Source of the DNA: Amycolatopsis jiangsuensis
GTDB taxonomy: Bacteria > Actinomycetota > Actinomycetes > Mycobacteriales > Pseudonocardiaceae
NCBI RefSeq assembly: GCF_014204865.1
Contig: NZ_JACHMG010000001.1
Location: 1,674,001 to 1,738,000 of the forward strand
Length of the DNA: 64,000 nt
Direction of reading: 5' to 3'
Of this stretch, positions 1-64,000 are shown in pieces (within the stretch, counting starts at the first letter, position 1; each line of letters opens with the position of its first letter). The position numbers and the translations under genes are program-made. Below the pieces are notes generated by a model that had not been told where the DNA came from, did not search any database, and saw only the letters and a list, made by a program, of their open reading frames with translations.

Positions 1-1
1 C

Positions 2-145
2 CTCAAGGCCGCGACCGTCGAACTCGATCCCGAAGTGCTCGACCGGATCGACGAGATCGTCGATCCCGGCACCCAGTTCCTCGAACGTGACACCGGCCAG
101 GACACGCCGTCGCTGCAGCCGTCCGCGCGCCGCCGTACCCCGTAA
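2..145 (+). CDS. aldo/keto reductase, C-terminal fragment (cut by window edge)
   Basis: The open frame enters from the left edge and stops at TAA 143-145, giving 47 residues. The pattern LDPEVLDRIDEIVDPGT is the usual last helix of aldo/keto reductases (x-LxxEdLxxIDeivPG), followed by a polar tail. Only the tail is visible, so substrate and cofactor residues cannot be judged. It lies 14 bp ahead of another aldo/keto reductase on the same strand and probably heads the same operon. An alternative is the tail of another TIM-barrel oxidoreductase. Confidence 0.6.
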   Translation, partial: LKAATVELDPEVLDRIDEIVDPGTQFLERDTGQDTPSLQPSARRRTP

Positions 146-159
146 CGGAAAGGATCCCT

Positions 160-1179
160 GTGAGCTCCCCCATCCACACCCCCGCCGAGGACCGCTACGA
201 GCACCTGCCCTACCGCCGCGCCAGCCGGTCCGGGCTCGACCTGCCCGCATTCTCCTTCGGGCTGTGGCAGAAGTTCGGCCCCGAGCACGGCTACGAGAAG
301 CGCCGCGAGATCATCCTGCACGCGTTCGACCTCGGCATCACGCATTTCGACAACGCCGACCGTTACGGACCGCCCACGCGCGGGGCGCAGAAGTTCTTCG
401 GCCAGGTGCTCGCGCAGGACCTCGCGCCCTACCGGGACGAGCTGATCCTCTCGACCAAAGCGGGCAACCCGATCGGCGCGAGCCCGTACCAGAAGGGCGC
501 CTCGCGGAAGTCGCTGCTGGCCTCGCTGGAGCACAGCCTGCGCGATCTCGGCACCGATTACGTGGACGTCTTCTACAGCCACAGCCCCGATCTGACGACA
601 CCGCTGGAGGAGACCGTCGGTGCGCTGGTCAGCGCGGTCGGCCAGGGCAAGGCGCTCTACGCCGGCATTTCGAACTATCTGCCCGACCGCGCCCGCAAGG
701 CCGCGGCGCTGCTGCGGGAAGCCGGCGTCCCCCTGCTGGTGCACCAACCGCGGTACTCGATCTTCGACCGCAGGCCCGAACGCAACGGTCTGCTCGCGGC
801 GGCCGCCGAGGACGGGTTCGGGCTCGTCGTCTACTCGCCGCTCGCGCAGGGGCTGCTGACTGACAAGTACCTCGTGGACATTCCCGACGGCGCGCGGGCG
901 CGGGACAGCGCGTTCCTCTCCCCGGACGTCATCGACGCCACCTATCGGGAACGCGCGGCCGCGTTGAACAAGATCGCCGAGGAGCGCGGGCAATCGCTCG
1001 CGCAGCTGGCGCTGCAGTGGGTGCTGCGGCGCCCGGAAGTCACCTCCGCGCTCATCGGCGCGAGCAGCACCGGCCAGCTGGACCACAACCTGCAGGCGCT
1101 GGACTTTCCGCCGCTGACCGAGGCGGAACTGGCGTCGATCGACGAGCACGGCGTGCACGGCACGGGGCTGAAGCTGTGA
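160..1179 (+). CDS. aldo/keto reductase, L-glyceraldehyde-3-phosphate reductase (YghZ/Gpr) type
   Basis: A cytosolic NADPH-dependent aldehyde reductase of 339 residues, close in length to E. coli YghZ. Features shared with that family, from memory, are the N-terminal YRRxxRSGLxLPxxSxGLWxxFG, the catalytic-region [20 protein letters not shown]-type lysine strand (LSTKAGNP), YVDVFYSH, and the C-terminal cofactor segment [22 protein letters not shown] at 160 is chosen because GGAAAGG lies 6-7 bases upstream. Its stop overlaps the GTG start of the next gene by 4 bp, so it is translationally coupled to three LLM monooxygenases. The physiological aldehyde is unknown; in this operon it may reduce an aldehyde released by a monooxygenase (inference). 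Confidence 0.85.
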
Positions 1180-2240
1180 CCGCCCCGATCGGCGCCGGAA
1201 TCGAGGACGGCCGCCGGTTCCGGCTGAACTTCCTGCTGCACCTGGACTCCGACGTACCGCCGTCGCGGGCCTACCGGCAGGCGGCCGAGATCTTCGTGGC
1301 GGCCGAGGAGCTGGGCTACGACTCGGGGTGGGTGATCCAGCGGCATTTCCGCCAAGGCAGGGAACACGTGTCCGCGCCGCTGGTCGTGCTGGCCGCGATC
1401 GCCCAGCACACCACGCGGATCGGGCTGGGCACCGGCGTGCTGGTGCTGCCGCTGGAGGACCCGCTGCGGGTCGCCGAAGACGCGGCCACCCTCGACGCGC
1501 TGAGCGCCGGCCGCCTCGAACTGGGCGTCGGGTCGGGCCCGTTCCCCGGTGCCTGGGCGGCGTTCGGCCGGGACCTCGCCGAGCGGCACGACCTCTTCGG
1601 CGCCTCGGTCACGCGGCTGCACGAAGTGCTGGAGGGCAAGGTACTCAACGACCTCGGCGAGGTGCTGCATCCACCGGGAACCGGTGTGCGGCAACGGCTG
1701 TGGCAGGCCACGACGAGCGCCCCGGCCCACGCGCACCGGGCAGCGGCCGCCGCCGGGCGAGCCGGCGACGGACTGCAGCTCTCGCGTGCGACCGCGTGGA
1801 GCGGATCGACGGTGGCGCAAGCGCAGCGAGCGCAGGCCGAGTGGATCGGGACCTACCGCGACGCGTGGCACGAGCCCGACCGCGCACCCCGTGTCCAGGT
1901 GTCGCGCGCGGTGTACCCGCACCCGGACCGGGCGATCGCCCGCGAGCTGGTGGCACCCGGCGTGCGGCGGTGGCAAAGCTGGCAGTCCCACCGGAGGGAC
2001 GCGTCCGGCCTCAGCGTGGACGACTACCTCGCCGCCGACCACGCCCTGATCGGCCCGCCCGAGGACCTCGCGACCGAATTGGCGCAGGACCCGGCGCTGC
2101 GCTGGGCCACCGACCTCCTCGTCAGCTTCGTCCCCGGCGTCCCGGAACACCAGGAACACCTCCGGCTGCTCACCGACACCGCCCAGCGGCTCGCCCCGGC
2201 ACTCGGTTGGCAACCCGCGCCCGAGGTGAGCACGCGATGA
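1176..2240 (+). CDS. LLM-class flavin-dependent oxidoreductase
   Basis: A luciferase-like monooxygenase of 354 residues using reduced FMN or F420. Family hallmarks are the strand [19 protein letters not shown] followed by [20 protein letters not shown] at about residues 85-125, and a C-terminal segment [14 protein letters not shown] typical of LLM proteins. Start GTG 1176 overlaps the previous stop in a GTGA junction; a longer in-frame reading to 1017 would run into the previous gene and is rejected. It is the first of three consecutive, overlapping LLM genes, suggesting stepwise or combined oxidation of one sulfur- or carbon-containing substrate. The flavin reductase partner is not in the window. 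Confidence 0.82.
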
Positions 2241-3562
2241 CCCGGCTGCACCTGAACCTGTCGCTGATGACACCGGGGCACTTCCGGCACGCATGGCGGC
2301 TGCCGCACGCCGATCCGCTGGCCTATCTCGACATCGACCATTTCCAGCGGCTGGCGCGGATCGCCGAGCAGGCAAAGGTCGACGCGGTGTTCCTCGGGGA
2401 CGGTCCCGCGCTGCGCGGCGAGATCGAGGACGCACCGGGAACCGGGCTGGACCCGCTCGTGCTGCTCGGCAACCTCGCCGCGGTCACCACGCATCTTGGC
2501 GTGATCGCGACGAGTTCGACGACCTACAACTCCCCCTACAACCTGGCCCGCCGGTTCCAGGCGCTCGACCACGTCACCAAGGGCCGGGCCGCGGTCAACG
2601 TCGTCACCACCGGCACCCCGGCCGCGGCGGCGAACTTCGGCCGCACCGGGCATCCCGCCAAGGCCGAACGCTACCGGCGGGCGCACGAGTTCCTCGACGT
2701 GGTGACCCGGCTGTGGGACGGCTGGGAACCCGGCGCGGTGGTCGCGGACAAGGCGACCGGCCGCTACGCCGATCCGGCGCGGATCCGGCGGCTCGACCAC
2801 GCCGGGGAGTTCTTCTCCGTCGCCGGGCCCCTGCCGGTCGGCGCGGGGCCGCAGGGCCGTCCGGTGATCGTGCAGGCCGGCGGTTCCGAGGGCGGCCGCG
2901 ACCTGGCCGCGAAATTCGCGGACGTCGTGTTCACCGTCTCGCAGACCCTCGACGGCGCGGTCGCGTTCCGCGACGACATCCGGCGGCGTGCGGCCGGAGC
3001 GGGCCGCGACCCGGACGACGTGAAGATCTCGCTGGGCGTCGTCGTGCTCACCGCGGCGACCGAAACCGAGGCGCTGCGACGGGAGCGCGAGCTGCACGCG
3101 ACGCTGCCGATCGAGCGGCTTTCCGGGGTCCTGCTGGGCAACCTCGGGCTTTCGCCGGAGCGGTTCGGCCCGGACGACCCGATCACCGCCGCGGACCTGC
3201 CGGACTCGGTACCCGACAACGCGTTCTCCAGCGGTTTCGCCGCGTCCACGCGAGCTCTCATCGCGCAGCGCCCGCATACCGCACGCGAACTGGTCCAGGG
3301 CAGCGCGGGCGGGGCCGGGCACCGCCTGCTCGTCGGCTCGGCGGAACAGGTGGCCGACGATCTGGCGGCCTGGTTCGCCGCGGGTGCCGCGGACGGATTC
3401 ACCGTGATGCCTGCGGACACCGCGGTCGATTTCGAGTACTTCGCCCGGCTCGTGGTGCCGCTGCTTCAGCAGCGTGCGCTGTTCCAGACCGAGTACGGCG
3501 ACCCCACGCTGCGCGGCCGGCTCGGGCTCGCGCACGCCCGCACGAACGGAGCCCTGCGGTGA
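2237..3562 (+). CDS. NtaA/SnaA/DszA-type FMN monooxygenase
   Basis: A 441-residue flavin monooxygenase of the nitrilotriacetate monooxygenase / DszA branch. Diagnostic segments are the N-terminal [68 protein letters not shown] (given here in pieces: substrate-barrel strand, then [15 protein letters not shown]), and [23 protein letters not shown]. The length is right for the branch (about 440-460). ATG 2237 overlaps the upstream TGA in an ATGA junction. Members oxidise C-N or C-S bonds with FMNH2 from a separate reductase. The actual substrate is unknown; the SsuD-like neighbour suggests organosulfur or sulfonate scavenging (inference). Confidence 0.87.
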
Positions 3563-4617
3563 GCGAGCAGTTCCTGTGGTACATCCCGAACCAGGCCGAA
3601 CCCGGCCATCGCGGCGACGACGCCGTCGACGGTCACAACAGCCTCGCGACGCTGACCGGCCACGCACGCACCCTCGAGCAGCACGGCTGGGACGGCGCTC
3701 TGCTCGGTGCGGGCTGGGGACGTCCGGACACCTTCACGGTCGCGACCGCGCTGGCCGCGCAGACCACGAGCTTCCAGCCGCTCGTCGCGATCCGCCCCGG
3801 CTACTGGCGTCCGGCGAACTTCGCCGCCGCGGCCGCGACCCTCGACCACCTCACCGGCGGCCGGGTCCTGGTGAACATCGTGTCCGGTTTGGACAACCTC
3901 GCCGCCTACGGCGACACCGAAGGCGACCAGGCGCACCGGTACGCACGGACCAAAGAGTTCTTGCAGATCGTCCGTCGCTTGTGGACCGAAGAACACGTGA
4001 CCTACCACGGCGAGCACTTCTCCGTCACCGATTCGACGGTCGCGCCGCGCACCGTGGTCCGCGGCGCGCGAACGCACCCGCGGCTGTACTTCGGCGGTGC
4101 GTCCCCGGCCGCGGAACAGGTCGCCGCCGCCGAAGCCGATGTGCAGCTGTTCTGGGGAGAGCCCCTCGATGGCATCGCCGAACGCATCGACCGCCTGCGC
4201 GAGCTGAGCGCCCGGCAGGAGCGCCGGCATCCGCCGCTGGAGTTCGGCCTGCGGATCACCACGGTCGTGCGCGACACAACCGAACAGGCCTGGGCCGACG
4301 CGGAAGCGAGGGTCGCGGCCATGGCGAAGGGCACCCTCGCCCGCGATCCGCGCCGCCAGGCCGCGACCGGCCAGCAGCGGCTGCTGGATCTGGCCGCCCG
4401 GGGCGAGGTGCTGGACGACAACCTCTACACCACCCCCGGCAAGTACGGCGGAGGCGGCGCGGCCACCACATGGCTGGTCGGCACCGCGGGCGAGGTGGCG
4501 AAGTCGCTGCGGAAGTACCAGGAACTGGGGGTGACGCACTTCGTCCTGTCCGACACGCCGTATCTGCCGGAAATCCGGCGCCAGGGAGACCAGCTGCTGC
4601 CTCTGTTGCGCGGGTGA
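3559..4617 (+). CDS. SsuD-like alkanesulfonate monooxygenase family protein
   Basis: 352 residues in the LLM family, SsuD branch. Matching elements are the N-terminal FLWYIPNQAEPG, GHARTLEQHGWDGALLGAGWGRPD, VAIRPGYWRPANFAAAAATLDHLTGGRVLVNIVSG and HPRLYFGGASPAAEQVAA, each the standard position of SsuD barrel strands (quoted in separate short pieces where conserved: VAIRPGYWRP, LVNIVSG, LYFGGASP). GTG 3559 overlaps the previous TGA by 4 bp. SsuD releases sulfite and an aldehyde from alkanesulfonates using FMNH2. The aldo/keto reductase at the head of this operon could handle the aldehyde (inference). No SsuABC transporter or SsuE reductase is adjacent. Confidence 0.83.
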   Translation: MSEQFLWYIPNQAEPGHRGDDAVDGHNSLATLTGHARTLEQHGWDGALLGAGWGRPDTFTVATALAAQTTSFQPLVAIRPGYWRPANFAAAAATLDHLTGGRVLVNIVSGLDNLAAYGDTEGDQAHRYARTKEFLQIVRRLWTEEHVTYHGEHFSVTDSTVAPRTVVRGARTHPRLYFGGASPAAEQVAAAEADVQLFWGEPLDGIAERIDRLRELSARQERRHPPLEFGLRITTVVRDTTEQAWADAEARVAAMAKGTLARDPRRQAATGQQRLLDLAARGEVLDDNLYTTPGKYGGGGAATTWLVGTAGEVAKSLRKYQELGVTHFVLSDTPYLPEIRRQGDQLLPLLRG

Positions 4618-4646
4618 GCCGGGCCGGGGACGCCGGTGCGGACGGG

Positions 4647-5147
4647 CTAACGCGGGCCTTCCCAGTCGAGCAGCAGGCTTCGCAGGTCGTCGTTGAGGCC
4701 GCGGCGGACCGCGGCCGGCAGGGTGGCGAGCAGCCGGGTCTCGGTCTCGGTCTTGGTGCTGAAGACCTCCGCCGCCCGGCGGCGGCCCTCTTCGGTGAGC
4801 GTCACGAGGATCTGCCTGCGGTCGCCGGGGTTGACGTCGCGGCGGACCAGCCCCTTGCTTTCGAGGCCGGCGACCCGTTTGGTGACCCCGCCGGAGGTGA
4901 GGCGCATGCTCTCGAGCAGCTGCCCCGCGGACAGCCGGTACGGCGCGCCCGACCGCACGAGGGCGCCCAGCAGCTCCACTTCCCACAGCTCGATGCCGAA
5001 CGCCGCCAGCTCGCGGCGCAACTCCGTTTCCAGCAGGCGGGCCACCCGCAGCAACCGCATGCTCAGCGCCTTGCTGACCCGCTCGTCCTCGGTGACCTCA
5101 GTGATCTGCGCCATGACACCGTCGACATGATCACGCGGGCTCGGCAT
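4647..5147 (-). CDS. MarR-family transcriptional regulator
   Basis: 166 residues with a MarR winged helix: ALVRSGAPYRLSAGQLLESM then LTSGGVTKRVAGLESKGLV as recognition helix and RRDVNPGDRRQILVTLTEEG as the wing. It is convergent with the LLM operon (29-bp gap) and divergent from the exporter gene at 5210, the classic arrangement for a repressor of a drug exporter relieved by a phenolic or drug ligand. A shorter start at MAQITEVTED is possible; the longer one is kept because it begins just outside the exporter promoter. The 62-bp shared intergenic region should hold the operator. Confidence 0.87.
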   Translation of the reverse strand: MPSPRDHVDGVMAQITEVTEDERVSKALSMRLLRVARLLETELRRELAAFGIELWEVELLGALVRSGAPYRLSAGQLLESMRLTSGGVTKRVAGLESKGLVRRDVNPGDRRQILVTLTEEGRRRAAEVFSTKTETETRLLATLPAAVRRGLNDDLRSLLLDWEGPR

Positions 5148-5209
5148 GGCTGGGTACCCTAACAGCAGTCATTATCTTACTGGTCTCGAATTCTTCCCCA
5201 GGTGGTCCC

Positions 5210-7207
5210 GTGAGCATGTCCGTCGCCGCAGCACCCCCCGCCGATCCGCGGCGCTGGCGAGCGCTGGCGGTCTGCCTGATCGCGGGCTTCATGACCCTGC
5301 TCGACGTCAGCATCGTCAACGTCGCGCTGCCCTCGATGGAGCAGGGCATCGGGGCGACCGCGTCCGACGTGTCCTGGGTGGTCTCCGGGTACGCGCTCAC
5401 GTTCGGTCTGGCGCTCGTCCCGTCCGGCCGGCTCGGCGACGACTACGGCCGCCGCCGGATGTTCCTGCTGGGGCTGGCGTTGTTCGTGATCACCAGCGTG
5501 CTGTGCGGGGCCGCACCGAACGCGACCTGGCTGGTCGTGGCCCGGCTGGCCCAGGGCGTCGCGGGCGGTCTGCTCAACCCGCAGATCATCGGCATGATGC
5601 AGCAGCTGTTCACCGGCCGTGAGCGGGGCAAGGCCTTCGGCGCTTTCGGCGCGACGGTCGGGCTGTCCACCGCGATCGGGCCGGTGCTCGGCGGCCTGCT
5701 GATCCAGGGGTTCGGTGCCGGCGAGGGCTGGCGCTACGTCTTCTACGTCAACCTGCCCATCGGCATCCTGGCGATCCTCTTCGGGCTGCGGCTGCTGCCG
5801 AAGGACGTGCGCGCCGAACGCAAACGCACCCCCGACCTGCTGGGCACGGTGCTGCTCGGCGCGGCCGTGGTGCTCGTGATGCTTCCGCTGGTCGAACAGG
5901 AGGAGCAGTCCGCCCAGCCGCACTGGTGGCTGATGGGCGTCGCGGCCGCGCTGCTCGTGCTCTTCGTGCTGTGGGAGCAGTGGCTCGGCCGGCGGGGGAA
6001 GCATCCGCTGGTGAACCTGAAGCTGCTCACCGTGCGCAGCTACACGATGGCCGCCGCGCTCGGGCTGGTCTACTTCGCCGGGTTCACCGGGATTTTCCTG
6101 GTCCTCACGCTGTTCTTCCAGCAGGGCGAGGGCTACAGCGCACTCCAGTCGGGCGCCGCGATGCTGGCCTTCGCGATCGGGTCGGCGATCTCGCCCGCGA
6201 TCGGCGGACGGCTGGTGCACCGGCTGGGCAGGCCGATGGTGGTGTCCGGCACCCTGCTGGTGGCGCTCGGGCTCGCCGGCACGGCCTGGCTCGTGCACGG
6301 CTATTCCGGTGGCAGTCTCGCACTCGTGCTCGCCGGGCCGCTGTTCGTCGCCGGTTTCGGCAGTGGATTGGTCATCGCACCGAACTCCACGCTCGCGCTG
6401 GAGGACATCTCCCCCGCCGAAGGCGGCACCGCGGGTGGCGTGCTGCAGACCGGGCAGCGGATCGGCGCGGCGATCGGCACCGCTCTCGGCGGCTCGTTGT
6501 TCTTCAGCGAGCTCGGCCGTTCGCACGGTGACTACCATTCCGCAGCAACGCACGGCCTGCTCGGCTCGACCGCACTCGTCGTGCTGGCCCTGCTGTTCGG
6601 CATCACCGACATCGTGCTTTCACGCGCCCGCAAGCGCCGCGGCGCACCGGCGGCCACCCCCGAGCCCGACACCGGGGCCGCACCGGTCCCACAGCGTCCC
6701 GCCGACAGCGTGACCGGCACGGTGCGCGGCCTCCCGCCCGGCGAGCAGGCCGCGATCGCACTGACCTCACTGGACACGCACCAAGTCCACCGCACAGTCA
6801 CCGGCGCCGACGGCGCGTACGCCCTCGCCGCACCCGCGGGCACCTACGTGCTGCTGGCCAGAGTGGACGGTCACGAACCGATCGCGCGACACGTGACGGT
6901 CGGCGCGCACCCGGTCCGCGAAGACGTCGAGCTGCCGCTGTCCGCGCGCCTGGTCGGCACCGTGCACGCGGCCCCGGGGCCGTTCGGGGGTGCACAGGTC
7001 ACCGTGGTGGACACCGCGGGCCACGTCCAGCGGACCACCATCACCGACGCCGCCGGCCATTACGCCGTCGACGGCCTCTTCCCCGGCGAATACCAGGTGA
7101 TCGTGACGAGCTACGAACCGGCAGCGAGCCCCGTGGACCTGACCGCGGACGGCCCGGCCCAGTTCGACCCCTTGCTGCGCCTCGCCTCCACCACGGACGG
7201 ACGCTAG
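5210..7207 (+). CDS. DHA2-type MFS drug exporter fused to C-terminal carboxypeptidase-regulatory-like domains
   Basis: 665 residues. Residues 1 to about 475 form a 14-helix EmrB/QacA-type proton antiporter: LLDVSIVNVALPSM in helix 1 (motif D1), RLGDDYGRRRMF between helices 2 and 3 (motif A), and ATVGLSTAIGPVLGGLL in helix 5 (motif C). After a Pro/Ala-rich linker, about residues 495-660 hold two beta-sandwich repeats with the DADGxY(A)L-type signature: TGADGAYALAAPAGTYVLLARVD and TDAAGHYAVDGLFPGEYQVIV. Such CarboxypepD-reg or transthyretin-like repeats usually bind or scaffold and are rarely fused to MFS proteins. GTG 5210 follows AGGTGG by 5 bases; ATG 5216 is an alternative. The stop TAG coincides with the CTAG end of the following insertion sequence. 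Confidence 0.85.
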   Translation: MSMSVAAAPPADPRRWRALAVCLIAGFMTLLDVSIVNVALPSMEQGIGATASDVSWVVSGYALTFGLALVPSGRLGDDYGRRRMFLLGLALFVITSVLCGAAPNATWLVVARLAQGVAGGLLNPQIIGMMQQLFTGRERGKAFGAFGATVGLSTAIGPVLGGLLIQGFGAGEGWRYVFYVNLPIGILAILFGLRLLPKDVRAERKRTPDLLGTVLLGAAVVLVMLPLVEQEEQSAQPHWWLMGVAAALLVLFVLWEQWLGRRGKHPLVNLKLLTVRSYTMAAALGLVYFAGFTGIFLVLTLFFQQGEGYSALQSGAAMLAFAIGSAISPAIGGRLVHRLGRPMVVSGTLLVALGLAGTAWLVHGYSGGSLALVLAGPLFVAGFGSGLVIAPNSTLALEDISPAEGGTAGGVLQTGQRIGAAIGTALGGSLFFSELGRSHGDYHSAATHGLLGSTALVVLALLFGITDIVLSRARKRRGAPAATPEPDTGAAPVPQRPADSVTGTVRGLPPGEQAAIALTSLDTHQVHRTVTGADGAYALAAPAGTYVLLARVDGHEPIARHVTVGAHPVREDVELPLSARLVGTVHAAPGPFGGAQVTVVDTAGHVQRTTITDAAGHYAVDGLFPGEYQVIVTSYEPAASPVDLTADGPAQFDPLLRLASTTDGR

Positions 7208-8200
7208 ACGGCTGATTCCGTGAAGTTAGTGTTAGTGGTCGTAGGCGATGAGTGATCGTTTGCTGGTCAGGCCGGTGTTCCAGTTGTGCCAGATGCCGGC
7301 GGCCATGGCCAGCAGGCGTTGGGCGACGCGGGTGAACACTCCGGCGGGGGTGCGTCCGCCGTGGGCTTCGAGGTCGAGCTGGCCCTTGAGGGTCTGGTTG
7401 ACCGACTCGATCCGTTGACGGACACCGCCGAGGTTGCCGTTGCGGTAGGTCTCGTCCTTGCGGTCCGGGCGCAGCAACTCCAGCCCCATCGCCGCGGTCA
7501 GCTTCTTGAATTCCTTGCCGGCGAAACCCTTGTCCGCCAACAGGGTCTGGCCGTCACGAACGAGGTGGTGGTTGTGCTCGAGCAGGGCGGCCAAGACCTC
7601 GCGTTCGCCGAGTTTCGGGTTGGCCAGGCACCACATGATCGGCATGCCGTCGCCGGCGCAGACGAGGTAAAGCTTGAGCCCCCAATACCACCGAGAGTGT
7701 GACGCACAGTAGCCGTAACTGGCGTGGCCGGCCAGGTCGGAGCGCTTCACGGTTTCCCGGGACATCCCGCACGGCACCGGGGTGGCATCGGTGATCCACA
7801 TGTCGTCAAACCAGGACGGACAGCACAGGGAAAGGGCCAGGATGGTCTTGCGCAGCAACGGTTCTGATGCCTTTAACCGCTTGTGGTAGCCGGACTGCCC
7901 AGGAAGATGAGCAAACCATTCACGCCACCGGGAGTCGGCATGAAGATGGCGAATCCATCGGCGCTCGGAGTCATACCGCAGCAACACTTGGGCAGTGGCC
8001 AGCGTGATCAACTCACTGTCCGTGAGTAGTGGGCGCCGTCCCCGGCCGGTCCGGGGCAGCACCACATGGTCATCGACGAGCACGTACAGTGCCGTCAGGA
8101 GGGTGTTCAGGTCGTTCTTCACAAAATGATCATGAGCACCCTCCACTCATGCCCACACTCGGGGCCACTTCACACGACCTTCACGGAATCACTCATCTAG
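7204..8200 (-). mobile_element. IS982-family-like insertion sequence, copy 1
   Basis: A 997-bp element identical in extent to the copy at 10953-11949. Its ends are imperfect inverted repeats sharing TGATTCCGTGAAG, with CTAG at both outer edges (7204-7207 and 8197-8200). CTAG may be a 4-bp target duplication or part of the repeats; the sequence cannot separate these, but the CTAG next to the lone end at 8197-8232 favours a CTAG target. The element lies immediately downstream of the MFS gene, whose stop codon it touches, and outside the integrative element that starts at 8475. Confidence 0.8.
7232..8146 (-). CDS. IS982-type DDE transposase (copy 1)
   Basis: 304 residues. The catalytic acidic residues appear as D120 (WITDATPVP), D205 (LADKGFAG) and E247 (QRIESVNQTLK), and the signature HASYGYCASHSRWYWGLKLYL is the conserved substrate-strand segment of IS982 transposases (YGYCASxxxxxGxKL). 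Length fits the family (about 290-300). The frame is intact and identical to the copy at 10981-11895, so the element was probably recently active here. An IS5-superfamily label is the main alternative. Confidence 0.85.
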   Translation of the reverse strand: MEGAHDHFVKNDLNTLLTALYVLVDDHVVLPRTGRGRRPLLTDSELITLATAQVLLRYDSERRWIRHLHADSRWREWFAHLPGQSGYHKRLKASEPLLRKTILALSLCCPSWFDDMWITDATPVPCGMSRETVKRSDLAGHASYGYCASHSRWYWGLKLYLVCAGDGMPIMWCLANPKLGEREVLAALLEHNHHLVRDGQTLLADKGFAGKEFKKLTAAMGLELLRPDRKDETYRNGNLGGVRQRIESVNQTLKGQLDLEAHGGRTPAGVFTRVAQRLLAMAAGIWHNWNTGLTSKRSLIAYDH

Positions 8201-8232
8201 ATGAGTGATTCCGTGAAGTTCGTGTGAAGTGG
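8165..8232. repeat. 68-bp palindrome formed by two IS ends meeting at CTAG
   Basis: The right inverted repeat of the IS copy ending at 8200 is mirrored by a second, nearly identical end running 8197-8232 in the opposite direction, sharing GATTCCGTGAAG and GTGTGAAGTGG. The arms pair about CTAG at 8197-8200 with one mismatch class (G versus T after GTGAAG). Beyond 8233 the sequence no longer resembles the complete IS, so the second end is a solo terminal repeat of a related or non-autonomous element. Confidence 0.8.
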
Positions 8233-8446
8233 GGTCGCGTCGGCGGCAGAAGGGGGAGGTGCCCAAGGTCGATGTGTGGGCAAAGATCTGCGCTTTCTGC
8301 TCGTGCCACAAGGCTCGCCGAGTCGCCAAGACACGGGGTTGCCGCACCCGGATCGCCGCGAGGAGACCGGCCGTAACAGCACCCACGGACGACACCAACC
8401 AACCTCCGCTCTACTTACGCTTCCTGTCCGATCAAGCTGGGCTGTC
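8233..8446. other. non-coding stretch between IS end and attL
   Basis: About 210 bp on the chromosomal side of attL. Short open frames exist on both strands but none has a convincing start, ribosome-binding site or recognisable protein pattern. It is either ancestral intergenic sequence downstream of the exporter gene or the body of the decayed element whose terminal repeat is at 8197-8232. Confidence 0.4.
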
Positions 8447-8504
8447 AAGGGGTCCTTGAGGGACTTGGAGTCCCCCAAGGCGACTGCCTGATTGTTTACC
8501 TACT
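8447..8504 (+). other. attL of the integrative element
   Basis: The chromosomal half (8447-8474) contains AAGGGGTCCTTG and a small perfect hairpin GGGACT-TGG-AGTCCC. The core CCAAGG is at 8475-8480. The element half-site P' runs 8481-8504 and ends TGTTTACCTACT. The mirror-image partner of P' is at attR. Unlike tyrosine-integrase sites there is no long direct repeat and no tRNA gene, as expected for a large serine recombinase, whose attP arms are inverted repeats around a short crossover. Confidence 0.8.
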
Positions 8505-8614
8505 TGTGAACTCGGACGACGGCTCGTCGGGAGGTTGAGCAGGGCAGCCGACCGGACCACGCCGTAGTGCGGTTCGTCAGACCTAATCGGTCGTGTGCTC
8601 GTCGGGTGTCGGGC

Positions 8615-8980
8615 ATGATGGCTGACGTGAGTGAGCCTGCCGACGCGACCTCTGGTCACGATGTCCCGCCGAGCTTCGCCGATGAGTTGCGCCGGAGGGC
8701 GGCAGCTTTCCGGGCGTGTGCGGAGACCGAGGGACGGGCCGCCGGGTTGTTCGCCGGGCTTGATGAGCGAGGGCTCCCCGGCATGGCCGACATGCGGAGC
8801 CGTTCCGAGCGTGCTGTGCGGATGCTGACGCAGGTGGCTTCGGTGAACGCCGCGCAAGCACTCGCTTACGACGAGATGATCGCGGCCGGTGGTCCGGACG
8901 ACGCTCGGGCATACGTTGAGTACGAGGCCACCACACGGCGTCTACTTGCGCTGATGCCCGCCGACACGCTCGCCGACTGA
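8615..8980 (+). CDS. hypothetical protein of the integrative element
   Basis: 121 residues from ATG 8615 (a second ATG follows directly; an upstream in-frame start at 8567 would add a basic, unconserved-looking stretch). The protein is acidic and Ala-rich with predicted long helices: SFADELRRRAAAFRACAET, SRSERAVRMLTQVASVNAAQ and DDARAYVEYEATTRRLLAL. No signal peptide, membrane segment or known motif is visible. It is the first gene inside attL and is followed by a truncated winged-helix gene on the other strand. I do not recognise a function. Confidence 0.5.
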   Translation: MMADVSEPADATSGHDVPPSFADELRRRAAAFRACAETEGRAAGLFAGLDERGLPGMADMRSRSERAVRMLTQVASVNAAQALAYDEMIAAGGPDDARAYVEYEATTRRLLALMPADTLAD

Positions 8981-9092
8981 CGGTCGAGGCGCGTCGGAAG
9001 CCCGATGGGACGGGCGGGACGGGTCGTCGGGGGAACCCGCCCCGCCCTGCTTTGGGGCCGGTGGCTGTCCCGGCCAGCCGGTGAGCGGAGGC

Positions 9093-9386
9093 TCAGCGGC
9101 AATCGTTCGCGCGGGCTGCCGCGACTGCCTTGGACGCGGCACCGATCAGGCGTTGCCATCCGGCGAGGTGTGAGAGCAGTTGGTCACGGCCACGGTCCGA
9201 GAGCCGCCATGCTGACCGCCGCCCGTCCGTTGTCGGTCGCGTGGTCAGGTAACCCGCTATGCGCAGCGTGGCCAGTTGTTTCGACAGAACGGCCGGAGGG
9301 AGCCCCAGTTCTTCGCGGAGCGCCGAGTAGTCGTGCCACTGTTGGTCCGCCAGGAAGACGGCGATCAGTAGTCGCACTGGGGTCAC
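9093..9386 (-). pseudogene. winged-helix transcriptional regulator, 5' end replaced by IS256 copy A
   Basis: The frame encodes a compact winged helix: ALREELGLPPAVLSKQLATL as helix-turn-helix and AGYLTTRPTTDGRRSAWRLS as wing, typical of small ArsR/MarR-like regulators in which the first helix starts with TPVRLLI. Here the readable start GTGACC (9386-9381) is the terminal repeat of the adjacent IS256 element, and native codons begin at CCA 9380. Thus the original start and perhaps about ten residues were lost or displaced. A short protein starting at GTG 9377 could still be made from an IS-borne promoter. It was probably a control gene of the integrative element. Confidence 0.6.
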
Positions 9387-10820
9387 GTCCGGCGGAGTGG
9401 TGTATGAGATCGACTCCGCGTGATCTTGGTTCGGGATTCTAGGCGGTTATTGCCTCGGTTGTCATGAGTGCCTCGCTGCCGGTCGGTGCGGCTTCGGTGG
9501 TGACGATGCGGATGCGTGAGCGGGCCAGTAGATCGAGGCCCATGTAGCGGCGGTTCTCGGTCCACTCATCACTCTGTTCGGCCAGGACGGCGCCGACGAG
9601 GCGGATCAGGGAGTCGCGGCCGGGGAAGATCCCGACCACGTCGGTGCGACGGCGGATCTCCTTGTTCAGTCGCTCTTGAGGGTTGTTCGACCAGATCTGG
9701 CGCCAGACCTCGCGCGGATATGCGGTGAACGCCAGCAGCTCATCGCGGGCGTTGTCGAGGTGCTCGGCTGCGTCGGGCCAGCGCGCGGTGAGAGTGTCGA
9801 CCACGCGTCCGTACTGGGCTGTGACGGCGTCGGCGTCGGGCTGGTCGAAGATCGTGCGCACCTGCGTAGCGACATGCGGCTGCGCCGACTTCGGAACACG
9901 GGAGAGCAGGTTACGCAGGTAGTGGGTGCGACACCGCTGCCACGCCGCACCCGGCAACGCCGAGGCGATCGCCGCCACCAAGCCGGGATGGGCGTCGGAG
10001 ATGACGAGCTGGACCCCGGACAGGCCGCGGGCGACCAGACCGCGCAGGAACGCCAACCAGCCCGCTCCGTCCTCGCTGGAGGCCACATCCAGGCCGAGGA
10101 TCTCGCGGTGCCCGTCGGCGTTCACCCCGGTCGCGAGCAGCGCGTGCACGTTGACCACCCGGCCGTCTTCGCGGACCTTCACCGTGAGCGCGTCGACCCA
10201 CACGAACGTGTACGGGCCCTGGTCGAGCGGGCGCTCGCGGAACGCGGCGACCTGCCCGTCGAGGTGCGTGGCCATCTCGCTGACCTGCGAACGCGACAGC
10301 GACTTCACCCCGAGTTGTTCGGCCAGCTTCTCCACCCGCCGGGTGGAGACACCGAGTAGGTAGGCCGTGGCCACGACGGTGACCAGGGCCTGCTCGGCGC
10401 GGCGGCGGTGGGTCAGCAGCCAGTCCGGGAAATAGGAGCCCTGGCGCAGCTTCGGCACCGCCAACTCGATCGTGCCCGCTCGGGTGTCCCACTCCCGGGC
10501 CCGGTAGCCGTTGCGCTGGTTCGTCCGCTCGCTGCTGCGCTCGCCATAGCCGGCCCCGCACTGCTGATCGGCCTGCGACGACATCAACGCGTTCGCCATC
10601 GTCGCGATCATCGTCTGCAACAGATCCGGCGACACACCCGCCGAGGCGAGCTCCTCGACAAGCTGGGCAGGGTCCACACTGTGTGGTGCGGCCATCGTGG
10701 TGGTCCTTCCTGGAGTTCCTTGGTCGGTACTCGAGAAAGATCACGCGGTGGCCGTCTCACGTCACGACGCCACGCCGCTCACCAGCGACGAACCCGTACA
10801 CCACCTCCGCGGACGTAACC
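9381..10820 (-). mobile_element. IS256-family insertion sequence, copy A
   Basis: A 1440-bp element, the same length as the copy at 13148-14587 and in the opposite orientation. Terminal repeats are GGTCACGTCCGGCGGAGTGG and the complement of GGTTACGTCCGCGGAGGTGG. Flanking octamers are CGCACTGG (left) and CCCACGGG (right), so no 8-bp target duplication is present, unlike copy B. This indicates an adjacent deletion or rearrangement after insertion. Confidence 0.85.
9439..10695 (-). CDS. IS256-family (Mutator-type) transposase, copy A
   Basis: 418 residues with the DDE residues of the family: D168 in VWVDALTVKVRE, D234 in VISDAHPGLV and E341 in WSNNPQERLNKEIRRR. The motif AWQRCRTHYLRNLL is also family-typical. 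The frame is complete and the protein is identical to copy B at 13273-14529, so the two insertions are recent relative to host divergence. Confidence 0.92.
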   Translation of the reverse strand: MAAPHSVDPAQLVEELASAGVSPDLLQTMIATMANALMSSQADQQCGAGYGERSSERTNQRNGYRAREWDTRAGTIELAVPKLRQGSYFPDWLLTHRRRAEQALVTVVATAYLLGVSTRRVEKLAEQLGVKSLSRSQVSEMATHLDGQVAAFRERPLDQGPYTFVWVDALTVKVREDGRVVNVHALLATGVNADGHREILGLDVASSEDGAGWLAFLRGLVARGLSGVQLVISDAHPGLVAAIASALPGAAWQRCRTHYLRNLLSRVPKSAQPHVATQVRTIFDQPDADAVTAQYGRVVDTLTARWPDAAEHLDNARDELLAFTAYPREVWRQIWSNNPQERLNKEIRRRTDVVGIFPGRDSLIRLVGAVLAEQSDEWTENRRYMGLDLLARSRIRIVTTEAAPTGSEALMTTEAITA

Positions 10821-10952
10821 CCCACGGGCGGGACCAGGGACGGGTCTACGTCCTCGGTGAAGCCGCTGACGTGAACGAACCTTGCCATCAGGCGCCGCTC
10901 AGTTCAGGACTGGTCGGCGTCTGCCGTAGGCAGTCCGTACAGGGCATACCAC
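10821..10952. other. orphan 132-bp segment between two insertion sequences
   Basis: This short stretch between IS256 copy A and IS982 copy 2 carries an open + frame (GRVYVLGEAADVNEPCHQAP) with actinobacterial codon use and no stop, entering from one IS and leaving into the other. It looks like an internal piece of a gene cut on both sides. No family could be named and no continuation is evident at 11950. Confidence 0.4.
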
Positions 10953-11949
10953 CTAGACGGCTGATTCCGTGAAGTTAGTGTTAGTGGTCGTAGGCGATGA
11001 GTGATCGTTTGCTGGTCAGGCCGGTGTTCCAGTTGTGCCAGATGCCGGCGGCCATGGCCAGCAGGCGTTGGGCGACGCGGGTGAACACTCCGGCGGGGGT
11101 GCGTCCGCCGTGGGCTTCGAGGTCGAGCTGGCCCTTGAGGGTCTGGTTGACCGACTCGATCCGTTGACGGACACCGCCGAGGTTGCCGTTGCGGTAGGTC
11201 TCGTCCTTGCGGTCCGGGCGCAGCAACTCCAGCCCCATCGCCGCGGTCAGCTTCTTGAATTCCTTGCCGGCGAAACCCTTGTCCGCCAACAGGGTCTGGC
11301 CGTCACGAACGAGGTGGTGGTTGTGCTCGAGCAGGGCGGCCAAGACCTCGCGTTCGCCGAGTTTCGGGTTGGCCAGGCACCACATGATCGGCATGCCGTC
11401 GCCGGCGCAGACGAGGTAAAGCTTGAGCCCCCAATACCACCGAGAGTGTGACGCACAGTAGCCGTAACTGGCGTGGCCGGCCAGGTCGGAGCGCTTCACG
11501 GTTTCCCGGGACATCCCGCACGGCACCGGGGTGGCATCGGTGATCCACATGTCGTCAAACCAGGACGGACAGCACAGGGAAAGGGCCAGGATGGTCTTGC
11601 GCAGCAACGGTTCTGATGCCTTTAACCGCTTGTGGTAGCCGGACTGCCCAGGAAGATGAGCAAACCATTCACGCCACCGGGAGTCGGCATGAAGATGGCG
11701 AATCCATCGGCGCTCGGAGTCATACCGCAGCAACACTTGGGCAGTGGCCAGCGTGATCAACTCACTGTCCGTGAGTAGTGGGCGCCGTCCCCGGCCGGTC
11801 CGGGGCAGCACCACATGGTCATCGACGAGCACGTACAGTGCCGTCAGGAGGGTGTTCAGGTCGTTCTTCACAAAATGATCATGAGCACCCTCCACTCATG
11901 CCCACACTCGGGGCCACTTCACACGACCTTCACGGAATCACTCATCTAG
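10953..11949 (-). mobile_element. IS982-family-like insertion sequence, copy 2
   Basis: A 997-bp copy with the same CTAG-bounded inverted repeats as the copy at 7204-8200, here inside the integrative element. Flanks are ATACCAC on the left and AGCGTGG on the right. Together with copy 1 it provides homologous direct repeats on either side of attL. Confidence 0.82.
10981..11895 (-). CDS. IS982-type DDE transposase (copy 2)
   Basis: 304-residue protein identical to the one at 7232-8146, with D120, D205 and E247 and the YGYCAS signature. The frame is intact. The gene reads toward IS256 copy A, and both transposase genes lie on the minus strand. Confidence 0.85.
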   Translation of the reverse strand: MEGAHDHFVKNDLNTLLTALYVLVDDHVVLPRTGRGRRPLLTDSELITLATAQVLLRYDSERRWIRHLHADSRWREWFAHLPGQSGYHKRLKASEPLLRKTILALSLCCPSWFDDMWITDATPVPCGMSRETVKRSDLAGHASYGYCASHSRWYWGLKLYLVCAGDGMPIMWCLANPKLGEREVLAALLEHNHHLVRDGQTLLADKGFAGKEFKKLTAAMGLELLRPDRKDETYRNGNLGGVRQRIESVNQTLKGQLDLEAHGGRTPAGVFTRVAQRLLAMAAGIWHNWNTGLTSKRSLIAYDH

Positions 11950-12107
11950 AGCGTGGACGGGTGCCAGTTCGCCAGGGCCGAAGTCCACACCGCAGAGTGC
12001 GCTGAGCCGGGACGGGATTTCCCCGGGCGGTACGGCAAACACGTGCACTACTCGACGGGTTTCGCCCACGGTTCCTCGCACGGGACGAGCGAGAAAGACG
12101 TGCCCGG
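11950..12107. other. remnant sequence right of IS982 copy 2
   Basis: A 158-bp stretch with an open + frame that includes RYGKHVHYSTGFAHGSS and ends at a TGA near 12148, overlapping the end of the next minus-strand gene. It lacks a start outside the IS and may be the 3' fragment of the gene interrupted at 10953. Function unknown. Confidence 0.3.
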
Positions 12108-12452
12108 TCACCGCGTGCCACCACCAGCGGTCGCGAAGCCCGTTGAGTGACGTGTCCAGCGCCGCATCCTGGACCAGAGCGAGTCGGCGCGCCGCCGGGT
12201 TCGCTTCGGTCGGCTAACCGGCGCCAGAGCCCCATTTCGCATGGCGACGTACGCCCGACACGCAGCGCATGGCGCGCCGGGGCCTTGGAGCATCGATCCG
12301 ACCAGAACGTTGTGGCCACAGACTGCCGGATAACGCCCGACTGACCCCTCGTGCCGTACCCGGGCGAATTGTTCGTCGGTGACGGCATGGTCGTGCCCGT
12401 CGTAGGCGCAGCGGTGCCACACCAAGTAAAGCGGTTCCGCAGTCACTGCCAT
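12108..12452 (-). CDS. hypothetical protein with paired cysteine motif (zinc-ribbon-like)
   Basis: 114 residues, starting MAVTAEPLYLVWHRC. It has a likely metal-binding set: C14, C48 in YPAVCGH, and C65/C68 in APCAACRAYV. This domain order, a short beta segment followed by CxxC and an Arg-rich tail, resembles small Pseudonocardiaceae proteins found near XRE regulators and mobile elements. It is divergent from the split regulator gene at 12598 with a 145-bp gap. The function is unknown; a role as small DNA- or protein-binding accessory of the element is conceivable. Confidence 0.55.
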   Translation of the reverse strand: MAVTAEPLYLVWHRCAYDGHDHAVTDEQFARVRHEGSVGRYPAVCGHNVLVGSMLQGPGAPCAACRAYVAMRNGALAPVSRPKRTRRRADSLWSRMRRWTRHSTGFATAGGGTR

Positions 12453-13147
12453 GTCCTCGGTCCCCTCCGCCGGCGCGTCCGCACCAGGGCGTCATCTCCA
12501 TTTTTGGGCCGATATAAGCGTGTACGATGAGCCTATTTCGGCGTAAGGACGTATGCGGGCCAGTAACGGGCCGCTTTGGGGACGTAGGGAGGTGCACGTG
12601 GTGGATGCAGCCAAGCGACCACGGACGCTGCTGGAACAGCGAATCTGGGGACGTAACCAGTCGTTGGCCGAGTTCGCGGAATTCGCCGAGGAGTTTGCGC
12701 GCAGCTCCGGGGAGCCGGGCACGCTCAGTGAACGGAACCTCAAGCGGCTCGTAGCCGGACGCCGGACCGATGGCGCCCCAGTCGGGCGTCCCCGTCCGGC
12801 CACGGCTCGTCTGCTGGAACGGATCTTCGGCACCGGTATAGATGAGCTTCTGGCGTCACCCGAGCGTGCCGCCGGAGCGCAATCAGATCAGCGCGAGCTG
12901 CAGACAGCCCTTGCGATCGCCCGGAGAGTCACGCCGGAGGTCGTGATGCTATTGCGCGGCCAACTGGCGGCCGTGCGCAAGCTCGACCGGCAATTGGGCG
13001 CAGCTGCTACCTACGACGAGGTCGCGGTCAAGATCGATCAGGTGATGCGCCTGCACTCCCACAGCCTGCTGGCCGGGACGCGCGACAAACTTGCCGCACT
13101 CCTCGCGGAACTGAGCGCACTCGCCGGATGGCAAGCCCTCGATCAAG

Positions 13148-14587
13148 GGTTACGTCCGCGGAGGTGGTGTACGGGTTCGTCGCTGGTGAGCGGCGTGGCG
13201 TCGTGACGTGAGACGGCCACCGCGTGATCTTTCTCGAGTACCGACCAAGGAACTCCAGGAAGGACCACCACGATGGCCGCACCACACAGTGTGGACCCTG
13301 CCCAGCTTGTCGAGGAGCTCGCCTCGGCGGGTGTGTCGCCGGATCTGTTGCAGACGATGATCGCGACGATGGCGAACGCGTTGATGTCGTCGCAGGCCGA
13401 TCAGCAGTGCGGGGCCGGCTATGGCGAGCGCAGCAGCGAGCGGACGAACCAGCGCAACGGCTACCGGGCCCGGGAGTGGGACACCCGAGCGGGCACGATC
13501 GAGTTGGCGGTGCCGAAGCTGCGCCAGGGCTCCTATTTCCCGGACTGGCTGCTGACCCACCGCCGCCGCGCCGAGCAGGCCCTGGTCACCGTCGTGGCCA
13601 CGGCCTACCTACTCGGTGTCTCCACCCGGCGGGTGGAGAAGCTGGCCGAACAACTCGGGGTGAAGTCGCTGTCGCGTTCGCAGGTCAGCGAGATGGCCAC
13701 GCACCTCGACGGGCAGGTCGCCGCGTTCCGCGAGCGCCCGCTCGACCAGGGCCCGTACACGTTCGTGTGGGTCGACGCGCTCACGGTGAAGGTCCGCGAA
13801 GACGGCCGGGTGGTCAACGTGCACGCGCTGCTCGCGACCGGGGTGAACGCCGACGGGCACCGCGAGATCCTCGGCCTGGATGTGGCCTCCAGCGAGGACG
13901 GAGCGGGCTGGTTGGCGTTCCTGCGCGGTCTGGTCGCCCGCGGCCTGTCCGGGGTCCAGCTCGTCATCTCCGACGCCCATCCCGGCTTGGTGGCGGCGAT
14001 CGCCTCGGCGTTGCCGGGTGCGGCGTGGCAGCGGTGTCGCACCCACTACCTGCGTAACCTGCTCTCCCGTGTTCCGAAGTCGGCGCAGCCGCATGTCGCT
14101 ACGCAGGTGCGCACGATCTTCGACCAGCCCGACGCCGACGCCGTCACAGCCCAGTACGGACGCGTGGTCGACACTCTCACCGCGCGCTGGCCCGACGCAG
14201 CCGAGCACCTCGACAACGCCCGCGATGAGCTGCTGGCGTTCACCGCATATCCGCGCGAGGTCTGGCGCCAGATCTGGTCGAACAACCCTCAAGAGCGACT
14301 GAACAAGGAGATCCGCCGTCGCACCGACGTGGTCGGGATCTTCCCCGGCCGCGACTCCCTGATCCGCCTCGTCGGCGCCGTCCTGGCCGAACAGAGTGAT
14401 GAGTGGACCGAGAACCGCCGCTACATGGGCCTCGATCTACTGGCCCGCTCACGCATCCGCATCGTCACCACCGAAGCCGCACCGACCGGCAGCGAGGCAC
14501 TCATGACAACCGAGGCAATAACCGCCTAGAATCCCGAACCAAGATCACGCGGAGTCGATCTCATACACCACTCCGCCGGACGTGACC
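13148..14587 (+). mobile_element. IS256-family insertion sequence, copy B
   Basis: 1440 bp, beginning GGTTACGTCCGCGGAGGTGG and ending with the complement of GGTCACGTCCGGCGGAGTGG. It is an inverted copy of the element at 9381-10820; the 2.3 kb between them could be inverted by homologous recombination. It interrupts the XRE/TPR regulator gene. Confidence 0.92.
13273..14529 (+). CDS. IS256-family (Mutator-type) transposase, copy B
   Basis: Complete 418-residue DDE transposase identical to copy A (D168, D234, E341). It starts with ATG preceded by AGGAAGGACC 6-7 bases upstream. It is transcribed in the same direction as the gene it interrupts, so transcripts from the regulator promoter may read into it. 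Confidence 0.92.
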   Translation: MAAPHSVDPAQLVEELASAGVSPDLLQTMIATMANALMSSQADQQCGAGYGERSSERTNQRNGYRAREWDTRAGTIELAVPKLRQGSYFPDWLLTHRRRAEQALVTVVATAYLLGVSTRRVEKLAEQLGVKSLSRSQVSEMATHLDGQVAAFRERPLDQGPYTFVWVDALTVKVREDGRVVNVHALLATGVNADGHREILGLDVASSEDGAGWLAFLRGLVARGLSGVQLVISDAHPGLVAAIASALPGAAWQRCRTHYLRNLLSRVPKSAQPHVATQVRTIFDQPDADAVTAQYGRVVDTLTARWPDAAEHLDNARDELLAFTAYPREVWRQIWSNNPQERLNKEIRRRTDVVGIFPGRDSLIRLVGAVLAEQSDEWTENRRYMGLDLLARSRIRIVTTEAAPTGSEALMTTEAITA

Positions 14588-15212
14588 CGATCAAGGCCAA
14601 GTCTCTGTTGCATGGGACCACTACGAACGTGCGAAACAGGCCGCGGGTCAGCAGGGAGACGCCGCCGCAGCCGTACACGTCGAGGCGGAACAAGCGTTTG
14701 TGCTGCTGGACCTCGGACATGCGAAGGAAGCAGCCGAGCTACTGGCGACCGCCGAGGACAGCGCACGAGGCACGTCCGGACGTCTTCTGCGTGCCTGGCT
14801 GGCAGCCGCACACGGGGAAGCACTCGCCGCGAGCAAGGAACGCTCTGCCAGTTTGCGAGCCTTCGACCGCGCGGAATCGCTGATGCCGCCCGGCCCCGCC
14901 GACGCGGAGAGCCCTTACCTCGTTCTTGACACCATCCACCTCGCCCGTTGGCGAGGAAACGCACTTGCCCGCATCGGCGAGGCAGAAGCTGTCGACGTCC
15001 TCGCCGCAGCTTTGCGGAACCTCGATCCGACGTTCACGCGTGCGGAAACAGGACTCCGGGTCGATCTGGCAACCGCGTTGATCGCAAGCGGAGAACGCGA
15101 CGAAGCACGCCAGCACCTCACGAAAGCACACGCGCTGGCAGCCGAAATTGGCTCAGTCCGCCAGCTACGCCGCCTCGCCGCTCTGTCGGATGCGTGACAG
15201 CGACGAGCATGG

Positions 15213-15986
15213 TCAGGCGTCTAGTCCGCGCAGGGTCTGGTCCAAGGTCGCGGTGATGTAGTCGGCGCTTCCCGGGCCACACGAGATAATGTCGTTGCCG
15301 TTCGGACCGTTCTGGAGGAACGTCAGCAATCGCCCGTGGTCGACTGTGTCCACGGCGGTCAGCGGATAGCTGGACGAACGCACGCCATTCGTCCGGCTGG
15401 CCACGTAGAACTGGTGTACCGCGCGGCGCGGCGCGGCCATCAGCGCCCGGACCTGCTCTGCCGCATCCGGCGCGGTGTAGTCGCTGGTCAGGTCCAGGTC
15501 GAAGGACTCGGATGCGGATCCCGTCCCGTACTCCGAACGGGGCACCCGGATCTCGCTAATTTTGGCAGGGCGAACGTCCGGAAGGGTGTCCACCGTCGCC
15601 CGGCACAACCGGCCGGCCGGAATTTGCACCAATGTCGCCTCGTCATCGTCCACGGTGATCAGCAAGGCAGAACGCCCAGCGAGGACAGCCAGCGAACCCG
15701 ATTTGCGTTCGTCACGCCGACTGGATATCCGGTAGCACTCCGCGTCGGCGGTCGAGATGCCCAGCAGCACGTCCCGGAAGTCTCCGGTCAGCCGCTGCCG
15801 ACGCAGGTCATAGAAGCCGGGCTCAGCGAGGGATTGCCGCATCAGTTCGCTGAACGATGCTACTGCGTCGTTTTCGAGCCACCATTCCACGATCCCCAGC
15901 ACGGGGTGTGCTGGACCGATTCGTTCGCCCTCCCATGCCCAGGCGAGAGCCACCCGTGGCACCGTCACCGGTTTGTCGATCACCAT
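15213..15986 (-). CDS. ESX secretion-associated protein, EspG family
   Basis: 257 residues. EspG proteins are cytosolic chaperones that bind PE/PPE-type substrates of type VII secretion. The N-terminus MVIDKPVTVPRVALAWAW and the pattern HPVLGIVEWW, then a mixed alpha/beta body and a C-terminal helix, match Pseudonocardiaceae EspG proteins I recall. It is the last gene of a four-gene minus-strand module with a PPE-like gene 6 bp upstream, which is its expected substrate. No membrane segment is present. The module sits inside the integrative element, separate from the eccC-type ATPase gene at 57890. Confidence 0.8.
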   Translation of the reverse strand: MVIDKPVTVPRVALAWAWEGERIGPAHPVLGIVEWWLENDAVASFSELMRQSLAEPGFYDLRRQRLTGDFRDVLLGISTADAECYRISSRRDERKSGSLAVLAGRSALLITVDDDEATLVQIPAGRLCRATVDTLPDVRPAKISEIRVPRSEYGTGSASESFDLDLTSDYTAPDAAEQVRALMAAPRRAVHQFYVASRTNGVRSSSYPLTAVDTVDHGRLLTFLQNGPNGNDIISCGPGSADYITATLDQTLRGLDA

Positions 15987-15992
15987 GATCGG

Positions 15993-17267
15993 CTATTTGC
16001 CGATCACCGGCGGAACGGCCTTGCCATCGTATCCGAACAAGGCATTCGGATCCGGTTCCAACAAGTACGAAGCGGACTTCTTCTCCTTGTCCTCTTCCTT
16101 GTTGCCCTTTCCGCCTGCAGCACCCATCGGCATGCCGTTCGCACCCCGGGCGCCGGACGAACCTGTCCCGCTCCCACCGCGCGTCATCGACTCTTCCGCT
16201 GCGCCGAACCTGCCGCCCGAACCGGTCGACCGCCCCGCGCCGCCAAGACCACCTGATCGGGAACCTCCACCGGTCGCCCCCGGCGTCCTTTCACCGGTGC
16301 CCGCTTCTCCCGGGCCGGACACGCCGGATGCGAAGCCGCCACCGAAGCCAGACCCACCGCCAAGCCCGCTCCCGGGACCGTAGGAGGACGACCCTCCGCC
16401 ACCCGGCCCAATCGGATTGAGCCGCGCCGGGTCGCCGTTCCAGCCGCCTACCGGACCGGACGCCGGGGGCGGGACTACGCCGGAGGTATGTGTTCCGTCG
16501 CCATCGTTTCCTTGCGCGGCAGGCACCTGCAGGTTGCCCGCGGAGCCGGTCCCGACGTTTCCCGGGTGGTACTGCGTGGGTGACGAAACCGACGAACCGT
16601 CCTGTGCCGAGCTACCCGGACCGGACAAGTGCGGCTGGAATGCGGAATGCCCGGAATTCGCAGCCTGCTGATTTCCTGTGTCGGAAGAATTTCCGATGGA
16701 GAAGTCACCCTGTGCGTCGGGCATCTGTCCATACTCGGTGGGCATCGTCTGCGCGTGCCCGTCACTGGTGGAGGTGAACCCCTGGTAGATCTGCTTGTTC
16801 TGCTGGATTGCCGCGTTGTTCTTGTTGATCTGATCCTCGGTGTCGGTGTCCCACACCGTCAGTACATCAACCGCGTCCCGCTCCGGTGGCGAGTCGGATA
16901 CCTCCTGCATCGAGTCCCGAGTGGACTGAAATGCATGTGACTGATCCGTCAGTGTGTTCTGCCCGGTACCCAACGCCATCGACGCGGCAGTTGCTGCCTG
17001 CGTCAGCGGCTGCAGCCCACCCCGGGCCGCGTCACCGCTCTGTCCGGACCACGCAGCCTCCAGCCGGGCCACGATCGCCCGCGTGTCCGATTCGATCTCG
17101 TGCTGCTCGGACGCCTGGGACATGCTGACCTGCTGGGCTTCTCCGAGGCTGCCCGGACCCGGGCCGCCCTTCACCCGCCGCACCAGTTCCCCGGGCAGGA
17201 TCAAGTTGCCCTGGCTCTGCTGCAACTGCATCCACGCTCTGACCGCGTCAGCCGGACCGGACATCAC
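15993..17267 (-). CDS. PPE-like ESX substrate with Gly/Ser-rich tail
   Basis: 424 residues. About residues 1-150 are helical with a WSGQSGDAARGGLQPL element (the W-x-G turn of WXG100/PPE proteins) and long helices on either side (SQASEQHEIESDTRAIVARLEAAW). Residues 190-395 are low-complexity Gly/Ser/Pro-rich. The protein ends with SYLLEPDPNALFGYDGK, a tail often seen on actinobacterial PPE-like proteins. GTG 17267 overlaps the DUF3558 stop by 4 bp; ATG 17264 is an alternative. It is the likely exported substrate handled by the EspG encoded downstream. Confidence 0.75.
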   Translation of the reverse strand: MMSGPADAVRAWMQLQQSQGNLILPGELVRRVKGGPGPGSLGEAQQVSMSQASEQHEIESDTRAIVARLEAAWSGQSGDAARGGLQPLTQAATAASMALGTGQNTLTDQSHAFQSTRDSMQEVSDSPPERDAVDVLTVWDTDTEDQINKNNAAIQQNKQIYQGFTSTSDGHAQTMPTEYGQMPDAQGDFSIGNSSDTGNQQAANSGHSAFQPHLSGPGSSAQDGSSVSSPTQYHPGNVGTGSAGNLQVPAAQGNDGDGTHTSGVVPPPASGPVGGWNGDPARLNPIGPGGGGSSSYGPGSGLGGGSGFGGGFASGVSGPGEAGTGERTPGATGGGSRSGGLGGAGRSTGSGGRFGAAEESMTRGGSGTGSSGARGANGMPMGAAGGKGNKEEDKEKKSASYLLEPDPNALFGYDGKAVPPVIGK

Positions 17268-17878
17268 GCGCTTCCCTTCAACGTCGTGAGCGCCAGGTCG
17301 GCAATCTTCCGCGCGTCATCACACGGATCACCCTTGCTTACCTCAGACCTGGCCACCGTTGCGTCTGCTTCGAAGGCTGCATTATCGGAAATCCCCACTG
17401 CGACGCTGCACCGTCCCCGTGAGCGATCATCGGAAGGGCCATAGGCCACCACCGGATAGCCTTGAACTGGGGCCAGCACTTTGAAAAACCCGCCCCGCTC
17501 CTGAGTCGCGTACACATCGGCAAGGCCGCGCTTCCAGGCGTACACAAACTGGATACCGGCGATGGAACCGCGATCGTCGTCACCCCATGAACACGATTTC
17601 GCGACCCCGGTGTCCTTCGCTGCCGGACTACGTGTCGGCGTGTTCGTGAATAGGCCGCCAATCTGCGCATCGGTGAGAGCTTTGCAGGGGTCACCTTGGA
17701 TTAGAGACGCAGGCAACGGATTCGCAACCGTAGGGACTGGAAACCCGCTGCTCGATGTGACGGGTGCGGAACTCGGGCCAGGTGTCGCCGTACCCGCCGT
17801 AGTGCCCGAGCACGCCACAAGCACAGACAACAAGGCCAAACCGGTCACGCCGCCGCCAAACCTCGACACAAGAGCCAT
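17264..17878 (-). CDS. DUF3558-family lipoprotein
   Basis: 204 residues with a lipoprotein signal: basic N-terminus, hydrophobic stretch VTGLALLSVL and lipobox LVAC with C23. After a Ser/Thr/Pro linker, the domain begins DPCKALTDAQIGGL and contains KSCSWGDDDRG and GRCSVAVGISDNA, the paired-cysteine pattern of DUF3558. Such proteins sit on the outer face of the membrane and are often next to PPE/EspG genes in Pseudonocardiaceae. Both junctions overlap by 1-4 bp, so it is translationally coupled. Molecular function is unknown. Confidence 0.82.
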   Translation of the reverse strand: MALVSRFGGGVTGLALLSVLVACSGTTAGTATPGPSSAPVTSSSGFPVPTVANPLPASLIQGDPCKALTDAQIGGLFTNTPTRSPAAKDTGVAKSCSWGDDDRGSIAGIQFVYAWKRGLADVYATQERGGFFKVLAPVQGYPVVAYGPSDDRSRGRCSVAVGISDNAAFEADATVARSEVSKGDPCDDARKIADLALTTLKGSA

Positions 17879-18282
17879 CAGAAGCGACCCCCGTCGCTCT
17901 TGGTGTTGACCGTCTGTGCGGCCTGCTCATCATTCTCTTCGTGTATCCCCAGTGCCTTTTCTATCTTTGCGATAAAGAAACCTACAAAGTCGTATTGGCG
18001 CGTGAGGGAATCACGATAGGCAAGACCAGAATTGTTGCTTGCCTCGGTATTGCGCAGCGAAGCGGGATCGTTTCCGGGAGACTGGATGGACCACATCGGC
18101 GCGGCATGGTCACGCTGATCCCCGATTCGCCGCTGCAACTTTTTGAGGTTCGCCAGCTCGGTGGTCATGGCGTCCCGGTCCAGCGCGAACGCTCCACCGG
18201 CCGAACCGCCGGATGCGCCTCCGCCTCCGGCGCCGGCCACGACGAACGTCGGCGTGTTCACCGCCTGCTCCTGCCCTGCCAC
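17878..18282 (-). CDS. small ESX-associated helical protein (WXG-like), first gene of the module
   Basis: 134 residues from GTG 18282, chosen because GGGGAGG lies 6 bases upstream; alternative starts are 18312 and 18261. A Gly/Ala-rich N-terminal segment is followed by two helices (DAMTTELANLKKLQRRIGDQRDH and YRDSLTRQYDFVGFFIAKIEKAL) with an intervening turn, resembling an ESX hairpin without a clear WxG. No signal peptide. The gene opens the operon 17878-15213 and partners with the DUF3558, PPE-like and EspG genes. Possibly a co-secreted partner of the PPE-like protein (inference). Confidence 0.6.
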   Translation of the reverse strand: MAGQEQAVNTPTFVVAGAGGGGASGGSAGGAFALDRDAMTTELANLKKLQRRIGDQRDHAAPMWSIQSPGNDPASLRNTEASNNSGLAYRDSLTRQYDFVGFFIAKIEKALGIHEENDEQAAQTVNTKSDGGRF

Positions 18283-18498
18283 TTGCTGCCTCCCCTGTCG
18301 CACTGTGGGCATCTAGCCTCGCACCGATAGTAGCCAACCGGCAACAACCTGTCCGGAGAACGCCGGAGATCACCCCTGTGAGCGTCTGCACCACGTCTGA
18401 CGTGGCGATATACGATCGCAGGGAGATTCACCCCAAGGCGTCCGACGTCCGTCGGATGGACGTGCCACCGACGTTGAGCACCCCGTAGGGTGCTGGGC

Positions 18499-19086
18499 GT
18501 GGCTGACGAGCATGGTGCATGGAAAACCTTCGGTGAGCGGACCATCTACGACAACAAATGGGTCCGGCTGGGCCTGACCGACGTGCAGGCGCCGAACGGC
18601 GAGCGGTGGGACTACCACGTCGTGCACCTGGCTCGAATCGCCATCGGCCTGATCGTGGACGACCGGGATCGGGTGTTGATGCTCTGGCGCTATCGGTTCC
18701 CCACTGACCAGTGGGGCTACGAACTGCTCGGCGGGTTGGTCGAGGAGGACGAGGAACCGGCCGCCACGGCCGCCCGCGAGATCCGGGAAGAGAGTGGCTA
18801 TCAGCCGATCGGCGAAGCCGAACATTTGATCAGCTTCGAGCCGCTGCCCGGCCAGGTCACCGCGGGTACCGAGGTGTATCTGTGGCGCGCAGCCGAGAAG
18901 GTTGGCGAGCCGACCGATACCGAGGAAGTCGGCAGGCTGGAATGGGTTCCGATCAGCCGGATACTCGAACTGGCGCAGCGGCAAGAACTTCTCGGCGCGG
19001 GTGCGCTGGTGCCGCTGCTGTACTACGTCGCCTCACGCGGCACCGGGAATGCTGCTGGGCAGGATCAAGCGCCCGAGCCTGCGTAG
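18499..19086 (+). CDS. NUDIX hydrolase (ADP-ribose pyrophosphatase-like; possible Pif-type factor)
   Basis: 195 residues. The NUDIX box fits G-x5-E-x7-REUxEExG: GLVEEDE then EPAATAA then REIREESG. The N-terminus GERTIYDNKWVRL and the body resemble ADP-ribose pyrophosphatases. NUDIX proteins are frequent in actinomycete integrative elements; in pSAM2 the Pif immunity factor is a NUDIX protein, so a transfer-immunity role is possible here (inference). GTG 18499 is preferred over 18490 by comparison with family N-termini. The 3' end overlaps the convergent regulator gene by 54 bp, an unusually long tail-to-tail overlap. Confidence 0.85.
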   Translation: MADEHGAWKTFGERTIYDNKWVRLGLTDVQAPNGERWDYHVVHLARIAIGLIVDDRDRVLMLWRYRFPTDQWGYELLGGLVEEDEEPAATAAREIREESGYQPIGEAEHLISFEPLPGQVTAGTEVYLWRAAEKVGEPTDTEEVGRLEWVPISRILELAQRQELLGAGALVPLLYYVASRGTGNAAGQDQAPEPA

Positions 19087-20166
19087 CTGCCGGTCGGACT
19101 TGATCTGTGCGGCGAGCCGCCGCGCCTGCCGTGCATGGGTGAGCGCGGCGTCACGGTCACCCGCTGCCGCGTAGGCGATTGCCAGGTCGACCAGCATTCC
19201 CGTCTTGGCCCGAATGAAGTCCATCGGCAGGCGAGGCAGCGCGTCGTTGAGCTGCTGGATTGCGTCCGATTCGCCGAGCTTGCTCAGCGCGTGGCCGCGC
19301 CAGCGGTCAAGGTGCGCCCCGCCCAGGAAGAGGAACGGCAGCGACGGGTCCACGGGGTCGGTGGGCAGCAGCACGTCTGCGGCGTCGAACGCGCGCAACG
19401 CGTTGTCGCGCTGACCTGCTGCCGAGAGTCCTTCGCCGTGCGCCGCTGCCATCCAGGAACGCAACAGTGGTGGCGCTGAATGTTCGGCAATTCTGCGTGC
19501 CTCAGCGAGTTGCTCTACCGCCATCTCGGCTTCCCCGAGGTCGATCAAGATGAATGCCTGTTGCGCGATCGAGTGGGCGAGCAAGATCTGTGAGCCTGCC
19601 TCGCGGGCCGCCGACTTGGCCGTTTCGTGGTGCTCCCACGACTGCCGGGTGGCGTTGCGGTCGAGTGCTTCCCAGCCGGCCAACGCGGACGCCTCGGTCA
19701 GCACCCCGGCCAGTGCTTCGCGCTGGCCACGCATGGTGCTGAAGCCGAGCAAGCCCTGAAGCTGATCGATATTGCCGCGTAGCTGGTCGAGCAGGGGCAC
19801 TCCGCCCAACCGTCGGTCGACGTGTCGTGCCTGGTCGACCTGGCGCCGGAAGATCTCGACGGTCTCGGCGTCGACCGACCGCGCGAGAGTCAGGCGGGAC
19901 ACGAGTTCTTCCGCCTCGTCGTCCGTCTCCTCGGGCGGGAATCCGAGTTCGTCGTTCGTCCGGCCGTATACCTCGCGGAACAGCCGCCGGTACGGCTGAC
20001 TGACGGCTTCGTGGCCGTTCTCCCAGCGCGACAGCTTGACTTTGAGACTTGCTGCCGACATGACCGGCGTGCCGAGTTCGTCAGCGCGCCGCAGCAGCAT
20101 CCGAATGACTTCTTCGGCCTTGTAGTCCAGCTGTCTGCGGACGGCTTGAAGCCTCGTATCAGCCAT
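19033..20166 (-). CDS. XRE-type regulator with TPR-like sensor region
   Basis: 377 residues. The N-terminus has a helix-turn-helix-like region (MSAASLKVKLSRWENGHEAVSQPYRRLF, containing the conserved LSRWENG) followed by about 280 residues of helical TPR-like repeats (AGWEALDRNATRQSWEHH, SIAQQAFILIDLGEAEMAVEQL, HALSKLGESDAIQQL). It is the intact paralogue of the gene split at 12598-15197. Such proteins often couple control of mobile-element genes to a peptide or protein signal. It is convergent with, and overlaps, the NUDIX gene. Inverted TAACCGCG/CGCGGTTA sequences lie just upstream of its start. Confidence 0.85.
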   Translation of the reverse strand: MADTRLQAVRRQLDYKAEEVIRMLLRRADELGTPVMSAASLKVKLSRWENGHEAVSQPYRRLFREVYGRTNDELGFPPEETDDEAEELVSRLTLARSVDAETVEIFRRQVDQARHVDRRLGGVPLLDQLRGNIDQLQGLLGFSTMRGQREALAGVLTEASALAGWEALDRNATRQSWEHHETAKSAAREAGSQILLAHSIAQQAFILIDLGEAEMAVEQLAEARRIAEHSAPPLLRSWMAAAHGEGLSAAGQRDNALRAFDAADVLLPTDPVDPSLPFLFLGGAHLDRWRGHALSKLGESDAIQQLNDALPRLPMDFIRAKTGMLVDLAIAYAAAGDRDAALTHARQARRLAAQIKSDRQLRRLGRLILPSSIPGAA

Positions 20167-20183
20167 CGGCCGGACCCGCGCGA

Positions 20184-20232
20184 TAACCGCGCTGACCTGC
20201 GACGTTAATTGCAGTTAATGGTTTCGCGGTTA
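20184..20232. promoter_or_regulatory. inverted TAACCGCG / CGCGGTTA pair upstream of XRE/TPR gene
   Basis: TAACCGCG at 20184-20191 is mirrored by CGCGGTTA at 20225-20232, with two direct GTTAAT hexamers (20204-20209, 20213-20218) between them. The site lies 17-66 bp upstream of the regulator start at 20166. It is a plausible operator for autoregulation; this is inferred from symmetry and position only. Confidence 0.4.
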
Positions 20233-20348
20233 ACCTCAGCCACCTGCGAAAAGGTGCCCCGGTGCCGTTCTCTTGAGGCATGAAGGAACTCGAACACCGG
20301 CCAGTGGTCCAGCCGCAGAAGCGCGGCGCGCCGCTGAACATCAGCCCC

Positions 20349-20762
20349 CTACTGCTCGTCCCGGTTGCCCAGCGCCGCACCGAGGTCAGCCCTCAGCCCG
20401 GCGAGTTGTTCGGTGATCTCGGACAGCCGGAGCTCAATCACCGCAAGCCGTGCGGACACTGCGTCCTCCATGTCTTCCCGAGGTTGGCCCGGGGCCGGCG
20501 GAATCCGGCCGTGCAACACGGCCAGCAGGTGCTGCGGGTGCAGTTCGAGGGCCAGCGCCAGGGCTTCCAAGGTCCGATCGCTGCGCTTGCGTTCGACGGT
20601 GTGGTTCTGAATTTCCCGGACAATCGCCTGGGAGACCTGCGAACGCGCGGCCAGTTCGCGTTGCTTCCATCCGAGCGCCTGCACGCGCTCGTTGATGACC
20701 CTCGCAACCGCCGCCCAGTCTTCCGACACCCATTCCTCCGTGGTCCGCCTCAGCGCCGACAT
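20349..20762 (-). CDS. XRE-family helix-turn-helix regulator
   Basis: 137 residues. A clear Cro/CI-type helix-turn-helix lies in the first 65 residues: WKQRELAARSQVSQAIVREIQNHTVERKRSD read in parts (RELAARSQVSQAIVREIQ as the HTH). A C-terminal helix ARLAVIELRLSEITEQLAGLRADLGAAL is a likely coiled coil for dimerisation. It is divergent from the Xis-like/WhiB/tra operon starting at 20899, with a 136-bp AT-rich gap holding direct repeats, and is the best candidate repressor of transfer genes. Confidence 0.82.
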   Translation of the reverse strand: MSALRRTTEEWVSEDWAAVARVINERVQALGWKQRELAARSQVSQAIVREIQNHTVERKRSDRTLEALALALELHPQHLLAVLHGRIPPAPGQPREDMEDAVSARLAVIELRLSEITEQLAGLRADLGAALGNRDEQ

Positions 20763-20835
20763 TAGCGCGTAACGGATTCCCCGCGGCCTAGATCGACTTC
20801 GCGTCGCGCGTTCGGACCATTTACGCGCCTTGTTG

Positions 20836-20869
20836 CGCTCAAATCAGCTCTTATTTTCCGCTCAAATCA
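20836..20869. promoter_or_regulatory. two CGCTCAAATCA direct repeats in the divergent control region
   Basis: CGCTCAAATCA occurs at 20836-20846 and 20859-20869, start-to-start 23 bp, about two helical turns. The surrounding 20820-20895 is strongly AT-rich against a 70% GC background, as expected of a promoter. The repeats lie between the XRE regulator (minus strand) and the gene at 20899 (plus strand), so they are candidate operators for that regulator. Confidence 0.5.
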
Positions 20870-20898
20870 TCATTTTCTGACTCAAGGGACTCAATCCA

Positions 20899-21093
20899 AT
20901 GCAGAAGAAGATTTCCAACGCCGGTGGTCCGGCGTTCTACTCACTGGCCGACGCCGCGTGGATTCTCGGCATCGACCACAACGAAGTTCATCGCGCTGTC
21001 CGGGTCGGAGCGCTCCGTGCGGTCCGACGCCGGTCCCGGCTCGTCATCCCCGCCGCTGAACTGCGGCGTGCGCTCAACGGGGGTACGCGATGA
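20899..21093 (+). CDS. excisionase-like / MerR-type helix-turn-helix protein
   Basis: 64 residues. FYSLADAAWILGIDHNEVHRAVRVGALRAVRRRSRLVIPAAELRRAL, seen here as AWILGIDHNEVHRAVRVG (winged HTH) followed by an Arg-rich wing and LVIPAAELRRAL, is the standard HTH_17 layout of AICE excisionases and small regulators. It starts the tra operon and overlaps the next gene by 4 bp. Either a recombination directionality factor for the serine integrase or a transcription factor; a serine-integrase directionality factor would not necessarily look like this, so the first role is uncertain. Confidence 0.75.
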   Translation: MQKKISNAGGPAFYSLADAAWILGIDHNEVHRAVRVGALRAVRRRSRLVIPAAELRRALNGGTR

Positions 21094-21419
21094 TCGAATA
21101 CCGCTTGAAGGAGATGGCCGCTCGGCTCGATCGATACGCACATGTGCCGAACGACGTGCTCACCAACTTGGTGACCAGGGACGGACTGTGCTTTTGGGCT
21201 TTCGACCGGAATGACATGCCCCCGTTGACCGGGCATGACCAGCCGGACCGCGAGCTGGCCGCCCGCCTCTGCTCCGGATGCCCAGTGATCGACGAATGTC
21301 TTGAACTGGATCTCCGCACCGCCGGTCCGGACACGCTCGGGGTGTGGGGAGCCTTGCCGGACACCGACCGGCGTGCGCTGCATCCGGTGTGGACGCGCCG
21401 CCGGGGAGGTGGGGCGTGA
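21090..21419 (+). CDS. WhiB-family iron-sulfur regulator
   Basis: 109 residues with the four invariant cysteines C34, C61, C64 and C70 (C-x26-C-x2-C-x5-C) for a [4Fe-4S] cluster and the turn GVWGA at 84-88 that binds sigma factor or DNA-proximal elements in the family. The C-terminus ends in a basic cluster (WTRRRGG), the usual DNA-contact tail. WhiB-like proteins are common in actinophages and AICEs. The gene is coupled to its neighbours by ATGA-type overlaps and may tie element transfer to redox state (inference). Confidence 0.87.
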   Translation: MIEYRLKEMAARLDRYAHVPNDVLTNLVTRDGLCFWAFDRNDMPPLTGHDQPDRELAARLCSGCPVIDECLELDLRTAGPDTLGVWGALPDTDRRALHPVWTRRRGGGA

Positions 21420-21748
21420 TGACGTTCCATCTTACTGCGGCTCAGGTCCTCGTCGGGGCAATGGTATTGGCCGCACTGTTCGCGGTGTGGCGACTGGGCG
21501 TACGGAAGGCGCGTCGCGCGGAGGAACGGGTTCGGGCCGGTGCGCGCGTGGTGTCGTTGGCCGGTCGTGTGCTGTTCACGGGCGCCGCGTTCACGGGCGT
21601 TCAGTGGCTGGTGATCACGCACCCGGGCAATCCGACACTGTTGCTCGTGGTGCTCGGGCTGCCCGACCTGGTGGCCGCTTACCTCTTGACCCGCGTGTTG
21701 ACCGTGACCTCGCTGGACACCGCGCGCCGGGGCGGTGATCGCCGATGA
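21419..21748 (+). CDS. small membrane protein of the transfer operon
   Basis: 109 residues with three hydrophobic segments: AAQVLVGAMVLAALFAVW, VLFTGAAFTGVQWLVI and LLLVVLGLPDLVAAYLL, separated by a basic loop (RKARRAEERVRAG). ATG 21419 overlaps the WhiB stop and follows GGGGAGGTGGGG. Small polytopic proteins with this position in AICEs (Spd-like) assist spread of the element within recipient mycelium; that role is inferred from context only. Confidence 0.65.
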   Translation: MTFHLTAAQVLVGAMVLAALFAVWRLGVRKARRAEERVRAGARVVSLAGRVLFTGAAFTGVQWLVITHPGNPTLLLVVLGLPDLVAAYLLTRVLTVTSLDTARRGGDRR

Positions 21749-22491
21749 TGGCGCACAACAAGGCGTTGCGGCTGGCCGAAGACTCGGCAGCGGCAGCGGA
21801 GGTACGCCGCTGGCAGACCGACCCTGAGGTAGTGGCACTGCGGGTGGAACGCATCCGCACTCAGGTAGACCGACTGTGCTGGGCAGGAATTCTGCTCGGG
21901 TTGGCGTTCACGACCGCCAATGTCCAGGGCTTCGCCGCCGCTGGCGCGGCGGCCTGGTCGTTGCCGTGGTCGACCGCGTGGCTGTTGGACCCGACCGTGT
22001 GCCTCGTGCTGCTCGCGATCTTGCGCGCCGAGCAGGTCACCGCGCGATACCAGGTACGGACGGGCCGGTGGGTGCGCGCGGCGAAGTGGTTCACGCTTGC
22101 CGCCACGTACGTGATGAACACCTGGTCATCATGGGCGGCAGGCTCGCCGGCGGGAGTGGTGCTGCATTCCGTTCCGCCGCTCGTCGTGTTCGTCGCGGCC
22201 GAGGCGGTGACGGATCTGCGGGACAAGCTCACTGAAGGCGTACAGGTCGCGTTCACACACGCCATGAACGGAGCGGAAGTTCATGAACCGCGCTTGCCGG
22301 ACCCGCAACGTCCGGTACGGCGCAAGCTGTTCGGTGACTACCTCGCCGCCGCTCGGCAAGCGTGGGCGCCGGGAGTTGTCGTCACCCCGGCGTGGGTGCG
22401 GGACGTCTCCGGCTGTTCGCGCGGCTTGTCCTCCCGGCTTGCCACCACGCTGGCCGCCGAAGTCGGGAAGGGGGACGGCGATGAGCGCTGA
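21745..22491 (+). CDS. DUF2637-family membrane protein
   Basis: 248 residues. Four hydrophobic segments (WAGILLGLAFTTANVQGFAA, LLDPTVCLVLLAILRAEQ, FTLAATYVMNTWSSWAAG, VVLHSVPPLVVFVAAEAV) form the DUF2637 region, followed by a cytosolic C-terminal part ending in an HTH-like PAWVRDVSGCSRGLSSRLATTL. DUF2637 proteins accompany TraSA-type translocases in actinomycete plasmids and ICEs. It overlaps the preceding and following genes, by 4 and 11 bp. Confidence 0.78.
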   Translation: MMAHNKALRLAEDSAAAAEVRRWQTDPEVVALRVERIRTQVDRLCWAGILLGLAFTTANVQGFAAAGAAAWSLPWSTAWLLDPTVCLVLLAILRAEQVTARYQVRTGRWVRAAKWFTLAATYVMNTWSSWAAGSPAGVVLHSVPPLVVFVAAEAVTDLRDKLTEGVQVAFTHAMNGAEVHEPRLPDPQRPVRRKLFGDYLAAARQAWAPGVVVTPAWVRDVSGCSRGLSSRLATTLAAEVGKGDGDER

Positions 22492-24862
22492 CCCCCAACG
22501 TCACGAGGACAATCACGCGGCTCTGACCTCCACCGGCACACAGGGCGTCGAGCACGTCGGCCCAGTGCTGGACGGCGAACTGATCGACGACACCTTGCCC
22601 CAACCACGAACCCGCACGGCGTCCGGCCGTGGGGCGAGGTGGTGGCGAACCTGCTGCGAGGCCGCTGGTCGACTCTGGCGCTCCGGTCCGCTGCTGCGGG
22701 CGCGGTCGATCGGGACGTACCGGGCACGTAAAGCCCCGCTCGACCTCTCGCGGCTGATCTGGTTCGTCCTACGCGGAAACTGGCGGTGGCTGGTCAAGTT
22801 CTGGAGTTGGGCTACCTATGCCGACCTGCGGGCGGACGCGCGGCGTGCCCGGCTGGCCGGTGATGGTGAAGCGCGCAGGACGGCACAGGAGTTGATCCGG
22901 TCGGACGCCACGGCGAGGTGGGCCAAGGTAGGTATCGCGCTCCGCCGGTGCGCGATGACGCTGCGGGTGGCCGCCCCGGTTGCTGCACTGCTGTGGCTGG
23001 TCGACTCAGTGATGACCCGCTCGGACATGTGGCCCTGGCTGGCCGAGGTGTACGCGGACCTGACGGCCGTCTGGTCGGCACTCACAGTGGCAATTCCGGT
23101 CGTGCTGGTGCTGGCGCCGACCGCTTGGGCGGTGGCAGCAGCATTTGAAGGACGCGACCGCACGCCCGGTGCCAGCTGGCTCGTACGTCCCGACCGCGAG
23201 GACGCCGATTCTTGGATCGATGAACGGATGATCTCAAAAGCGTTGGCGCACCTGGGAATCGCTCCGTTGGATCGGTTCTACAAGGACGGAGGCGATCTGG
23301 TCTACACCGTTGTGGCACGCAAGGACGGAGACGGCACGTTCGCGCAGATCAGGTTGCCGCTCGGCGTCACTGCGGACATGGTCGCGGCCCGACGGTCGAA
23401 ACTGGCCGCAAACCTCGGCCGCGCGTCATTGGAAACCTGGCCCACCAAGGGAGATGAAGACGGGCTTCTCGATCTGTGGGTAGCCGACAAGGGTGTCTTG
23501 CAAGGCGGGGCCGGTGCCTGGCCCCTGGTCCACGAAGGACAGGTAGACATATTCGAGGGTGTCCCGTTCGGACTGTCGCAACGCGGCCGAGTCATCAACG
23601 CCCCGCTGGTTGGGGTGAACTGGCTGATCGGCGGTAGGCCCGGCCAAGGCAAGTCGGCCGCGTTGCGGACGCTACTGCTCGGCGCCGCGCTCGATCCCAC
23701 CGCCGAACTGTGGGCGTTCGTCATGGGCGAGTCGCCCGACTTCGACCCGTTCGCGCCACGCCTGACCCGCTACCGGATGGGCATGGACGACAGCGTGGCC
23801 GAAGCCGCAACTCAGGCACTCGCGGACCTCCTGACCGAAATGGAGCGACGCGGCCGGGTACTGGGCGAGCAGCCGGGCCGTCCGCCGAAGGTGTCGCGCA
23901 AGCTGGCCGACAAGCGTGGACTTGGGCTGCACCCGCTGGCGTGCGGGATCGATGAGTGTCACGAACTGTTCCAGCACCCGAAGTACGGCAAGAAGGCAGC
24001 CGAACTGGCGGTGCGGCTGATCAAGCGGGGCCGCAAGTACGGCATCGTGTTGTTGCTGGCGACCCAGTCACCGACGAAGGACAGCATACCTCGCGAGATC
24101 ACCCGCAACGTCTCCTGCGGTGTCGCGTTCTCCGTGGCCGACCAGGTCGCGAACGACGGGCTGTTGGGGTCGGGCAAGTATTCGGCCGGCATCCGCGCCA
24201 CCGAGCTACGCATCAACACCGACCGGGGAACGTGCGTAGCCGTCGGCATCACCGATGAGACGTTCGAGCTGGTGCGCACGTTCTACGTCCCGTTCGAAGA
24301 CGGGGCCGACGACGTGACTCCGGTCATCGCACGCGCCATGGAACTGATCGAGGGAGCAGGCCGGGAGATCGAGTCCGGTTCACGACCGGAGACCGAAGCA
24401 ACCGAACCTGTGGAGGTCGACCACCTCGCCGATATCGCGGCGGTCTGCGACGGGCAGAAGCGCGTACGCACACAGGTCGTGCTCGCCCGGCTGATCGCCC
24501 GCAACCCGGAGGAGTACGACGGGTGGACCCTGCGCGACCTCACCGCCGCGCTCGCGGCGCACGGCCTCGCCCCGGCCAAGTCAGACGGGAACAAGGTCGT
24601 CCGCGCCGACGACCTCGCCACCGCGCTTGCTGACCGGCAGCGTGACAGCGCCGACGACGGCAGGGAGGCAGACAGGGACCAGACAGGGAGCCAGGGACTT
24701 ATCCCTGACCGGTCCCTGACCCAAAATCCCTGGACTGACCAGCGGAAACACGTCTCAGGAGCTACGGGGACCCGCCACCGGAACAACCCCGAGAACGCCC
24801 GGAAACAGGGTCCGGAGACCACTGGACCCGGGTCCCTCCCCGGGGGCGCCGATGACCGGTAG
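22481..24862 (+). CDS. FtsK/SpoIIIE-type conjugal DNA translocase (TraSA-like)
   Basis: 793 residues from ATG 22481, which overlaps the DUF2637 stop. Membrane segments at about 162-174 and 200-220 anchor the N-terminus. The motor domain has Walker A GRPGQGKS (385-392) and a Walker B-like LACGIDECHELF near 490, followed by KYGIVLLLATQSPT. A C-terminal winged-helix-like region (WTLRDLTAALAAHGL) precedes a low-complexity tail. TraSA/TraB proteins pump double-stranded DNA between hyphae without nicking. The tail is encoded by a cluster of CAGGGA/TCCCTG repeats. Confidence 0.9.
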   Translation: MSADPQRHEDNHAALTSTGTQGVEHVGPVLDGELIDDTLPQPRTRTASGRGARWWRTCCEAAGRLWRSGPLLRARSIGTYRARKAPLDLSRLIWFVLRGNWRWLVKFWSWATYADLRADARRARLAGDGEARRTAQELIRSDATARWAKVGIALRRCAMTLRVAAPVAALLWLVDSVMTRSDMWPWLAEVYADLTAVWSALTVAIPVVLVLAPTAWAVAAAFEGRDRTPGASWLVRPDREDADSWIDERMISKALAHLGIAPLDRFYKDGGDLVYTVVARKDGDGTFAQIRLPLGVTADMVAARRSKLAANLGRASLETWPTKGDEDGLLDLWVADKGVLQGGAGAWPLVHEGQVDIFEGVPFGLSQRGRVINAPLVGVNWLIGGRPGQGKSAALRTLLLGAALDPTAELWAFVMGESPDFDPFAPRLTRYRMGMDDSVAEAATQALADLLTEMERRGRVLGEQPGRPPKVSRKLADKRGLGLHPLACGIDECHELFQHPKYGKKAAELAVRLIKRGRKYGIVLLLATQSPTKDSIPREITRNVSCGVAFSVADQVANDGLLGSGKYSAGIRATELRINTDRGTCVAVGITDETFELVRTFYVPFEDGADDVTPVIARAMELIEGAGREIESGSRPETEATEPVEVDHLADIAAVCDGQKRVRTQVVLARLIARNPEEYDGWTLRDLTAALAAHGLAPAKSDGNKVVRADDLATALADRQRDSADDGREADRDQTGSQGLIPDRSLTQNPWTDQRKHVSGATGTRHRNNPENARKQGPETTGPGSLPGGADDR
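24661..24732. repeat. cluster of CAGGGA and TCCCTG hexamers inside the traSA 3' end
   Basis: CAGGGA occurs at 24661, 24673, 24684 and 24692; its complement TCCCTG at 24702, 24713 and 24727, giving a dense, overall inverted array. In TraB-type systems the translocase recognises short repeated octamers at the clt locus near its gene, so this is a candidate cis-acting transfer site (inference). The array is coding, which may explain the odd Asp/Gln-rich tail. Confidence 0.45.
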
Positions 24863-25055
24863 GCCACCGGCCACCGACGACGAGCGCACGCCGCGCCAAC
24901 CGCCATCACAGATCAGCGAGGAATCCTGGGCCTACTGGCGCCCCATCGTCGCGGCGATGGAACCGATGACCCACGAACAACTTGCCGACGTCGCCGCGAT
25001 CCTGCGCCGCATCCAGGCACGACACGACTCGACGGGCACCGACATTTCCGGATAG
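24852..25055 (+). CDS. small hypothetical protein downstream of traSA
   Basis: 67 residues overlapping the traSA end by 11 bp. The first 20 residues are polar; then SEESWAYWRPIVAAMEPMTHEQL and ADVAAILRRIQARHD form probable helices. No known motif or membrane segment. Coupling to traSA suggests it belongs to the transfer operon; the position is where other elements carry a small regulator or rep gene. Function unknown. Confidence 0.55.
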   Translation: MTGRPPATDDERTPRQPPSQISEESWAYWRPIVAAMEPMTHEQLADVAAILRRIQARHDSTGTDISG

Positions 25056-25086
25056 GCACAGCGATGACCAGCCCCTACGATCACCA

Positions 25087-25126
25087 CGTCGGGTTGCCGG
25101 ACCCCAAAGTCGGCAACCCGACGTTT
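25087..25126 (+). terminator. intrinsic-terminator-like hairpin after the tra operon
   Basis: A perfect 13-bp stem, CGTCGGGTTGCCG (25087-25099) with CGGCAACCCGACG (25111-25123), loop of 11, followed by TTT and a T-rich stretch. It lies 31 bp past the last gene of the tra operon and just outside the end of the convergent small membrane gene, so it may terminate both. Confidence 0.75.
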
Positions 25127-25129
25127 GTG

Positions 25130-25387
25130 TCACCTGTTGGCGTTCACGAGCGACACAACTGCAGTGACCAGCAAGCCAATGACGCCGATACCCGCCAGTA
25201 CGTACCCAGCGAGAGCGATGAGTCCGCCGCCTATGTCAGCTCCCTGACCGAGCGACCCAATGTGGGTCACCTGGGACCCGTAAAACACGATGAGCAAGAC
25301 AGCGCCAACAGCGAACGTGATAAGAAACGCGCGCCTGAAGAGCCGTATAGCCGACCTCGGATCGTTCATCGCGTAATCCCTCCACAT
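25130..25387 (-). CDS. small two-helix membrane protein
   Basis: 85 residues (a start at MNDPRS, six residues in, is equally likely). Two hydrophobic segments, FLITFAVGAVLLIVFYG and LIALAGYVLAGIGVIGLLVTAVVSLV, separated by a short Gly-rich loop, with a basic N-terminal stretch (RSAIRLFRRA). No signal cleavage site. Base composition is less GC-rich than the surroundings. It stands alone between the tra operon and the integrase gene and is bracketed by direct repeats. Function unknown; entry-exclusion or superinfection-immunity proteins can look like this (speculative). Confidence 0.55.
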   Translation of the reverse strand: MWRDYAMNDPRSAIRLFRRAFLITFAVGAVLLIVFYGSQVTHIGSLGQGADIGGGLIALAGYVLAGIGVIGLLVTAVVSLVNANR

Positions 25388-25446
25388 CTTACGATCACCA
25401 CGTCAGGTTGCCGGATCCGCCATATCAGCATGCCAACGTTGGTGTG

Positions 25447-26925
25447 TCAGGGCACCTCTGGCGGAGGCAGCGGCCGGAGGCGGTTCCTGTCGAACGACCG
25501 TTTCCCGGTGCGGTCAGCCGGAGACACCATCATCCGGTCCCGCCCCAACGCACGCGTGAGCATCGCCCGCCGCTCGGCGATATCGCCGGTCTCCCACTCA
25601 TCGGCCAGCGTCTGAGCCGACGCAGCCTCAGTCGGCCCCGCCGGGCCTTGCGCAGTCAAGGCAAACCGCTCCGCACTCAACCGCGCCAGATCAGTCGCCA
25701 ACGGTTCGTTCGCGACGTCGAACGCGTCCAGCGAGATACGGCGCGCCCCCAACCGCTCCGACAGCGCCTGCTGTAACCCCTCAATCTGCGTAATCTCCGC
25801 CCGCACCTCACCCAGCCGGTCGCTGGTCCGCGACTGCAATGCCGACACCTCGCGTGCGTGCTGCTCGTCCAAGAGACGCGCCACGGTGAACGCCAGCAAC
25901 TCCCGATCGACGGCGCGTCCGTCGATGAACACCGTGCCGCACCCCCGCCGCTGCTTGGGGCAGAAGTACTGGTAGCGCCACTGCCCATCCTCGGGGTAGG
26001 TCGCTTCCTTATTGTTGCGGGCGCTCAACTTCCGGCCGCACACCGCGCACCGCAGAATCCCGGTCCCCACATGCGCCTTGCCCGCGACCCGTCCCCGCTT
26101 ACGGCCCGCATACAGCGCCTGCACCCGCTCGAACGTCCGCTGGTCCAACACCGGTACGCCCGGCAACCGGCCCGCAACCGCACCGTGATGGACGATGAAC
26201 CCGCCCAGCGCCTGCCGTTTCATGATCGCCGTGGCAGTGTCCGCAGTGAATTCCAGGCCGTTCACCGACCGCAAACCGCGCCCGTTCCACAGATCGGCCA
26301 CCTTCTGCGCCGACCCATCCTCGGACAACAGCAACTCCGCCCCGTCCCGAATCGCAGCGCGTTCCCGCTCGACCTGCTCACCCGCCACCTGGGGCCGATC
26401 CGCATTCGTCTCGTCTGGCCCCGGCACCCACCGCGTGTCACGGCCCGGGAACCCGAACCGACGCTGACCACCGGTGTCCTTACCTTGCTCTCGATACGTC
26501 GCGAACCGTCGCTTGAGCCGCCGTGAGGTGTCATCCGAGGAGCGGGCCGCGTGCGCGACCTCGATCCGCAGAATGAACCGGTCGTCCGGGTCGGCCAAGT
26601 CCCGCTCACCATGCGCGGAATACACCTTGAACCCGCGCTCACCCAACTCGATCAACGTTTCCAGGTCGCGCGGCTGCCGGAACAGGCGGTCGGTATGCCA
26701 GACCACAATCCCGTCCGACTCACCCGACTCCACCCGCTCCAACAGCCGCTCCCACCCCGGCCGCCGAACCCCCCGCTTCCACGCGGACAGCCCGTCCTTC
26801 AACTCCACACCCAGACAGGCCCCCACCCGCGTGATCACCGTGCGGTTGTCCGCCCACTGAGTGTCGATCTTCTCCAGCTCACCCGTCTCCGGCACCTTCG
26901 ACAACCGACCATACGAGTCCAACAA
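25447..26925 (-). CDS. large serine recombinase (integrase)
   Basis: 492 residues. N-terminal resolvase domain with YGRLS (catalytic S9), GVRRPGWERLLERVESGESDG and the conserved VVWHTDRLFR; recombinase domain around residues 155-275; zinc ribbon C293, C296, C322, C329; then a coiled coil (about 340-375). The start is a TTG pair at 26925/26922 since no ATG or GTG precedes the in-frame stop at 26953-26955. It catalyses attP x attB integration through a 2-bp staggered cut. The gene lies 60 bp inside attR and reads away from it, the normal arrangement. Confidence 0.92.
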   Translation of the reverse strand: MLDSYGRLSKVPETGELEKIDTQWADNRTVITRVGACLGVELKDGLSAWKRGVRRPGWERLLERVESGESDGIVVWHTDRLFRQPRDLETLIELGERGFKVYSAHGERDLADPDDRFILRIEVAHAARSSDDTSRRLKRRFATYREQGKDTGGQRRFGFPGRDTRWVPGPDETNADRPQVAGEQVERERAAIRDGAELLLSEDGSAQKVADLWNGRGLRSVNGLEFTADTATAIMKRQALGGFIVHHGAVAGRLPGVPVLDQRTFERVQALYAGRKRGRVAGKAHVGTGILRCAVCGRKLSARNNKEATYPEDGQWRYQYFCPKQRRGCGTVFIDGRAVDRELLAFTVARLLDEQHAREVSALQSRTSDRLGEVRAEITQIEGLQQALSERLGARRISLDAFDVANEPLATDLARLSAERFALTAQGPAGPTEAASAQTLADEWETGDIAERRAMLTRALGRDRMMVSPADRTGKRSFDRNRLRPLPPPEVP

Positions 26926-26984
26926 CTTGGCTGCCGCCGGCCCTGACCTGCACTAACCTCGTCGCTGCCACCCATGACAACCAC

Positions 26985-27021
26985 AGTAGGTAAACAAGAC
27001 TGGTGTCGCCAAGGACCCCTT
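26985..27021 (+). other. attR of the integrative element
   Basis: The element half-site P (26985-27008) is AGTAGGTAAACA followed by a variable middle and GTCG; read on the minus strand it mirrors P' of attL at the same distance from the core. Core CCAAGG is 27009-27014. The chromosomal half ACCCCTT (27015-27021) completes, with 8447-8480, a long hairpin in the reconstructed empty site. Confidence 0.8.
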
Positions 27022-27049
27022 CACTGCCCGCCGCAGGGGAGCAGCGCGG

Positions 27050-27109
27050 TTGACAGCGCCGCCATCGGTGTCGTTGAATACCTCGCACATCTGATGCAAA
27101 ACGTTTTGC
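27050..27109 (+). promoter_or_regulatory. promoter and LacI-type operator of the regulator gene
   Basis: TTGACA (27050-27055) and TTGAAT (27074-27079) with an 18-bp spacer form a good sigma-70-like promoter. Downstream, GCAAAACGTTTTGC (27096-27109) is a perfect 14-bp palindrome with the central CG typical of LacI/GalR operators. It lies 31 bp before the start codon, so the regulator probably represses itself. The promoter begins only 29 bp from attR. Confidence 0.78.
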
Positions 27110-27139
27110 GTCCGGCTCGGCTCGAGGAGGTGGTGCGCA

Positions 27140-28144
27140 ATGGCGGGCACCGGGGAGCGGTCGAGCATCCAGAGCGTCGCCGACGCCGCCGGGGTCAGTC
27201 CGACCACCGTGTCGCACGCGCTCAGCGGCAAACGCGCCGTCTCGCCCCGGACGCGGGAGCGGATCTTCGCGGCCATCGAGGCGCAGAACTACCGTCCCAA
27301 CATGGTCGCCAAGGGCCTGCGCAGCCGGCGGACCCAGTCGGTCGCGCTGCTGCTCGTCGACATCGCGAACCCGTACTACCCGGCGGTCGCGCGGGCGATC
27401 CACGACGTGCTGGCGGCCGAGGGGTACGTCTCCTTCATCGGCAACACCGACGGCGACGCCGACACCGAACGCAAGCTCCTCGAAGAAATGGTGGCGCGCG
27501 GGGTGGACGGCGTGGTGATGCAGCCGGTCGCGTTGTCCGCCGCGGAGGTGCGGGAGATCGCCGGCCCGGAGACCGCGCTGGTGATCACCACGACCGAGGC
27601 GGGCGAGATGCCCGCCGACGCGGTGCTGACCGACGACGTCCGCGGGCTCACCGAAGCGGTCACGCACCTCGCGGACCAAGGCGTGCACGAACTCGGCTTC
27701 ATCGGCGGGTTCCCGGGGGCCTCGGCGGGACCGCTGCGGGTCGACACGTTCGAGGCGGCCATCGGCGGCGCCTCGGTGCCGGAGGGGTGGATCGAGCATG
27801 CGACGTTCACCCGCGAAGGCGGCGAAGCCGCGGCCGCCCGGCTGCTGGCGCTCCCCCACCGCCCGCGCGCCATCCTGTGCGCCAACGATTTGATCGCGAT
27901 CGGCGCGGTGGAGGCCACGCGGGCAGCCGGCCTGCGCGTGCCCGAGGACGTTGCGATCGTCGGGTTCGACGACATCGACACCGCGAGCCTCGTGAGCCCG
28001 GCCCTGACCACTGTCGTCAACCCCGCGGCCGCAGTCGGGGACGCCTGCGCCCGCACCATCCTGTGGCGGGTCGAGCACGGCCCCGGCGCGCCGTACCGAA
28101 AAACCGTCCTGCCCACGCACCTGGTCGTCCGGCAGTCCGCCTGA
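27140..28144 (+). CDS. LacI/GalR-family transcriptional regulator
   Basis: 334 residues. HTH: SIQSVADAAGVSPTTVSHALSG, then the hinge RVS-type region AIEAQNYRPNMVAKGLRS and a periplasmic-binding-protein-like sensor beginning SVALLLVDIANPYYPAVARAIHD. C-terminal LRVPEDVAIVGFDDIDTASLVSPALTTV is the conserved sensor end. ATG 27140 follows GAGGAGG. It precedes an ADP-ribosylglycohydrolase gene and an ABC importer; operator-like palindromes occur before both its own gene and that operon, so it is the local repressor, relieved by a sugar or nucleoside-like ligand (inference). Confidence 0.92.
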   Translation: MAGTGERSSIQSVADAAGVSPTTVSHALSGKRAVSPRTRERIFAAIEAQNYRPNMVAKGLRSRRTQSVALLLVDIANPYYPAVARAIHDVLAAEGYVSFIGNTDGDADTERKLLEEMVARGVDGVVMQPVALSAAEVREIAGPETALVITTTEAGEMPADAVLTDDVRGLTEAVTHLADQGVHELGFIGGFPGASAGPLRVDTFEAAIGGASVPEGWIEHATFTREGGEAAAARLLALPHRPRAILCANDLIAIGAVEATRAAGLRVPEDVAIVGFDDIDTASLVSPALTTVVNPAAAVGDACARTILWRVEHGPGAPYRKTVLPTHLVVRQSA

Positions 28145-28183
28145 GGACGGCACGGAGCGCGGGCCGATACCTCACACCCCGAC

Positions 28184-28197
28184 GCAAATCGTTTTGT
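28184..28197 (+). promoter_or_regulatory. second LacI-type operator before the catabolic/import operon
   Basis: GCAAATCGTTTTGT matches the operator at 27096-27109 (GCAAAACGTTTTGC) at 12 of 14 positions and keeps the central CG. It is 26 bp ahead of the ADP-ribosylglycohydrolase-like gene, in the 78-bp gap after the regulator gene. Confidence 0.72.
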
Positions 28198-28222
28198 ACA
28201 CCGTTGGAGGGAAGCGAACCCC

Positions 28223-29581
28223 ATGACTCGGACCTCATCGCGTTCCACTGTGGAGCTGACGGAGGCCTACCGGCACAGCACGTTCGACGCCTTGCGCCCG
28301 AAGGATCTCCTCGCCGACGAAGTGGCACAGCGCCGCGAGAGCGGTTACGACGTCGATGACGTCGTACGCGCGGCGAACGCCACAGACCCGGAAGACCGGG
28401 CGGCGGTACTGGCGCTCGTCGACCGCATGGCCGACGCCACCCGCTCGGCGGACTGGCCATACGAGGAACCGGAGACGCTCGAAGACATCCGCGCAGCCGC
28501 CGGCACTCCGCGTGTGACCGCCCCGGATCGGGACCGCTACCGCGACCAGGTGCACGCAGCCTGGCTCGGGCGCATCGCCGGCTGCAATCTCGGCAAGCCG
28601 GTGGAATCGGGCGATCACTGGACCGTGGACCGGATCCGGGACTACCTCCAGCGCACCGATTCCTATCCGCTGAGCGACTACTTCCTCGCGCTCGACCCGA
28701 TGCCCCAGGGCTTCGAATTCCGGGAGAACTGGCCGGAAACCACCCGGGGCCGGGTCGACGGTTCGGCACGCGACGACGACATCGACTACGCGATCCTCGC
28801 ACTGCACCTGCTGGAAACCCACGGCCGCGCGCTGCGGCCCGAGCAGGTCGGGCAGGCGTGGACCTCGCTGTTCCCGGTGGAGCAGGTCTACACCGCCGAA
28901 CGGGCGGCCTACCTCAACCTGGTCAACGGCCTGCGAGTGCCGGAGGTGGCGCGCTTCCGCAATCCGTACCGGGAGTGGATCGGCGCGCAGATCCGCGGCG
29001 ACGTCTTCGGGTACGTCAACCCCGGCGATCCGTGGGCCGCGGCCGGGCTGGCCTACCAGGACGCCACGCTTTCCCACACCGGCAACGGAATCTACGGGGA
29101 GATGTGGGCCGCCGCGCTGGTCGCGAGCGCGTTCACCGCGACCGGCGCAGCCGAGGCGATCGACGCGTCGCTCACCGTCGTCCCGCAGGGTTCCCGGCTG
29201 CACGAGGCGATCAGCCACGTGGTGCGGCTGCATGCCGAGGGCGCGACATGGGAAGCCACCCTGGAGGAAATCCACGCCGCCTACGGGCACTACGCGTGGA
29301 TTCACACTGTCAACAACGCCGCTGCGGTCACCGCGGCGCTGTTGTGGGGCGACGGCGACTACACCAGCGCCGTCGGCAAGGTCGTGATGAGCGGCTGGGA
29401 CACCGACTCCAACGGCGCGACCACCGGTTCGGTGGCGGGCATCCTCGCGGGCACCGCCGCCCTGCCCGCGCACCTGATCGAACCGCTGCACGACCGCACC
29501 CGGTCGGCGCTGTTCGGCTTCGACAACTCGGTCATCTCGGAGCTGGCCGAACGCACCACCCGCTTCGCCCCCTTCGCCTGA
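28223..29581 (+). CDS. ADP-ribosylglycohydrolase (DraG/ARH)-family protein
   Basis: 452 residues. Metal-binding segments of the fold are visible: RDQVHAAWLGRIAGCNLGKPVE at the start of the domain, DGSARDDDIDYA (about 183-187, first acidic cluster) and GWDTDSNGATTGSVAG (about 391-405, second cluster, normally GxDTDS-AxxxG). The about 100 residues before the domain are helical and extra. The family removes ADP-ribose or cleaves related N-glycosides with Mg2+. Location ahead of an ABC sugar-type importer and behind a LacI operator suggests it hydrolyses an imported glycoside (inference) rather than acting on protein. Confidence 0.85.
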   Translation: MTRTSSRSTVELTEAYRHSTFDALRPKDLLADEVAQRRESGYDVDDVVRAANATDPEDRAAVLALVDRMADATRSADWPYEEPETLEDIRAAAGTPRVTAPDRDRYRDQVHAAWLGRIAGCNLGKPVESGDHWTVDRIRDYLQRTDSYPLSDYFLALDPMPQGFEFRENWPETTRGRVDGSARDDDIDYAILALHLLETHGRALRPEQVGQAWTSLFPVEQVYTAERAAYLNLVNGLRVPEVARFRNPYREWIGAQIRGDVFGYVNPGDPWAAAGLAYQDATLSHTGNGIYGEMWAAALVASAFTATGAAEAIDASLTVVPQGSRLHEAISHVVRLHAEGATWEATLEEIHAAYGHYAWIHTVNNAAAVTAALLWGDGDYTSAVGKVVMSGWDTDSNGATTGSVAGILAGTAALPAHLIEPLHDRTRSALFGFDNSVISELAERTTRFAPFA

Positions 29582-29639
29582 CCCCGGGCGGGCCCGGGCT
29601 CCGGGTCCCCGCCGGTCCCCTCGATCAACGGAGATGAGG

Positions 29640-30998
29640 ATGGCTGGAATCACCCGTCGCCGGTTCCTCGGAGCCGGGGGCGCGCTCGGGCTCACCGCGG
29701 CACTCGCCGCGTGCGGGTCCACCGCCCCCGGCGGCGCCGACGATGTCCTCACGATCTGGAACAACCTGGACAACGCCCAGCAGAACGACTACTTCCGCAC
29801 CCATTTCGCCGAGGCCTACCGCGGCCGGTACCCGGTCCGGTTCACCGCGAAGTCGGGCGGCACCATCGACCGGCTCATCCAGACCGCGCTCGCGGCCGGA
29901 TCGGGCCCGTCGATCATCGTCACGCCCGGCCCGTCCAGCTTCGTGTCCGCCTACTACTCGGCCGGGTACCTGGCCGACCTCGGGCCCTACGAACGGGAAT
30001 ACGGCTGGGCGGACGTGTTCGCGCCATGGGCGCTCGCCGCGTCCCGCGTCGGGGGAAAGCTCGTCACCCTGCCGACCTCGTACGAGAGCATGGTGCTCTA
30101 CACCAATCCGGCCACAGTGGACCGGATCGGCCGGCCAGTGCCCAGCACCCGCGAGGAGTTCGAGGACTTCTGCACCGAAGCGAAGGGCAAGGGCTACGTC
30201 CCGGTCGCCGCGGGCAACGCCGACTACAAGGGCGCCAACGAATGGTTCGTCGGAGTGGCGCTCAACCACGGCGCCGGCCCGGAGGCGGTCTACTCGGCAC
30301 TGACCGGCGAGACGAAATGGACCGATCCGGTGTTCGTCGAGGCGATCGACCGGCTGGCCTCGTACTTCAAGAAGGGCTGGTTCGGCGGAGACGTCGGGAT
30401 GTACTTCACGAACAGCTTCCCGGCCATTTACCAGCAGCTCGCGTCCGGCAAGGCGGCCGCGATGATCTCCGGCACCTGGGAGTTCGCGAATCTCACGCCG
30501 TACTTCGGGGCAGCGGCGGGAAACGACGCCACCTGGCAGTGGTCCACCGTGCCCTCGCTCGGCGAAGGCGTCCCGAAGGTGGTGTGGGACCTCGCGGTCG
30601 GCCAGTCCGCTGGGGTGAACACCAACTTCCGCGACACCGATGCCGCGGCCGGCTACCTGAACTTCCTCACCACGGACCGGAAGACGATCGTCGAAGGCGT
30701 CGAACGGATGAACTTCGAACCGGCCCCGATCCGGCTGGGCGCCGGCGACTTCTCCCAGCGCGCCGATCCCCGGATCGTGGACCTGTACTCCCGGCTGTCG
30801 GCGGCGAAGTCCGTCGGCTACACCACCTGGACGTTCTTCCCCCAGCGAACCGAGACCTACCTGATCAACTACTTCGAGAACGTGATCACCGGACGGCTGA
30901 GCGCGCGCGAGTACTGCGAGGGCATCGCCTCGCGCTTCGACACCGAACGGGCCGAAGGCCGGGTGCCGACCGCGCCGAAGCCCGGTGGGGAGCTCTGA
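29640..30998 (+). CDS. ABC transporter sugar-type substrate-binding lipoprotein
   Basis: 452 residues from ATG 29640 (ATG 29634 sits on top of the GGAG and is less likely). The signal ITRRRFLGAGGALGLTAALAAC has a twin-arginine motif and a lipobox with C25, so export is probably via Tat and then lipid anchoring. The mature part is a family-1 solute-binding fold: LTIWNNLDN, AAGSGPSIIVTPGPSSF, MISGTWEFANLTPYF, AGYLNFLTTDRKT. Its gene ends in a TGATG junction with the first permease gene, making a three-gene importer. Substrate unknown; the companion hydrolase suggests a glycoside. Confidence 0.88.
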   Translation: MAGITRRRFLGAGGALGLTAALAACGSTAPGGADDVLTIWNNLDNAQQNDYFRTHFAEAYRGRYPVRFTAKSGGTIDRLIQTALAAGSGPSIIVTPGPSSFVSAYYSAGYLADLGPYEREYGWADVFAPWALAASRVGGKLVTLPTSYESMVLYTNPATVDRIGRPVPSTREEFEDFCTEAKGKGYVPVAAGNADYKGANEWFVGVALNHGAGPEAVYSALTGETKWTDPVFVEAIDRLASYFKKGWFGGDVGMYFTNSFPAIYQQLASGKAAAMISGTWEFANLTPYFGAAAGNDATWQWSTVPSLGEGVPKVVWDLAVGQSAGVNTNFRDTDAAAGYLNFLTTDRKTIVEGVERMNFEPAPIRLGAGDFSQRADPRIVDLYSRLSAAKSVGYTTWTFFPQRTETYLINYFENVITGRLSAREYCEGIASRFDTERAEGRVPTAPKPGGEL

Positions 30999-31924
30999 TG
31001 ACCGAATCCACCCTCGTCGCCCCCTCCCAGCGCCGGGCCGCCCCGGCACCACGGCGCGGCCGCCTGTGGGGGAAGCTGCGTGACCGCCGGATCTCCGGCT
31101 GGCTGTTCCTGTTGCCGCTGCTGCTGTTCAACCTCGTCGTCGTCCTGGTGCCCAGTGGGTTCTCGATCTGGTACTCCTTCACCGACTGGACCGGCATCAG
31201 CGGCAAGGCGAACTTCATCGGCTTCGGCAACTACGCGAGCCTCGTACGGGACCCGGAGTTCGTGCAGGGACTCGTGCACAACATCCTGTGGACGCTGTTC
31301 TTCCTCATCGTCCCCATGGTGATGGGCCTGTTCGGCGCCTACGCGCTGTCCCGGATCACCCGCTTCCGGCTGCTGCTGCGCACGCTCTACTTCATCCCCT
31401 ACATCGTCGCCAGCGTGGTGAACTCCTCGATCTGGCGCAGCATCCTGGACCCGCAGAACGGGCTCGGCGACCTGCTGGGCATCAACCCGCTCGGCGATCC
31501 GGACCTCGCACTGTGGACAGTGGAGTTCGTCAACAACTGGGCGTGGTGGGGCTTTCTGGTCGTGGTCTTCTTCGCGGCCATGCAGGGCGTGGACCGCAGT
31601 CTCTACGAAGCGGCCACTGTGGACGGTGCCGGTGCGGTCCGGCAGTTCTTCTCGGTCACGCTGCCCTCCATCGGCCCGACCTTCGCCTTTCTCGGGCTGA
31701 TGACGATCATCTGGTCGTTTCTGGCCTTCGACTACGTCTTCATCCTCACCCAGGGCGGCCCTGCCGGTTCGACGGATCTGCTCTCCACTGTCGCCTACCG
31801 GGACGCCTTCACCAACCTCCAAGGCGGTTACGCCTCCGCAGTCGGCGTCGTGATGGCGCTCATCAGCGGCGTCGTCGTCACCGGGTACCTGATCATCCGC
31901 AAAGTGAGGAAGTGGGAAACATGA
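30998..31924 (+). CDS. ABC sugar permease, MalF/UgpA type
   Basis: 308 residues with six predicted membrane helices beginning SGWLFLLPLLLFNLVVVLVP. The cytosolic EAA loop reads YEAATVDGAGAVRQFFSVTLP. It overlaps the binding-protein gene by one base (TGATG) and the next permease by 4 bp. Forms the importer with the following permease; no ATPase is encoded here, so a shared MsiK/UgpC-type ATPase elsewhere would be needed, as is common in actinobacteria. Confidence 0.9.
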   Translation: MTESTLVAPSQRRAAPAPRRGRLWGKLRDRRISGWLFLLPLLLFNLVVVLVPSGFSIWYSFTDWTGISGKANFIGFGNYASLVRDPEFVQGLVHNILWTLFFLIVPMVMGLFGAYALSRITRFRLLLRTLYFIPYIVASVVNSSIWRSILDPQNGLGDLLGINPLGDPDLALWTVEFVNNWAWWGFLVVVFFAAMQGVDRSLYEAATVDGAGAVRQFFSVTLPSIGPTFAFLGLMTIIWSFLAFDYVFILTQGGPAGSTDLLSTVAYRDAFTNLQGGYASAVGVVMALISGVVVTGYLIIRKVRKWET

Positions 31925-32793
31925 GCACCACCGCAGCTCCCGCTTCGCCGTGGCTCGGCCCCCGCGGGCGGTTCGTCCTGGGCCGTACCACCGTGTACGT
32001 CGTGCTGACCGCGCTCGCGATCTTCGCGGTCGGGCCCATCGTGCTGTTCTTCTTCAACGCCCTCAAGACCGACAGCCAGTACGCCGAGGGCGCGCTGGGC
32101 CTGCCGAAGACGTGGGAGTGGGGCAACTTCACGACCGCATGGACGCAGGCCAACATGGGCGCCGGGCTGGTGAACTCGCTCGTCGTCGTGGCCGGCACCA
32201 TCGTGCTCACCTGCGCCGTGGCCGCGTGCGCCGCCTATGCGCTGGCCCGGATCAAGGTCCGCGGCGGGTCGGCGTTCATGACCTACCTGCTCGTGGCGAG
32301 CGCCCTGCCGTCGCAGCTGTTCCTGATCCCGCTGTTCTACCTGTGGGCGAAGGCCGGGCTCTACGACACCCGGTTCGGGCTGATCCTGATCTACTGCGGG
32401 CTGTTCTCGCCGTTCGCGACGCTGCTGCTGCGGTCGTTCATGCTCGGGCTCCCGCGTGAGCTGGAGGAGGCCGCCCGGGTCGACGGGGCCGGCGAACTGC
32501 GAGTGTTCCTCCGGATCGTGCTGCCGAACGTCCTTCCCGGCCTGCTCACCGTCGCGCTGACCACCGGACTGTCGGCCTACAACGAGTTCCTGTTCGCGGT
32601 CACGATGATCCAGTCGGACACGGCGATGCCGCTGTCGACGACGTTCTTCACCTTCCAGCAGGGGTTCACGCAGAACTTCACGCTCATCAGCGCGGCCGGG
32701 TTCATCATGATCGCGCCGATGCTGGTGCTGTTCCTGCTGCTGCAGCGGCGGTTCATCAGCGGACTGGCGAATTCCGGCATGGGCGGGATGTGA
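31921..32793 (+). CDS. ABC sugar permease, MalG/UgpE type
   Basis: 290 residues, six helices, with the EAA loop LEEAARVDGAGELRVFLRIVLPNVLPG. The N-terminus TTVYVVLTALAIFAVGPIVLFFFNALK and the segment PLSTTFFTFQQGF are typical of MalG-like permeases. ATG 31921 overlaps the previous stop in ATGA. It ends the operon; the 79 bp to the convergent AraC-type gene show no clear terminator stem. Confidence 0.9.
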   Translation: MSTTAAPASPWLGPRGRFVLGRTTVYVVLTALAIFAVGPIVLFFFNALKTDSQYAEGALGLPKTWEWGNFTTAWTQANMGAGLVNSLVVVAGTIVLTCAVAACAAYALARIKVRGGSAFMTYLLVASALPSQLFLIPLFYLWAKAGLYDTRFGLILIYCGLFSPFATLLLRSFMLGLPRELEEAARVDGAGELRVFLRIVLPNVLPGLLTVALTTGLSAYNEFLFAVTMIQSDTAMPLSTTFFTFQQGFTQNFTLISAAGFIMIAPMLVLFLLLQRRFISGLANSGMGGM

Positions 32794-32872
32794 CCGCGCC
32801 CGCCACCCGGTCAGCCGGCGGTGACCGATGTCCTCGGCCCCGTCCGATGCTGTTCGCCTTCGCACCGGATCC

Positions 32873-33814
32873 TTACCGCTGCGGCGGATTCGCCGGGAGG
32901 CTTTCCGGCCGCCGCGCGCGGGCCTGCTCTCGACGGAAGCGCGCCGGCGTGGTCTCGAACGCGGCGCGGAACGCGCGGGAAAACGCGGATTCCGACTGGT
33001 AACCCGACCGGGCGGCGACCCTCGCGACCGTCTCCTCGGTCGAGGTCAGCAGTTCCGCGGCGGCCATGAGCCGCACGCGGGCGAGGAAGGCGCCGACGGT
33101 CGCGCCGGTTTCGTCGGTGAAGTGGCGCAGGAAACTCGCCCGCGACATCGCCGCCTCACAGCTCAGCCGTTCGATCGACCAGCCGGCCGCCGGATCGCGC
33201 AGAATCCCTTCGACAGCGCGGGAAATCCGGCCGTCCGTGGCTGCCGTCCACAGGGTGGCGGTCGTGGCCGCGCCTCGCGAGGTCCGCAGCACCATCGCCA
33301 GCAGCACCGTGCACAGCGACGCCAGGATGGCCGCCGTCCCCTCGCCTTCCCGCTCGGCCTCGCGCCGTAGCAGGACACTCAGCATGCGCAGCACCTCGTC
33401 GCTCTCGGCCACCTGGCCGAAGGACACGTGCACCGGATCCGGCAGGCTGCGGAAGAGCAGCCGCCCCGCGCCGGTGCCGAAGACGTAGTGCCCGCAGAAC
33501 AGGTCGATCACCGGGTCGCCGGCGCCGGGCTCGCTGAGCGTGCGGATCAGCACCTCGCCCGGCGTCTCGGTGGTACCGCGCGGTTCTCCCGGCCCCACGG
33601 TGAAGATGCGGTGCGGTGCCCCGCTCGGAAGCAGCACCATGTCCCCGGCACGCAGGTGCAGCAGGGTGCTGCCCGCCTGCAGCCGGCATTCGCCCTCCAG
33701 GAGCACGTGGAAGGGTGCCTCGAACGGTGCCCGGCGCGCGGCGTCCATCCGGGTGCCTACCCCGAGCACCCCGAGCAGACACCGCCGCTCCAGACGCGCT
33801 TCGAGCTGCGCCAT
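32873..33814 (-). CDS. AraC-family regulator of RclR type, N-terminus apparently frameshifted
   Basis: 313 residues from the internal ATG 33814. It has a cupin-like N-terminal half (PFHVLLEGECRLQ, LHLRAGDMVLLPSGAPHRI) and a C-terminal AraC domain (SIERLSCEAAMSRASFLRHFTDETGAT; VARVAARSGYQSESAFSRAFRAAF). Two cysteines match the redox-sensing positions of E. coli RclR: RRC near the N-terminus and FCGHYVF. An upstream ATG near 33842 would give MDSITG and then, with one extra base, LLRMAQLEARLERRC, paralleling the start of RclR. A 1-nt deletion or sequencing error near 33826 is therefore likely. Divergent from an RclA-like gene, as in E. coli rclRA. Confidence 0.8.
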   Translation of the reverse strand: MAQLEARLERRCLLGVLGVGTRMDAARRAPFEAPFHVLLEGECRLQAGSTLLHLRAGDMVLLPSGAPHRIFTVGPGEPRGTTETPGEVLIRTLSEPGAGDPVIDLFCGHYVFGTGAGRLLFRSLPDPVHVSFGQVAESDEVLRMLSVLLRREAEREGEGTAAILASLCTVLLAMVLRTSRGAATTATLWTAATDGRISRAVEGILRDPAAGWSIERLSCEAAMSRASFLRHFTDETGATVGAFLARVRLMAAAELLTSTEETVARVAARSGYQSESAFSRAFRAAFETTPARFRREQARARRPESLPANPPQR

Positions 33815-33914
33815 GCGCAGCAACCGGTGATCGAATCCATGGTGGCACTTTCGGGCGGAAAACCGAGACTGACAGGCCTGGTTGTACCACTTCCGGCCCC
33901 GGCACACTCGGGGG

Positions 33915-35297
33915 ATGGACACCACGGCCCTCACTGCGCATCTCGTCGTCGTCGGATTCGGCAAGGGCGGCAAGACCGTCGCGCACGCCTACGCCGAAGC
34001 CGGCGAACGCGTCGTGCTCATCGAGCAGTCCGCGGACATGTACGGCGGAACGTGCCCGAACGTCGGCTGCGTGCCCACCAAGATGCTGGTCCACTACTCG
34101 GGCGGGAGACGTCTCGCCGACGACGCGCAGGAGTACTTCGCCGGCTCGGTGGCCGGGGTCCGCGCGCTCACCAGCGCCTTCCGTGCCGGCAACTTCGAGT
34201 CGCTGAACGGGCGGGACACCGCGACCGTGCTCACGGGTGCGGCCAGTTTCGTCGACCCCCACACGGTTTCCGTGGGCGATGGCCAGGATCGCATCACCGT
34301 CACCGCACCGGTCGTCCTCGTCAACACCGGCTCCGAGCCGGTCGTCCCGCCGGTGCCCGGGCTGACTGCGAGCCCGCATCTGGTGAGCAGCACGCAGCTG
34401 ACGAAGACGACCAACCTGCCCGAACGGCTCGTGGTGATCGGCGGTGGTTACCTCGGCCTCGAGTTCGCGTCGATTTACCAGCGCTTCGGCACGCACGTGA
34501 CGATCCTCGAATCGGCAGGACGGCTGCTGCCGCGGGAGGACGAGGACATCGCCGCGGCCGTCACCAACGTCCTCGAAGGCGACGGAATCACGATCATCAC
34601 CGGCGCGAAGGTCACCGAAGTCCGCGACAACGGCGCCACCTCGACCGTGCAGTACGAAAAGGACGGTCAGCAGCTGAGCGTCGAGGCCGGCGCACTGCTG
34701 CCCGCGACGGGGCGCCGGGCGGTGACCGCGAACTTGCGGCTGGACGCGGCGGGAGTCCTGACGAAGGCGAACGGCGCGATCGAGGTCGACGAACATCTGC
34801 GCACCAGCCAGCCGCACATCTACGCGCTCGGCGACGTCAACGGCGGCGAACAGTTCACCTATATCTCCCTCGACGATGCCAGAATCGTGCTCGACGACCT
34901 GCTGGGACAGGGCAAGCGCACCACAAGTGACCGCCGAGCGGTGCCGCACACCCTGTTCACCACGCCGCCGCTGGCCACTGTCGGCCTGACCGAGGCGCAG
35001 GCACGCGAACAGGGGCTGAACATCAAGGTCTCGCGCGAGAAGGTGGCCGACATCGTCGCCATGCCGCGCGCGTACGCGATCGAAGAGACCCGCGGGGTCA
35101 TGAAGTTCATCGTGGACGCCGACACCGACCTGATCCTCGGCGCCGCGCTGCTGGTCGCCGAAGCCCAGGAGGTCGTCAACACGGTGGCGCTGGCCATGCG
35201 GCACAACGTGACCGCCACGGAACTACGCGATTCGATCTACACGCACCCGAGCATCACCGAAGGCCTCAACGAGGTTTTCGACAAGGTGGTCTCCTGA
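33915..35297 (+). CDS. RclA-like FAD/NAD(P) disulfide oxidoreductase
   Basis: 460 residues. FAD-binding VVVGFGKGGK, redox-active disulfide GGTCPNVGCVPTK (C47, C52), NAD(P)-binding VVIGGGYLGLEFAS, FAD motif IYALGDVNGGEQFTY and dimer interface THPSITEGLNE (about 446-456), which in RclA replaces the classic HAHPT. The similarity to E. coli RclA, a flavoenzyme protecting against hypochlorite and copper/oxygen stress, runs the whole length from memory. ATG 33915 is used; an earlier in-frame start at 33882 lacks a ribosome-binding site. It is divergent from an RclR-type regulator, which supports the assignment. Confidence 0.86.
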   Translation: MDTTALTAHLVVVGFGKGGKTVAHAYAEAGERVVLIEQSADMYGGTCPNVGCVPTKMLVHYSGGRRLADDAQEYFAGSVAGVRALTSAFRAGNFESLNGRDTATVLTGAASFVDPHTVSVGDGQDRITVTAPVVLVNTGSEPVVPPVPGLTASPHLVSSTQLTKTTNLPERLVVIGGGYLGLEFASIYQRFGTHVTILESAGRLLPREDEDIAAAVTNVLEGDGITIITGAKVTEVRDNGATSTVQYEKDGQQLSVEAGALLPATGRRAVTANLRLDAAGVLTKANGAIEVDEHLRTSQPHIYALGDVNGGEQFTYISLDDARIVLDDLLGQGKRTTSDRRAVPHTLFTTPPLATVGLTEAQAREQGLNIKVSREKVADIVAMPRAYAIEETRGVMKFIVDADTDLILGAALLVAEAQEVVNTVALAMRHNVTATELRDSIYTHPSITEGLNEVFDKVVS

Positions 35298-35336
35298 GGC
35301 ACCCCGCACTGCGGAAGCGCCGGGCGCCCGGGTTCG

Positions 35337-35846
35337 TCACGGGGATCCTTCCGCGCTGAGCCTGCGGTGCAACGACTTGCGGTACCGGTGGTGAACCGCC
35401 CGGCCCTTCCGGCGGCGGGTCCGGCCCGGCGGACGGGGCGAGGTGGTGTTCCGCGGCGCCCGGCGCCGCAGGGGCAACTCCCGGGTCCACGCGGACTGCA
35501 TGCGTGTTCCGTCGACCAGGGAAAGCACATCGGGGCTCACCCCGGCCCGCAACCGTGCCGCCAGTTCCGGCGCGGTGGTCGCCAGCCCGACGTACACCGC
35601 CCGCACGAGGTTCCGGGCCGCCCGCGGCGACCGCCCGGTGCCCGCGGCGACCTCCAGCAGCACCGCTTCCCCTTCCCTCATCCACGCTTCACGAGGTCCG
35701 GGCAGCCGGGGCAGACGCAGTTTTGCCTGTTCGACCGGCGGCAGGCACCGCAGCAGCGCCTCGAGGGCGACCTCGACGACCGACCGGTCGTTCCCCATCT
35801 GCCATTCCTCGCGTGGCCCGCCCAGCACCACCTTGGATACGATCAT
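35337..35846 (-). CDS. conserved-looking hypothetical protein
   Basis: 169 residues from ATG 35846. The centre is helical and Leu/Ala-rich (SVVEVALEALLRCLPPVEQAKL, GEAVLLEVAAGTGRSPRAARNLVRAVYVGLATTAPELAARL read in parts), the last 45 residues are strongly basic (RRRAPRNTTSPRPPGRTRRRKGR) and could bind nucleic acid. No membrane segment. It is convergent with the RclA-like gene. A long upstream extension of the frame toward 36821 runs antisense to the catalase gene and is rejected. Function unknown. Confidence 0.5.
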   Translation of the reverse strand: MIVSKVVLGGPREEWQMGNDRSVVEVALEALLRCLPPVEQAKLRLPRLPGPREAWMREGEAVLLEVAAGTGRSPRAARNLVRAVYVGLATTAPELAARLRAGVSPDVLSLVDGTRMQSAWTRELPLRRRAPRNTTSPRPPGRTRRRKGRAVHHRYRKSLHRRLSAEGSP

Positions 35847-36095
35847 GACCCTGTCCCTCCACGCCGGAGCAGCACCCGGTAGCGGTCCGCCCCGCCTGCC
35901 GCGCACAGGCGAGGGCCGCTGAGCCGGAACTGCCGGAAGTGCCCGCCTCACCCGATCAGCTGCACTCCCCCTGGATCTGTACCCGGTAGAGCGAGGTCTA
36001 AACCGGCGGCGCACGGCGTCGGACGCCCGGTTTCGTCCTCCCGCGGCGGGGTAGCCGCTGCCGGTCCGCGACTCCGGGCCGCAGAGGAGGAAACT

Positions 36096-36894
36096 GTGTT
36101 CCGGCACACCAAACTGCAGCAGTTCGAAGCCAAACCAGCCAAGCCCGATCCGGTCTACGCGCACAAGCTGCAGGAGCTGATCGGCGGCGCGTACGGCGAG
36201 ATGACCGTGACCATGCAATATCTGTTCCAGGGGTGGAACTGCCGGATCGAAGGCAAGTACAAGGACCTCATCATGGACACCGCGACCGAGGAGATCGGGC
36301 ACGTCGAAATGCTCGCCACCATGGTCGCCCGGCTGCTCGAGGGCGCACCGGCCACGGCGACCGCGGAATCGGTCAAGGACCCGGTGATGGCCGCCATGCT
36401 CGGCGGGATGGACCCGCAGCAGGCGATCGTCTCCGGCGGCGGGGCGACCCTCGCCGACTCCAACGGCCAGGCCTGGAACGGCAAGTACATCGTGGGCGTC
36501 GGGCAACCTGCTCGCGGACTTCCGGGCCCATGCCGCGGCCGCGGCACAGGGCCGGCTGCAGACCGCCCGGCTGTACAACATGACCGACGACCCGGGCGTG
36601 AAGGAGATGCTGAAGTTCAACCTCGCACGCGACACCGTGCACCAGAAGCAGTGGCTCGCCGCGATCGAGGAGCTGAAGGCCGACGGACTCGAAAGCGACA
36701 TCGCCCCGACCGCGTTGTTCGACGTGGAGAACCAGGAGCACAACAACGACGTCTGGCATCTGTCCGACGGCTCCGGCGGGCCCGGTACCGCGCCGAAACC
36801 GGACCCGGACCTGTACGGCACCTACGCGGCCGGCCAGAACAGCCGCGTCACCGCGAAGGGGAAGGCCAAGTCGGTCAAGAACAAGCTCAGCTGA
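36096..36894 (+). pseudogene. manganese (non-haem) catalase, frameshifted
   Basis: The first frame (36096 to about 36500) encodes a Mn-catalase ferritin-like start: ELIGGAYGEMTVTMQYLFQGW, TEEIGHVEMLATMVARLLEGA, ending NGKYIVGVG. The second frame picks up at GNLLADFRAHAAAAAQGRLQ and continues DDPGVKEMLKFNLARDTVHQKQWLAAIEEL to SVKNKLS. Removing one base in the GGGCGTCGGGC run near 36500 restores NGKYIVGSGNLLADF, the family sequence. Metal ligands are present in both halves: E in GEMTV and EEIGHVE before, HQKQW after. Start GTG 36096 follows GGAGGAAA. Unless the extra base is a sequencing error, no full-length enzyme is made. Confidence 0.85.
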
Positions 36895-36949
36895 ACCCGG
36901 GTAGGTGCCGGGCCGGCACGCTGCTGCCCGGCAGCGGAAGGTGGGGACC

Positions 36950-37189
36950 ATGGACGTGACAGTGGCGGATCTGCGCGGACTTCTCGGATCGCCGGACGAC
37001 GGTGCGATCCTCGTTCTCGTGGAGGGCCGCCTGCGCACCGTGCCGGCCGATGCCCGTGACAGCGGCGCGATCCCGGTCATCTCGCGCGCCGCACTGGACG
37101 AGCGTCTCGAAGGGCGCCCGGCCACCGACCGGGAGCTGGAGCTGATCGCGGCGACCCTCACCACCGGCATCGCCGAACAGGGGGCCTGA
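36950..37189 (+). CDS. small hypothetical protein
   Basis: 79 residues from ATG 36950, which follows GGAAGGTGGGG. Alternating hydrophobic strands and helices (VADLRGLLGSPDDGAILVLVEGRL; TDRELELIAATLTTGIAEQ) suggest a small folded domain. The stop is 160 bp before the GAF-ANTAR genes. No recognised family; proximity to a catalase pseudogene hints at a stress role only by context. Confidence 0.5.
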   Translation: MDVTVADLRGLLGSPDDGAILVLVEGRLRTVPADARDSGAIPVISRAALDERLEGRPATDRELELIAATLTTGIAEQGA

Positions 37190-37349
37190 GTGCCCTGGGC
37201 CCACCGGTCACCAACCGCATCCGGGTGTCCGCCGGATCCGTCCACTCGGGAGCGCGGACGCGGACCGTGCTGCCCGCCCGGGTGGCGTCTCGTAAGCTGG
37301 TGCGCCAGAGTGCGGGCCGACGAGCCTGCGACACCGGAGGAGCACGACT

Positions 37350-38066
37350 GTGAAGGGCCGGCACCGGGAGCTGCTGTGGCAGGCGATCGCCACTCCGGCC
37401 GAAGAACCGGACCGTCGCGACGGCTGGGCCGAGGGGGTGTGTGTGGCCTGCACCCAGACCATGGACCAGGTCGACGGGGCGATCCTGTCGCTGCGTGGCA
37501 CCGGGCGGTCGCAGGAGGTGCTGGGCGCCAGCGCCCCCTGGGCCACCCGATTGTCGGAGTTGCAGTACACCGCGGGCGAAGGCCCCGGCGTCGAGGCCTT
37601 CCGCGCCGGGAGCCCGGTACTCGTGCCGGACCTGGCCGCCGATCAGGTGCGCTGGCCCGGCTTCGCCCAGTCCGCGCTCGCCGCAGGACTGGGCGCGGTC
37701 TTCGCGTTCCCCCTGCAGTTCGGCGCGATCCGGCTCGGCACCTTCGAGCTGGCCCGCCACCGTCCTGGCGGGCTGAGCAGCGCGGAGGCGAAGGACGCCG
37801 CACTGGCCGCCGACCTGACCACGACTGCCCTGCTCCGGCATTCCCGCGAGGCGGCCCGCGCCGGGCACGAGTTAGCGCCCCGCACGATGGTGTCCTACCA
37901 GGACGTGCACGTCGCGACCGGCATGCTCGCCGCCCGGCTGGGCATGAGCCTCGACGACGCGTTCACCCGCCTGCGAGCCCACGCCTACACCACGAACCGG
38001 TCGGTCCTGGACGTGGCCCGGGATGTACTGGAGCGCCGCAGCACCCTCGAGGAGTCGGCCGAATGA
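37350..38066 (+). CDS. GAF-ANTAR protein, first of a tandem pair
   Basis: 238 residues. GAF domain at about 25-150 (VDGAILSLRGTGRSQEVLGAS, SPVLVPDLAADQVRWPGFAQSAL, GAVFAFPLQFGAIRLGTFELAR) and a C-terminal ANTAR three-helix bundle (VHVATGMLAARLGMSLDDAFTRLRAHAYTTNRSVLDVARDV in parts), which binds RNA hairpins to control antitermination. GTG 37350 follows GGAGCAC. The GAF sensor has no obvious haem-ligand motif. Its stop overlaps the next GAF protein start in ATGA. Actinobacterial GAF-ANTAR proteins usually act in stress responses. Confidence 0.87.
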   Translation: MKGRHRELLWQAIATPAEEPDRRDGWAEGVCVACTQTMDQVDGAILSLRGTGRSQEVLGASAPWATRLSELQYTAGEGPGVEAFRAGSPVLVPDLAADQVRWPGFAQSALAAGLGAVFAFPLQFGAIRLGTFELARHRPGGLSSAEAKDAALAADLTTTALLRHSREAARAGHELAPRTMVSYQDVHVATGMLAARLGMSLDDAFTRLRAHAYTTNRSVLDVARDVLERRSTLEESAE

Positions 38067-38836
38067 CCCGCCCATCCGAAAGAAACACCAGTCACCACGC
38101 GGCGCGCGGAGCGACCGCGGTCCTGCCGCCGGAAGCCTCCGAGGCACTGGCCGCGATCACCGCGCGACTGGTCGGGCGCCCGGACAACGGCACCGTGCTG
38201 CGCCTGATCACCGAGGCCGGTGTCGACCTGCTCGGGGCGAACGCGACCGGGGTGCTGCTGCTCGACGCGCATGGGGAACCCGCTGTCGCGGCCGCGTCGG
38301 ACGAGACCGCGCAGTTCGTGGAGCTGCTGCAGACCCACGTGCAGCAGGGCCCCTGCGTCGAGTGCATCACCTCGGCCACGCTCGTCACCGCACCGGATCT
38401 CGGGCGCGAACGGAACCGCTGGCCCGGTTTCGTCCCCGCGGCGCTGGAGGCCGGGTACCACGCGGTGGTCGCGATCCCGCTCCGGCTGGACGGCGCCGCG
38501 GTCGGCGGGCTGAACCTGCTGTACGAACCGCGGACCACGCTGGAGCCGTGGCAGCTCGCCCTGGCGCAGGTCACGGCGGACCTCACGGTGCTGGCCCTGG
38601 TGCAGGAGCGCGGCGAGCGCCGGACGGACCGGCTGCTCGAGGCCACCGTCGGTGCGCTGAACGACCGGGTCCAGCACGGCCAGGCGATCGGCGTGGTCGC
38701 CGGCACGCTCGGGATCTCGCCGGACGCGGCGCGCGCACTGGTGCGCCGGTACACCGCCCGGCACGACCGCGTCCAGCGTGAAATGACCGGCGCGCTCATC
38801 GACGGCACCCTCGCGCCGGCCGACCTCACCGGCTGA
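38063..38836 (+). CDS. GAF-ANTAR protein, second of a tandem pair
   Basis: 257 residues from ATG 38063. GAF domain at about 40-185: GANATGVLLLDAHGEPAVAAASDE, HVQQGPCVECITSATLVTAPDLG, YHAVVAIPLRLDGAAVGGLNLLY. The C-terminal ANTAR helices include NDRVQHGQAIGVVAGTLGISPDAARALVRRYTARHD (in parts). Coupled to the gene before it. The two proteins may form a hetero-oligomeric sensor; their GAF domains are divergent, with cysteines C109/C112 (PCVEC) only in this one. Confidence 0.86.
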   Translation: MTRPSERNTSHHAARGATAVLPPEASEALAAITARLVGRPDNGTVLRLITEAGVDLLGANATGVLLLDAHGEPAVAAASDETAQFVELLQTHVQQGPCVECITSATLVTAPDLGRERNRWPGFVPAALEAGYHAVVAIPLRLDGAAVGGLNLLYEPRTTLEPWQLALAQVTADLTVLALVQERGERRTDRLLEATVGALNDRVQHGQAIGVVAGTLGISPDAARALVRRYTARHDRVQREMTGALIDGTLAPADLTG

Positions 38837-38921
38837 GCCGGAGAAGCGGCTGACCCGGGAAGAGGCCGGCCGGACGGCGGACCGGCCGGCCCACAGCACC
38901 GGTCCGGCCCCACAGCGTCGG

Positions 38922-39722
38922 TCAGGCCGCGCCGAGCTGATCGATCGCCGCGACCTCGTCCTCGGACAAGGTGAGGCCGGCCGCGGACAGGTTGCGCACC
39001 ATCCGGTCGCGGTGGGCGGATTTGACCGTCACGGCGACACCATGATGCAGGTTCCACGCGACGACGACTTCCTGCACGCTGCGGTCGTGCGCCCGCGCGA
39101 TGGATACCAGGACAGGGTCATTCAGATCGGTGCTGCGCAAGGGACTGTGCGCGCTCAGCACCACTCCGCGCGCCGCGAGGGCCTCGGCGAACGCGGGGGC
39201 GTACTCCCCCGGCCCCCATTGGCGCTGGTTCACCGCCGGGTACTGGCCCGTCGCTTCGTGCAGGGCGTCGATCAGCTCGATCGAGTAGTTGCTGACGCCG
39301 ATGGCACGCACGAGGCCTTCCTCCCGCGCCCGGGCGAACTCACCCCAGCTGGTGACGCCCGGGTACCCGCCGGGTGGCCAGTGGATCAGCCACAGGTCGA
39401 CGTGGTCGACGCCGAGTGCGGTGAGGCTTTCCTCCAGCGTGCGCCGTTCGAGCCCGACCCGGTCCGGCGGCATCTTGGTGGTGACGAACAGGTCCTCGCG
39501 CGGGACGCCGGTCTGCGCCAGCGCCGCGCCGATGGCCTCTTCGTTGCGGTAGCGCGTGGCGGTGTCGACGAGCCGGTAGCCCTCCTCCAGCGCGGCCAGT
39601 ACCGCCTCGGTGGCCTGTGGCCCACGCATCGGATGGGTGCCGTAGCCGATCAGCGGCATCGGCAGGCCGCCGAGGTCGGCGACGGGTACCCGGTCCACTT
39701 CGGACTGTGGTCGCGCGGTCAC
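38922..39722 (-). CDS. aldo/keto reductase, AKR5 (2,5-diketogluconate reductase-like)
   Basis: 266 residues from GTG 39722, which follows GAGGAGAA. Catalytic residues are in place: D and Y in LVDTATRYRNEEAIG, K in VTTKMPP, H in LIHWPP. Cofactor end: VKSAHRDRMVRNLSAAGLTLSEDEVAAIDQL, with the R-rich 2'-phosphate-binding segment preferring NADPH. Monomeric cytosolic reductase of aldehydes and ketoacids; substrate unknown. It lies alone, 25 bp before the remnant genes on the same strand. Confidence 0.86.
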   Translation of the reverse strand: MTARPQSEVDRVPVADLGGLPMPLIGYGTHPMRGPQATEAVLAALEEGYRLVDTATRYRNEEAIGAALAQTGVPREDLFVTTKMPPDRVGLERRTLEESLTALGVDHVDLWLIHWPPGGYPGVTSWGEFARAREEGLVRAIGVSNYSIELIDALHEATGQYPAVNQRQWGPGEYAPAFAEALAARGVVLSAHSPLRSTDLNDPVLVSIARAHDRSVQEVVVAWNLHHGVAVTVKSAHRDRMVRNLSAAGLTLSEDEVAAIDQLGAA

Positions 39723-39747
39723 GGGGTTCTCCTCCTGCGATCGTGGG

Positions 39748-40208
39748 TCAGTACAGTTCGACGAGCCGCAGCGGGGTCTTCGCGAGCGGCTCCGCTCCGG
39801 ACGCGGTGACCAGCACCGTTTCGGCCAGCTCCACCGCTCCCCCGTCCGGCACCTCGACGGCCAGGTGGACGCCGAGCACCGTGCCCGGTTCGGCCGGCAC
39901 CTCGCTCGAGCGCGCCAGGCGCAGCGCGCCGCCACCCCGCAACGCGAGGATCCGGGCGGTCCCCGGCCGGTCGCCGAACTCCCGTGCCGCGGCGGCGTAG
40001 CCCTCCCGCAGCGGTGCGCCGGGACGCACCGCCGCGATCAGTGCTTCCGTTGCGGCGGCACAGGATTCTCCTGCCGCACGGAGTGCCGGTCGGGCCTTGC
40101 TGAGCACCACGGTGGCGGTGGCGAGGCCTTGGCGCCCGCCGGCCAGGTCTGCGGGATGGTCGACCGCGGCGCTGCCGAAGGCCGCCGCGGTCGCCCGGGT
40201 GCGGTTCC
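39748..40208 (-). pseudogene. M24 peptidase-like gene, 3' remnant
   Basis: An open frame with no start of its own comes out of the junction near 40206 and ends at 39748. The readable part (VVLSKARPALRAAGESCAAA, GVHLAVEVPDGG, ELAETVLVTASGAEPL) resembles the C-terminal end of Xaa-Pro peptidase (M24) proteins, whose last strand reads EDTVLVTxxGxExL. The HGIG metal motif is not seen. A GTG at 40110 could start a 120-residue truncated protein. The upstream half is missing; the break coincides with the 5' break of the neighbouring short-chain dehydrogenase remnant. Confidence 0.55.
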
Positions 40209-40490
40209 AAAGGCGGCCTGAAAATGCTGACCAAGGGCATGTGCGCCGACCTCGGCCCGGCCGGGGTCCAGGTCAACGGCCTGGCCCCGGGCTACTTCGA
40301 CACCGAGCTGAACGCCGCGCTGGTCGCCGACGAGGACTTCAGCGCCTGGATCCGCGGCCGCACCCCGGCCGGCCGCTGGGGCACGGTGACGGACCTGGTC
40401 GGCACGCTGCTGTTCCTGTGCTCCCCCGCCTCGGATTTCGTGAGCGGCCAAGTGGTTTTCGTGGACGGCGGGATGACTTCGGTGCTCTGA
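40206..40490 (+). pseudogene. short-chain dehydrogenase, 3' remnant
   Basis: Codons from about 40206 read SKGGLKMLTKGMCADLGPAG, where S and K belong to the YxxSK catalytic region of SDR enzymes, and continue VQVNGLAPGYFDTELN, LLFLCSPASDFVSGQVVFVDGGM to the stop. The catalytic Tyr, Rossmann motif and about 160 N-terminal residues are absent. A truncated protein from ATG 40224 could not be active. The remnant resembles gluconate 5-dehydrogenase-like SDRs. Confidence 0.85.
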
Positions 40491-40498
40491 GCCGCCGC

Positions 40499-41188
40499 CT
40501 ACCCGACCAGCAGCGAGGCCGCACGGGCGCGCCGGGCCAGTACGGACGTGCGCCCTGCCGTGGTGAACTCGTAACGCACCGCAACGTCCGGATAGGACAC
40601 CAGCCAATCCCCCAGTTCCGCCACGGCGAACCCGGCGAAGGCCCGCGCTGCTGTGCCGCGCCATCGCCGGGTGCCAGTGTGCAGGATGTGCACTTCTTGT
40701 CCGGCAGCGTTCGCGAGGTCGAAGGCGAAGGCCAGCTTGGCGGGGCGGATTCGCCAAGCATCGATCCCGACGACGACCGGACCGCCGCCCACCGGCCCGC
40801 CGGCGAACGCGATCGGAACGGCCGCGCCACGCACCAAGCCGCGCACCGGAATCCCCGCGTCCGCGGCGACGACGAGCAGCGCCGCGTCGAGTTCGGCAGC
40901 GCATCCGAGCACCTCGCCCGCGCCACCGGCCTCGACCCCGGACACCTCCAGCGCGGGCCAGGCCTCGGTCACGGCGGCGACGGCCTCGTCGACGCATGCA
41001 TCCGGGACCAGGCGCACCGCCAGAGCCGCCGGCTCGAAGACGGCGGGCCACCAGGTCGTACTGGCGATGACGAGGCTCGTGCCCCGGCCGGCTGCCGCGA
41101 GCGCAGCCCAGTCCAGGGCATGCTCGGCGCGCGGGCTGCCGTCGAACGCGACGACGACCGGCCCGCAGACCGCCGCGGCACTGTCCAC
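40499..41188 (-). CDS. universal stress protein (UspA family)
   Basis: 229 residues with a first Usp domain VVVAFDGSPRAEHALDWAALAAA (strand 1 and the start of helix 1), and a second, more divergent half beginning VVVGIDAWRIRPAKLAFAFDLA. The ATP-binding G-x2-G-x9-G-S/T motif of classic Usp is not clear in either half (PVRGLVRGAAVPIAFAG is the candidate). GTG 41188 is the start. Tandem Usp proteins are common in actinobacteria and often belong to redox or dormancy regulons. Confidence 0.75.
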   Translation of the reverse strand: MDSAAAVCGPVVVAFDGSPRAEHALDWAALAAAGRGTSLVIASTTWWPAVFEPAALAVRLVPDACVDEAVAAVTEAWPALEVSGVEAGGAGEVLGCAAELDAALLVVAADAGIPVRGLVRGAAVPIAFAGGPVGGGPVVVGIDAWRIRPAKLAFAFDLANAAGQEVHILHTGTRRWRGTAARAFAGFAVAELGDWLVSYPDVAVRYEFTTAGRTSVLARRARAASLLVG

Positions 41189-41220
41189 CGCTGTCCTCCG
41201 TCCGTTCCGCGGGCGATCGC

Positions 41221-41886
41221 TCAGGTGCTCCCGCCCCGGTCCAGCAGCAGCGCCCGCCGCGCGGAGCCGACGTGGTGGCGCATCGCGGCGGCGGCCGCCT
41301 CCGGGTTGCGGGTGAGGATGGCCAGCAGGATCGCCCGGTGCTCGGCCAGCGAGCCGGACCGCGGATGCCGCGCCGAGATGTTGCGGTACTGGCGCATCAC
41401 CAACGGATAGAGCAGCGTGTCGTAGGTACGCGCCAGCGTGGCCTGGTGGGCAGCCGCCTTCACCTGCTGGTGAAACGCCCGGTTGCCCCTCGAATAAGCC
41501 GTCTGGTCACCGCGTTCCTGCGCCAGCTCCATCTGTTCCAGGGTCCGCGCCAGCCCCTCGATCTCCCGGTCGGTGGCGCGCTCCGCGGCCTTGCCCGCGA
41601 GCGCCGCCTCCAGGGTTTCGCGCGCTTCGAGGATGTCGGCTGCCTCCTCGATGGTGAAACTCCTCGTGCGGACGCCCCGGTTGGCTTCGCTGGTGATGTA
41701 CCCCTCCTGGGCCAGCCGCACGAGCACGGAGCGGATCGTCCCGCGGGACACGGCGAACCGGCTCGTCAGGTCCGCCTCGGTGAGCCGGGTGTTCGGCTCG
41801 TAACCACCCGAGAGCAGCACTGTGCGCAGTTCCTCGTACACCTGGCCGTAGCGCGTGGTGGTGGCCTTGCCGTCGCCGTTGTCCAC
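41221..41886 (-). CDS. GntR-family regulator with FCD domain (left end of divergent locus)
   Basis: 221 residues. Winged helix LTEADLTSRFAVSRGTIRSVLVRLAQEGYI, then an all-helical FCD ligand domain (ILEARETLEAALAGKAAE; RGNRAFHQQVKAAAHQATL; EHRAILLAILTRNPEAAAAAMRHHV) with the His/Asp-type metal ligands of that domain. It closely resembles the regulator at 55112-55798 at the other end of the locus. It is the last gene of the eight-gene leftward run, 6 bp after the amidohydrolase, so it is probably co-transcribed with the genes it controls. Ligand likely an organic acid. Confidence 0.92.
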   Translation of the reverse strand: MDNGDGKATTTRYGQVYEELRTVLLSGGYEPNTRLTEADLTSRFAVSRGTIRSVLVRLAQEGYITSEANRGVRTRSFTIEEAADILEARETLEAALAGKAAERATDREIEGLARTLEQMELAQERGDQTAYSRGNRAFHQQVKAAAHQATLARTYDTLLYPLVMRQYRNISARHPRSGSLAEHRAILLAILTRNPEAAAAAMRHHVGSARRALLLDRGGST

Positions 41887-41892
41887 GTGGCC

Positions 41893-42744
41893 CTAACCCG
41901 GCAGCCCCGGATACAGCCGGCGTGCCGTACCCGCGAAGATCTCCCGCTGCTCCGGCTCCGGAACCTCGGCAAGGACCTGACGGGCCAGCGCGACGAGTTC
42001 CGGCAGCGACTGCTCGGCCGCGGGCAGGTTCGATCCCCACGCGATCCGCTGCGCGCCGAAGGAAGCCAGCACCGGGTCGAGGAACGCGGCGGCCTCCTTG
42101 CCCGCGTCGCGGAGGGGTTCCAGGTTGCGGTGGGTCAGCTTCAGGTGCAGGCCCGGATGCACGGCGAGTTCCGCCACCGCGGCTCCGGCGTCCGCGGGCG
42201 AATCGGTGATCTCCGGGTAGCCGAGGTGGTCCAGCAGCACCCGCACCGACGGGAACCGCTCCAGCAGCGCGACCAGCTGCGGGGTCGCCGGGCCGAGCCG
42301 CATCTGCAGGCACACCGTGACTCCCAGCTCGCCCGCGCGTTCCCAGAACGGGTAGGTCTCCGGCGCCGCAAACCACTCGCCCTGCACCGGAACGGTGCTG
42401 CCGCTGGTGAACAGCCGTACGCCGGACAGACCGCCGTCACCGGTCACGGCCGCGAGGTGCTCGGCCGCGTCCGGCCGCAGCGGGTCCACGGTCCCCACCG
42501 CGAGGAACCGGTCCGGGCGCCGGGCCCGACTGTCGAGCACGTAGGAGTTGTCGTAGCCGTACGCGGTCGTGGCCTGCACCAGCACGGACTGGGTGATGCC
42601 CGCCTCGTTCATCCGCTCGGCCATCCCGTCCGCGGTGACCGGGCGGGTGGTGGCCCAGCCGGACTGCTTGCCGCCCAGCGGGGCACGCGGATAACGCGCG
42701 AGGTCGGCGGAGACGACGTGGCAGTGTGTGTCGACGATGTCCAT
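41893..42744 (-). CDS. amidohydrolase-2 family, LigI/fuconolactonase-like hydrolase
   Basis: 283 residues from ATG 42744. Metal site start VDTHCH (H7, H9), barrel strands VLVQATTAYGYDNSYVL, LSGVRLF, LLDHLG (H173) and the final strand WGSN at 236-239. In LigI (2-pyrone-4,6-dicarboxylate hydrolase) and related lactonases the last strand is WGTD/WGSD with a catalytic Asp; here it is Asn. A paralogue at 50190 has the same change. Predicted cytosolic lactone or pyrone hydrolase, or a modified member with another activity. Part of the leftward operon. Confidence 0.8.
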   Translation of the reverse strand: MDIVDTHCHVVSADLARYPRAPLGGKQSGWATTRPVTADGMAERMNEAGITQSVLVQATTAYGYDNSYVLDSRARRPDRFLAVGTVDPLRPDAAEHLAAVTGDGGLSGVRLFTSGSTVPVQGEWFAAPETYPFWERAGELGVTVCLQMRLGPATPQLVALLERFPSVRVLLDHLGYPEITDSPADAGAAVAELAVHPGLHLKLTHRNLEPLRDAGKEAAAFLDPVLASFGAQRIAWGSNLPAAEQSLPELVALARQVLAEVPEPEQREIFAGTARRLYPGLPG

Positions 42745-42767
42745 GGGCTGTCCCTTTCTCGGGAGAT

Positions 42768-43751
42768 TCAGGCGTCCGGGTAGTCGCCCTCGGCGAACAG
42801 CCGCCGGGGTTCGGCGGGGAAGTCCGCGTCGAGCAGGCCCTGCTGGCGGGAGAACTCCACGAGTGCCCGCAGGCTCCGGTCGTTCCGGTCCGCGCCGTAC
42901 GGGATCGGGTCGGCACCGAGCTGCCGGGCCTGCTTCCCCAGCCGGGGAAGTGCCGACCACTCGGGGTCCGCGGCGACCTGAAGGCGTTTGCTTTCCGCGA
43001 AGGCGGCGTACAGCGCGCTCGGCAGGCCGGGATCACGTTCGACCAGCTCGCGGCGCAGCGCGATCACCGAGTGCAGGGGATAGATCCCGGTGCGCAGGTG
43101 CCAGTCGGTGGCGAGCACGTCGTGGTCCGGGAACAGCGGGTAGGGCTCGCCGGCCGCACCGGGTGGTTCCTCGGCCGGCGCCGACCAGCCGGCCAGCGGG
43201 GCACCCGCCCGGCCGGTGCCGGCGTTGCCGCTCAACGCGGCGTCGATCTCCCCGGCCCGCAGCAGCGCACCCAGCGAACGGCCGTCGGTGACCCGTTCGA
43301 CGTTCGCCGGCGCGCGGCCCTCGATGTGGTCCTCGTCGTCGACGACCCAGGTCACCGACCCGAGGTCGAGGCCGTACTCGGCGTGCAGGATGCCGCGGAC
43401 CCACACCCCGGTGGTGACCGTGTAGGCCCGCACCCCGATCCGCTTGCCCGCGAGATCGCCGGGGAACCGGACTCCGGACGCCGCGGCGCACTGCACGTCG
43501 GCGTGGTGGAAGCGGCGGTTGAGGAAGACCGGGATCGCGGTCAGCGGCACCCCGGCCTGCACCGCCATCAGGTAGGAGGTGGGGGCGAGCTCGCACACGT
43601 CGAACTCGAGGTCCCGGACCATCCGCCGGTACGCCCCGATGACCGGGCTGACCTGCACCGGCTCGATCGCGTAGCCGGGGACTTCGGTGTCCCCGCCGAG
43701 CAGCGCGCGCCCGTGCGCGTAGTCCCCCAGTACCGTGGACAGCTTTTCCAT
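42768..43751 (-). CDS. 4,5-dihydroxyphthalate decarboxylase (Pht5)-like / PBP-fold protein, paralogue 1
   Basis: 327 residues from ATG 43751. The pattern RMVRDLEFDVCELAPTSYL (family: xxRxxEFDVxELSxSSY), FHHADVQCAAASGVRFPGDLAGKRIGVRAYTVTTGVWVRGILHAEYG read in parts, is that of Pht5, which shares its fold with ABC binding proteins. There is no signal peptide or lipobox, so a cytosolic enzyme is more likely than a transport protein. Two paralogues lie in the same locus (43783, 49241). Predicted to decarboxylate or bind an aromatic-derived dicarboxylate. Confidence 0.78.
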   Translation of the reverse strand: MEKLSTVLGDYAHGRALLGGDTEVPGYAIEPVQVSPVIGAYRRMVRDLEFDVCELAPTSYLMAVQAGVPLTAIPVFLNRRFHHADVQCAAASGVRFPGDLAGKRIGVRAYTVTTGVWVRGILHAEYGLDLGSVTWVVDDEDHIEGRAPANVERVTDGRSLGALLRAGEIDAALSGNAGTGRAGAPLAGWSAPAEEPPGAAGEPYPLFPDHDVLATDWHLRTGIYPLHSVIALRRELVERDPGLPSALYAAFAESKRLQVAADPEWSALPRLGKQARQLGADPIPYGADRNDRSLRALVEFSRQQGLLDADFPAEPRRLFAEGDYPDA

Positions 43752-43782
43752 GTTCTGCCTTTCTGAGTCGGGGATCGCGGGT

Positions 43783-44637
43783 TCAGCCACCGAGCCGGGA
43801 GGCACGCACGTCCAGGGCGGCGCAGGTCGCCTCGACCAGCTCGTCGAACGTGACCGGCCGCGGCAGCACCTGCTGCTCCCACGCGTAGCGCGCGACCTCG
43901 GTGACCGGCCCGCGCAGCGCCTCGAACCCGACGGGCTTGAGGTTCACCGGCCCGGCGGTGGCTGCGGTGGCGGCGGCCAGCGCGTCGTACACCGCGAGCA
44001 CGGCCTTCGCCTCCGCCCGCGGATCGAAGGCCACCACGTGGTTGATCGGGGCGAAACCCTTGTGTACGGCCCATTCCCCGGCGACGCCGAGGGCATCCGG
44101 AATCGCCGTGGTGATCCGCTCGTCCGAGGGCAGCTCGTTGCCGAGGATCGCGTAGTCCACCCGGCCGGCGAGGAATTCGGCCGGCAGCTTCACGCCGTCC
44201 GGCGCCCGGCGCACCCGCTCCGGGTCGGTGTACTCGGGAAGGTGGCCGTCCTCGTAGGTGATCCAGTCCACTTCGGACAGATCGAGACCGTACTGCCCGG
44301 ACAGGAAACCACGCACCCACACCCCGGTGGTCTGGCTCCACGACCGCACGCCGACCGTCCGCCCGCGGACCCGTTCGACACCCGGCTCGCCCAGGGTCAC
44401 CAGCGTCTGGTGCTGGTGCCGGCCGAGTGCCGTGATCGGCAGCAGCGCCACCGGTTTCCCGAAGGCGACGGCCTGCAGCAGGGTCACCACGGCGAGCTCG
44501 CACACCTGCGCGGCGCCCTCGTCGACGAATCCGCGGGACGCCTTGTGCACCGGGCGCACGTCGAGGCGCTCCGCCCCGCCCCCGGCCGCTTCGACCGCCG
44601 CCGCGGCGAGCTCGTCGGAGCCCAGCACGATCTTCAT
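43783..44637 (-). CDS. 4,5-dihydroxyphthalate decarboxylase-like protein, paralogue 2
   Basis: 284 residues from ATG 44637, preceded by GAGAGGAA. Shares GRTVGVRSWSQTTGVWVRGFL and EGAAQVCELAVVTLLQAVAFG-type positions with the paralogues and ends LPRPVTFDELVEATCAAL. No signal peptide. The conserved QTTGVWVRG segment, at about 110-118, is almost identical in the paralogue at 49241, so these two are closest. Leftward operon, 31 bp from its neighbour. Role as above; three different copies suggest subunits or substrate variants. Confidence 0.75.
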   Translation of the reverse strand: MKIVLGSDELAAAAVEAAGGGAERLDVRPVHKASRGFVDEGAAQVCELAVVTLLQAVAFGKPVALLPITALGRHQHQTLVTLGEPGVERVRGRTVGVRSWSQTTGVWVRGFLSGQYGLDLSEVDWITYEDGHLPEYTDPERVRRAPDGVKLPAEFLAGRVDYAILGNELPSDERITTAIPDALGVAGEWAVHKGFAPINHVVAFDPRAEAKAVLAVYDALAAATAATAGPVNLKPVGFEALRGPVTEVARYAWEQQVLPRPVTFDELVEATCAALDVRASRLGG

Positions 44638-44666
44638 CTTCCGGTTCCTCTCCTGGTCACGCACAC

Positions 44667-46319
44667 TCACACGTCCTCGCCGTACTGGATGCGCCGGTAG
44701 GGCACGCTGAGCACTTCGCGGGTGATGCGGACGTCGATCACCGTCGGGCGCGGCGCACGCACGTACTCGCCCAGCGCGGTACGCAGCTCCCCGGTGCTGC
44801 GCACGGTCGCCCCGTCACCGCCCAGCGCCCGCGCGACCGCGCCCAGCTCCGGGGTCGGGATCACCGCGAGCCCGGGGTCGAGGCCCTTCGCGCTCGCTTT
44901 GTGGTACTCCGCACCGAGACCCTCGTCGTTCAGCACGACCACGAGTACGGGAAGCCGGTAGCGGCAGGCGGTTTCGAACTCCGGCAGGTGCATGAGGAAG
45001 CTCGCGTCGCCCTCCACGACGAACAGCGGCTCGCCACCGCCGGCCACGGACGCGCCGATCGTCAGCAGCGGCGCCTGCCCGATCGCCCCGAACATCCCGT
45101 AGTTGGAGGTGACCTCGCGGGAACGCTGGAACAGCATGGTGCCGAAGTCGGTCTGGTGCCCGCTGCCGAGCACCAGTCCGATCTCCGGGGGCAGCTCGGC
45201 GTCGATCACTTCGATCGCCTCGCGCGGGTCGAGCAGACCGGGTTCGCGGCGGTACTCGGCGGGGTCGGTCAGGGGCGCGGTGAGCCGGCCGTGCACGTCG
45301 GGCGTGTGGAAGCCTTCCAGCTGCACACCCCGCCGCTCCAGCGCGGTGGTCAGTGCGTCCAGCCCGCTGACGGCGTCCGCCTGGAGGTAGCAGTCGGCGA
45401 CGCGGCCGTTGCCCATCACCACGTTCGGCGCGGTGTCGATCTGCACGAACTTCGCGTCCGGGAACAGGTATCCGCTTTCGATCGTGTAGTGGTTGAGGCT
45501 CGCGCCCACCGCCACCACGCAATCGGCCTCCTGCAACAGCTCCATCGCGACCTTGCTGCCGAACAGGCCGGCGATGCCGACGTGGTACCCGGTCCGGCCG
45601 TGCAGCCAGTTCTTCGCTTGCAAAGTGGTGGCGAGCAGCGCGCCGGTCCGCTGCTGCAGGGCGAGGACCTGGTCCGCCGCCCCGGCCTGGCGTGCGCCCC
45701 GCCCGGCGATGAGGACCGGATGCTTCGCCGCGGCGAGCAGTTCGGCGGCCTGCGCCACCCGGTCCGGATGGGGCAGCAGCTGCGGCGCCGGAAGCAGTTC
45801 GGTGGACGGCGCGTAGGGCAGGTCGTCCTCGAACTCCTGCAGCTGCACGTCGATCGGCGCGCTGATCATCACCGGCCGGGATTCGGTGCGGGCGAGGTGG
45901 AAGGCCCGCCGCACCACTTCGTGCGCGGAATCCGCCTTGGCCACCCGCAGGAACGCGCATTCGATCGCGGCGGCGAACCGCCGCTGGTCGAGGTACTGCA
46001 CCGCGGACTCGTCCCCGAGCGGCGTCTCGCCGCAGAACGCGACGAGCGGGATCCGCGCCCGGCTCGCCACGATCATCGAGGTGGCCAGCTGCGCGGTGCC
46101 CGGACCGCTCGTGGTCGTCACCACCCCGGGCCGGCCCGACGCGCGGGCGAACCCGTGCGCCATGCTCAGCCCCGCACCCTCGTGCCGCACCTCGTAGAGC
46201 CGGGTGCCGTGCCCGGCGAGCGCGTTCATCCAGTGCATGTTGGCGTCGCCCATCATGCCGAACACGTCGGTGACGCCCTCGGCGGCGAACGCCGCGGCCA
46301 GTGCTTCGTAGACTTTCAC
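44667..46319 (-). CDS. thiamine-diphosphate-dependent enzyme (acetolactate synthase/decarboxylase family)
   Basis: 550 residues. The N-terminal PYR domain has the catalytic Glu E47 in EVRHEGAGLSMAHGFARASG; the middle domain is present (VLIAGRGARQAGAADQVLALQ), and the PP domain has the ThDP-binding GDA(S)-x-N motif (VVEGDASFLMHLPEFETA...VLNDEG). GTG 46319 overlaps the stop of the LigJ-like gene in GTGA, so the two products are made together. Members decarboxylate or ligate 2-oxo acids. In this locus it could act on pyruvate, oxaloacetate or another 2-oxo acid released by the aldolase (inference). Confidence 0.85.
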   Translation of the reverse strand: MKVYEALAAAFAAEGVTDVFGMMGDANMHWMNALAGHGTRLYEVRHEGAGLSMAHGFARASGRPGVVTTTSGPGTAQLATSMIVASRARIPLVAFCGETPLGDESAVQYLDQRRFAAAIECAFLRVAKADSAHEVVRRAFHLARTESRPVMISAPIDVQLQEFEDDLPYAPSTELLPAPQLLPHPDRVAQAAELLAAAKHPVLIAGRGARQAGAADQVLALQQRTGALLATTLQAKNWLHGRTGYHVGIAGLFGSKVAMELLQEADCVVAVGASLNHYTIESGYLFPDAKFVQIDTAPNVVMGNGRVADCYLQADAVSGLDALTTALERRGVQLEGFHTPDVHGRLTAPLTDPAEYRREPGLLDPREAIEVIDAELPPEIGLVLGSGHQTDFGTMLFQRSREVTSNYGMFGAIGQAPLLTIGASVAGGGEPLFVVEGDASFLMHLPEFETACRYRLPVLVVVLNDEGLGAEYHKASAKGLDPGLAVIPTPELGAVARALGGDGATVRSTGELRTALGEYVRAPRPTVIDVRITREVLSVPYRRIQYGEDV

Positions 46320-47374
46320 CGCGCGGCCTCCCGCTGCTGTTCGTGGTGGTTGATCCGGTCGCGCAGGCGCGGGAAGACCCGCAGCGCGTTGCCGCCGTAG
46401 ATGGCGCCGCGGTCCTCCGGCGTGATCGAGCCGATGGCGTCCAGCTGGGCCAAGGTGTCGTCGAACCGATGGCCGGTCTCGGGATCGACCGAGCGGACCG
46501 CGCCGATCATCTCCGAGGCGAACAGCACGTTCGCGGCGGGGATGACGTCGGTGAGCAGTTCCAGGCCGCGCCGGTGGTACACGCAGGTATCGAAGAAAAC
46601 GTTGCCCAGCAACGCTTCCTCCAGCGGCGGACGACCACGGTCCAGCATCATCCCGCGGTAGCGGCCCCAGTGGTACGGCACCGCGCCGCCGCCGTGTGGC
46701 AGGATCAGCCGCAGAGTGGGAAAATCCCGGAACAGGTCCGATTCGCACAGCTGCATGAACACGGCGGTGTCGCCGTTGAGGTAATGCGCGCAGGTGCCCT
46801 GGACCGCGTCGTTGCGCGACATCGCCACGTGCACCATCGCGGGCACGTCCAGCTCCACCATCTTCTCGTAGAGCGGGTAGTAGACCCGGTCGGTCAGCGG
46901 CGGAGCCTGCCAGTAGCCGTCGGAAGGGTCCGGGTTGAGCAGGCAGCCGACGAACCCGAGCTCGCCGACGCAGCGCTCCAGCTCGGCGGCCGAAGCCCGG
47001 ACCGAGCCGGCCAGCGCGGCACCGGGTGACTGCGGCAGCTGGCAGACCGGCGCGAACCGGTCCGGGAACAGGTCGCAGACCCGCGCGATGAGATCGTTGC
47101 TGACCCGCGACCACACCAGGCTGGTCTCCGCGTCGCCGTAGTGGTGCGCCATTTTCCCGGCACCCGGAGAGAACAGCGTGAGGTCGGTGCCGCGTTCGCG
47201 CTGCAGCTTCAGCTGGCCCTGTTCGATCGCGTCGCGCAGTTCGTCGTCGTGGATGCGCAGCTCGTCCGGCGAGACGCGCGCGCCGGATTCCTCGAACGCG
47301 GCGATCTGGCGCTCGCGCCACTTCCCGAGCGCGGGCGGAGCAGTGGTGAAATGCCCGTGGCAGTCGATGATCAT
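46316..47374 (-). CDS. ligJ: LigJ-like 4-oxalomesaconate hydratase (amidohydrolase superfamily)
   Basis: 352 residues. Alignment from memory with Sphingobium LigJ runs the full length: MIIDCHGHFT, ELERCVGELGFVGCLLNPDP, PLTDRVYYPLYEKMVELDVPAM, FPTLRLILPHGGGAVPYHWGR, NVFFDTCVYHRRG, FASEMIGAVRSVDPETGH. Zn ligands H6, H8, H182 and E288 are all present. LigJ hydrates 4-oxalomesaconate to 4-carboxy-4-hydroxy-2-oxoadipate in protocatechuate 4,5-cleavage and gallate pathways. ATG 47374 is followed by an aldolase gene upstream (47391), which could take the next step. This is the most confident enzymatic anchor of the locus. Confidence 0.86.
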   Translation of the reverse strand: MIIDCHGHFTTAPPALGKWRERQIAAFEESGARVSPDELRIHDDELRDAIEQGQLKLQRERGTDLTLFSPGAGKMAHHYGDAETSLVWSRVSNDLIARVCDLFPDRFAPVCQLPQSPGAALAGSVRASAAELERCVGELGFVGCLLNPDPSDGYWQAPPLTDRVYYPLYEKMVELDVPAMVHVAMSRNDAVQGTCAHYLNGDTAVFMQLCESDLFRDFPTLRLILPHGGGAVPYHWGRYRGMMLDRGRPPLEEALLGNVFFDTCVYHRRGLELLTDVIPAANVLFASEMIGAVRSVDPETGHRFDDTLAQLDAIGSITPEDRGAIYGGNALRVFPRLRDRINHHEQQREAAR

Positions 47375-47390
47375 GGTACCTCCGAGGGGA

Positions 47391-48245
47391 TCAGCCGCGG
47401 CCGGTCAGCGCACGGCCCCGGTCCAGGCCGGGGTGGCTGCGCACCGGAGCGGTCATGAGGAAGCGGTAGCCCTCGCCGATGACCTGCTCGGCGTTCCCGG
47501 CGGTGACGTGCGGGTGCCCGACCGCCACGCCGTGCTCCAGACAGGTCGCCACGATCCGGTTCCGGGCCCGCTCGAGCAGCGGATGCTCGAGCTGCCGCGG
47601 CACGCCCAGTTCCTGGCTCAGGTCGCCCTCGCCGATCAGGACCAGCCCGATCCCGGGCACCTGCTCGAGGATGGCGGGCAGGTTCTCGATGCCGAGCTGG
47701 TCCTCGATCTGGATCACCACGAGGATTTCGCCGTCCGGGTCCAGCGGCCACACGTCGGCCTTGGCGTAGTAGTCCTGAGTGGACAGGCCCCAGTACCGGG
47801 CGGCCGCGGCGGGCGCGTCACCGCGGATACCGGCGGGTTCGTAGCGGGCCGCGTCGGGCAGCCGGGGATAGCGGCAGGCGGCCACCGCGTTGCGGGCCTC
47901 TTCGACCCGCGAGATGTGCGGCCAGACAATACCGTACGCACCGAGGTCGAGCGCCTGTTTCGCGTGCCACTGCCCGAGTTCCGCGCCGTTGACCGGTACC
48001 CGGACCAGCGGCGTGGGCGACGCGGCGAGCGTGCCGGATTCGAGGATGCGCCGCCGGTCGAGCAGGTACTGCAGGCTGTCCCGCAGGTTCGCCGCGTCCC
48101 AGGGCTTGTGCTCGGCTTCGAACACCAGACCGTCGTAGTCCACGGTCGCGAAGTCCCGCGCCGCGGCCGGTTCCGGTGGCACGAACGCCGCGAACGCGTG
48201 CTGCCCCGCTTCCAGGGCGCCGATCACGCTATTGAGCCTTGCCAC
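47391..48245 (-). CDS. HpcH/HpaI-family class II aldolase
   Basis: 284 residues from GTG 48245. Family marks: FEAEHKPWD, the metal/substrate loop LVVIQIEDQLGIENLPAIL (conserved E in QIE and the acidic residue in the next strand, IGEGDLSQELGVP), and VAVGHPHVTAG. These Mg/Mn-dependent enzymes cleave 4-hydroxy-2-oxo acids to pyruvate. Next to a LigJ-like hydratase it is a good candidate for cleaving 4-carboxy-4-hydroxy-2-oxoadipate to pyruvate and oxaloacetate, replacing LigK/ProA (inference). It overlaps the preceding CoxG-like gene by 17 bp. Confidence 0.82.
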   Translation of the reverse strand: MARLNSVIGALEAGQHAFAAFVPPEPAAARDFATVDYDGLVFEAEHKPWDAANLRDSLQYLLDRRRILESGTLAASPTPLVRVPVNGAELGQWHAKQALDLGAYGIVWPHISRVEEARNAVAACRYPRLPDAARYEPAGIRGDAPAAAARYWGLSTQDYYAKADVWPLDPDGEILVVIQIEDQLGIENLPAILEQVPGIGLVLIGEGDLSQELGVPRQLEHPLLERARNRIVATCLEHGVAVGHPHVTAGNAEQVIGEGYRFLMTAPVRSHPGLDRGRALTGRG

Positions 48246-48795
48246 TGCGCACCTCGCTCGGGTTGTCCTGTCGCTTGTGGACGATCCGCTGCCACCACGC
48301 CCGCAGCCGGCTCCAGACCGTGCGCCGCGGCGCCGGGACGACCGCGGTGCTGCCCGCGCATCGGCGGACGAGTTCGTCGGAAAACTCTTTGGTCATCCGG
48401 GAAACCACCGCGCCGGCACCGGCTTCGATCAGTGAAGCGAGCTTGCCCGCGAGACTGACCTCGCCGGTGACCCGGACCCAGGAGCCCCCGGCGTCCTCGG
48501 TCACGCGGAAGGTGGCGTGCGCGGAGAACCGCGTGGCGCCCTGCCCGTCCCGGCCGCGGGCGGAGAGCCGTCCTTCCCGTTCGGGTTCCTCCAGGTCCAG
48601 CGACATGCGGGCGCCGAACCGCACCCGCACCGCGCCGAACTTCACGACCAGCGTGCCGTCGAAAGAGCCGTCCTCGTGCGATTCGCCGAGTTCGGCACCG
48701 CTGATGCACGACACCACCTGGCCGGGATCGGACACGACCTCCCACACCCGTTCCGGCGGCGCGGGGACCGGGATCTCCTCGTCGATCTTGATCAA
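48229..48795 (-). CDS. CoxG-like SRPBCC-domain protein
   Basis: 188 residues from TTG 48795 (GCGAGG 8 bases upstream); no nearby ATG, and a GTG at 48834 is the alternative. Sequence IDEEIPVPAPPERVWEVVSDPGQVVSCISGAELGE is the CoxG/START-like beginning (read in parts), followed by LVVKFGAVRVRFGARMSLD and SLAGKLASLIEAGAGAVVSRMTKEF. The C-terminus is basic. CoxG-like proteins bind hydrophobic or quinone-like ligands and accompany oxidoreductases at the membrane. First gene of the leftward operon. Its ligand role here is unknown. Confidence 0.75.
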   Translation of the reverse strand: MIKIDEEIPVPAPPERVWEVVSDPGQVVSCISGAELGESHEDGSFDGTLVVKFGAVRVRFGARMSLDLEEPEREGRLSARGRDGQGATRFSAHATFRVTEDAGGSWVRVTGEVSLAGKLASLIEAGAGAVVSRMTKEFSDELVRRCAGSTAVVPAPRRTVWSRLRAWWQRIVHKRQDNPSEVRSGKAQ

Positions 48796-49240
48796 AGCTG
48801 TGACCTCGCTTGGCGGTTCGCCGGCGGTCTGCACGACACGGACCCGGCAGCCAGATTGTTTAACAACTTTCCTCGGCACCGTAGCAGTGTGTCCCCGCAT
48901 CCAGCAAGAACTTGTTCACCTGACTGGTTTTTGATCGACATGCCGCCAGTGGTCGTCTGAGTTTGTTTAACAACTTTCCCCACTGAGGTTCGCGTCGCGG
49001 CGCCACCCCGAAAGTGCGCCGCGACCTGCCGGAAGCCGGAAGGCCGCCACGCTCGACACTCCGTCAACCGACCAAGATTGTTAGACGATGCAGCGGCAAC
49101 CTGCTTGAAACACCCTGGGCGACGGCGTACGGTCGCTGACACTGTTCAACATTCCGGGGTGTCCGCCCGGTCGTCGGGTGACCACGCTCCGGCACCGCGC
49201 CACCCCGCCCCCGGCTCCAGCGCATCCGAGGAGTAGTCCC
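48796..49240. promoter_or_regulatory. divergent control region of the catabolic/uptake locus with repeated palindromes
   Basis: A 445-bp non-coding gap between the leftward and rightward operons. TTGTTTAACAA occurs at 48856-48866 and 48963-48973, each within the longer direct repeat TTGTTTAACAACTTTCC; related sites are TTGTTAGACGA (49078-49088) and CTGTTCAACAT (49142-49152). The core TGTT-N-AACA is the kind of symmetric site bound by FCD-GntR regulators. Two such regulators flank the locus. No convincing open frame lies here. Confidence 0.75.
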
Positions 49241-50146
49241 ATGGCCAGGCCCCTGTCCGTCGCGGTGAAGTCCTATCCGCACACGGAGTTCCTCACCGAT
49301 CCCGCGTTCACCGCGGGCGGGCGTCCCGTCACCCTCGCCGCGGCCGATCCGATCTACCGCGCGTTCGCCCCGATGGTGCGCGAACTGCGCTACGACGTCA
49401 GCGAGCTGGCACTCGCCACCTTCCTGCAGGCCCACGAGGCCGGCGTGCCGATCTCGCTGCTGCCGGTCGCGCTGAGCGGCGACTTCCACCACCATTCGCT
49501 CACGCGCTGGCCCGGTTCGGCCGAGCTGGCGCCGGCGGAGCTGGCCGGCCGCAAGGTGGGCGTGCGTGCCTACAGCCAGACCACCGGCCTCTGGGTCCGC
49601 GGAATCCTGCACGAGGAGTACGGCCTCGACGCCGAGGACGTCACCTGGGTGACCGTCGAGGAACCGCACGTCGCCGAGTACGAGGAGCCCTCGAACGTCG
49701 TGCGGACCAGCGGCAAGCTGCTCGAGGTGCTGCGCCGCGGCGAGGTCGACGCCGCGGTGCTGGGTCCGCCCGCGCTCGACAGCGCCGAAGGTCCGCTCGT
49801 GCCGATCATCCCCGGCTGGCGCGCGGCCGAGGAGGCGTGGGGCGTCCGGCACGCGACGGTGCCGATCAACCACCTGCTCACCGTCCGCCGGGACCTCCTG
49901 GACCGCGAACCCGAGACGGTGGCCGAGCTGCTGAAGGCCTTCGGCGCCCGCATCGACGAACGCAAGGCCGCCGATCCCGCGCCCGGTCCCCGCGTTCGCG
50001 CCCTGCGGTACGGCGTCACGGACGAGCTGGTCGCCGGGCTCCAGGTCGCCATCGACTACGCCCTGCGGCAGAACGTGATCCGCACGCCGGTGACGGTGGA
50101 AGAACTGCTCGGCGACTTCACCCGCCATTTCGGCGACCGGGCCTGA
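49241..50146 (+). CDS. 4,5-dihydroxyphthalate decarboxylase-like protein, paralogue 3
   Basis: 301 residues from ATG 49241 (GAGGAG 9 bases upstream). Conserved family patterns RELRYDVSELALATFLQAHEAG, GRKVGVRAYSQTTGLWVRGIL and EEYGLDAEDVTWVTVEEPHVAEY (in parts). No signal peptide. First gene of the rightward operon, 43 bp before an amidohydrolase that is itself a paralogue of the leftward amidohydrolase, so each arm of the locus carries a decarboxylase-like/amidohydrolase pair. Enzyme or ligand-binding role is not settled. Confidence 0.78.
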   Translation: MARPLSVAVKSYPHTEFLTDPAFTAGGRPVTLAAADPIYRAFAPMVRELRYDVSELALATFLQAHEAGVPISLLPVALSGDFHHHSLTRWPGSAELAPAELAGRKVGVRAYSQTTGLWVRGILHEEYGLDAEDVTWVTVEEPHVAEYEEPSNVVRTSGKLLEVLRRGEVDAAVLGPPALDSAEGPLVPIIPGWRAAEEAWGVRHATVPINHLLTVRRDLLDREPETVAELLKAFGARIDERKAADPAPGPRVRALRYGVTDELVAGLQVAIDYALRQNVIRTPVTVEELLGDFTRHFGDRA

Positions 50147-50189
50147 CCCCCGGCCACCGCCCCGTCCGCTCCGACCGACCCGAGGTGCC

Positions 50190-51059
50190 ATGTTCAGCGT
50201 CGACACGCACACCCACATCATTTCCCCCGACACCACCGCCTACCCCGCCGCGCCGCTGGGCGGGCACCGCTCGGAATGGTCACGCGAGCGGCCCGCCGAC
50301 CTCGACGAGCTGCTGCGCCAGGCCGATGCCGCCGGGGTGGAGCACCTCGTGCTGGTCCAGGCTTCGACGGTGTACGGGTTCGACAACAGCTACGTCGCCG
50401 ACCAGCTGGGCCGGCACCCCGGCCGGCTCAGCGGCGTCTGTTCGGTCGACTTCCTCTCGCCGAAGGCCGTCGACGATCTGGGCCACTGGATCGGCGAACG
50501 CGGCTTCTCCGGGGTCCGCATCCGCGCCGCGGACGGGACGACGGCGGTGCCGACCCCGGGCCGCGGGCTCGACGACGAGCGCATGACGCCGGTGTGGGAA
50601 TTCCTTTCCCGGCACCGGGTTCCGGTGTGCATCCAGATGCACGCCCAGCACGCGCCGGTGCTCGCCGGGCTGCTCGCGCGGTACCCCGGGCTCACCGTGG
50701 TCCTCGACCACGCGGCGCGCCCGCGGCTGGACGCGGGCACCGACCCGTACCCCACTGCCGACGGCCTGCCGCGGCTCAGCGAGACCGGCCGGGTCTTCGT
50801 CAAGCTGACCCCGCCCGCCGTCCTGCGCGCCCAGCGCGAGGCCGGGTCGGCAGAACCGCTGTTCCGCGCCCTGGTCGGCGAATTCGGCGCGGCACACGTG
50901 CTGTGGGGCTCCAACTTCCCCGCCTCCGCCGGCTCGCTGAGCGAACTGGCCGCGCTCGTCCGGGCCGCGCTGCCGGAGCTCGGCGACGCCGAGCTGGCCC
51001 TGATCACCGGGGGCACCGCGGCCCGGCTGTACGGCCTGCCCGCCACGGGAGGACGGTGA
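50190..51059 (+). CDS. amidohydrolase-2 family, LigI/fuconolactonase-like hydrolase (rightward paralogue)
   Basis: 289 residues, ATG 50190 after GAGGTG. VDTHTH (H7, H9), VLVQASTVYGFDNSYVA, GFSGVRIR, VVLDHAARP (H174) and WGSN at 239-242. Clearly a paralogue of the protein at 41893 (shared AAPLGG.. start, YG(Y/F)DNSYV). As there, the catalytic Asp of the last strand is Asn. Followed 4 bp later by the ABC binding-protein gene, so uptake and hydrolysis are coupled. Confidence 0.8.
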   Translation: MFSVDTHTHIISPDTTAYPAAPLGGHRSEWSRERPADLDELLRQADAAGVEHLVLVQASTVYGFDNSYVADQLGRHPGRLSGVCSVDFLSPKAVDDLGHWIGERGFSGVRIRAADGTTAVPTPGRGLDDERMTPVWEFLSRHRVPVCIQMHAQHAPVLAGLLARYPGLTVVLDHAARPRLDAGTDPYPTADGLPRLSETGRVFVKLTPPAVLRAQREAGSAEPLFRALVGEFGAAHVLWGSNFPASAGSLSELAALVRAALPELGDAELALITGGTAARLYGLPATGGR

Positions 51060-51063
51060 TCCC

Positions 51064-52161
51064 GTGCACGGAAACCGGAAGCACCACCGCGGATCCGCGC
51101 CGAGGCGCCGCCGCATGCTCCGCCTCGGCGTCCTCGCGGTCCTGATCGCGCTGCTCGGCACCGCGTGCAGTGAGCCGCCGCCGGTACCCGACGCCCGCAA
51201 CCTCGGCGAGCTCTACCGGGCCGCGAAGGCGGAGGGCCAGGTCATCTGGTTCGCGCCGAAACCCGAGGCGCAGATGCGCCCGGCCATCCGGGCGTTCGAG
51301 AAGAAGTATCCCGGGATCACCGTCAAGTACACCAACAAGAAGGCCCCGGACCTGGTCACCCAGCTCAACGTGGAGCAGGCCGCGGGCCGCGTGAGCTTCG
51401 ACGTCTCCAACGCGGGCGGCCTCACCGTACTGCCCTCGCTGGACATGGCCGCGCCGGTGGACTGGTCGGCCTACCAGGTGCCCGGCGACCAGATCTTCGA
51501 CGGCAACTTCGTCTACGTCTGGGCCGTGCCCAAGGTGTGGGCCTACAACACCGACGCCCTGCCCGCCGGCGCCGCCCCGCGCGACTGGGACGGCCTGCTC
51601 TCCCCGCGGTGGAACGGCGGCAAGCTCACCGTCGAATCACGCGGATCGTTCATGACGGTGTGGGCCCAGGACCGGGCACTGGGCACGGACGCAGGGCTGC
51701 GGTTCGCTTCCCGTCTCGGGCAACTGCATCCGCACTACACCGACAACACCACCCAGGCGCACACCAACGTGATCTCCGGGCAGACCCCGGTCGGCACCGA
51801 CCTGATCAACCTCGTGCTGGCCGACCGCGCCAAGGGCGCCCCGATCGCGGTGGCCCCGGTCGGGCCGACCAACGCGAACAAGGCCTACCTGTTCGTGCCC
51901 GACGGTTCGCCGCATCCGGCCGCGGGACGGCTGCTCACCGCGTTCCTCGCCTCACCGGAGGGGCAGTCGGCGCTGGTCGGCAGCTACAACTCGATCATCC
52001 CGGACGACACCGACTGCTCGCAGGCCGGCCGCAACCCGGTCGTGGCCGCCCTCTGCCAGGCCGGTGTCGGGTGGTTCAGCGAGACCGACATCCGGCAGTA
52101 CCAGCAGTTCGCAGACTTCTTCCCCCAGGTCGAGCACGCTTTGGGCACCGACGTGAACTGA
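51064..52161 (+). CDS. ABC transporter substrate-binding lipoprotein, Fe(III)/phosphonate-type fold
   Basis: 365 residues, GTG 51064. A lipoprotein signal with lipobox GTAC (C35) after MLRLGVLAVLIALL. Mature region LYRAAKAEGQVIWFAPKPEAQMRPAIRAFEKKYPGI is the usual start of group-8/9 (FbpA-like) binding proteins (in parts), with TNKKAPDLVTQLNVEQAAGR and GQTPVGTDLINLVLADRAKGAPIAV. Such proteins also bind organic anions and phosphonates. Associated enzymes suggest a carboxylate substrate rather than iron (inference); the conserved iron-binding tyrosine pair is not evident. Confidence 0.82.
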   Translation: MHGNRKHHRGSAPRRRRMLRLGVLAVLIALLGTACSEPPPVPDARNLGELYRAAKAEGQVIWFAPKPEAQMRPAIRAFEKKYPGITVKYTNKKAPDLVTQLNVEQAAGRVSFDVSNAGGLTVLPSLDMAAPVDWSAYQVPGDQIFDGNFVYVWAVPKVWAYNTDALPAGAAPRDWDGLLSPRWNGGKLTVESRGSFMTVWAQDRALGTDAGLRFASRLGQLHPHYTDNTTQAHTNVISGQTPVGTDLINLVLADRAKGAPIAVAPVGPTNANKAYLFVPDGSPHPAAGRLLTAFLASPEGQSALVGSYNSIIPDDTDCSQAGRNPVVAALCQAGVGWFSETDIRQYQQFADFFPQVEHALGTDVN

Positions 52162-52195
52162 CGCCATCCCGCCGCCCCGTTTGGAGACTCCACCG

Positions 52196-53950
52196 ATGCA
52201 GTCCGGCACCCGGGTCGCCCCCGCCGCACCACCTCGCCCACCCGACGACTCCGTCCGGCCACCTCGCCGGGACCGCGTCCTGACCGCCGTGAACATCGCC
52301 ATCGGCGTCCTGCTCGCCTACCTCGTGCTGTTCCCACTGGGCATGCTCGTCTACAGCAGCCTCAAGGACAGCGAACTGAAGCTGCCCTTCCAGATCCCCG
52401 GCTTCACGCTGGGCAACTTCGGGAAGGTCTTCTCCTCGCCGCGGGTGCTCGAGGTCGCGGTCAACTCGCTGATCTTCGTGGTCGGCACGGTGGCGCTCGC
52501 GCTGATCGTGAGCGTCAGCCTCGCCTACCTGTTCGAGCGGACCGACCTGCCCGGCCGCCGGTTCCTCGCGCCGAGCACGCTCGCGCCGATGGCGGTGCCG
52601 GCCACCGTGATGGCAGTGGCCTGGGTACTGGCGGCCAACCCCGCGAACGGTCCCCTCGCGATCCTCGCGCGGCGGGTCTTCGGTCTGCCGGTCGACATCT
52701 ATTCGCTGCCCGGGATGATCCTGGTGGCCGGGATCTTCGGTGTGCCCAGCATGTACCTCATGGTCGCGCCGGCCTTCGCCCGGCTGAACCTCGAGTTCGA
52801 GGAGGCCGCGGCGACGTCGGGGGCCGGCTGGCTGACCCGCACCCGCAAGGTGGTGCTGCCGCTGACCGTGCCCGCGATGAGCGCGGCCGCGATGCTGCTG
52901 GCGGTGGTCGCGCTGGAGGAGTTCGCGATCCCGTCCATCCTCGGCACGCCGGACCAGATCTTCGTCTTCAGCAGCCTGGTCCAGGCGGCCCTGCAACCTC
53001 CGTCGGGCCTGGCCGACTACGGCCGCGCCAGCGCCTACGGGGTGCTGCTGGTGCTGCTGTCGCTGGTGATGATCGCCGTCTACCGGCGCCAGACCCGGGA
53101 GTCGCACCGGTTCCGCGTGGTGAGCGGCAAGGGCTACCGCGCCACGCCGGTGCGGCTGGGCCGCTGGCGGATCCCCGCGGCCGTGCTGGTCACGCTGTAC
53201 GTGCTCGTCGCGATCGTCATCCCCATCCTGACCCTGGCGTGGACGAGCCTGACCCCGTTCCTGCAGCCGGTCAGCCTCGGGAACCTCGGCGATCTCGGCT
53301 TCGGCAACTACGCGGCGATCTTCGACGATCCGAGCCTCACCCACGCGATCGTCAACACTCTGGTGATCAGTCTCGTCACGGCGACCCTCACCGCGGGCTT
53401 CGGGCTGTGGCTGGCACTGGCCTCGGCACGGGGCGGGCGCGCCGGGCGCACGCTGTTCGACCTGTCGTTCCTGGTCTTCGCCGTGCCCAGCGTCGTGCTC
53501 GGGGTGGCGGTGCTGTTCCTGTACCTGTTCCTGCCCATTCCGGTCTACGGCACGATCTGGATCATCGTCATCGCGCTCACCACGCGCTACATTCCGCGGG
53601 CCTCGCGCATGACCCAGACCGCCCTGCTTCAGCTCGACGGCGGGCTCGAGGAGGTCGGCCGGGTTTCCGGCGCCCGGCGCGCCGTGGTGCTGCGGCGCAT
53701 CGTGCTCCCGTTGATCGCTCCCTCGGTCACCCGTACCTGGCTATGGGTCTTCGCGAACGCGCTGGGCGAGCTCCCGATCGCGCTGCTGCTGTCCAGTTCG
53801 GACAATCGCACCGTCGTGGTGCTGCTGTGGGACATGATCGGCGAGAGCGCGAACTATCCCGAGGCCAGCGCGCTCGCCGTGCTGCTGCTCGCCGTCTCCG
53901 CCGGTGCCGTGTGGTGGGTCAACCGCCGTGGCTACCAACAACACATCTGA
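52196..53950 (+). CDS. ABC permease, fused two-domain FbpB type
   Basis: 584 residues with about 12 membrane helices and two permease domains. EAA loops are EEAAATSGAGWLTRTRKVVLP (first half) and EEVGRVSGARRAVVLRRIVLP (second half); the duplicated layout is typical of Fe(III)/thiamine-type importers. ATG 52196 follows TTGGAG by 9 bases. Between the binding protein and ATPase genes it completes a three-component importer. Confidence 0.88.
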   Translation: MQSGTRVAPAAPPRPPDDSVRPPRRDRVLTAVNIAIGVLLAYLVLFPLGMLVYSSLKDSELKLPFQIPGFTLGNFGKVFSSPRVLEVAVNSLIFVVGTVALALIVSVSLAYLFERTDLPGRRFLAPSTLAPMAVPATVMAVAWVLAANPANGPLAILARRVFGLPVDIYSLPGMILVAGIFGVPSMYLMVAPAFARLNLEFEEAAATSGAGWLTRTRKVVLPLTVPAMSAAAMLLAVVALEEFAIPSILGTPDQIFVFSSLVQAALQPPSGLADYGRASAYGVLLVLLSLVMIAVYRRQTRESHRFRVVSGKGYRATPVRLGRWRIPAAVLVTLYVLVAIVIPILTLAWTSLTPFLQPVSLGNLGDLGFGNYAAIFDDPSLTHAIVNTLVISLVTATLTAGFGLWLALASARGGRAGRTLFDLSFLVFAVPSVVLGVAVLFLYLFLPIPVYGTIWIIVIALTTRYIPRASRMTQTALLQLDGGLEEVGRVSGARRAVVLRRIVLPLIAPSVTRTWLWVFANALGELPIALLLSSSDNRTVVVLLWDMIGESANYPEASALAVLLLAVSAGAVWWVNRRGYQQHI

Positions 53951-53956
53951 GGTGTC

Positions 53957-55102
53957 GTGACCATGCAGAACACCGTCGTTCCCGAACCCGCCGTGGCGAT
54001 CTCCGGGCTGGAGAAGCACTTCACCCGCAAGCAGAACGGCGAAGTGAGCCTCGCCGTCGACAATGTCGGCTTCACCGTGGCACGCGGCAGCTTCTTCACG
54101 CTGTTGGGGCCCAGTGGCTGCGGCAAGACGACCACCCTGCGCTGCCTCGCCGGGCTGGAAAGCGCCGACCGCGGCGAGATCGCCATGAACGGCAGGTCTG
54201 TCTTCTCCGCCGGCGCGCGCCGGGACGTGGCGCCCGAGGACCGGCCGATCGCGATGGTGCCGCAGTCCTACGGGATCTGGCCGCACATGAAGGTCTTCGA
54301 CAACGCCGCGTTCCCGTTGCGCCACGGTCGCACGACCTGCTCCCGCGGCGAGGCGCGGACCCGGGTGCTCGCCATGCTCGACCAGGTGGGCCTCGCCGAG
54401 TACGCCGACCGGTGGTCCACCCAGCTCAGCGGCGGCCAGCAGCAACGGCTCGCACTGGCCAGAGCCCTGCTGTGCGAGCCGGAAGTACTGCTGCTCGACG
54501 AGCCACTGTCCAATCTGGACGCCAAACTGCGGGCCCAGCTGCGGGCCGAACTGCGCTCCTTCCAGCAGAAGTTCGGGGTCACGACGATCTACGTGACGCA
54601 CGACCAGGGCGAGGCGCTGGCCATGTCCGACACGATCGTGGTGATGAACCGGGGCCGGATCGAGCAGATCGGTGCACCGGCGGAGATCTACGACTCCCCC
54701 GCGTCCCGGTTCGTCGCCGATTTCGTCGGCAGCGCCAACCTCGTCGCCGGCGTGGTCGACCGGCACGACGGCGACGTGATCGAGGCCAAAACGGCCATCG
54801 GGACCGTGCGGTGCGCACGGTTCACGACCCCGGCCGAACCCGTGTCCCCCGGCCGTGAGCTGCATGTGTGCGTCCGCCCGGAACACGTGCGCGTGCTTAC
54901 CGCGGCGACGGCCACGACCGAGCCGAATGTCTTCACCGCACGCGTGACCGCCACCGAATACCTCGGCGACCGGCGCGAGGTGACCGTCGCCGTGGACGAT
55001 CTGGTGCTGCGCGCCCACGCCGACGCCCACCTGGACGCCCGTCCCGGCGACGAGGTCCGGGTGGCGCTGGATCCGGAGTGGACGATCGCGCTGTGGACGT
55101 GA
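53957..55102 (+). CDS. ABC transporter ATPase with TOBE domain
   Basis: 381 residues. Walker A GPSGCGKTT (51-59), signature LSGGQQQRLALARAL, Walker B LLLDEPLSNLD, H-loop VTHDQ, then a C-terminal TOBE domain (VTATEYLGDRREVTVAVDD). GTG 53957 or ATG 53963 are possible; the first is nearer to GAGGTG. Drives the permease encoded 6 bp upstream. The last gene of the rightward operon, convergent with the GntR gene 9 bp away. Confidence 0.93.
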   Translation: MTMQNTVVPEPAVAISGLEKHFTRKQNGEVSLAVDNVGFTVARGSFFTLLGPSGCGKTTTLRCLAGLESADRGEIAMNGRSVFSAGARRDVAPEDRPIAMVPQSYGIWPHMKVFDNAAFPLRHGRTTCSRGEARTRVLAMLDQVGLAEYADRWSTQLSGGQQQRLALARALLCEPEVLLLDEPLSNLDAKLRAQLRAELRSFQQKFGVTTIYVTHDQGEALAMSDTIVVMNRGRIEQIGAPAEIYDSPASRFVADFVGSANLVAGVVDRHDGDVIEAKTAIGTVRCARFTTPAEPVSPGRELHVCVRPEHVRVLTAATATTEPNVFTARVTATEYLGDRREVTVAVDDLVLRAHADAHLDARPGDEVRVALDPEWTIALWT

Positions 55103-55111
55103 GGTCCGCGC

Positions 55112-55798
55112 TCACGCCTCGGGTTTCAGCTGGAGTGCGCGCCGCACCGCGGACAGGTGATGGCGCATGGCGGCCGCGGCCGCCTCCGGATTACGGGTGA
55201 CGACCGCCGCGAGGATCGCCTCGTGCTCGTGGATGATCGTGGCGCGAGGGCGCGGGCGCTCGATGTCGCGGTACTGCCGCAGCACCAGCGGGTAAAGCAG
55301 GCTGTCGACGAACCGGGAGAGCGTGGCCTGCCGCGCCGCGCGGCGGATGAGCTCGTGGAACCGGCGGTTCAGCGCCGAGGATTCGTCCTGCCCGTCGGAC
55401 TCCCGTCCCGCCCACATCCGTTGGCAGGTGTCGGTCAGCTCGGCGAGGTCCTCCTCGGTGGCCCGTTCGGCCGCCTTGGCCGCCAGCGCCGCCTCGAGGA
55501 CCTCCCGGGTCTCGAGGATCTCGACCGCCTCGTCCTCCGAGAACGATCGGGCCCGCGCACTGCGGTTCGCCTCCGCGGTGACGTACCCCTCCTGCGCCAG
55601 CCGGGCGAGCACCGAACGCAGTGTGCCCCGGGAGACCTGCAGCCGGGCGGTGAGCTCGGATTCGGTGAGCCGCGAATCAGGCTGGTAATGCCCGGACAGG
55701 ATCTGCGTCCGGAGATCGGAGTACGCCTGCGCGGCCCGCGTGGCACCCGGGTCCGCGCCACCGGCCCGGGACGTGCCCGGTTCCCTTTCGGCCATCAC
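55112..55798 (-). CDS. GntR-family regulator with FCD domain (right end of divergent locus)
   Basis: 228 residues, close to the regulator at 41221-41886 throughout: LTESELTARLQVSRGTLRSVLARLAQEGY versus LTEADLTSRFAVSRGTIRSVLVRLAQEGY (compare in parts), and the same FCD helices ending TRNPEAAAAAMRHHL. Transcribed toward the ABC operon. Two sister regulators at both ends of one divergent locus imply either redundancy or two ligand inputs acting on the shared palindromes at 48856-49152. Its own promoter lies at 55799-55910. Confidence 0.92.
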   Translation of the reverse strand: MMAEREPGTSRAGGADPGATRAAQAYSDLRTQILSGHYQPDSRLTESELTARLQVSRGTLRSVLARLAQEGYVTAEANRSARARSFSEDEAVEILETREVLEAALAAKAAERATEEDLAELTDTCQRMWAGRESDGQDESSALNRRFHELIRRAARQATLSRFVDSLLYPLVLRQYRDIERPRPRATIIHEHEAILAAVVTRNPEAAAAAMRHHLSAVRRALQLKPEA

Positions 55799-55910
55799 CG
55801 GCCTCCCTCCCGCACCGCCGCGTCGTTCGCCGTCGACCGCAAGATCCTACGGCCTGCGCTGCCGGGCCGCGGACCGCCGCCACCGGTGGCGAGCGCTGCG
55901 CCGAGGTACC

Positions 55911-56378
55911 TCAGCAAGCGTGCTTCGCGCCGGGAGTCCCCTCGCCGGCGTTGCCGTTGAACTTCGCGAGGAGTTCGGTGAGGGCGCGGACATCGTGCTC
56001 GAGCCACGAGTCGAGACGGTCACCCAGCCACCTGGTGCGCACGGCCTGGACCTCCGCGACCCGGCGGCGGCCGGGACCGGTGAGGGCGACCAGGTACGCG
56101 CGACGGTCGTCCGGAGCCGGAAGGCGGGCGGTGAGGCCGAGTTCTTCCAGCTGCTGCAGCTGCCGCGAGACGGTGGGCGCGGTGATGCCGATGTGCCCGG
56201 CCAGCGCGGTGGGCCGGCAGGGGCCGTGTTCGGCCAGGTGGGCCAGCAGGCCGTACGCACCGGCGTTGAGCCCCGGATGCGCGTCCCGGCCGAGCCGTCC
56301 CGACGCGGCATGGTCCCGGCGCACGAGGAGGGCGAACTCGCGTTCGAGGCCGGCGATCAGGTCCCCGTCCCGGATCAT
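55911..56378 (-). CDS. MarR-family transcriptional regulator
   Basis: 155 residues from ATG 56378; the frame extends upstream but that part is unlike a MarR protein. Winged helix: RPTALAGHIGITAPTVSRQLQQLEELGLTARLPAPDDRRAYLVALT (in parts), with the DDRR wing. The N-terminus REFALLVRRDHAAS-like helix is for dimerisation. It is divergent from the TetR gene at 56704. Target unknown. Confidence 0.86.
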   Translation of the reverse strand: MIRDGDLIAGLEREFALLVRRDHAASGRLGRDAHPGLNAGAYGLLAHLAEHGPCRPTALAGHIGITAPTVSRQLQQLEELGLTARLPAPDDRRAYLVALTGPGRRRVAEVQAVRTRWLGDRLDSWLEHDVRALTELLAKFNGNAGEGTPGAKHAC

Positions 56379-56703
56379 CGCGACCCGCCTTCCCTGCCGG
56401 GCCGTGGAACGGATGCGTCCACAGTGGTCACGACGATCCTTTCCCCTGGCATGCGAAGACGACATGGTCCCGGTACCTGCGGCGCAGCACTGTGCTCGGA
56501 GGCACCCGGCTGTTTCCCTGCCCGCGGGCACCCGGCGCGTCGAGGGGCACCCGCCGGGCGTGCGAGCGTCCACAGTGGATCTCGGCGCTTCCGAACCCTC
56601 CCGGAATTCAGCATGCCGACCCGGCGACGCGGTGTCAAGACCGAACGTTCTCTCTTGCTTGCATATCAGCCGTACTGAACGTTCTGTCTGCTACACTGAC
56701 GGG
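56379..56703. promoter_or_regulatory. divergent MarR/TetR control region with GAACGTTC palindromes
   Basis: GAACGTTC is at 56643-56650 and 56677-56684 (34 bp apart), close upstream of the TetR start at 56704. The first lies within TCAAGACCGAACGTTCTCTC (56635-56654). The sites overlap the likely TetR promoter (TTGCTT...TACACT, -10-like TACACT at 56692-56697), a common place for TetR autorepression. The remaining 250 bp toward the MarR gene show nothing further. Confidence 0.72.
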
Positions 56704-57303
56704 ATGGCGAGTACTGCGGGAGGTCACGTGTCCGAGGCGCGCGCACGGCTGCTGGCGACGGCCACCCGGATCTTCTACGCGGAGGGGATCCACTCGGTCG
56801 GGATCGACCGGATCGTCGCGGAGGCGAAGGTGACCCGGGCAACACTTTACCGGCACTTCGCCGGCAAGGACGAGCTCGTCGTCGCGTATCTGCAGGGCAT
56901 CGACCAGGCCGAGCGCGACCAGATCGGCAGCGCACTCGACAGCGACCGGTCCGCGGCCGACGTCGTGCGGGCCGTCGCCGAGTCGATCGCCGAGGGCATC
57001 CAGTCGGACGTGTTCCGCGGGTGCGCCTACCTCAACGCCGCCGCGGAGTACCCGGACCCGGCCCATCCGGTGCACCAGACGGTCCTCACCCACCGGCAGT
57101 GGTTCCTCCAGACCGTGATCGACCTGTTCGCCCGGGTCGGGGACACCCCCGAGCCGGCGGGCCGCCATTTCGTGATGCTGCGAGACGGCGCCATGGCCGC
57201 CGGCTGCCTGTCCGACCCGAGCGCAGTGTGCGAAACGTTCCTCCGCGGCGTCGAAGGACTGCTGCAGTCCCGCATCGCCCCCGCATCGACCGGAACCGCC
57301 TGA
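56704..57303 (+). CDS. TetR-family transcriptional regulator
   Basis: 199 residues from ATG 56704. HTH: RLLATATRIFYAEGIHSVGIDRIVAEAKVTRATLYRHFAGKDELV (parts: GIDRIVAEAKVTRATLYRHF). The sensor domain contains VFRGCAYLNAAAEYPDPAHPVH, a pattern seen in TetR proteins with a short ligand pocket. It likely binds GAACGTTC palindromes at its own promoter and at 57742-57761, upstream of the EccC gene. Ligand unknown. Confidence 0.9.
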   Translation: MASTAGGHVSEARARLLATATRIFYAEGIHSVGIDRIVAEAKVTRATLYRHFAGKDELVVAYLQGIDQAERDQIGSALDSDRSAADVVRAVAESIAEGIQSDVFRGCAYLNAAAEYPDPAHPVHQTVLTHRQWFLQTVIDLFARVGDTPEPAGRHFVMLRDGAMAAGCLSDPSAVCETFLRGVEGLLQSRIAPASTGTA

Positions 57304-57741
57304 CCACCACCGTCCGGCAACCCCACGACGCCGCACTCACGACACCCGCGCATGCACAGGCGGCGCGAAGTCCCGCCTGCCCACGACGATCCGCCGGGCC
57401 GTCGCCCCAGCCCGCACGCGACGTGAGACCGCCGACTGGGCCGACCATGGTTCACGCGCCCACCGAACGGAACTCTCCGGCGCCGCTGCCAGCGCTGCAT
57501 CTGGTTCACGCGGCCACCGACCGGAGCCTCTCCGGCTCACACGGCCACTGATCCACCCGTCCCCTGACTCGCACAATCACCGGCCGGTCCGCTCGCAGGG
57601 CCACCCCGGCCGCCGACCGCTCCATCCCTGACCTGCCCAGCCGGCCCCTCCGCCGGGGCCGCTTGCGACCTGACCGGACGTCGGTCGAGCGCGCCCGTGG
57701 ACGTTCACTCGTCCAGGTCGAAAGTGTCACTCGCACAGCCG
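57304..57741. other. non-coding gap after tetR
   Basis: About 440 bp with no gene I can support. Open frames here are antisense or compositional, without ribosome-binding sites or motif. The stretch is C-rich on the plus strand and rich in ACCG/CCGAC words. Beyond it lies a TetR-type operator and the eccC leader. Confidence 0.5.
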
Positions 57742-57761
57742 GAGAGAACGTTCGGTCTTGA
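57742..57761 (-). promoter_or_regulatory. inverted copy of the TetR operator before eccC
   Basis: GAGAGAACGTTCGGTCTTGA (57742-57761) is the exact complement of the 20-bp segment at 56635-56654 containing the GAACGTTC palindrome. It lies about 130 bp upstream of the eccC-type start, so the TetR protein encoded between the two copies may also control the type VII ATPase gene. Confidence 0.6.
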
Positions 57762-57889
57762 CCGCACCTGAGCATCCCGCTAGGTTCCGTGTAGCGAGCG
57801 TTCCATACTCGTCTGCCCCGCACCCCACCCGTCGACGGGACAGCGCGCCACGCGGCCGTCGCGGCTCGAGTTCGAATGAGGGATCTTCG

Positions 57890-60800
57890 ATGAGCAGGCT
57901 GGATTTCAGGAGGCCGCCGCGGCTGGCCGCGCCGCGTCCGCCGGGCGGCGAGGTGCATCTCGAGCCGCCGCCCGAGGTCCCCCGCACCATCCCGGCGAGC
58001 ATCCTGGCGAAGGCACTGCCCATCGTCATGGTCGTGGTGTCACTGGGGTTGCTCGTCTTCCTGTTCCAGACCGGCAACGGGAACCCGCTGACGATCGTCT
58101 TCGGCGCCACGACTTTCCTCGGCTCGCTGGGAATGATCGCCGGTGGCGGCGGCAAGGGTGGCGGCCAGAAGAAGGCCGAGATGGACGAGGATCGCAAGGA
58201 TTATCTGCGGTATCTCGGTCAGATGCGGGACCGTGCCCGGGAGGCGATGGTCGACCAGCGGGCCGCGTTGGAGTGGGTGCATCCGGATCCGCAGTCGTTG
58301 TGGTCGCTGGGGGCGAGCCGCCGGATGTGGGAGCGCCGGCACAACGACTCCGATTTTCTGCATCTGCGGGTGGGACTCAGTTCCCATCGCCTGGCGACAA
58401 GGCTGGTTCCCCCGCAGACGGGCCCGATCGACGAACTGGAACCGATCACGACATTGGCGTTGCGCCGGTTCGTCCAGTCGCATTCGATCGTGCCGGATCT
58501 CCCGACCCAGATCGCCTTGCGTGGCTTCGCCGCGGTCTGCCTGCGCGGCGACCTCGAGCTGACGAGAGGACTGGCCAGGGCGATGCTCGCCCAGCTGGTT
58601 TCCTTTCATGGCCCGGATGACGTGATGATCGCGGTGGCGACGAGTGGTCGGGCGATGCAGGAGTGGGAGTGGGCGAAGTGGCTTCCGCATGTGCAGCATC
58701 CGTCGTTGTCGGATGGTATCGGCCAGTTGCGGATGATGGCGGGGTCGTTGGCGCAGCTGGAGGCGTGGCTGGATGAGGAGCTGGGGGAGCGGCAGCGGTT
58801 TTCGCGGAATGCGACGCCGGCGCCGGACCAGCCGCATGTGGTGATCATCATCGATGATGGTGAGGTCACGCGTGAGGAGCAGATCATCCTGGAGGAGGGT
58901 CTGGTCGGGGTCACGTTGATCGATTTGTCGGATTCGCTGGGGAATCTGGCGGCGCGGCGCGGGTTGCGGCTGGTGGTGGAGGAAGACCGCCTGGGTGCCC
59001 GGAGTGCCGGTGGGGTGGAGTGGTTCGGCCGGCCGGACTGGTTGAGTGTGGTGGAGGCGCAGGCGCTGGCCCGGTTGATCGCGCCGTATCGGGTGGGGAC
59101 CGGTGGTGGTGAGGTCAGTGACGACGAGCCGTTGCTGTCGAATCCGACGTTGCTGGAGTTGCTGGGGATTCCCGGGGACCCGATGACGTTCGATGTGCAG
59201 GGGGCGTGGCGGCCGCGGCCGGTGCGGGATCGGTACCGGGTGCCGTTCGGGGTCGGGGAGTACGGGCAGGCCGTCGAGCTGGACATCAAGGAAGCCGCGA
59301 TGGAGGGCATGGGCCCGCACGGGTTGTGCATCGGGGCGACCGGGTCGGGTAAGTCGGAGTTCCTGCGCACCTTGGTGCTGGGACTGCTGGCCACGCATTC
59401 GTCGACGAATCTGAACATGATTCTGGTGGACTTCAAGGGTGGCGCGACGTTTTTGGGGTTGGACAAGGCCCCGCACGTGGCGGCCACGATCACCAACCTC
59501 GCCGGGGACCTGACGCTGGTGGACCGGATGAAGGACGCGATCGCCGGTGAGGTCAACCGCCGCCAGGAAGCGCTGGCCAAGGGCAACTACAAGAACGTGT
59601 GGGATTACGAGAAGGCCCGGGAGAACGGGGCGGATCTGGATCCGTTGCCGGCGTTGTTCATCTGTATCGACGAGTTTTCCGAGATGTTGACCGCGAAGCC
59701 GGACTTCATCGACATCTTCCTGCAGATCGGGCGGGTGGGCCGGTCGCTGCAGATGCACATGCTGCTTGCCTCGCAGCGGCTGGAGGAAGGCAAGCTGCGT
59801 GGCCTGGACACGTATCTGTCGTATCGGATCGGGTTGAAAACGTTCTCCGCGGCCGAGTCCCGGGCGGCGATCGGGGTGCCGGACGCGTTCGAGCTGCCCT
59901 CGATCCCCGGCTCGGGGTATCTGAAGTTCGACACCTCGACCATGGTGCGGTTCAAAGCCTCCTACGTCTCCGGCCCCTACCGCCCGGCCGGGATCAAGGC
60001 GGCCGGGCCGGCGGCGACGGTGGTGCGGGCGGACAAGCGCCCGCAGCTGTTCGTGCCGGACTTCGTCGAGCTGCCCCCCGAGCCGGAACCCGAACCGGAA
60101 CCGATCGCCGAGGAGGAACCGCAGCGCAAAGAGTCGGACGAGGCGAGCGAGCCCAGCGAGCTGGAGGTGATGGTCGATCGGTTCATCGGGCAGGGCCCGC
60201 CCGCGCACGAGGTGTGGCTGCCGCCGCTGGACGAACCCAACTCGCTGGACACCATGCTGCCCAACCTCAACCCCACCGAGGACCGCGGTCTCTCGCCGGT
60301 CGGGTTTTTCGGCAACGGCCGGTTGCAGGTGCCGCTGGGGATCGTGGACCGGCCCTTCGAGCAACGCCGCGACATGCTCTGGGGCGACTTCTCCGGCGCG
60401 GCCGGGCACGGCATCGTCGCCGGCGGCCCCCAGTCGGGCAAATCGACCATGCTGCGGACGCTGATCATGTCGATGGCCCTGACCCACACCCCGGAGGAAA
60501 CCCAGTTCTACTGCCTCGACCTCGGTGGCGGCACCCTGGCCGGGCTCGCGGACCTCCCGCACGTCGGCGGGGTCGCGGTCGCCCGCCGCGAACCCGACAA
60601 AGCCCGCCGGATCGTGGCCGAGCTGACCACCCTGATGACCGAACGCGAAGGCCGCTTCGGCACCCTGGGCATCGACTCGATGACCGAGTTCCGCAACCGC
60701 AAACGCCGCGGCGAGATCACCGCCGAGCAGGACCCCTTCGGCGACGCGTTCCTGATCGTGGACAACTGGCGCGCCCTGCGCGACGACTTCGACGAACTCG

Positions 60801-61900
60801 AACAGTCCATCACCCGCCTGGCCACCCAGGGCCTCGCCTACGGCGTGCACGTGATCATCTCCGCGAACCGGTGGGCCGACCTGCGCCCGGCGATCAAAGA
60901 CATGATCGGCACCCGCTTCGAACTACGCCTCGGTGACCCCACCGAATCCGAAATGGACCGCCGCACCGCCGGCAACGTCCCCACCGGACGCCCCGGCCGC
61001 GGCCTGACCCGCGACAAACTCCACCTGCTCACCGGGCTGCCCCGCATCGACGGCTCCAGCGACCCCGACACCATCGCCGCCGGCGTCGCCGACGCCGTCG
61101 CGAAAATCCGCGGCGCCTGGCGCGGCCGCACCGCACCCCAGGTCCGGCTGCTGCCCGACCTGATCACCTACGACGAGGTCCTCGCCCAGGACCACCGCCG
61201 CGACACCCAGCTCGTGCCGTTCGGGGTCAACGAGGAAAACCTCGCGCCGGTCTACCTCGACTTCGACGCCGAACCCCACTTCTTCGCCTTCGCCGACGGC
61301 GAATCCGGCAAAACCAACCTGCTACGCCAGATCGCCCGCGGTATCTCCGAGCGCTACACCCCCCAACAAGGCGTCATCCTGCTCGTGGACTACCGCCGCA
61401 CCATGCTCGGCTTCCTCTCCGGCGACTCCCTGCTCGGCTACGCCGTGTCCTCCGCACAGCTGGACACCATGATCAAAGACGTGCACGGCTCCATGACCCG
61501 GCGCCTGCCCGGACCCGACGTCACCCAGGACCAACTCAAAAACCGCTCCTGGTGGACCGGACCCGAACTGTTCATCCTCGTCGACGACTACGACCTCGTC
61601 GCCACCCAAACCAACAACCCACTCAAACCGCTGTCCGAATTCCTCGCCCAAGCCAAAGACGTCGGCCTGCACCTGATCGTCGTCCGCCGCACCGGCGGCG
61701 CCTCCCGCGCCTCCTACGACCCCGTCATCGGCAAACTCAAAGAACTCGCCGCACCCGGCATGGTCATGAACGGCTCCAAAGACGAAGGCGCCCTCATCGG
61801 CAACATCAAAGCCGGCCCCATGCCCCCCGGCCGCGGCATCATGCTCAGCCGCAAAGGCGGCCGCCAACTCATCCAAGCCTCATGGATCCAACCCGACTGA
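57890..61900 (+). CDS. eccC: type VII secretion ATPase EccC (fused EccCa-EccCb)
   Basis: 1336 residues from ATG 57890 after GAGGGA. N-terminal RPPGGEVHLEPPPEVPRTIP, two membrane segments (about 45-66 and 73-90), a DUF-like linker, then three FtsK/SpoIIIE ATPase domains: Walker A GATGSGKSE (about 483), GGPQSGKST (about 844) and DGESGKT (about 1136). Walker B strands ALFICIDEFSEML and FLIVDNW. The first ATPase drives ESX secretion and the others bind substrate signals. It stands alone without eccB/D/E in the window. Third-position base choice changes sharply inside the gene, around 60.1 kb. Confidence 0.93.
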   Translation: MSRLDFRRPPRLAAPRPPGGEVHLEPPPEVPRTIPASILAKALPIVMVVVSLGLLVFLFQTGNGNPLTIVFGATTFLGSLGMIAGGGGKGGGQKKAEMDEDRKDYLRYLGQMRDRAREAMVDQRAALEWVHPDPQSLWSLGASRRMWERRHNDSDFLHLRVGLSSHRLATRLVPPQTGPIDELEPITTLALRRFVQSHSIVPDLPTQIALRGFAAVCLRGDLELTRGLARAMLAQLVSFHGPDDVMIAVATSGRAMQEWEWAKWLPHVQHPSLSDGIGQLRMMAGSLAQLEAWLDEELGERQRFSRNATPAPDQPHVVIIIDDGEVTREEQIILEEGLVGVTLIDLSDSLGNLAARRGLRLVVEEDRLGARSAGGVEWFGRPDWLSVVEAQALARLIAPYRVGTGGGEVSDDEPLLSNPTLLELLGIPGDPMTFDVQGAWRPRPVRDRYRVPFGVGEYGQAVELDIKEAAMEGMGPHGLCIGATGSGKSEFLRTLVLGLLATHSSTNLNMILVDFKGGATFLGLDKAPHVAATITNLAGDLTLVDRMKDAIAGEVNRRQEALAKGNYKNVWDYEKARENGADLDPLPALFICIDEFSEMLTAKPDFIDIFLQIGRVGRSLQMHMLLASQRLEEGKLRGLDTYLSYRIGLKTFSAAESRAAIGVPDAFELPSIPGSGYLKFDTSTMVRFKASYVSGPYRPAGIKAAGPAATVVRADKRPQLFVPDFVELPPEPEPEPEPIAEEEPQRKESDEASEPSELEVMVDRFIGQGPPAHEVWLPPLDEPNSLDTMLPNLNPTEDRGLSPVGFFGNGRLQVPLGIVDRPFEQRRDMLWGDFSGAAGHGIVAGGPQSGKSTMLRTLIMSMALTHTPEETQFYCLDLGGGTLAGLADLPHVGGVAVARREPDKARRIVAELTTLMTEREGRFGTLGIDSMTEFRNRKRRGEITAEQDPFGDAFLIVDNWRALRDDFDELEQSITRLATQGLAYGVHVIISANRWADLRPAIKDMIGTRFELRLGDPTESEMDRRTAGNVPTGRPGRGLTRDKLHLLTGLPRIDGSSDPDTIAAGVADAVAKIRGAWRGRTAPQVRLLPDLITYDEVLAQDHRRDTQLVPFGVNEENLAPVYLDFDAEPHFFAFADGESGKTNLLRQIARGISERYTPQQGVILLVDYRRTMLGFLSGDSLLGYAVSSAQLDTMIKDVHGSMTRRLPGPDVTQDQLKNRSWWTGPELFILVDDYDLVATQTNNPLKPLSEFLAQAKDVGLHLIVVRRTGGASRASYDPVIGKLKELAAPGMVMNGSKDEGALIGNIKAGPMPPGRGIMLSRKGGRQLIQASWIQPD

Positions 61901-61922
61901 CCCCCGCCGGATGCGCCCGGCG

Positions 61923-62570
61923 TCAGCGTTTCCGCTTGGTGGCGGGACGGGCGCGCTGCTCGGCCAGGCCGCGGATCAAGGCGACGAACGGGGTGACCTG
62001 CGAACGGTAGGTCACCCCGTCGAGGCTGTTGGCCACCGAGAGCCCGTCGGTCAGGGCCTGGCCGAGGACTGCCAGCTGGTCGATCAGGGCCTCGTTCTCC
62101 CTGCCGCCCTCCGGTGCCAGGACGGGGGTGAGTGCGTCCACCCAGGACGCGTGCGCGTAGTCCCGGATCCGGCGCACCGTGGCGCGGACCGACTCGGAAT
62201 CCTTCTGCGGGCCCACACTGATCACCAGCAGGAGCCGGAGATAGTCGGGCCGCTCGTCGAGCGAGGCGCACGCCGCGGTGAACCACGCCTCGAGCCGGTC
62301 CAGCGGCGCCCGGTCGTCGAACGACGACGGATTGGGGAACAGTGCGTGCAGCTCCTCGAAAGTGCGCTCGAGGAGCGCGGCGAGAACGCCGAGTTTGTTC
62401 CCGAAGTGGTAGTAGATCGAACTCGGCGGGAAGCCGGACTTCGTGCACAGGTCCGAAATCGCCATGCCGTCGTAGCCTTTTTCGGCGATGAGGGCACGAG
62501 CCCCGTTCAGGATGGTCTCTCGACTGCTCACACCGGCCGCGGTCGACGCGGAGCCAGATTCCCTCGCCAT
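61923..62570 (-). CDS. TetR-family transcriptional regulator
   Basis: 215 residues from ATG 62570. HTH: ETILNGARALIAEKGYDGMAISDLCTKSGFPPSSIYYHFGNKLGVL (parts: MAISDLCTKSGFPPSSIYYHFGNK). The sensor domain has a TetR_C-like helical bundle (RAPLDRLEAWFTAACASLDERPDYLRLLLVISVG in parts). It is convergent with eccC (22-bp gap) and divergent from the ATP-grasp gene at 62711, which it may control. Confidence 0.9.
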   Translation of the reverse strand: MARESGSASTAAGVSSRETILNGARALIAEKGYDGMAISDLCTKSGFPPSSIYYHFGNKLGVLAALLERTFEELHALFPNPSSFDDRAPLDRLEAWFTAACASLDERPDYLRLLLVISVGPQKDSESVRATVRRIRDYAHASWVDALTPVLAPEGGRENEALIDQLAVLGQALTDGLSVANSLDGVTYRSQVTPFVALIRGLAEQRARPATKRKR

Positions 62571-62710
62571 CGCGCCATGATAGGTCCGCCGTGCCGAGGC
62601 CCCGCGAGGGCACGCCGCAGCGCACCCTCGTTCAGCGTCGGCAGCCACGGCCCCTTACCGTGAAACGACGCCACGCTATCGAGGGTCGAGCTCACCCGGA
62701 ACGGAGGAAC

Positions 62711-63958
62711 GTGCCTATTTCGGAGGCCGCGCACGTCAGCAAGGACCCGGACAAGGGGTACATCGCGCTCCTGGGATGGAGCCTGAACGCCATCGAGGCG
62801 CTCGAACGTTTCGACCGGCGGTACCTGGTCGTCGCCCCGGACTGGGCCGAGCAGTACTGCGCCGAACACGGCATTCCCTATCTGACGTGGAACTTCGAGC
62901 GGCTCAACGACCGTTCGATGGAAATCGCGGAAATTCTCCGGGACGAGGGGGTCGACGTCGCGATCCCGCTGTTCGAGGAGACCGTGGAGTGGGCGGGCGC
63001 GATCAACTCCGTGCTGCTCGACAATCCCCGGCTGTTCGGGCAGGCGATGTTGTTGCGGGACAAGGCTTTGATGAAGCGCCGCGCGCAGCTGGGCGGGATC
63101 CGGGTCGGGATCTTCGAGGAGGCGCACGACCGCGACGACGTGATCCGGTTCCTCAAGCGGGTCAACCAGACCCTGCTCAAGCTCGACGGCGACCCCAACG
63201 ATCCGATCCACCTCAAGGCCTTCGACAAGGCGGGCTGTCTCGGGCATCGGGTGATCCGCACCCCGGACGAGATCGACACCATCCCGGACGAGGAGTTCCC
63301 GGTTCTGATGGAGTCGCATCTGGACGGCTGGGAGTTCGCGGTGGAGGCGTGGATCCACAACGGCAAGGTGAAGTTCCTCAACATCTCCGAGTACGTCACG
63401 CTCGGGTACTCGGTGTTCGTGCCGGCGACCCCGGAGCTGGAGCGGTACCGGCCGCAGATCACCGCGCAGATCGAGAAGCTGGTCAAGGCGTTCGACATCG
63501 AGTTCGGGTTCCTGCACCCGGAGTACTTCGTGACCAGCGACGGCGAGATGTACTTCGGCGAGGTGGCCTACCGGCCGCCCGGCTTCAAGGTGTTCGAACT
63601 GCTGGAGCGGGCCTACGGGTTCAACGCCTACCAGGGCCTGGTGCTGGCGTTCGACCCGAAGACGACCGAGGAGGAGATCGACGCCTTCTTCCCGCGTGAG
63701 GTGGTGGACGCGACCGGCGTGGCCGGCTGCTTCGGCGTGTACCCGCGCCGCCGGGTGGTCAGCGACCTGCAGATCCCGCAGGAGACCGAGGACGACGACT
63801 ACTACGAGTCGCACGACCTCTCCGCGCCGGTCGAGGAGACAGTGACGAAGCGAACCGCGTTCGGCACGCACTGGGGACTACTGTATTTCTTCGGGGACGA
63901 CCCCTACCGGATGCGCGAGCTGCTGAAACGGCAGGAAGACCTCGACTTCTACGTCTGA
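62711..63958 (+). CDS. ATP-grasp family protein
   Basis: 415 residues from GTG 62711, which follows GGAGGAAC. An N-terminal Rossmann-like part (ALLGWSLNAIEALERFDRRYLVVAPDWAEQYCAEHG in parts), DEGVDVAIPLFEETVEWAGAIN, a central region with RDKALMKRRAQLGGIRV (ATP-grasp lid start) and FPVLMESHLDGWEFAVEAWIHNGKV, then GEMYFGEVAYRPPGFKVFELLERAYG with acidic and Asn-like Mg residues. These enzymes ligate carboxylates to amines or activate peptides. Substrate unknown; the C-terminus ends HWGLLYFFGDDPYRMRELLKRQE. No operon partner appears before the window end. Confidence 0.8.
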   Translation: MPISEAAHVSKDPDKGYIALLGWSLNAIEALERFDRRYLVVAPDWAEQYCAEHGIPYLTWNFERLNDRSMEIAEILRDEGVDVAIPLFEETVEWAGAINSVLLDNPRLFGQAMLLRDKALMKRRAQLGGIRVGIFEEAHDRDDVIRFLKRVNQTLLKLDGDPNDPIHLKAFDKAGCLGHRVIRTPDEIDTIPDEEFPVLMESHLDGWEFAVEAWIHNGKVKFLNISEYVTLGYSVFVPATPELERYRPQITAQIEKLVKAFDIEFGFLHPEYFVTSDGEMYFGEVAYRPPGFKVFELLERAYGFNAYQGLVLAFDPKTTEEEIDAFFPREVVDATGVAGCFGVYPRRRVVSDLQIPQETEDDDYYESHDLSAPVEETVTKRTAFGTHWGLLYFFGDDPYRMRELLKRQEDLDFYV

Positions 63959-64000
63959 GGCCGCCCGTGGAGCCCGGAGCACGACCCGAGGGAGACCGGT

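Follow-up and report, generated by a model that had tools for sequence, protein, structure and literature searches.

Related serine-integrase elements of Amycolatopsis lie in dispersed palindromic repeats

Insertion sequences that target REP palindromes exist, and the phiRv1 element of Mycobacterium tuberculosis can use several copies of its repeat, which is gene-sized. This prophage-like element carries a serine recombinase and lies in the repeated sequence REP13E12 (PMC9317374). Serine integrases bind short duplexes made up of inverted half-sites, in which exchange takes place at a central dinucleotide (PMC4111918), and for the multi-targeting large serine recombinases the targeting of multi-site sequences has been named as one possible cause (PMC10083194). 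In a survey of actinomycete ICEs (AICEs), 19 of 144 use serine recombinases, and the targets of these are protein genes or tRNA-Leu (PMC3218068). Multi-target serine integrases, and phiRv1 in a repeat, are thus already known. Here we describe element A, an integrative element of Amycolatopsis jiangsuensis, from a window of 64,000 nucleotides (the whole stretch of DNA that was analysed, C1:1674001-1738000 of the 8.05-Mb genome), together with its relatives.

REP-targeting insertion sequences resemble element A in using dispersed palindromes as landing sites, but they work by transposases and have no attP, attL or attR. While phiRv1 is a prophage in a gene-sized repeat, we found an FtsK-bearing element in short palindromes of intergenic type that reach hundreds of copies. 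The likeness to phiRv1 is that of a serine-recombinase element placed in repeated host sequence (PMC9317374). The multi-targeting serine recombinases described in PMC10083194 place one integrase group at many sites, much as related integrases occupy many different sites here, but their clade mostly carries DUF4368 (common, not universal), which is absent from the Pfam matches of the element A integrase at E up to 0.001; in the main text of that paper "palindrom", "repetitive" and "terminator" never occur. AICEs share with element A the pairing of integrase and FtsK-type translocase, and differ in their targets, protein genes or tRNA-Leu in that survey (PMC3218068) as against palindromic repeats here, and in that no replication initiator family was seen in the frames scanned here. 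Our literature search, which covered titles and the starts of abstracts with subscription papers mostly beyond reach, returned no integrative elements that target such palindromes, a result that does not show absence from print.

Ends, integrase and gene content of element A

The earlier note had described the window's element as complete, with attL and attR derived from an inverted-arm attP. Element and ends are borne out by three such elements in this genome and by 14 from related ones. "Complete" is not, since the copy contains three IS, one NsdA-like gene is broken off, a winged-helix gene has lost part of its length and the leader of the integrase is not in frame (Table 1). We recovered the direct repeat CCAAGG at 8475-8480 and 27009-27014 and the inward mirror arms (CGAC, eight bases, TGTTTACCTACT) at both ends as described, and a recount again matched the two ends at 18 of 24 positions; the identical arm run is one base longer than previously noted, TTGTTTACCTACT. 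The reverse-complemented right arm scores at least 18 of 24 only at 8481 on the + strand of the window, and of 300 trials with letter-shuffled arms one gave a score of 18 at any place in the window. Independent support comes from B and D, two further elements in this genome, which carry the same arms at both ends. It is hardly credible that the mirror arms arose by chance or through IS traffic at the left end: that end does lie within a 3.75-kb, IS-bounded and CTAG-flanked unit found also at 2.30 Mb, but D, 14 other elements and B, which is without these IS copies, have the same ends, and these related elements refute the idea.

The six-base core CCAAGG that had been proposed did not survive comparison of A, B and D, which gives a core of two bases, AA. 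attL reads CCAAGG in A and TGAAGG in both B and D, and attR reads CCAAGG in A and D and CCAAAG in B; we place the crossover at the central AA because this is what attL (TGAAGG) and attR (CCAAAG) of B share. The two AA dinucleotides of element A are 18,534 bp apart, which makes it an element of 18.5 kb. Joining the host halves on either side of A rebuilds a target palindrome, which had been overlooked earlier.

The large serine integrase gene predicted just inside attR was confirmed by Pfam, with Resolvase (PF00239, E 1.6e-15) and zinc ribbon (PF13408, E 1.1e-5) matches over cut-off and a PF07508 match of 20.3 bits slightly under its cut-off of 21.1, and by a PHROG match named "integrase" (E 4e-57). 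A leader ATG at 26975 (the stretch 26925-26975) does not share the frame of the catalytic domain in element A, unlike the leader in all eight relatives shown, where it is in frame.

A transfer-type translocase had also been claimed, and an FtsK/SpoIIIE-type protein with one homologue named TraB was indeed found; its gene has a relative in B and is 65-77% identical over most of its length in seven of the other elements compared. Profile matching bore out the NUDIX gene. The DUF2637 assignment stood in part, as some homologues of the protein at 21745-22491 are so named but it has no Pfam match at E up to 1. Among the scanned reading frames, a subset of all frames, we found neither the WhiB nor the Xis family, contrary to what had been suggested. 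Pfam matches to replication initiators (RepSA, RepAM, Prim-Pol) were likewise absent from the subset of frames scanned, in which there was one weak RPA match (E 0.12) in an antisense frame. The EspG, PPE-like, DUF3558 and PE-like cargo genes recall type VII secretion partners, and similar sets occur in B, G055, G071, G068-2 and G046.

Judged from its sequence, the window's copy looks worn, with three IS inside and one beside it, two interrupted genes and the integrase leader out of frame. The IS beside it, at 7204-8200 and outside attL, is an identical copy of the CTAG-flanked IS within; the two Mutator-type copies we take to be of the IS256 family (Pfam PF00872). The 3.75-kb unit occupies 8197-11950 of the window, from an IS-end-like inverted repeat at 8201 to an IS end, and carries attL of element A and its first genes. 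An identical second copy lies at about 2300664-2304416 of C1, there too with CTAG on both sides, as if the unit had been transposed. We also noted that C1:2060888-2060991 and its vicinity (L003, L015) are 79% identical to 8608-8980 of the window, the first gene of the element, isolated elsewhere in the genome.

Table 1. Features of element A and its host flanks, in window coordinates.
Feature	Position	Strand	Basis
Host side of attL, left part of target palindrome AAGGGGTCCTTGAGGGACTTGGAGTCCCCC	8447..8476	+	palindrome when joined to 27013 onward
attL, core AA 8477-8478, inward arm CGAC-N8-TGTTTACCTACT	8475..8504	+	sequence, A/B/D comparison
Winged-helix regulator, 97 aa (115 aa in B), abuts first IS256-type copy	9093..9386	-	
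Mutator-type IS, presumably IS256, copy 1	9380..10821	-	Pfam PF00872
IS flanked by CTAG on both sides	10953..11950	-	
NsdA-like gene fragment, 217 aa (409 aa in B), stops at second IS256-type copy	12553..13206	+	
Mutator-type IS, presumably IS256, copy 2, 100% identical to copy 1	13147..14588	+	
Cargo: EspG family, PPE-like, DUF3558, PE-like	15213..18312	-	PPE and PE (E 0.01) below Pfam cut-off
NUDIX hydrolase	18490..19086	+	
NsdA-family TPR-like regulator	19033..20166	-	
HTH_3 type regulator	20349..20762	-	
Protein with homologues partly named DUF2637	21745..22491	+	homologue names
FtsK/SpoIIIE-type translocase, TraB-like by one homologue's name	22283..24862	+	PF01580, E 2e-8
Large serine integrase, frame opens at TTG	25447..26925	-	Pfam, PHROG
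attR, core AA 27011-27012, mirror arm	26985..27014	-	sequence, A/B/D comparison
Host side of attR, rest of target palindrome GGACCCCTTCACTG	27013..27026	+	sequence, half pairing

Related elements and their palindromic targets

The integrase of element A has an 86% identical partner 0.7 Mb off, in element B, and a further relative in a remnant, D, at 2.536 Mb. Element B is intact (17.7 kb), is without A's IS copies and aligns to A piecewise at 78-87% DNA identity; D is a decayed remnant of 4.9 kb. Three elements thus occupy three sites in one chromosome, and the joined host halves are palindromic in each. This, and near-identical copies at two sites in genome G060 (below), make it very improbable that element A is an ordinary single-site actinomycete ICE with an incidental palindrome, even though a serine integrase with an FtsK-type translocase is a known AICE combination (PMC3218068).

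Integrase matches at E up to 1e-50 were found in 20 of 80 genus genomes, 28 matches in all with three in the window's own genome. From the 25 loci in other genomes 22 were fetched (a copy on G044 contig 2 and two G059 copies were left out). Searching with each element's own arm and the shared motif located attL at 14 of these 22 loci, an earlier strict motif having given none; at the other eight (G067, G010, G062, G045, G023, G005 and two early-ending G044 contigs) no attL was found. Our both-end set accordingly comprises 17 Amycolatopsis elements, namely A, B, D and the 14 relatives, and in all 17 attL and attR are the two parts of one attP, whose inverted arms stand on either side of a central dinucleotide common to both ends.

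The integrases fall into two groups, each of which enters a palindromic repeat family of its own. In group I (n=8: A, B, D, G006, G008, G055, G071 and G072) the crossover is at AA, TT stands at +8,+9 after the core in all eight right halves, and the core sits off-centre inside a palindrome arm. In group II (n=9: G068 twice, G019, G046, G060 three times, G070 and G031) the crossover is at AG (GG in G031) and falls at the centre of CGTGAGTG...CACTCACG palindromes. Right ends at which attL was not located resemble the same repeats by eye in G067, G062, G045, G023 and the G044 copies, while those of G010, G005 and G059 show no such likeness by eye. A scan for any palindrome in the fetched DNA gave mostly unclassified ones, and these were excluded from our counts.

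The two host halves of a site pair with each other better than with those of other sites. Mean pairing scores were 12.0 for own against 6.6 for swapped halves in group I (permutation p 0.0006) and 21.1 against 12.9 in group II (0 of 20,000 permutations). With the right halves shuffled 200 times per group, scores peaked at 9 in group I and 8 in group II, values exceeded by 15 of the 17 elements; the exceptions by pairing score are G006, an imperfect palindrome, and G008, whose score is low because its crossover at the outer edge leaves few cross-junction pairs. The own partner was best in six of eight group I rows and eight of nine group II rows, with another element's right half pairing better elsewhere.

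If the integrase needed only a loose motif (in group I, AA followed by TT eight bases later) or preferred the ends of genes, it might hit palindromes simply because they are common there. Group I targets do differ much from one another, gene ends of relatives bear palindromes of different families at the same place, and loose multi-target serine recombinases are known (PMC10083194). We nevertheless consider this improbable, as group II sites share the long conserved outer arms CGTGAGTG...CACTCACG flanking the core and the own halves of a site match each other in its variable part. Somewhat less probable still is recognition of an extruded hairpin, that is of structure and not of duplex sequence. 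Palindromes of 30-50 bp do make up nearly all of the located sites, as this would require, but the serine integrases described so far bind duplex sites with inverted half-sites (PMC4111918), and the off-centre crossover of group I as against the central one of group II, each with its own repeat family, speaks for sequence.

Dispersal of the repeats and repeated landing

Searching the 80 genus genomes for the whole group II palindrome with up to three mismatches, we found it in 62, whereas a reversed-pattern control gave none in all 80. Copy number ranges from 0 to about 565 per genome, with 29 in the window's genome, 229 in G060, 276 in G068, 500 in G070 and 564 in G079; the pattern picked up a single copy in G031, even though this genome carries a group II element. 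The nine group II carriers have a median of 85 palindromes per genome against 8 in the 71 others (one-sided p 0.004, not corrected for kinship). An arm pattern for one group I repeat had 16 forward and 14 reverse matches in the window's genome (controls 1 and 0); it matched in 74 of 80 genomes, with only about 15 copies in the window's genome. At one gene end by the G060-3 right flank (L121, L122, L123, L125) and at one by dxs (L102, L108), the palindrome families differ across species, and such hairpins therefore appear to turn over or to spread by themselves.

The use of several repeat copies by one element is best supported by G060 and G044. In G060 two palindromes about 3.35 Mb apart each hold a 13-kb copy, and the identity between the two copies is 99.97% across 11.6 kb and 99.87% across 3.1 kb. 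Three contigs of G044 carry copies whose right flanks differ but which, across 3.1 kb surrounding the integrase, are at least 99.9% identical; two of these contigs end inside the element.

Of 19 relatives fetched, 18 have the genes that flank B side by side with no element between them, with a gap of 92-1225 bp as measured in 11 of the 18; these empty sites are gene-level and not base-exact because the intergenic stretch varies. Among the loci compared (B, D and G060-3) no base-exact empty site was obtained. Part of the left flank of D is present at the loci of five relatives, the stretch before dxs being strongly variable, and in G009 its place holds an intact palindrome, which is supportive though not base-exact. 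The right flank of G060-3 occurs without the element in seven close relatives, four of which have another palindrome there, while its left flank had no match in the relatives compared. The right flank of element A, a LacI-type regulator, was found at E up to 1e-40 in one of 80 genus genomes, its own, and in none of the 79 others.

Proposed mechanism and integrases outside the genus

With ends, core, palindromic target, dispersed repeats and several near-identical copies per genome in evidence, what sets this system apart is an attB that belongs to a dispersed family of palindromes. We strongly favour a mechanism in which the serine integrase of the element would recombine attP with one copy of a dispersed palindromic host repeat. 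The predicted attP reads GTCGCC-AA-GGCGAC, in which inverted arms flank a core of two bases, and TGTTTACCTACT follows further out in both directions; the repeat itself would be recognised by the integrase as duplex attB, and recombination would leave part of the palindrome on either side of the inserted element. The many copies of the repeat leave room for several elements in one genome. The element may also excise, and the FtsK-type translocase probably serves conjugative transfer.

More broadly, the comparison of sequences makes it likely that a family of FtsK-bearing elements in the Pseudonocardiaceae has integrases specialised on dispersed host palindromes, which would have switched between unrelated repeat families in evolution. 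The repeats would offer such integrases a ready-made field of attB sites, and within the chromosome the element would be almost a target-specific transposon. By aiming at a repeat an integrative element can evade the limit of one site yet keep a precise crossover, and this accounts for several related elements per chromosome. The two groups also provide two natural integrase series in which attP and attB are mapped as far as the crossover dinucleotide. These are useful in practice for inserting several copies into the antibiotic-producing genus Amycolatopsis, and the elements raise the testable question of whether palindrome spread is linked to element spread.

In a tree of 33 rows the group II integrases form one clade with support of 100/100. 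Family-wide, the integrase has matches at E up to 1e-130 in 13 of 200 genomes, of which 11 belong to other genera. Eleven of the 12 outside-genus loci were examined (G251 was left out). Both ends lie in palindromes by eye at two of the 11, G259 and G157, the latter an Allokutzneria; five others have candidate motifs only, without a clear palindrome, and four have nothing. The target in G259 is of the CACTCACGAG type, yet its integrase falls outside group II, so that the history of target switching is not simple. An integrase scan of named genomes gave one locus, an Allokutzneria. In the Allokutzneria genome G157 (L034, L168), several repeats of AACG...CGTT type stand side by side, adjoining the element ends.
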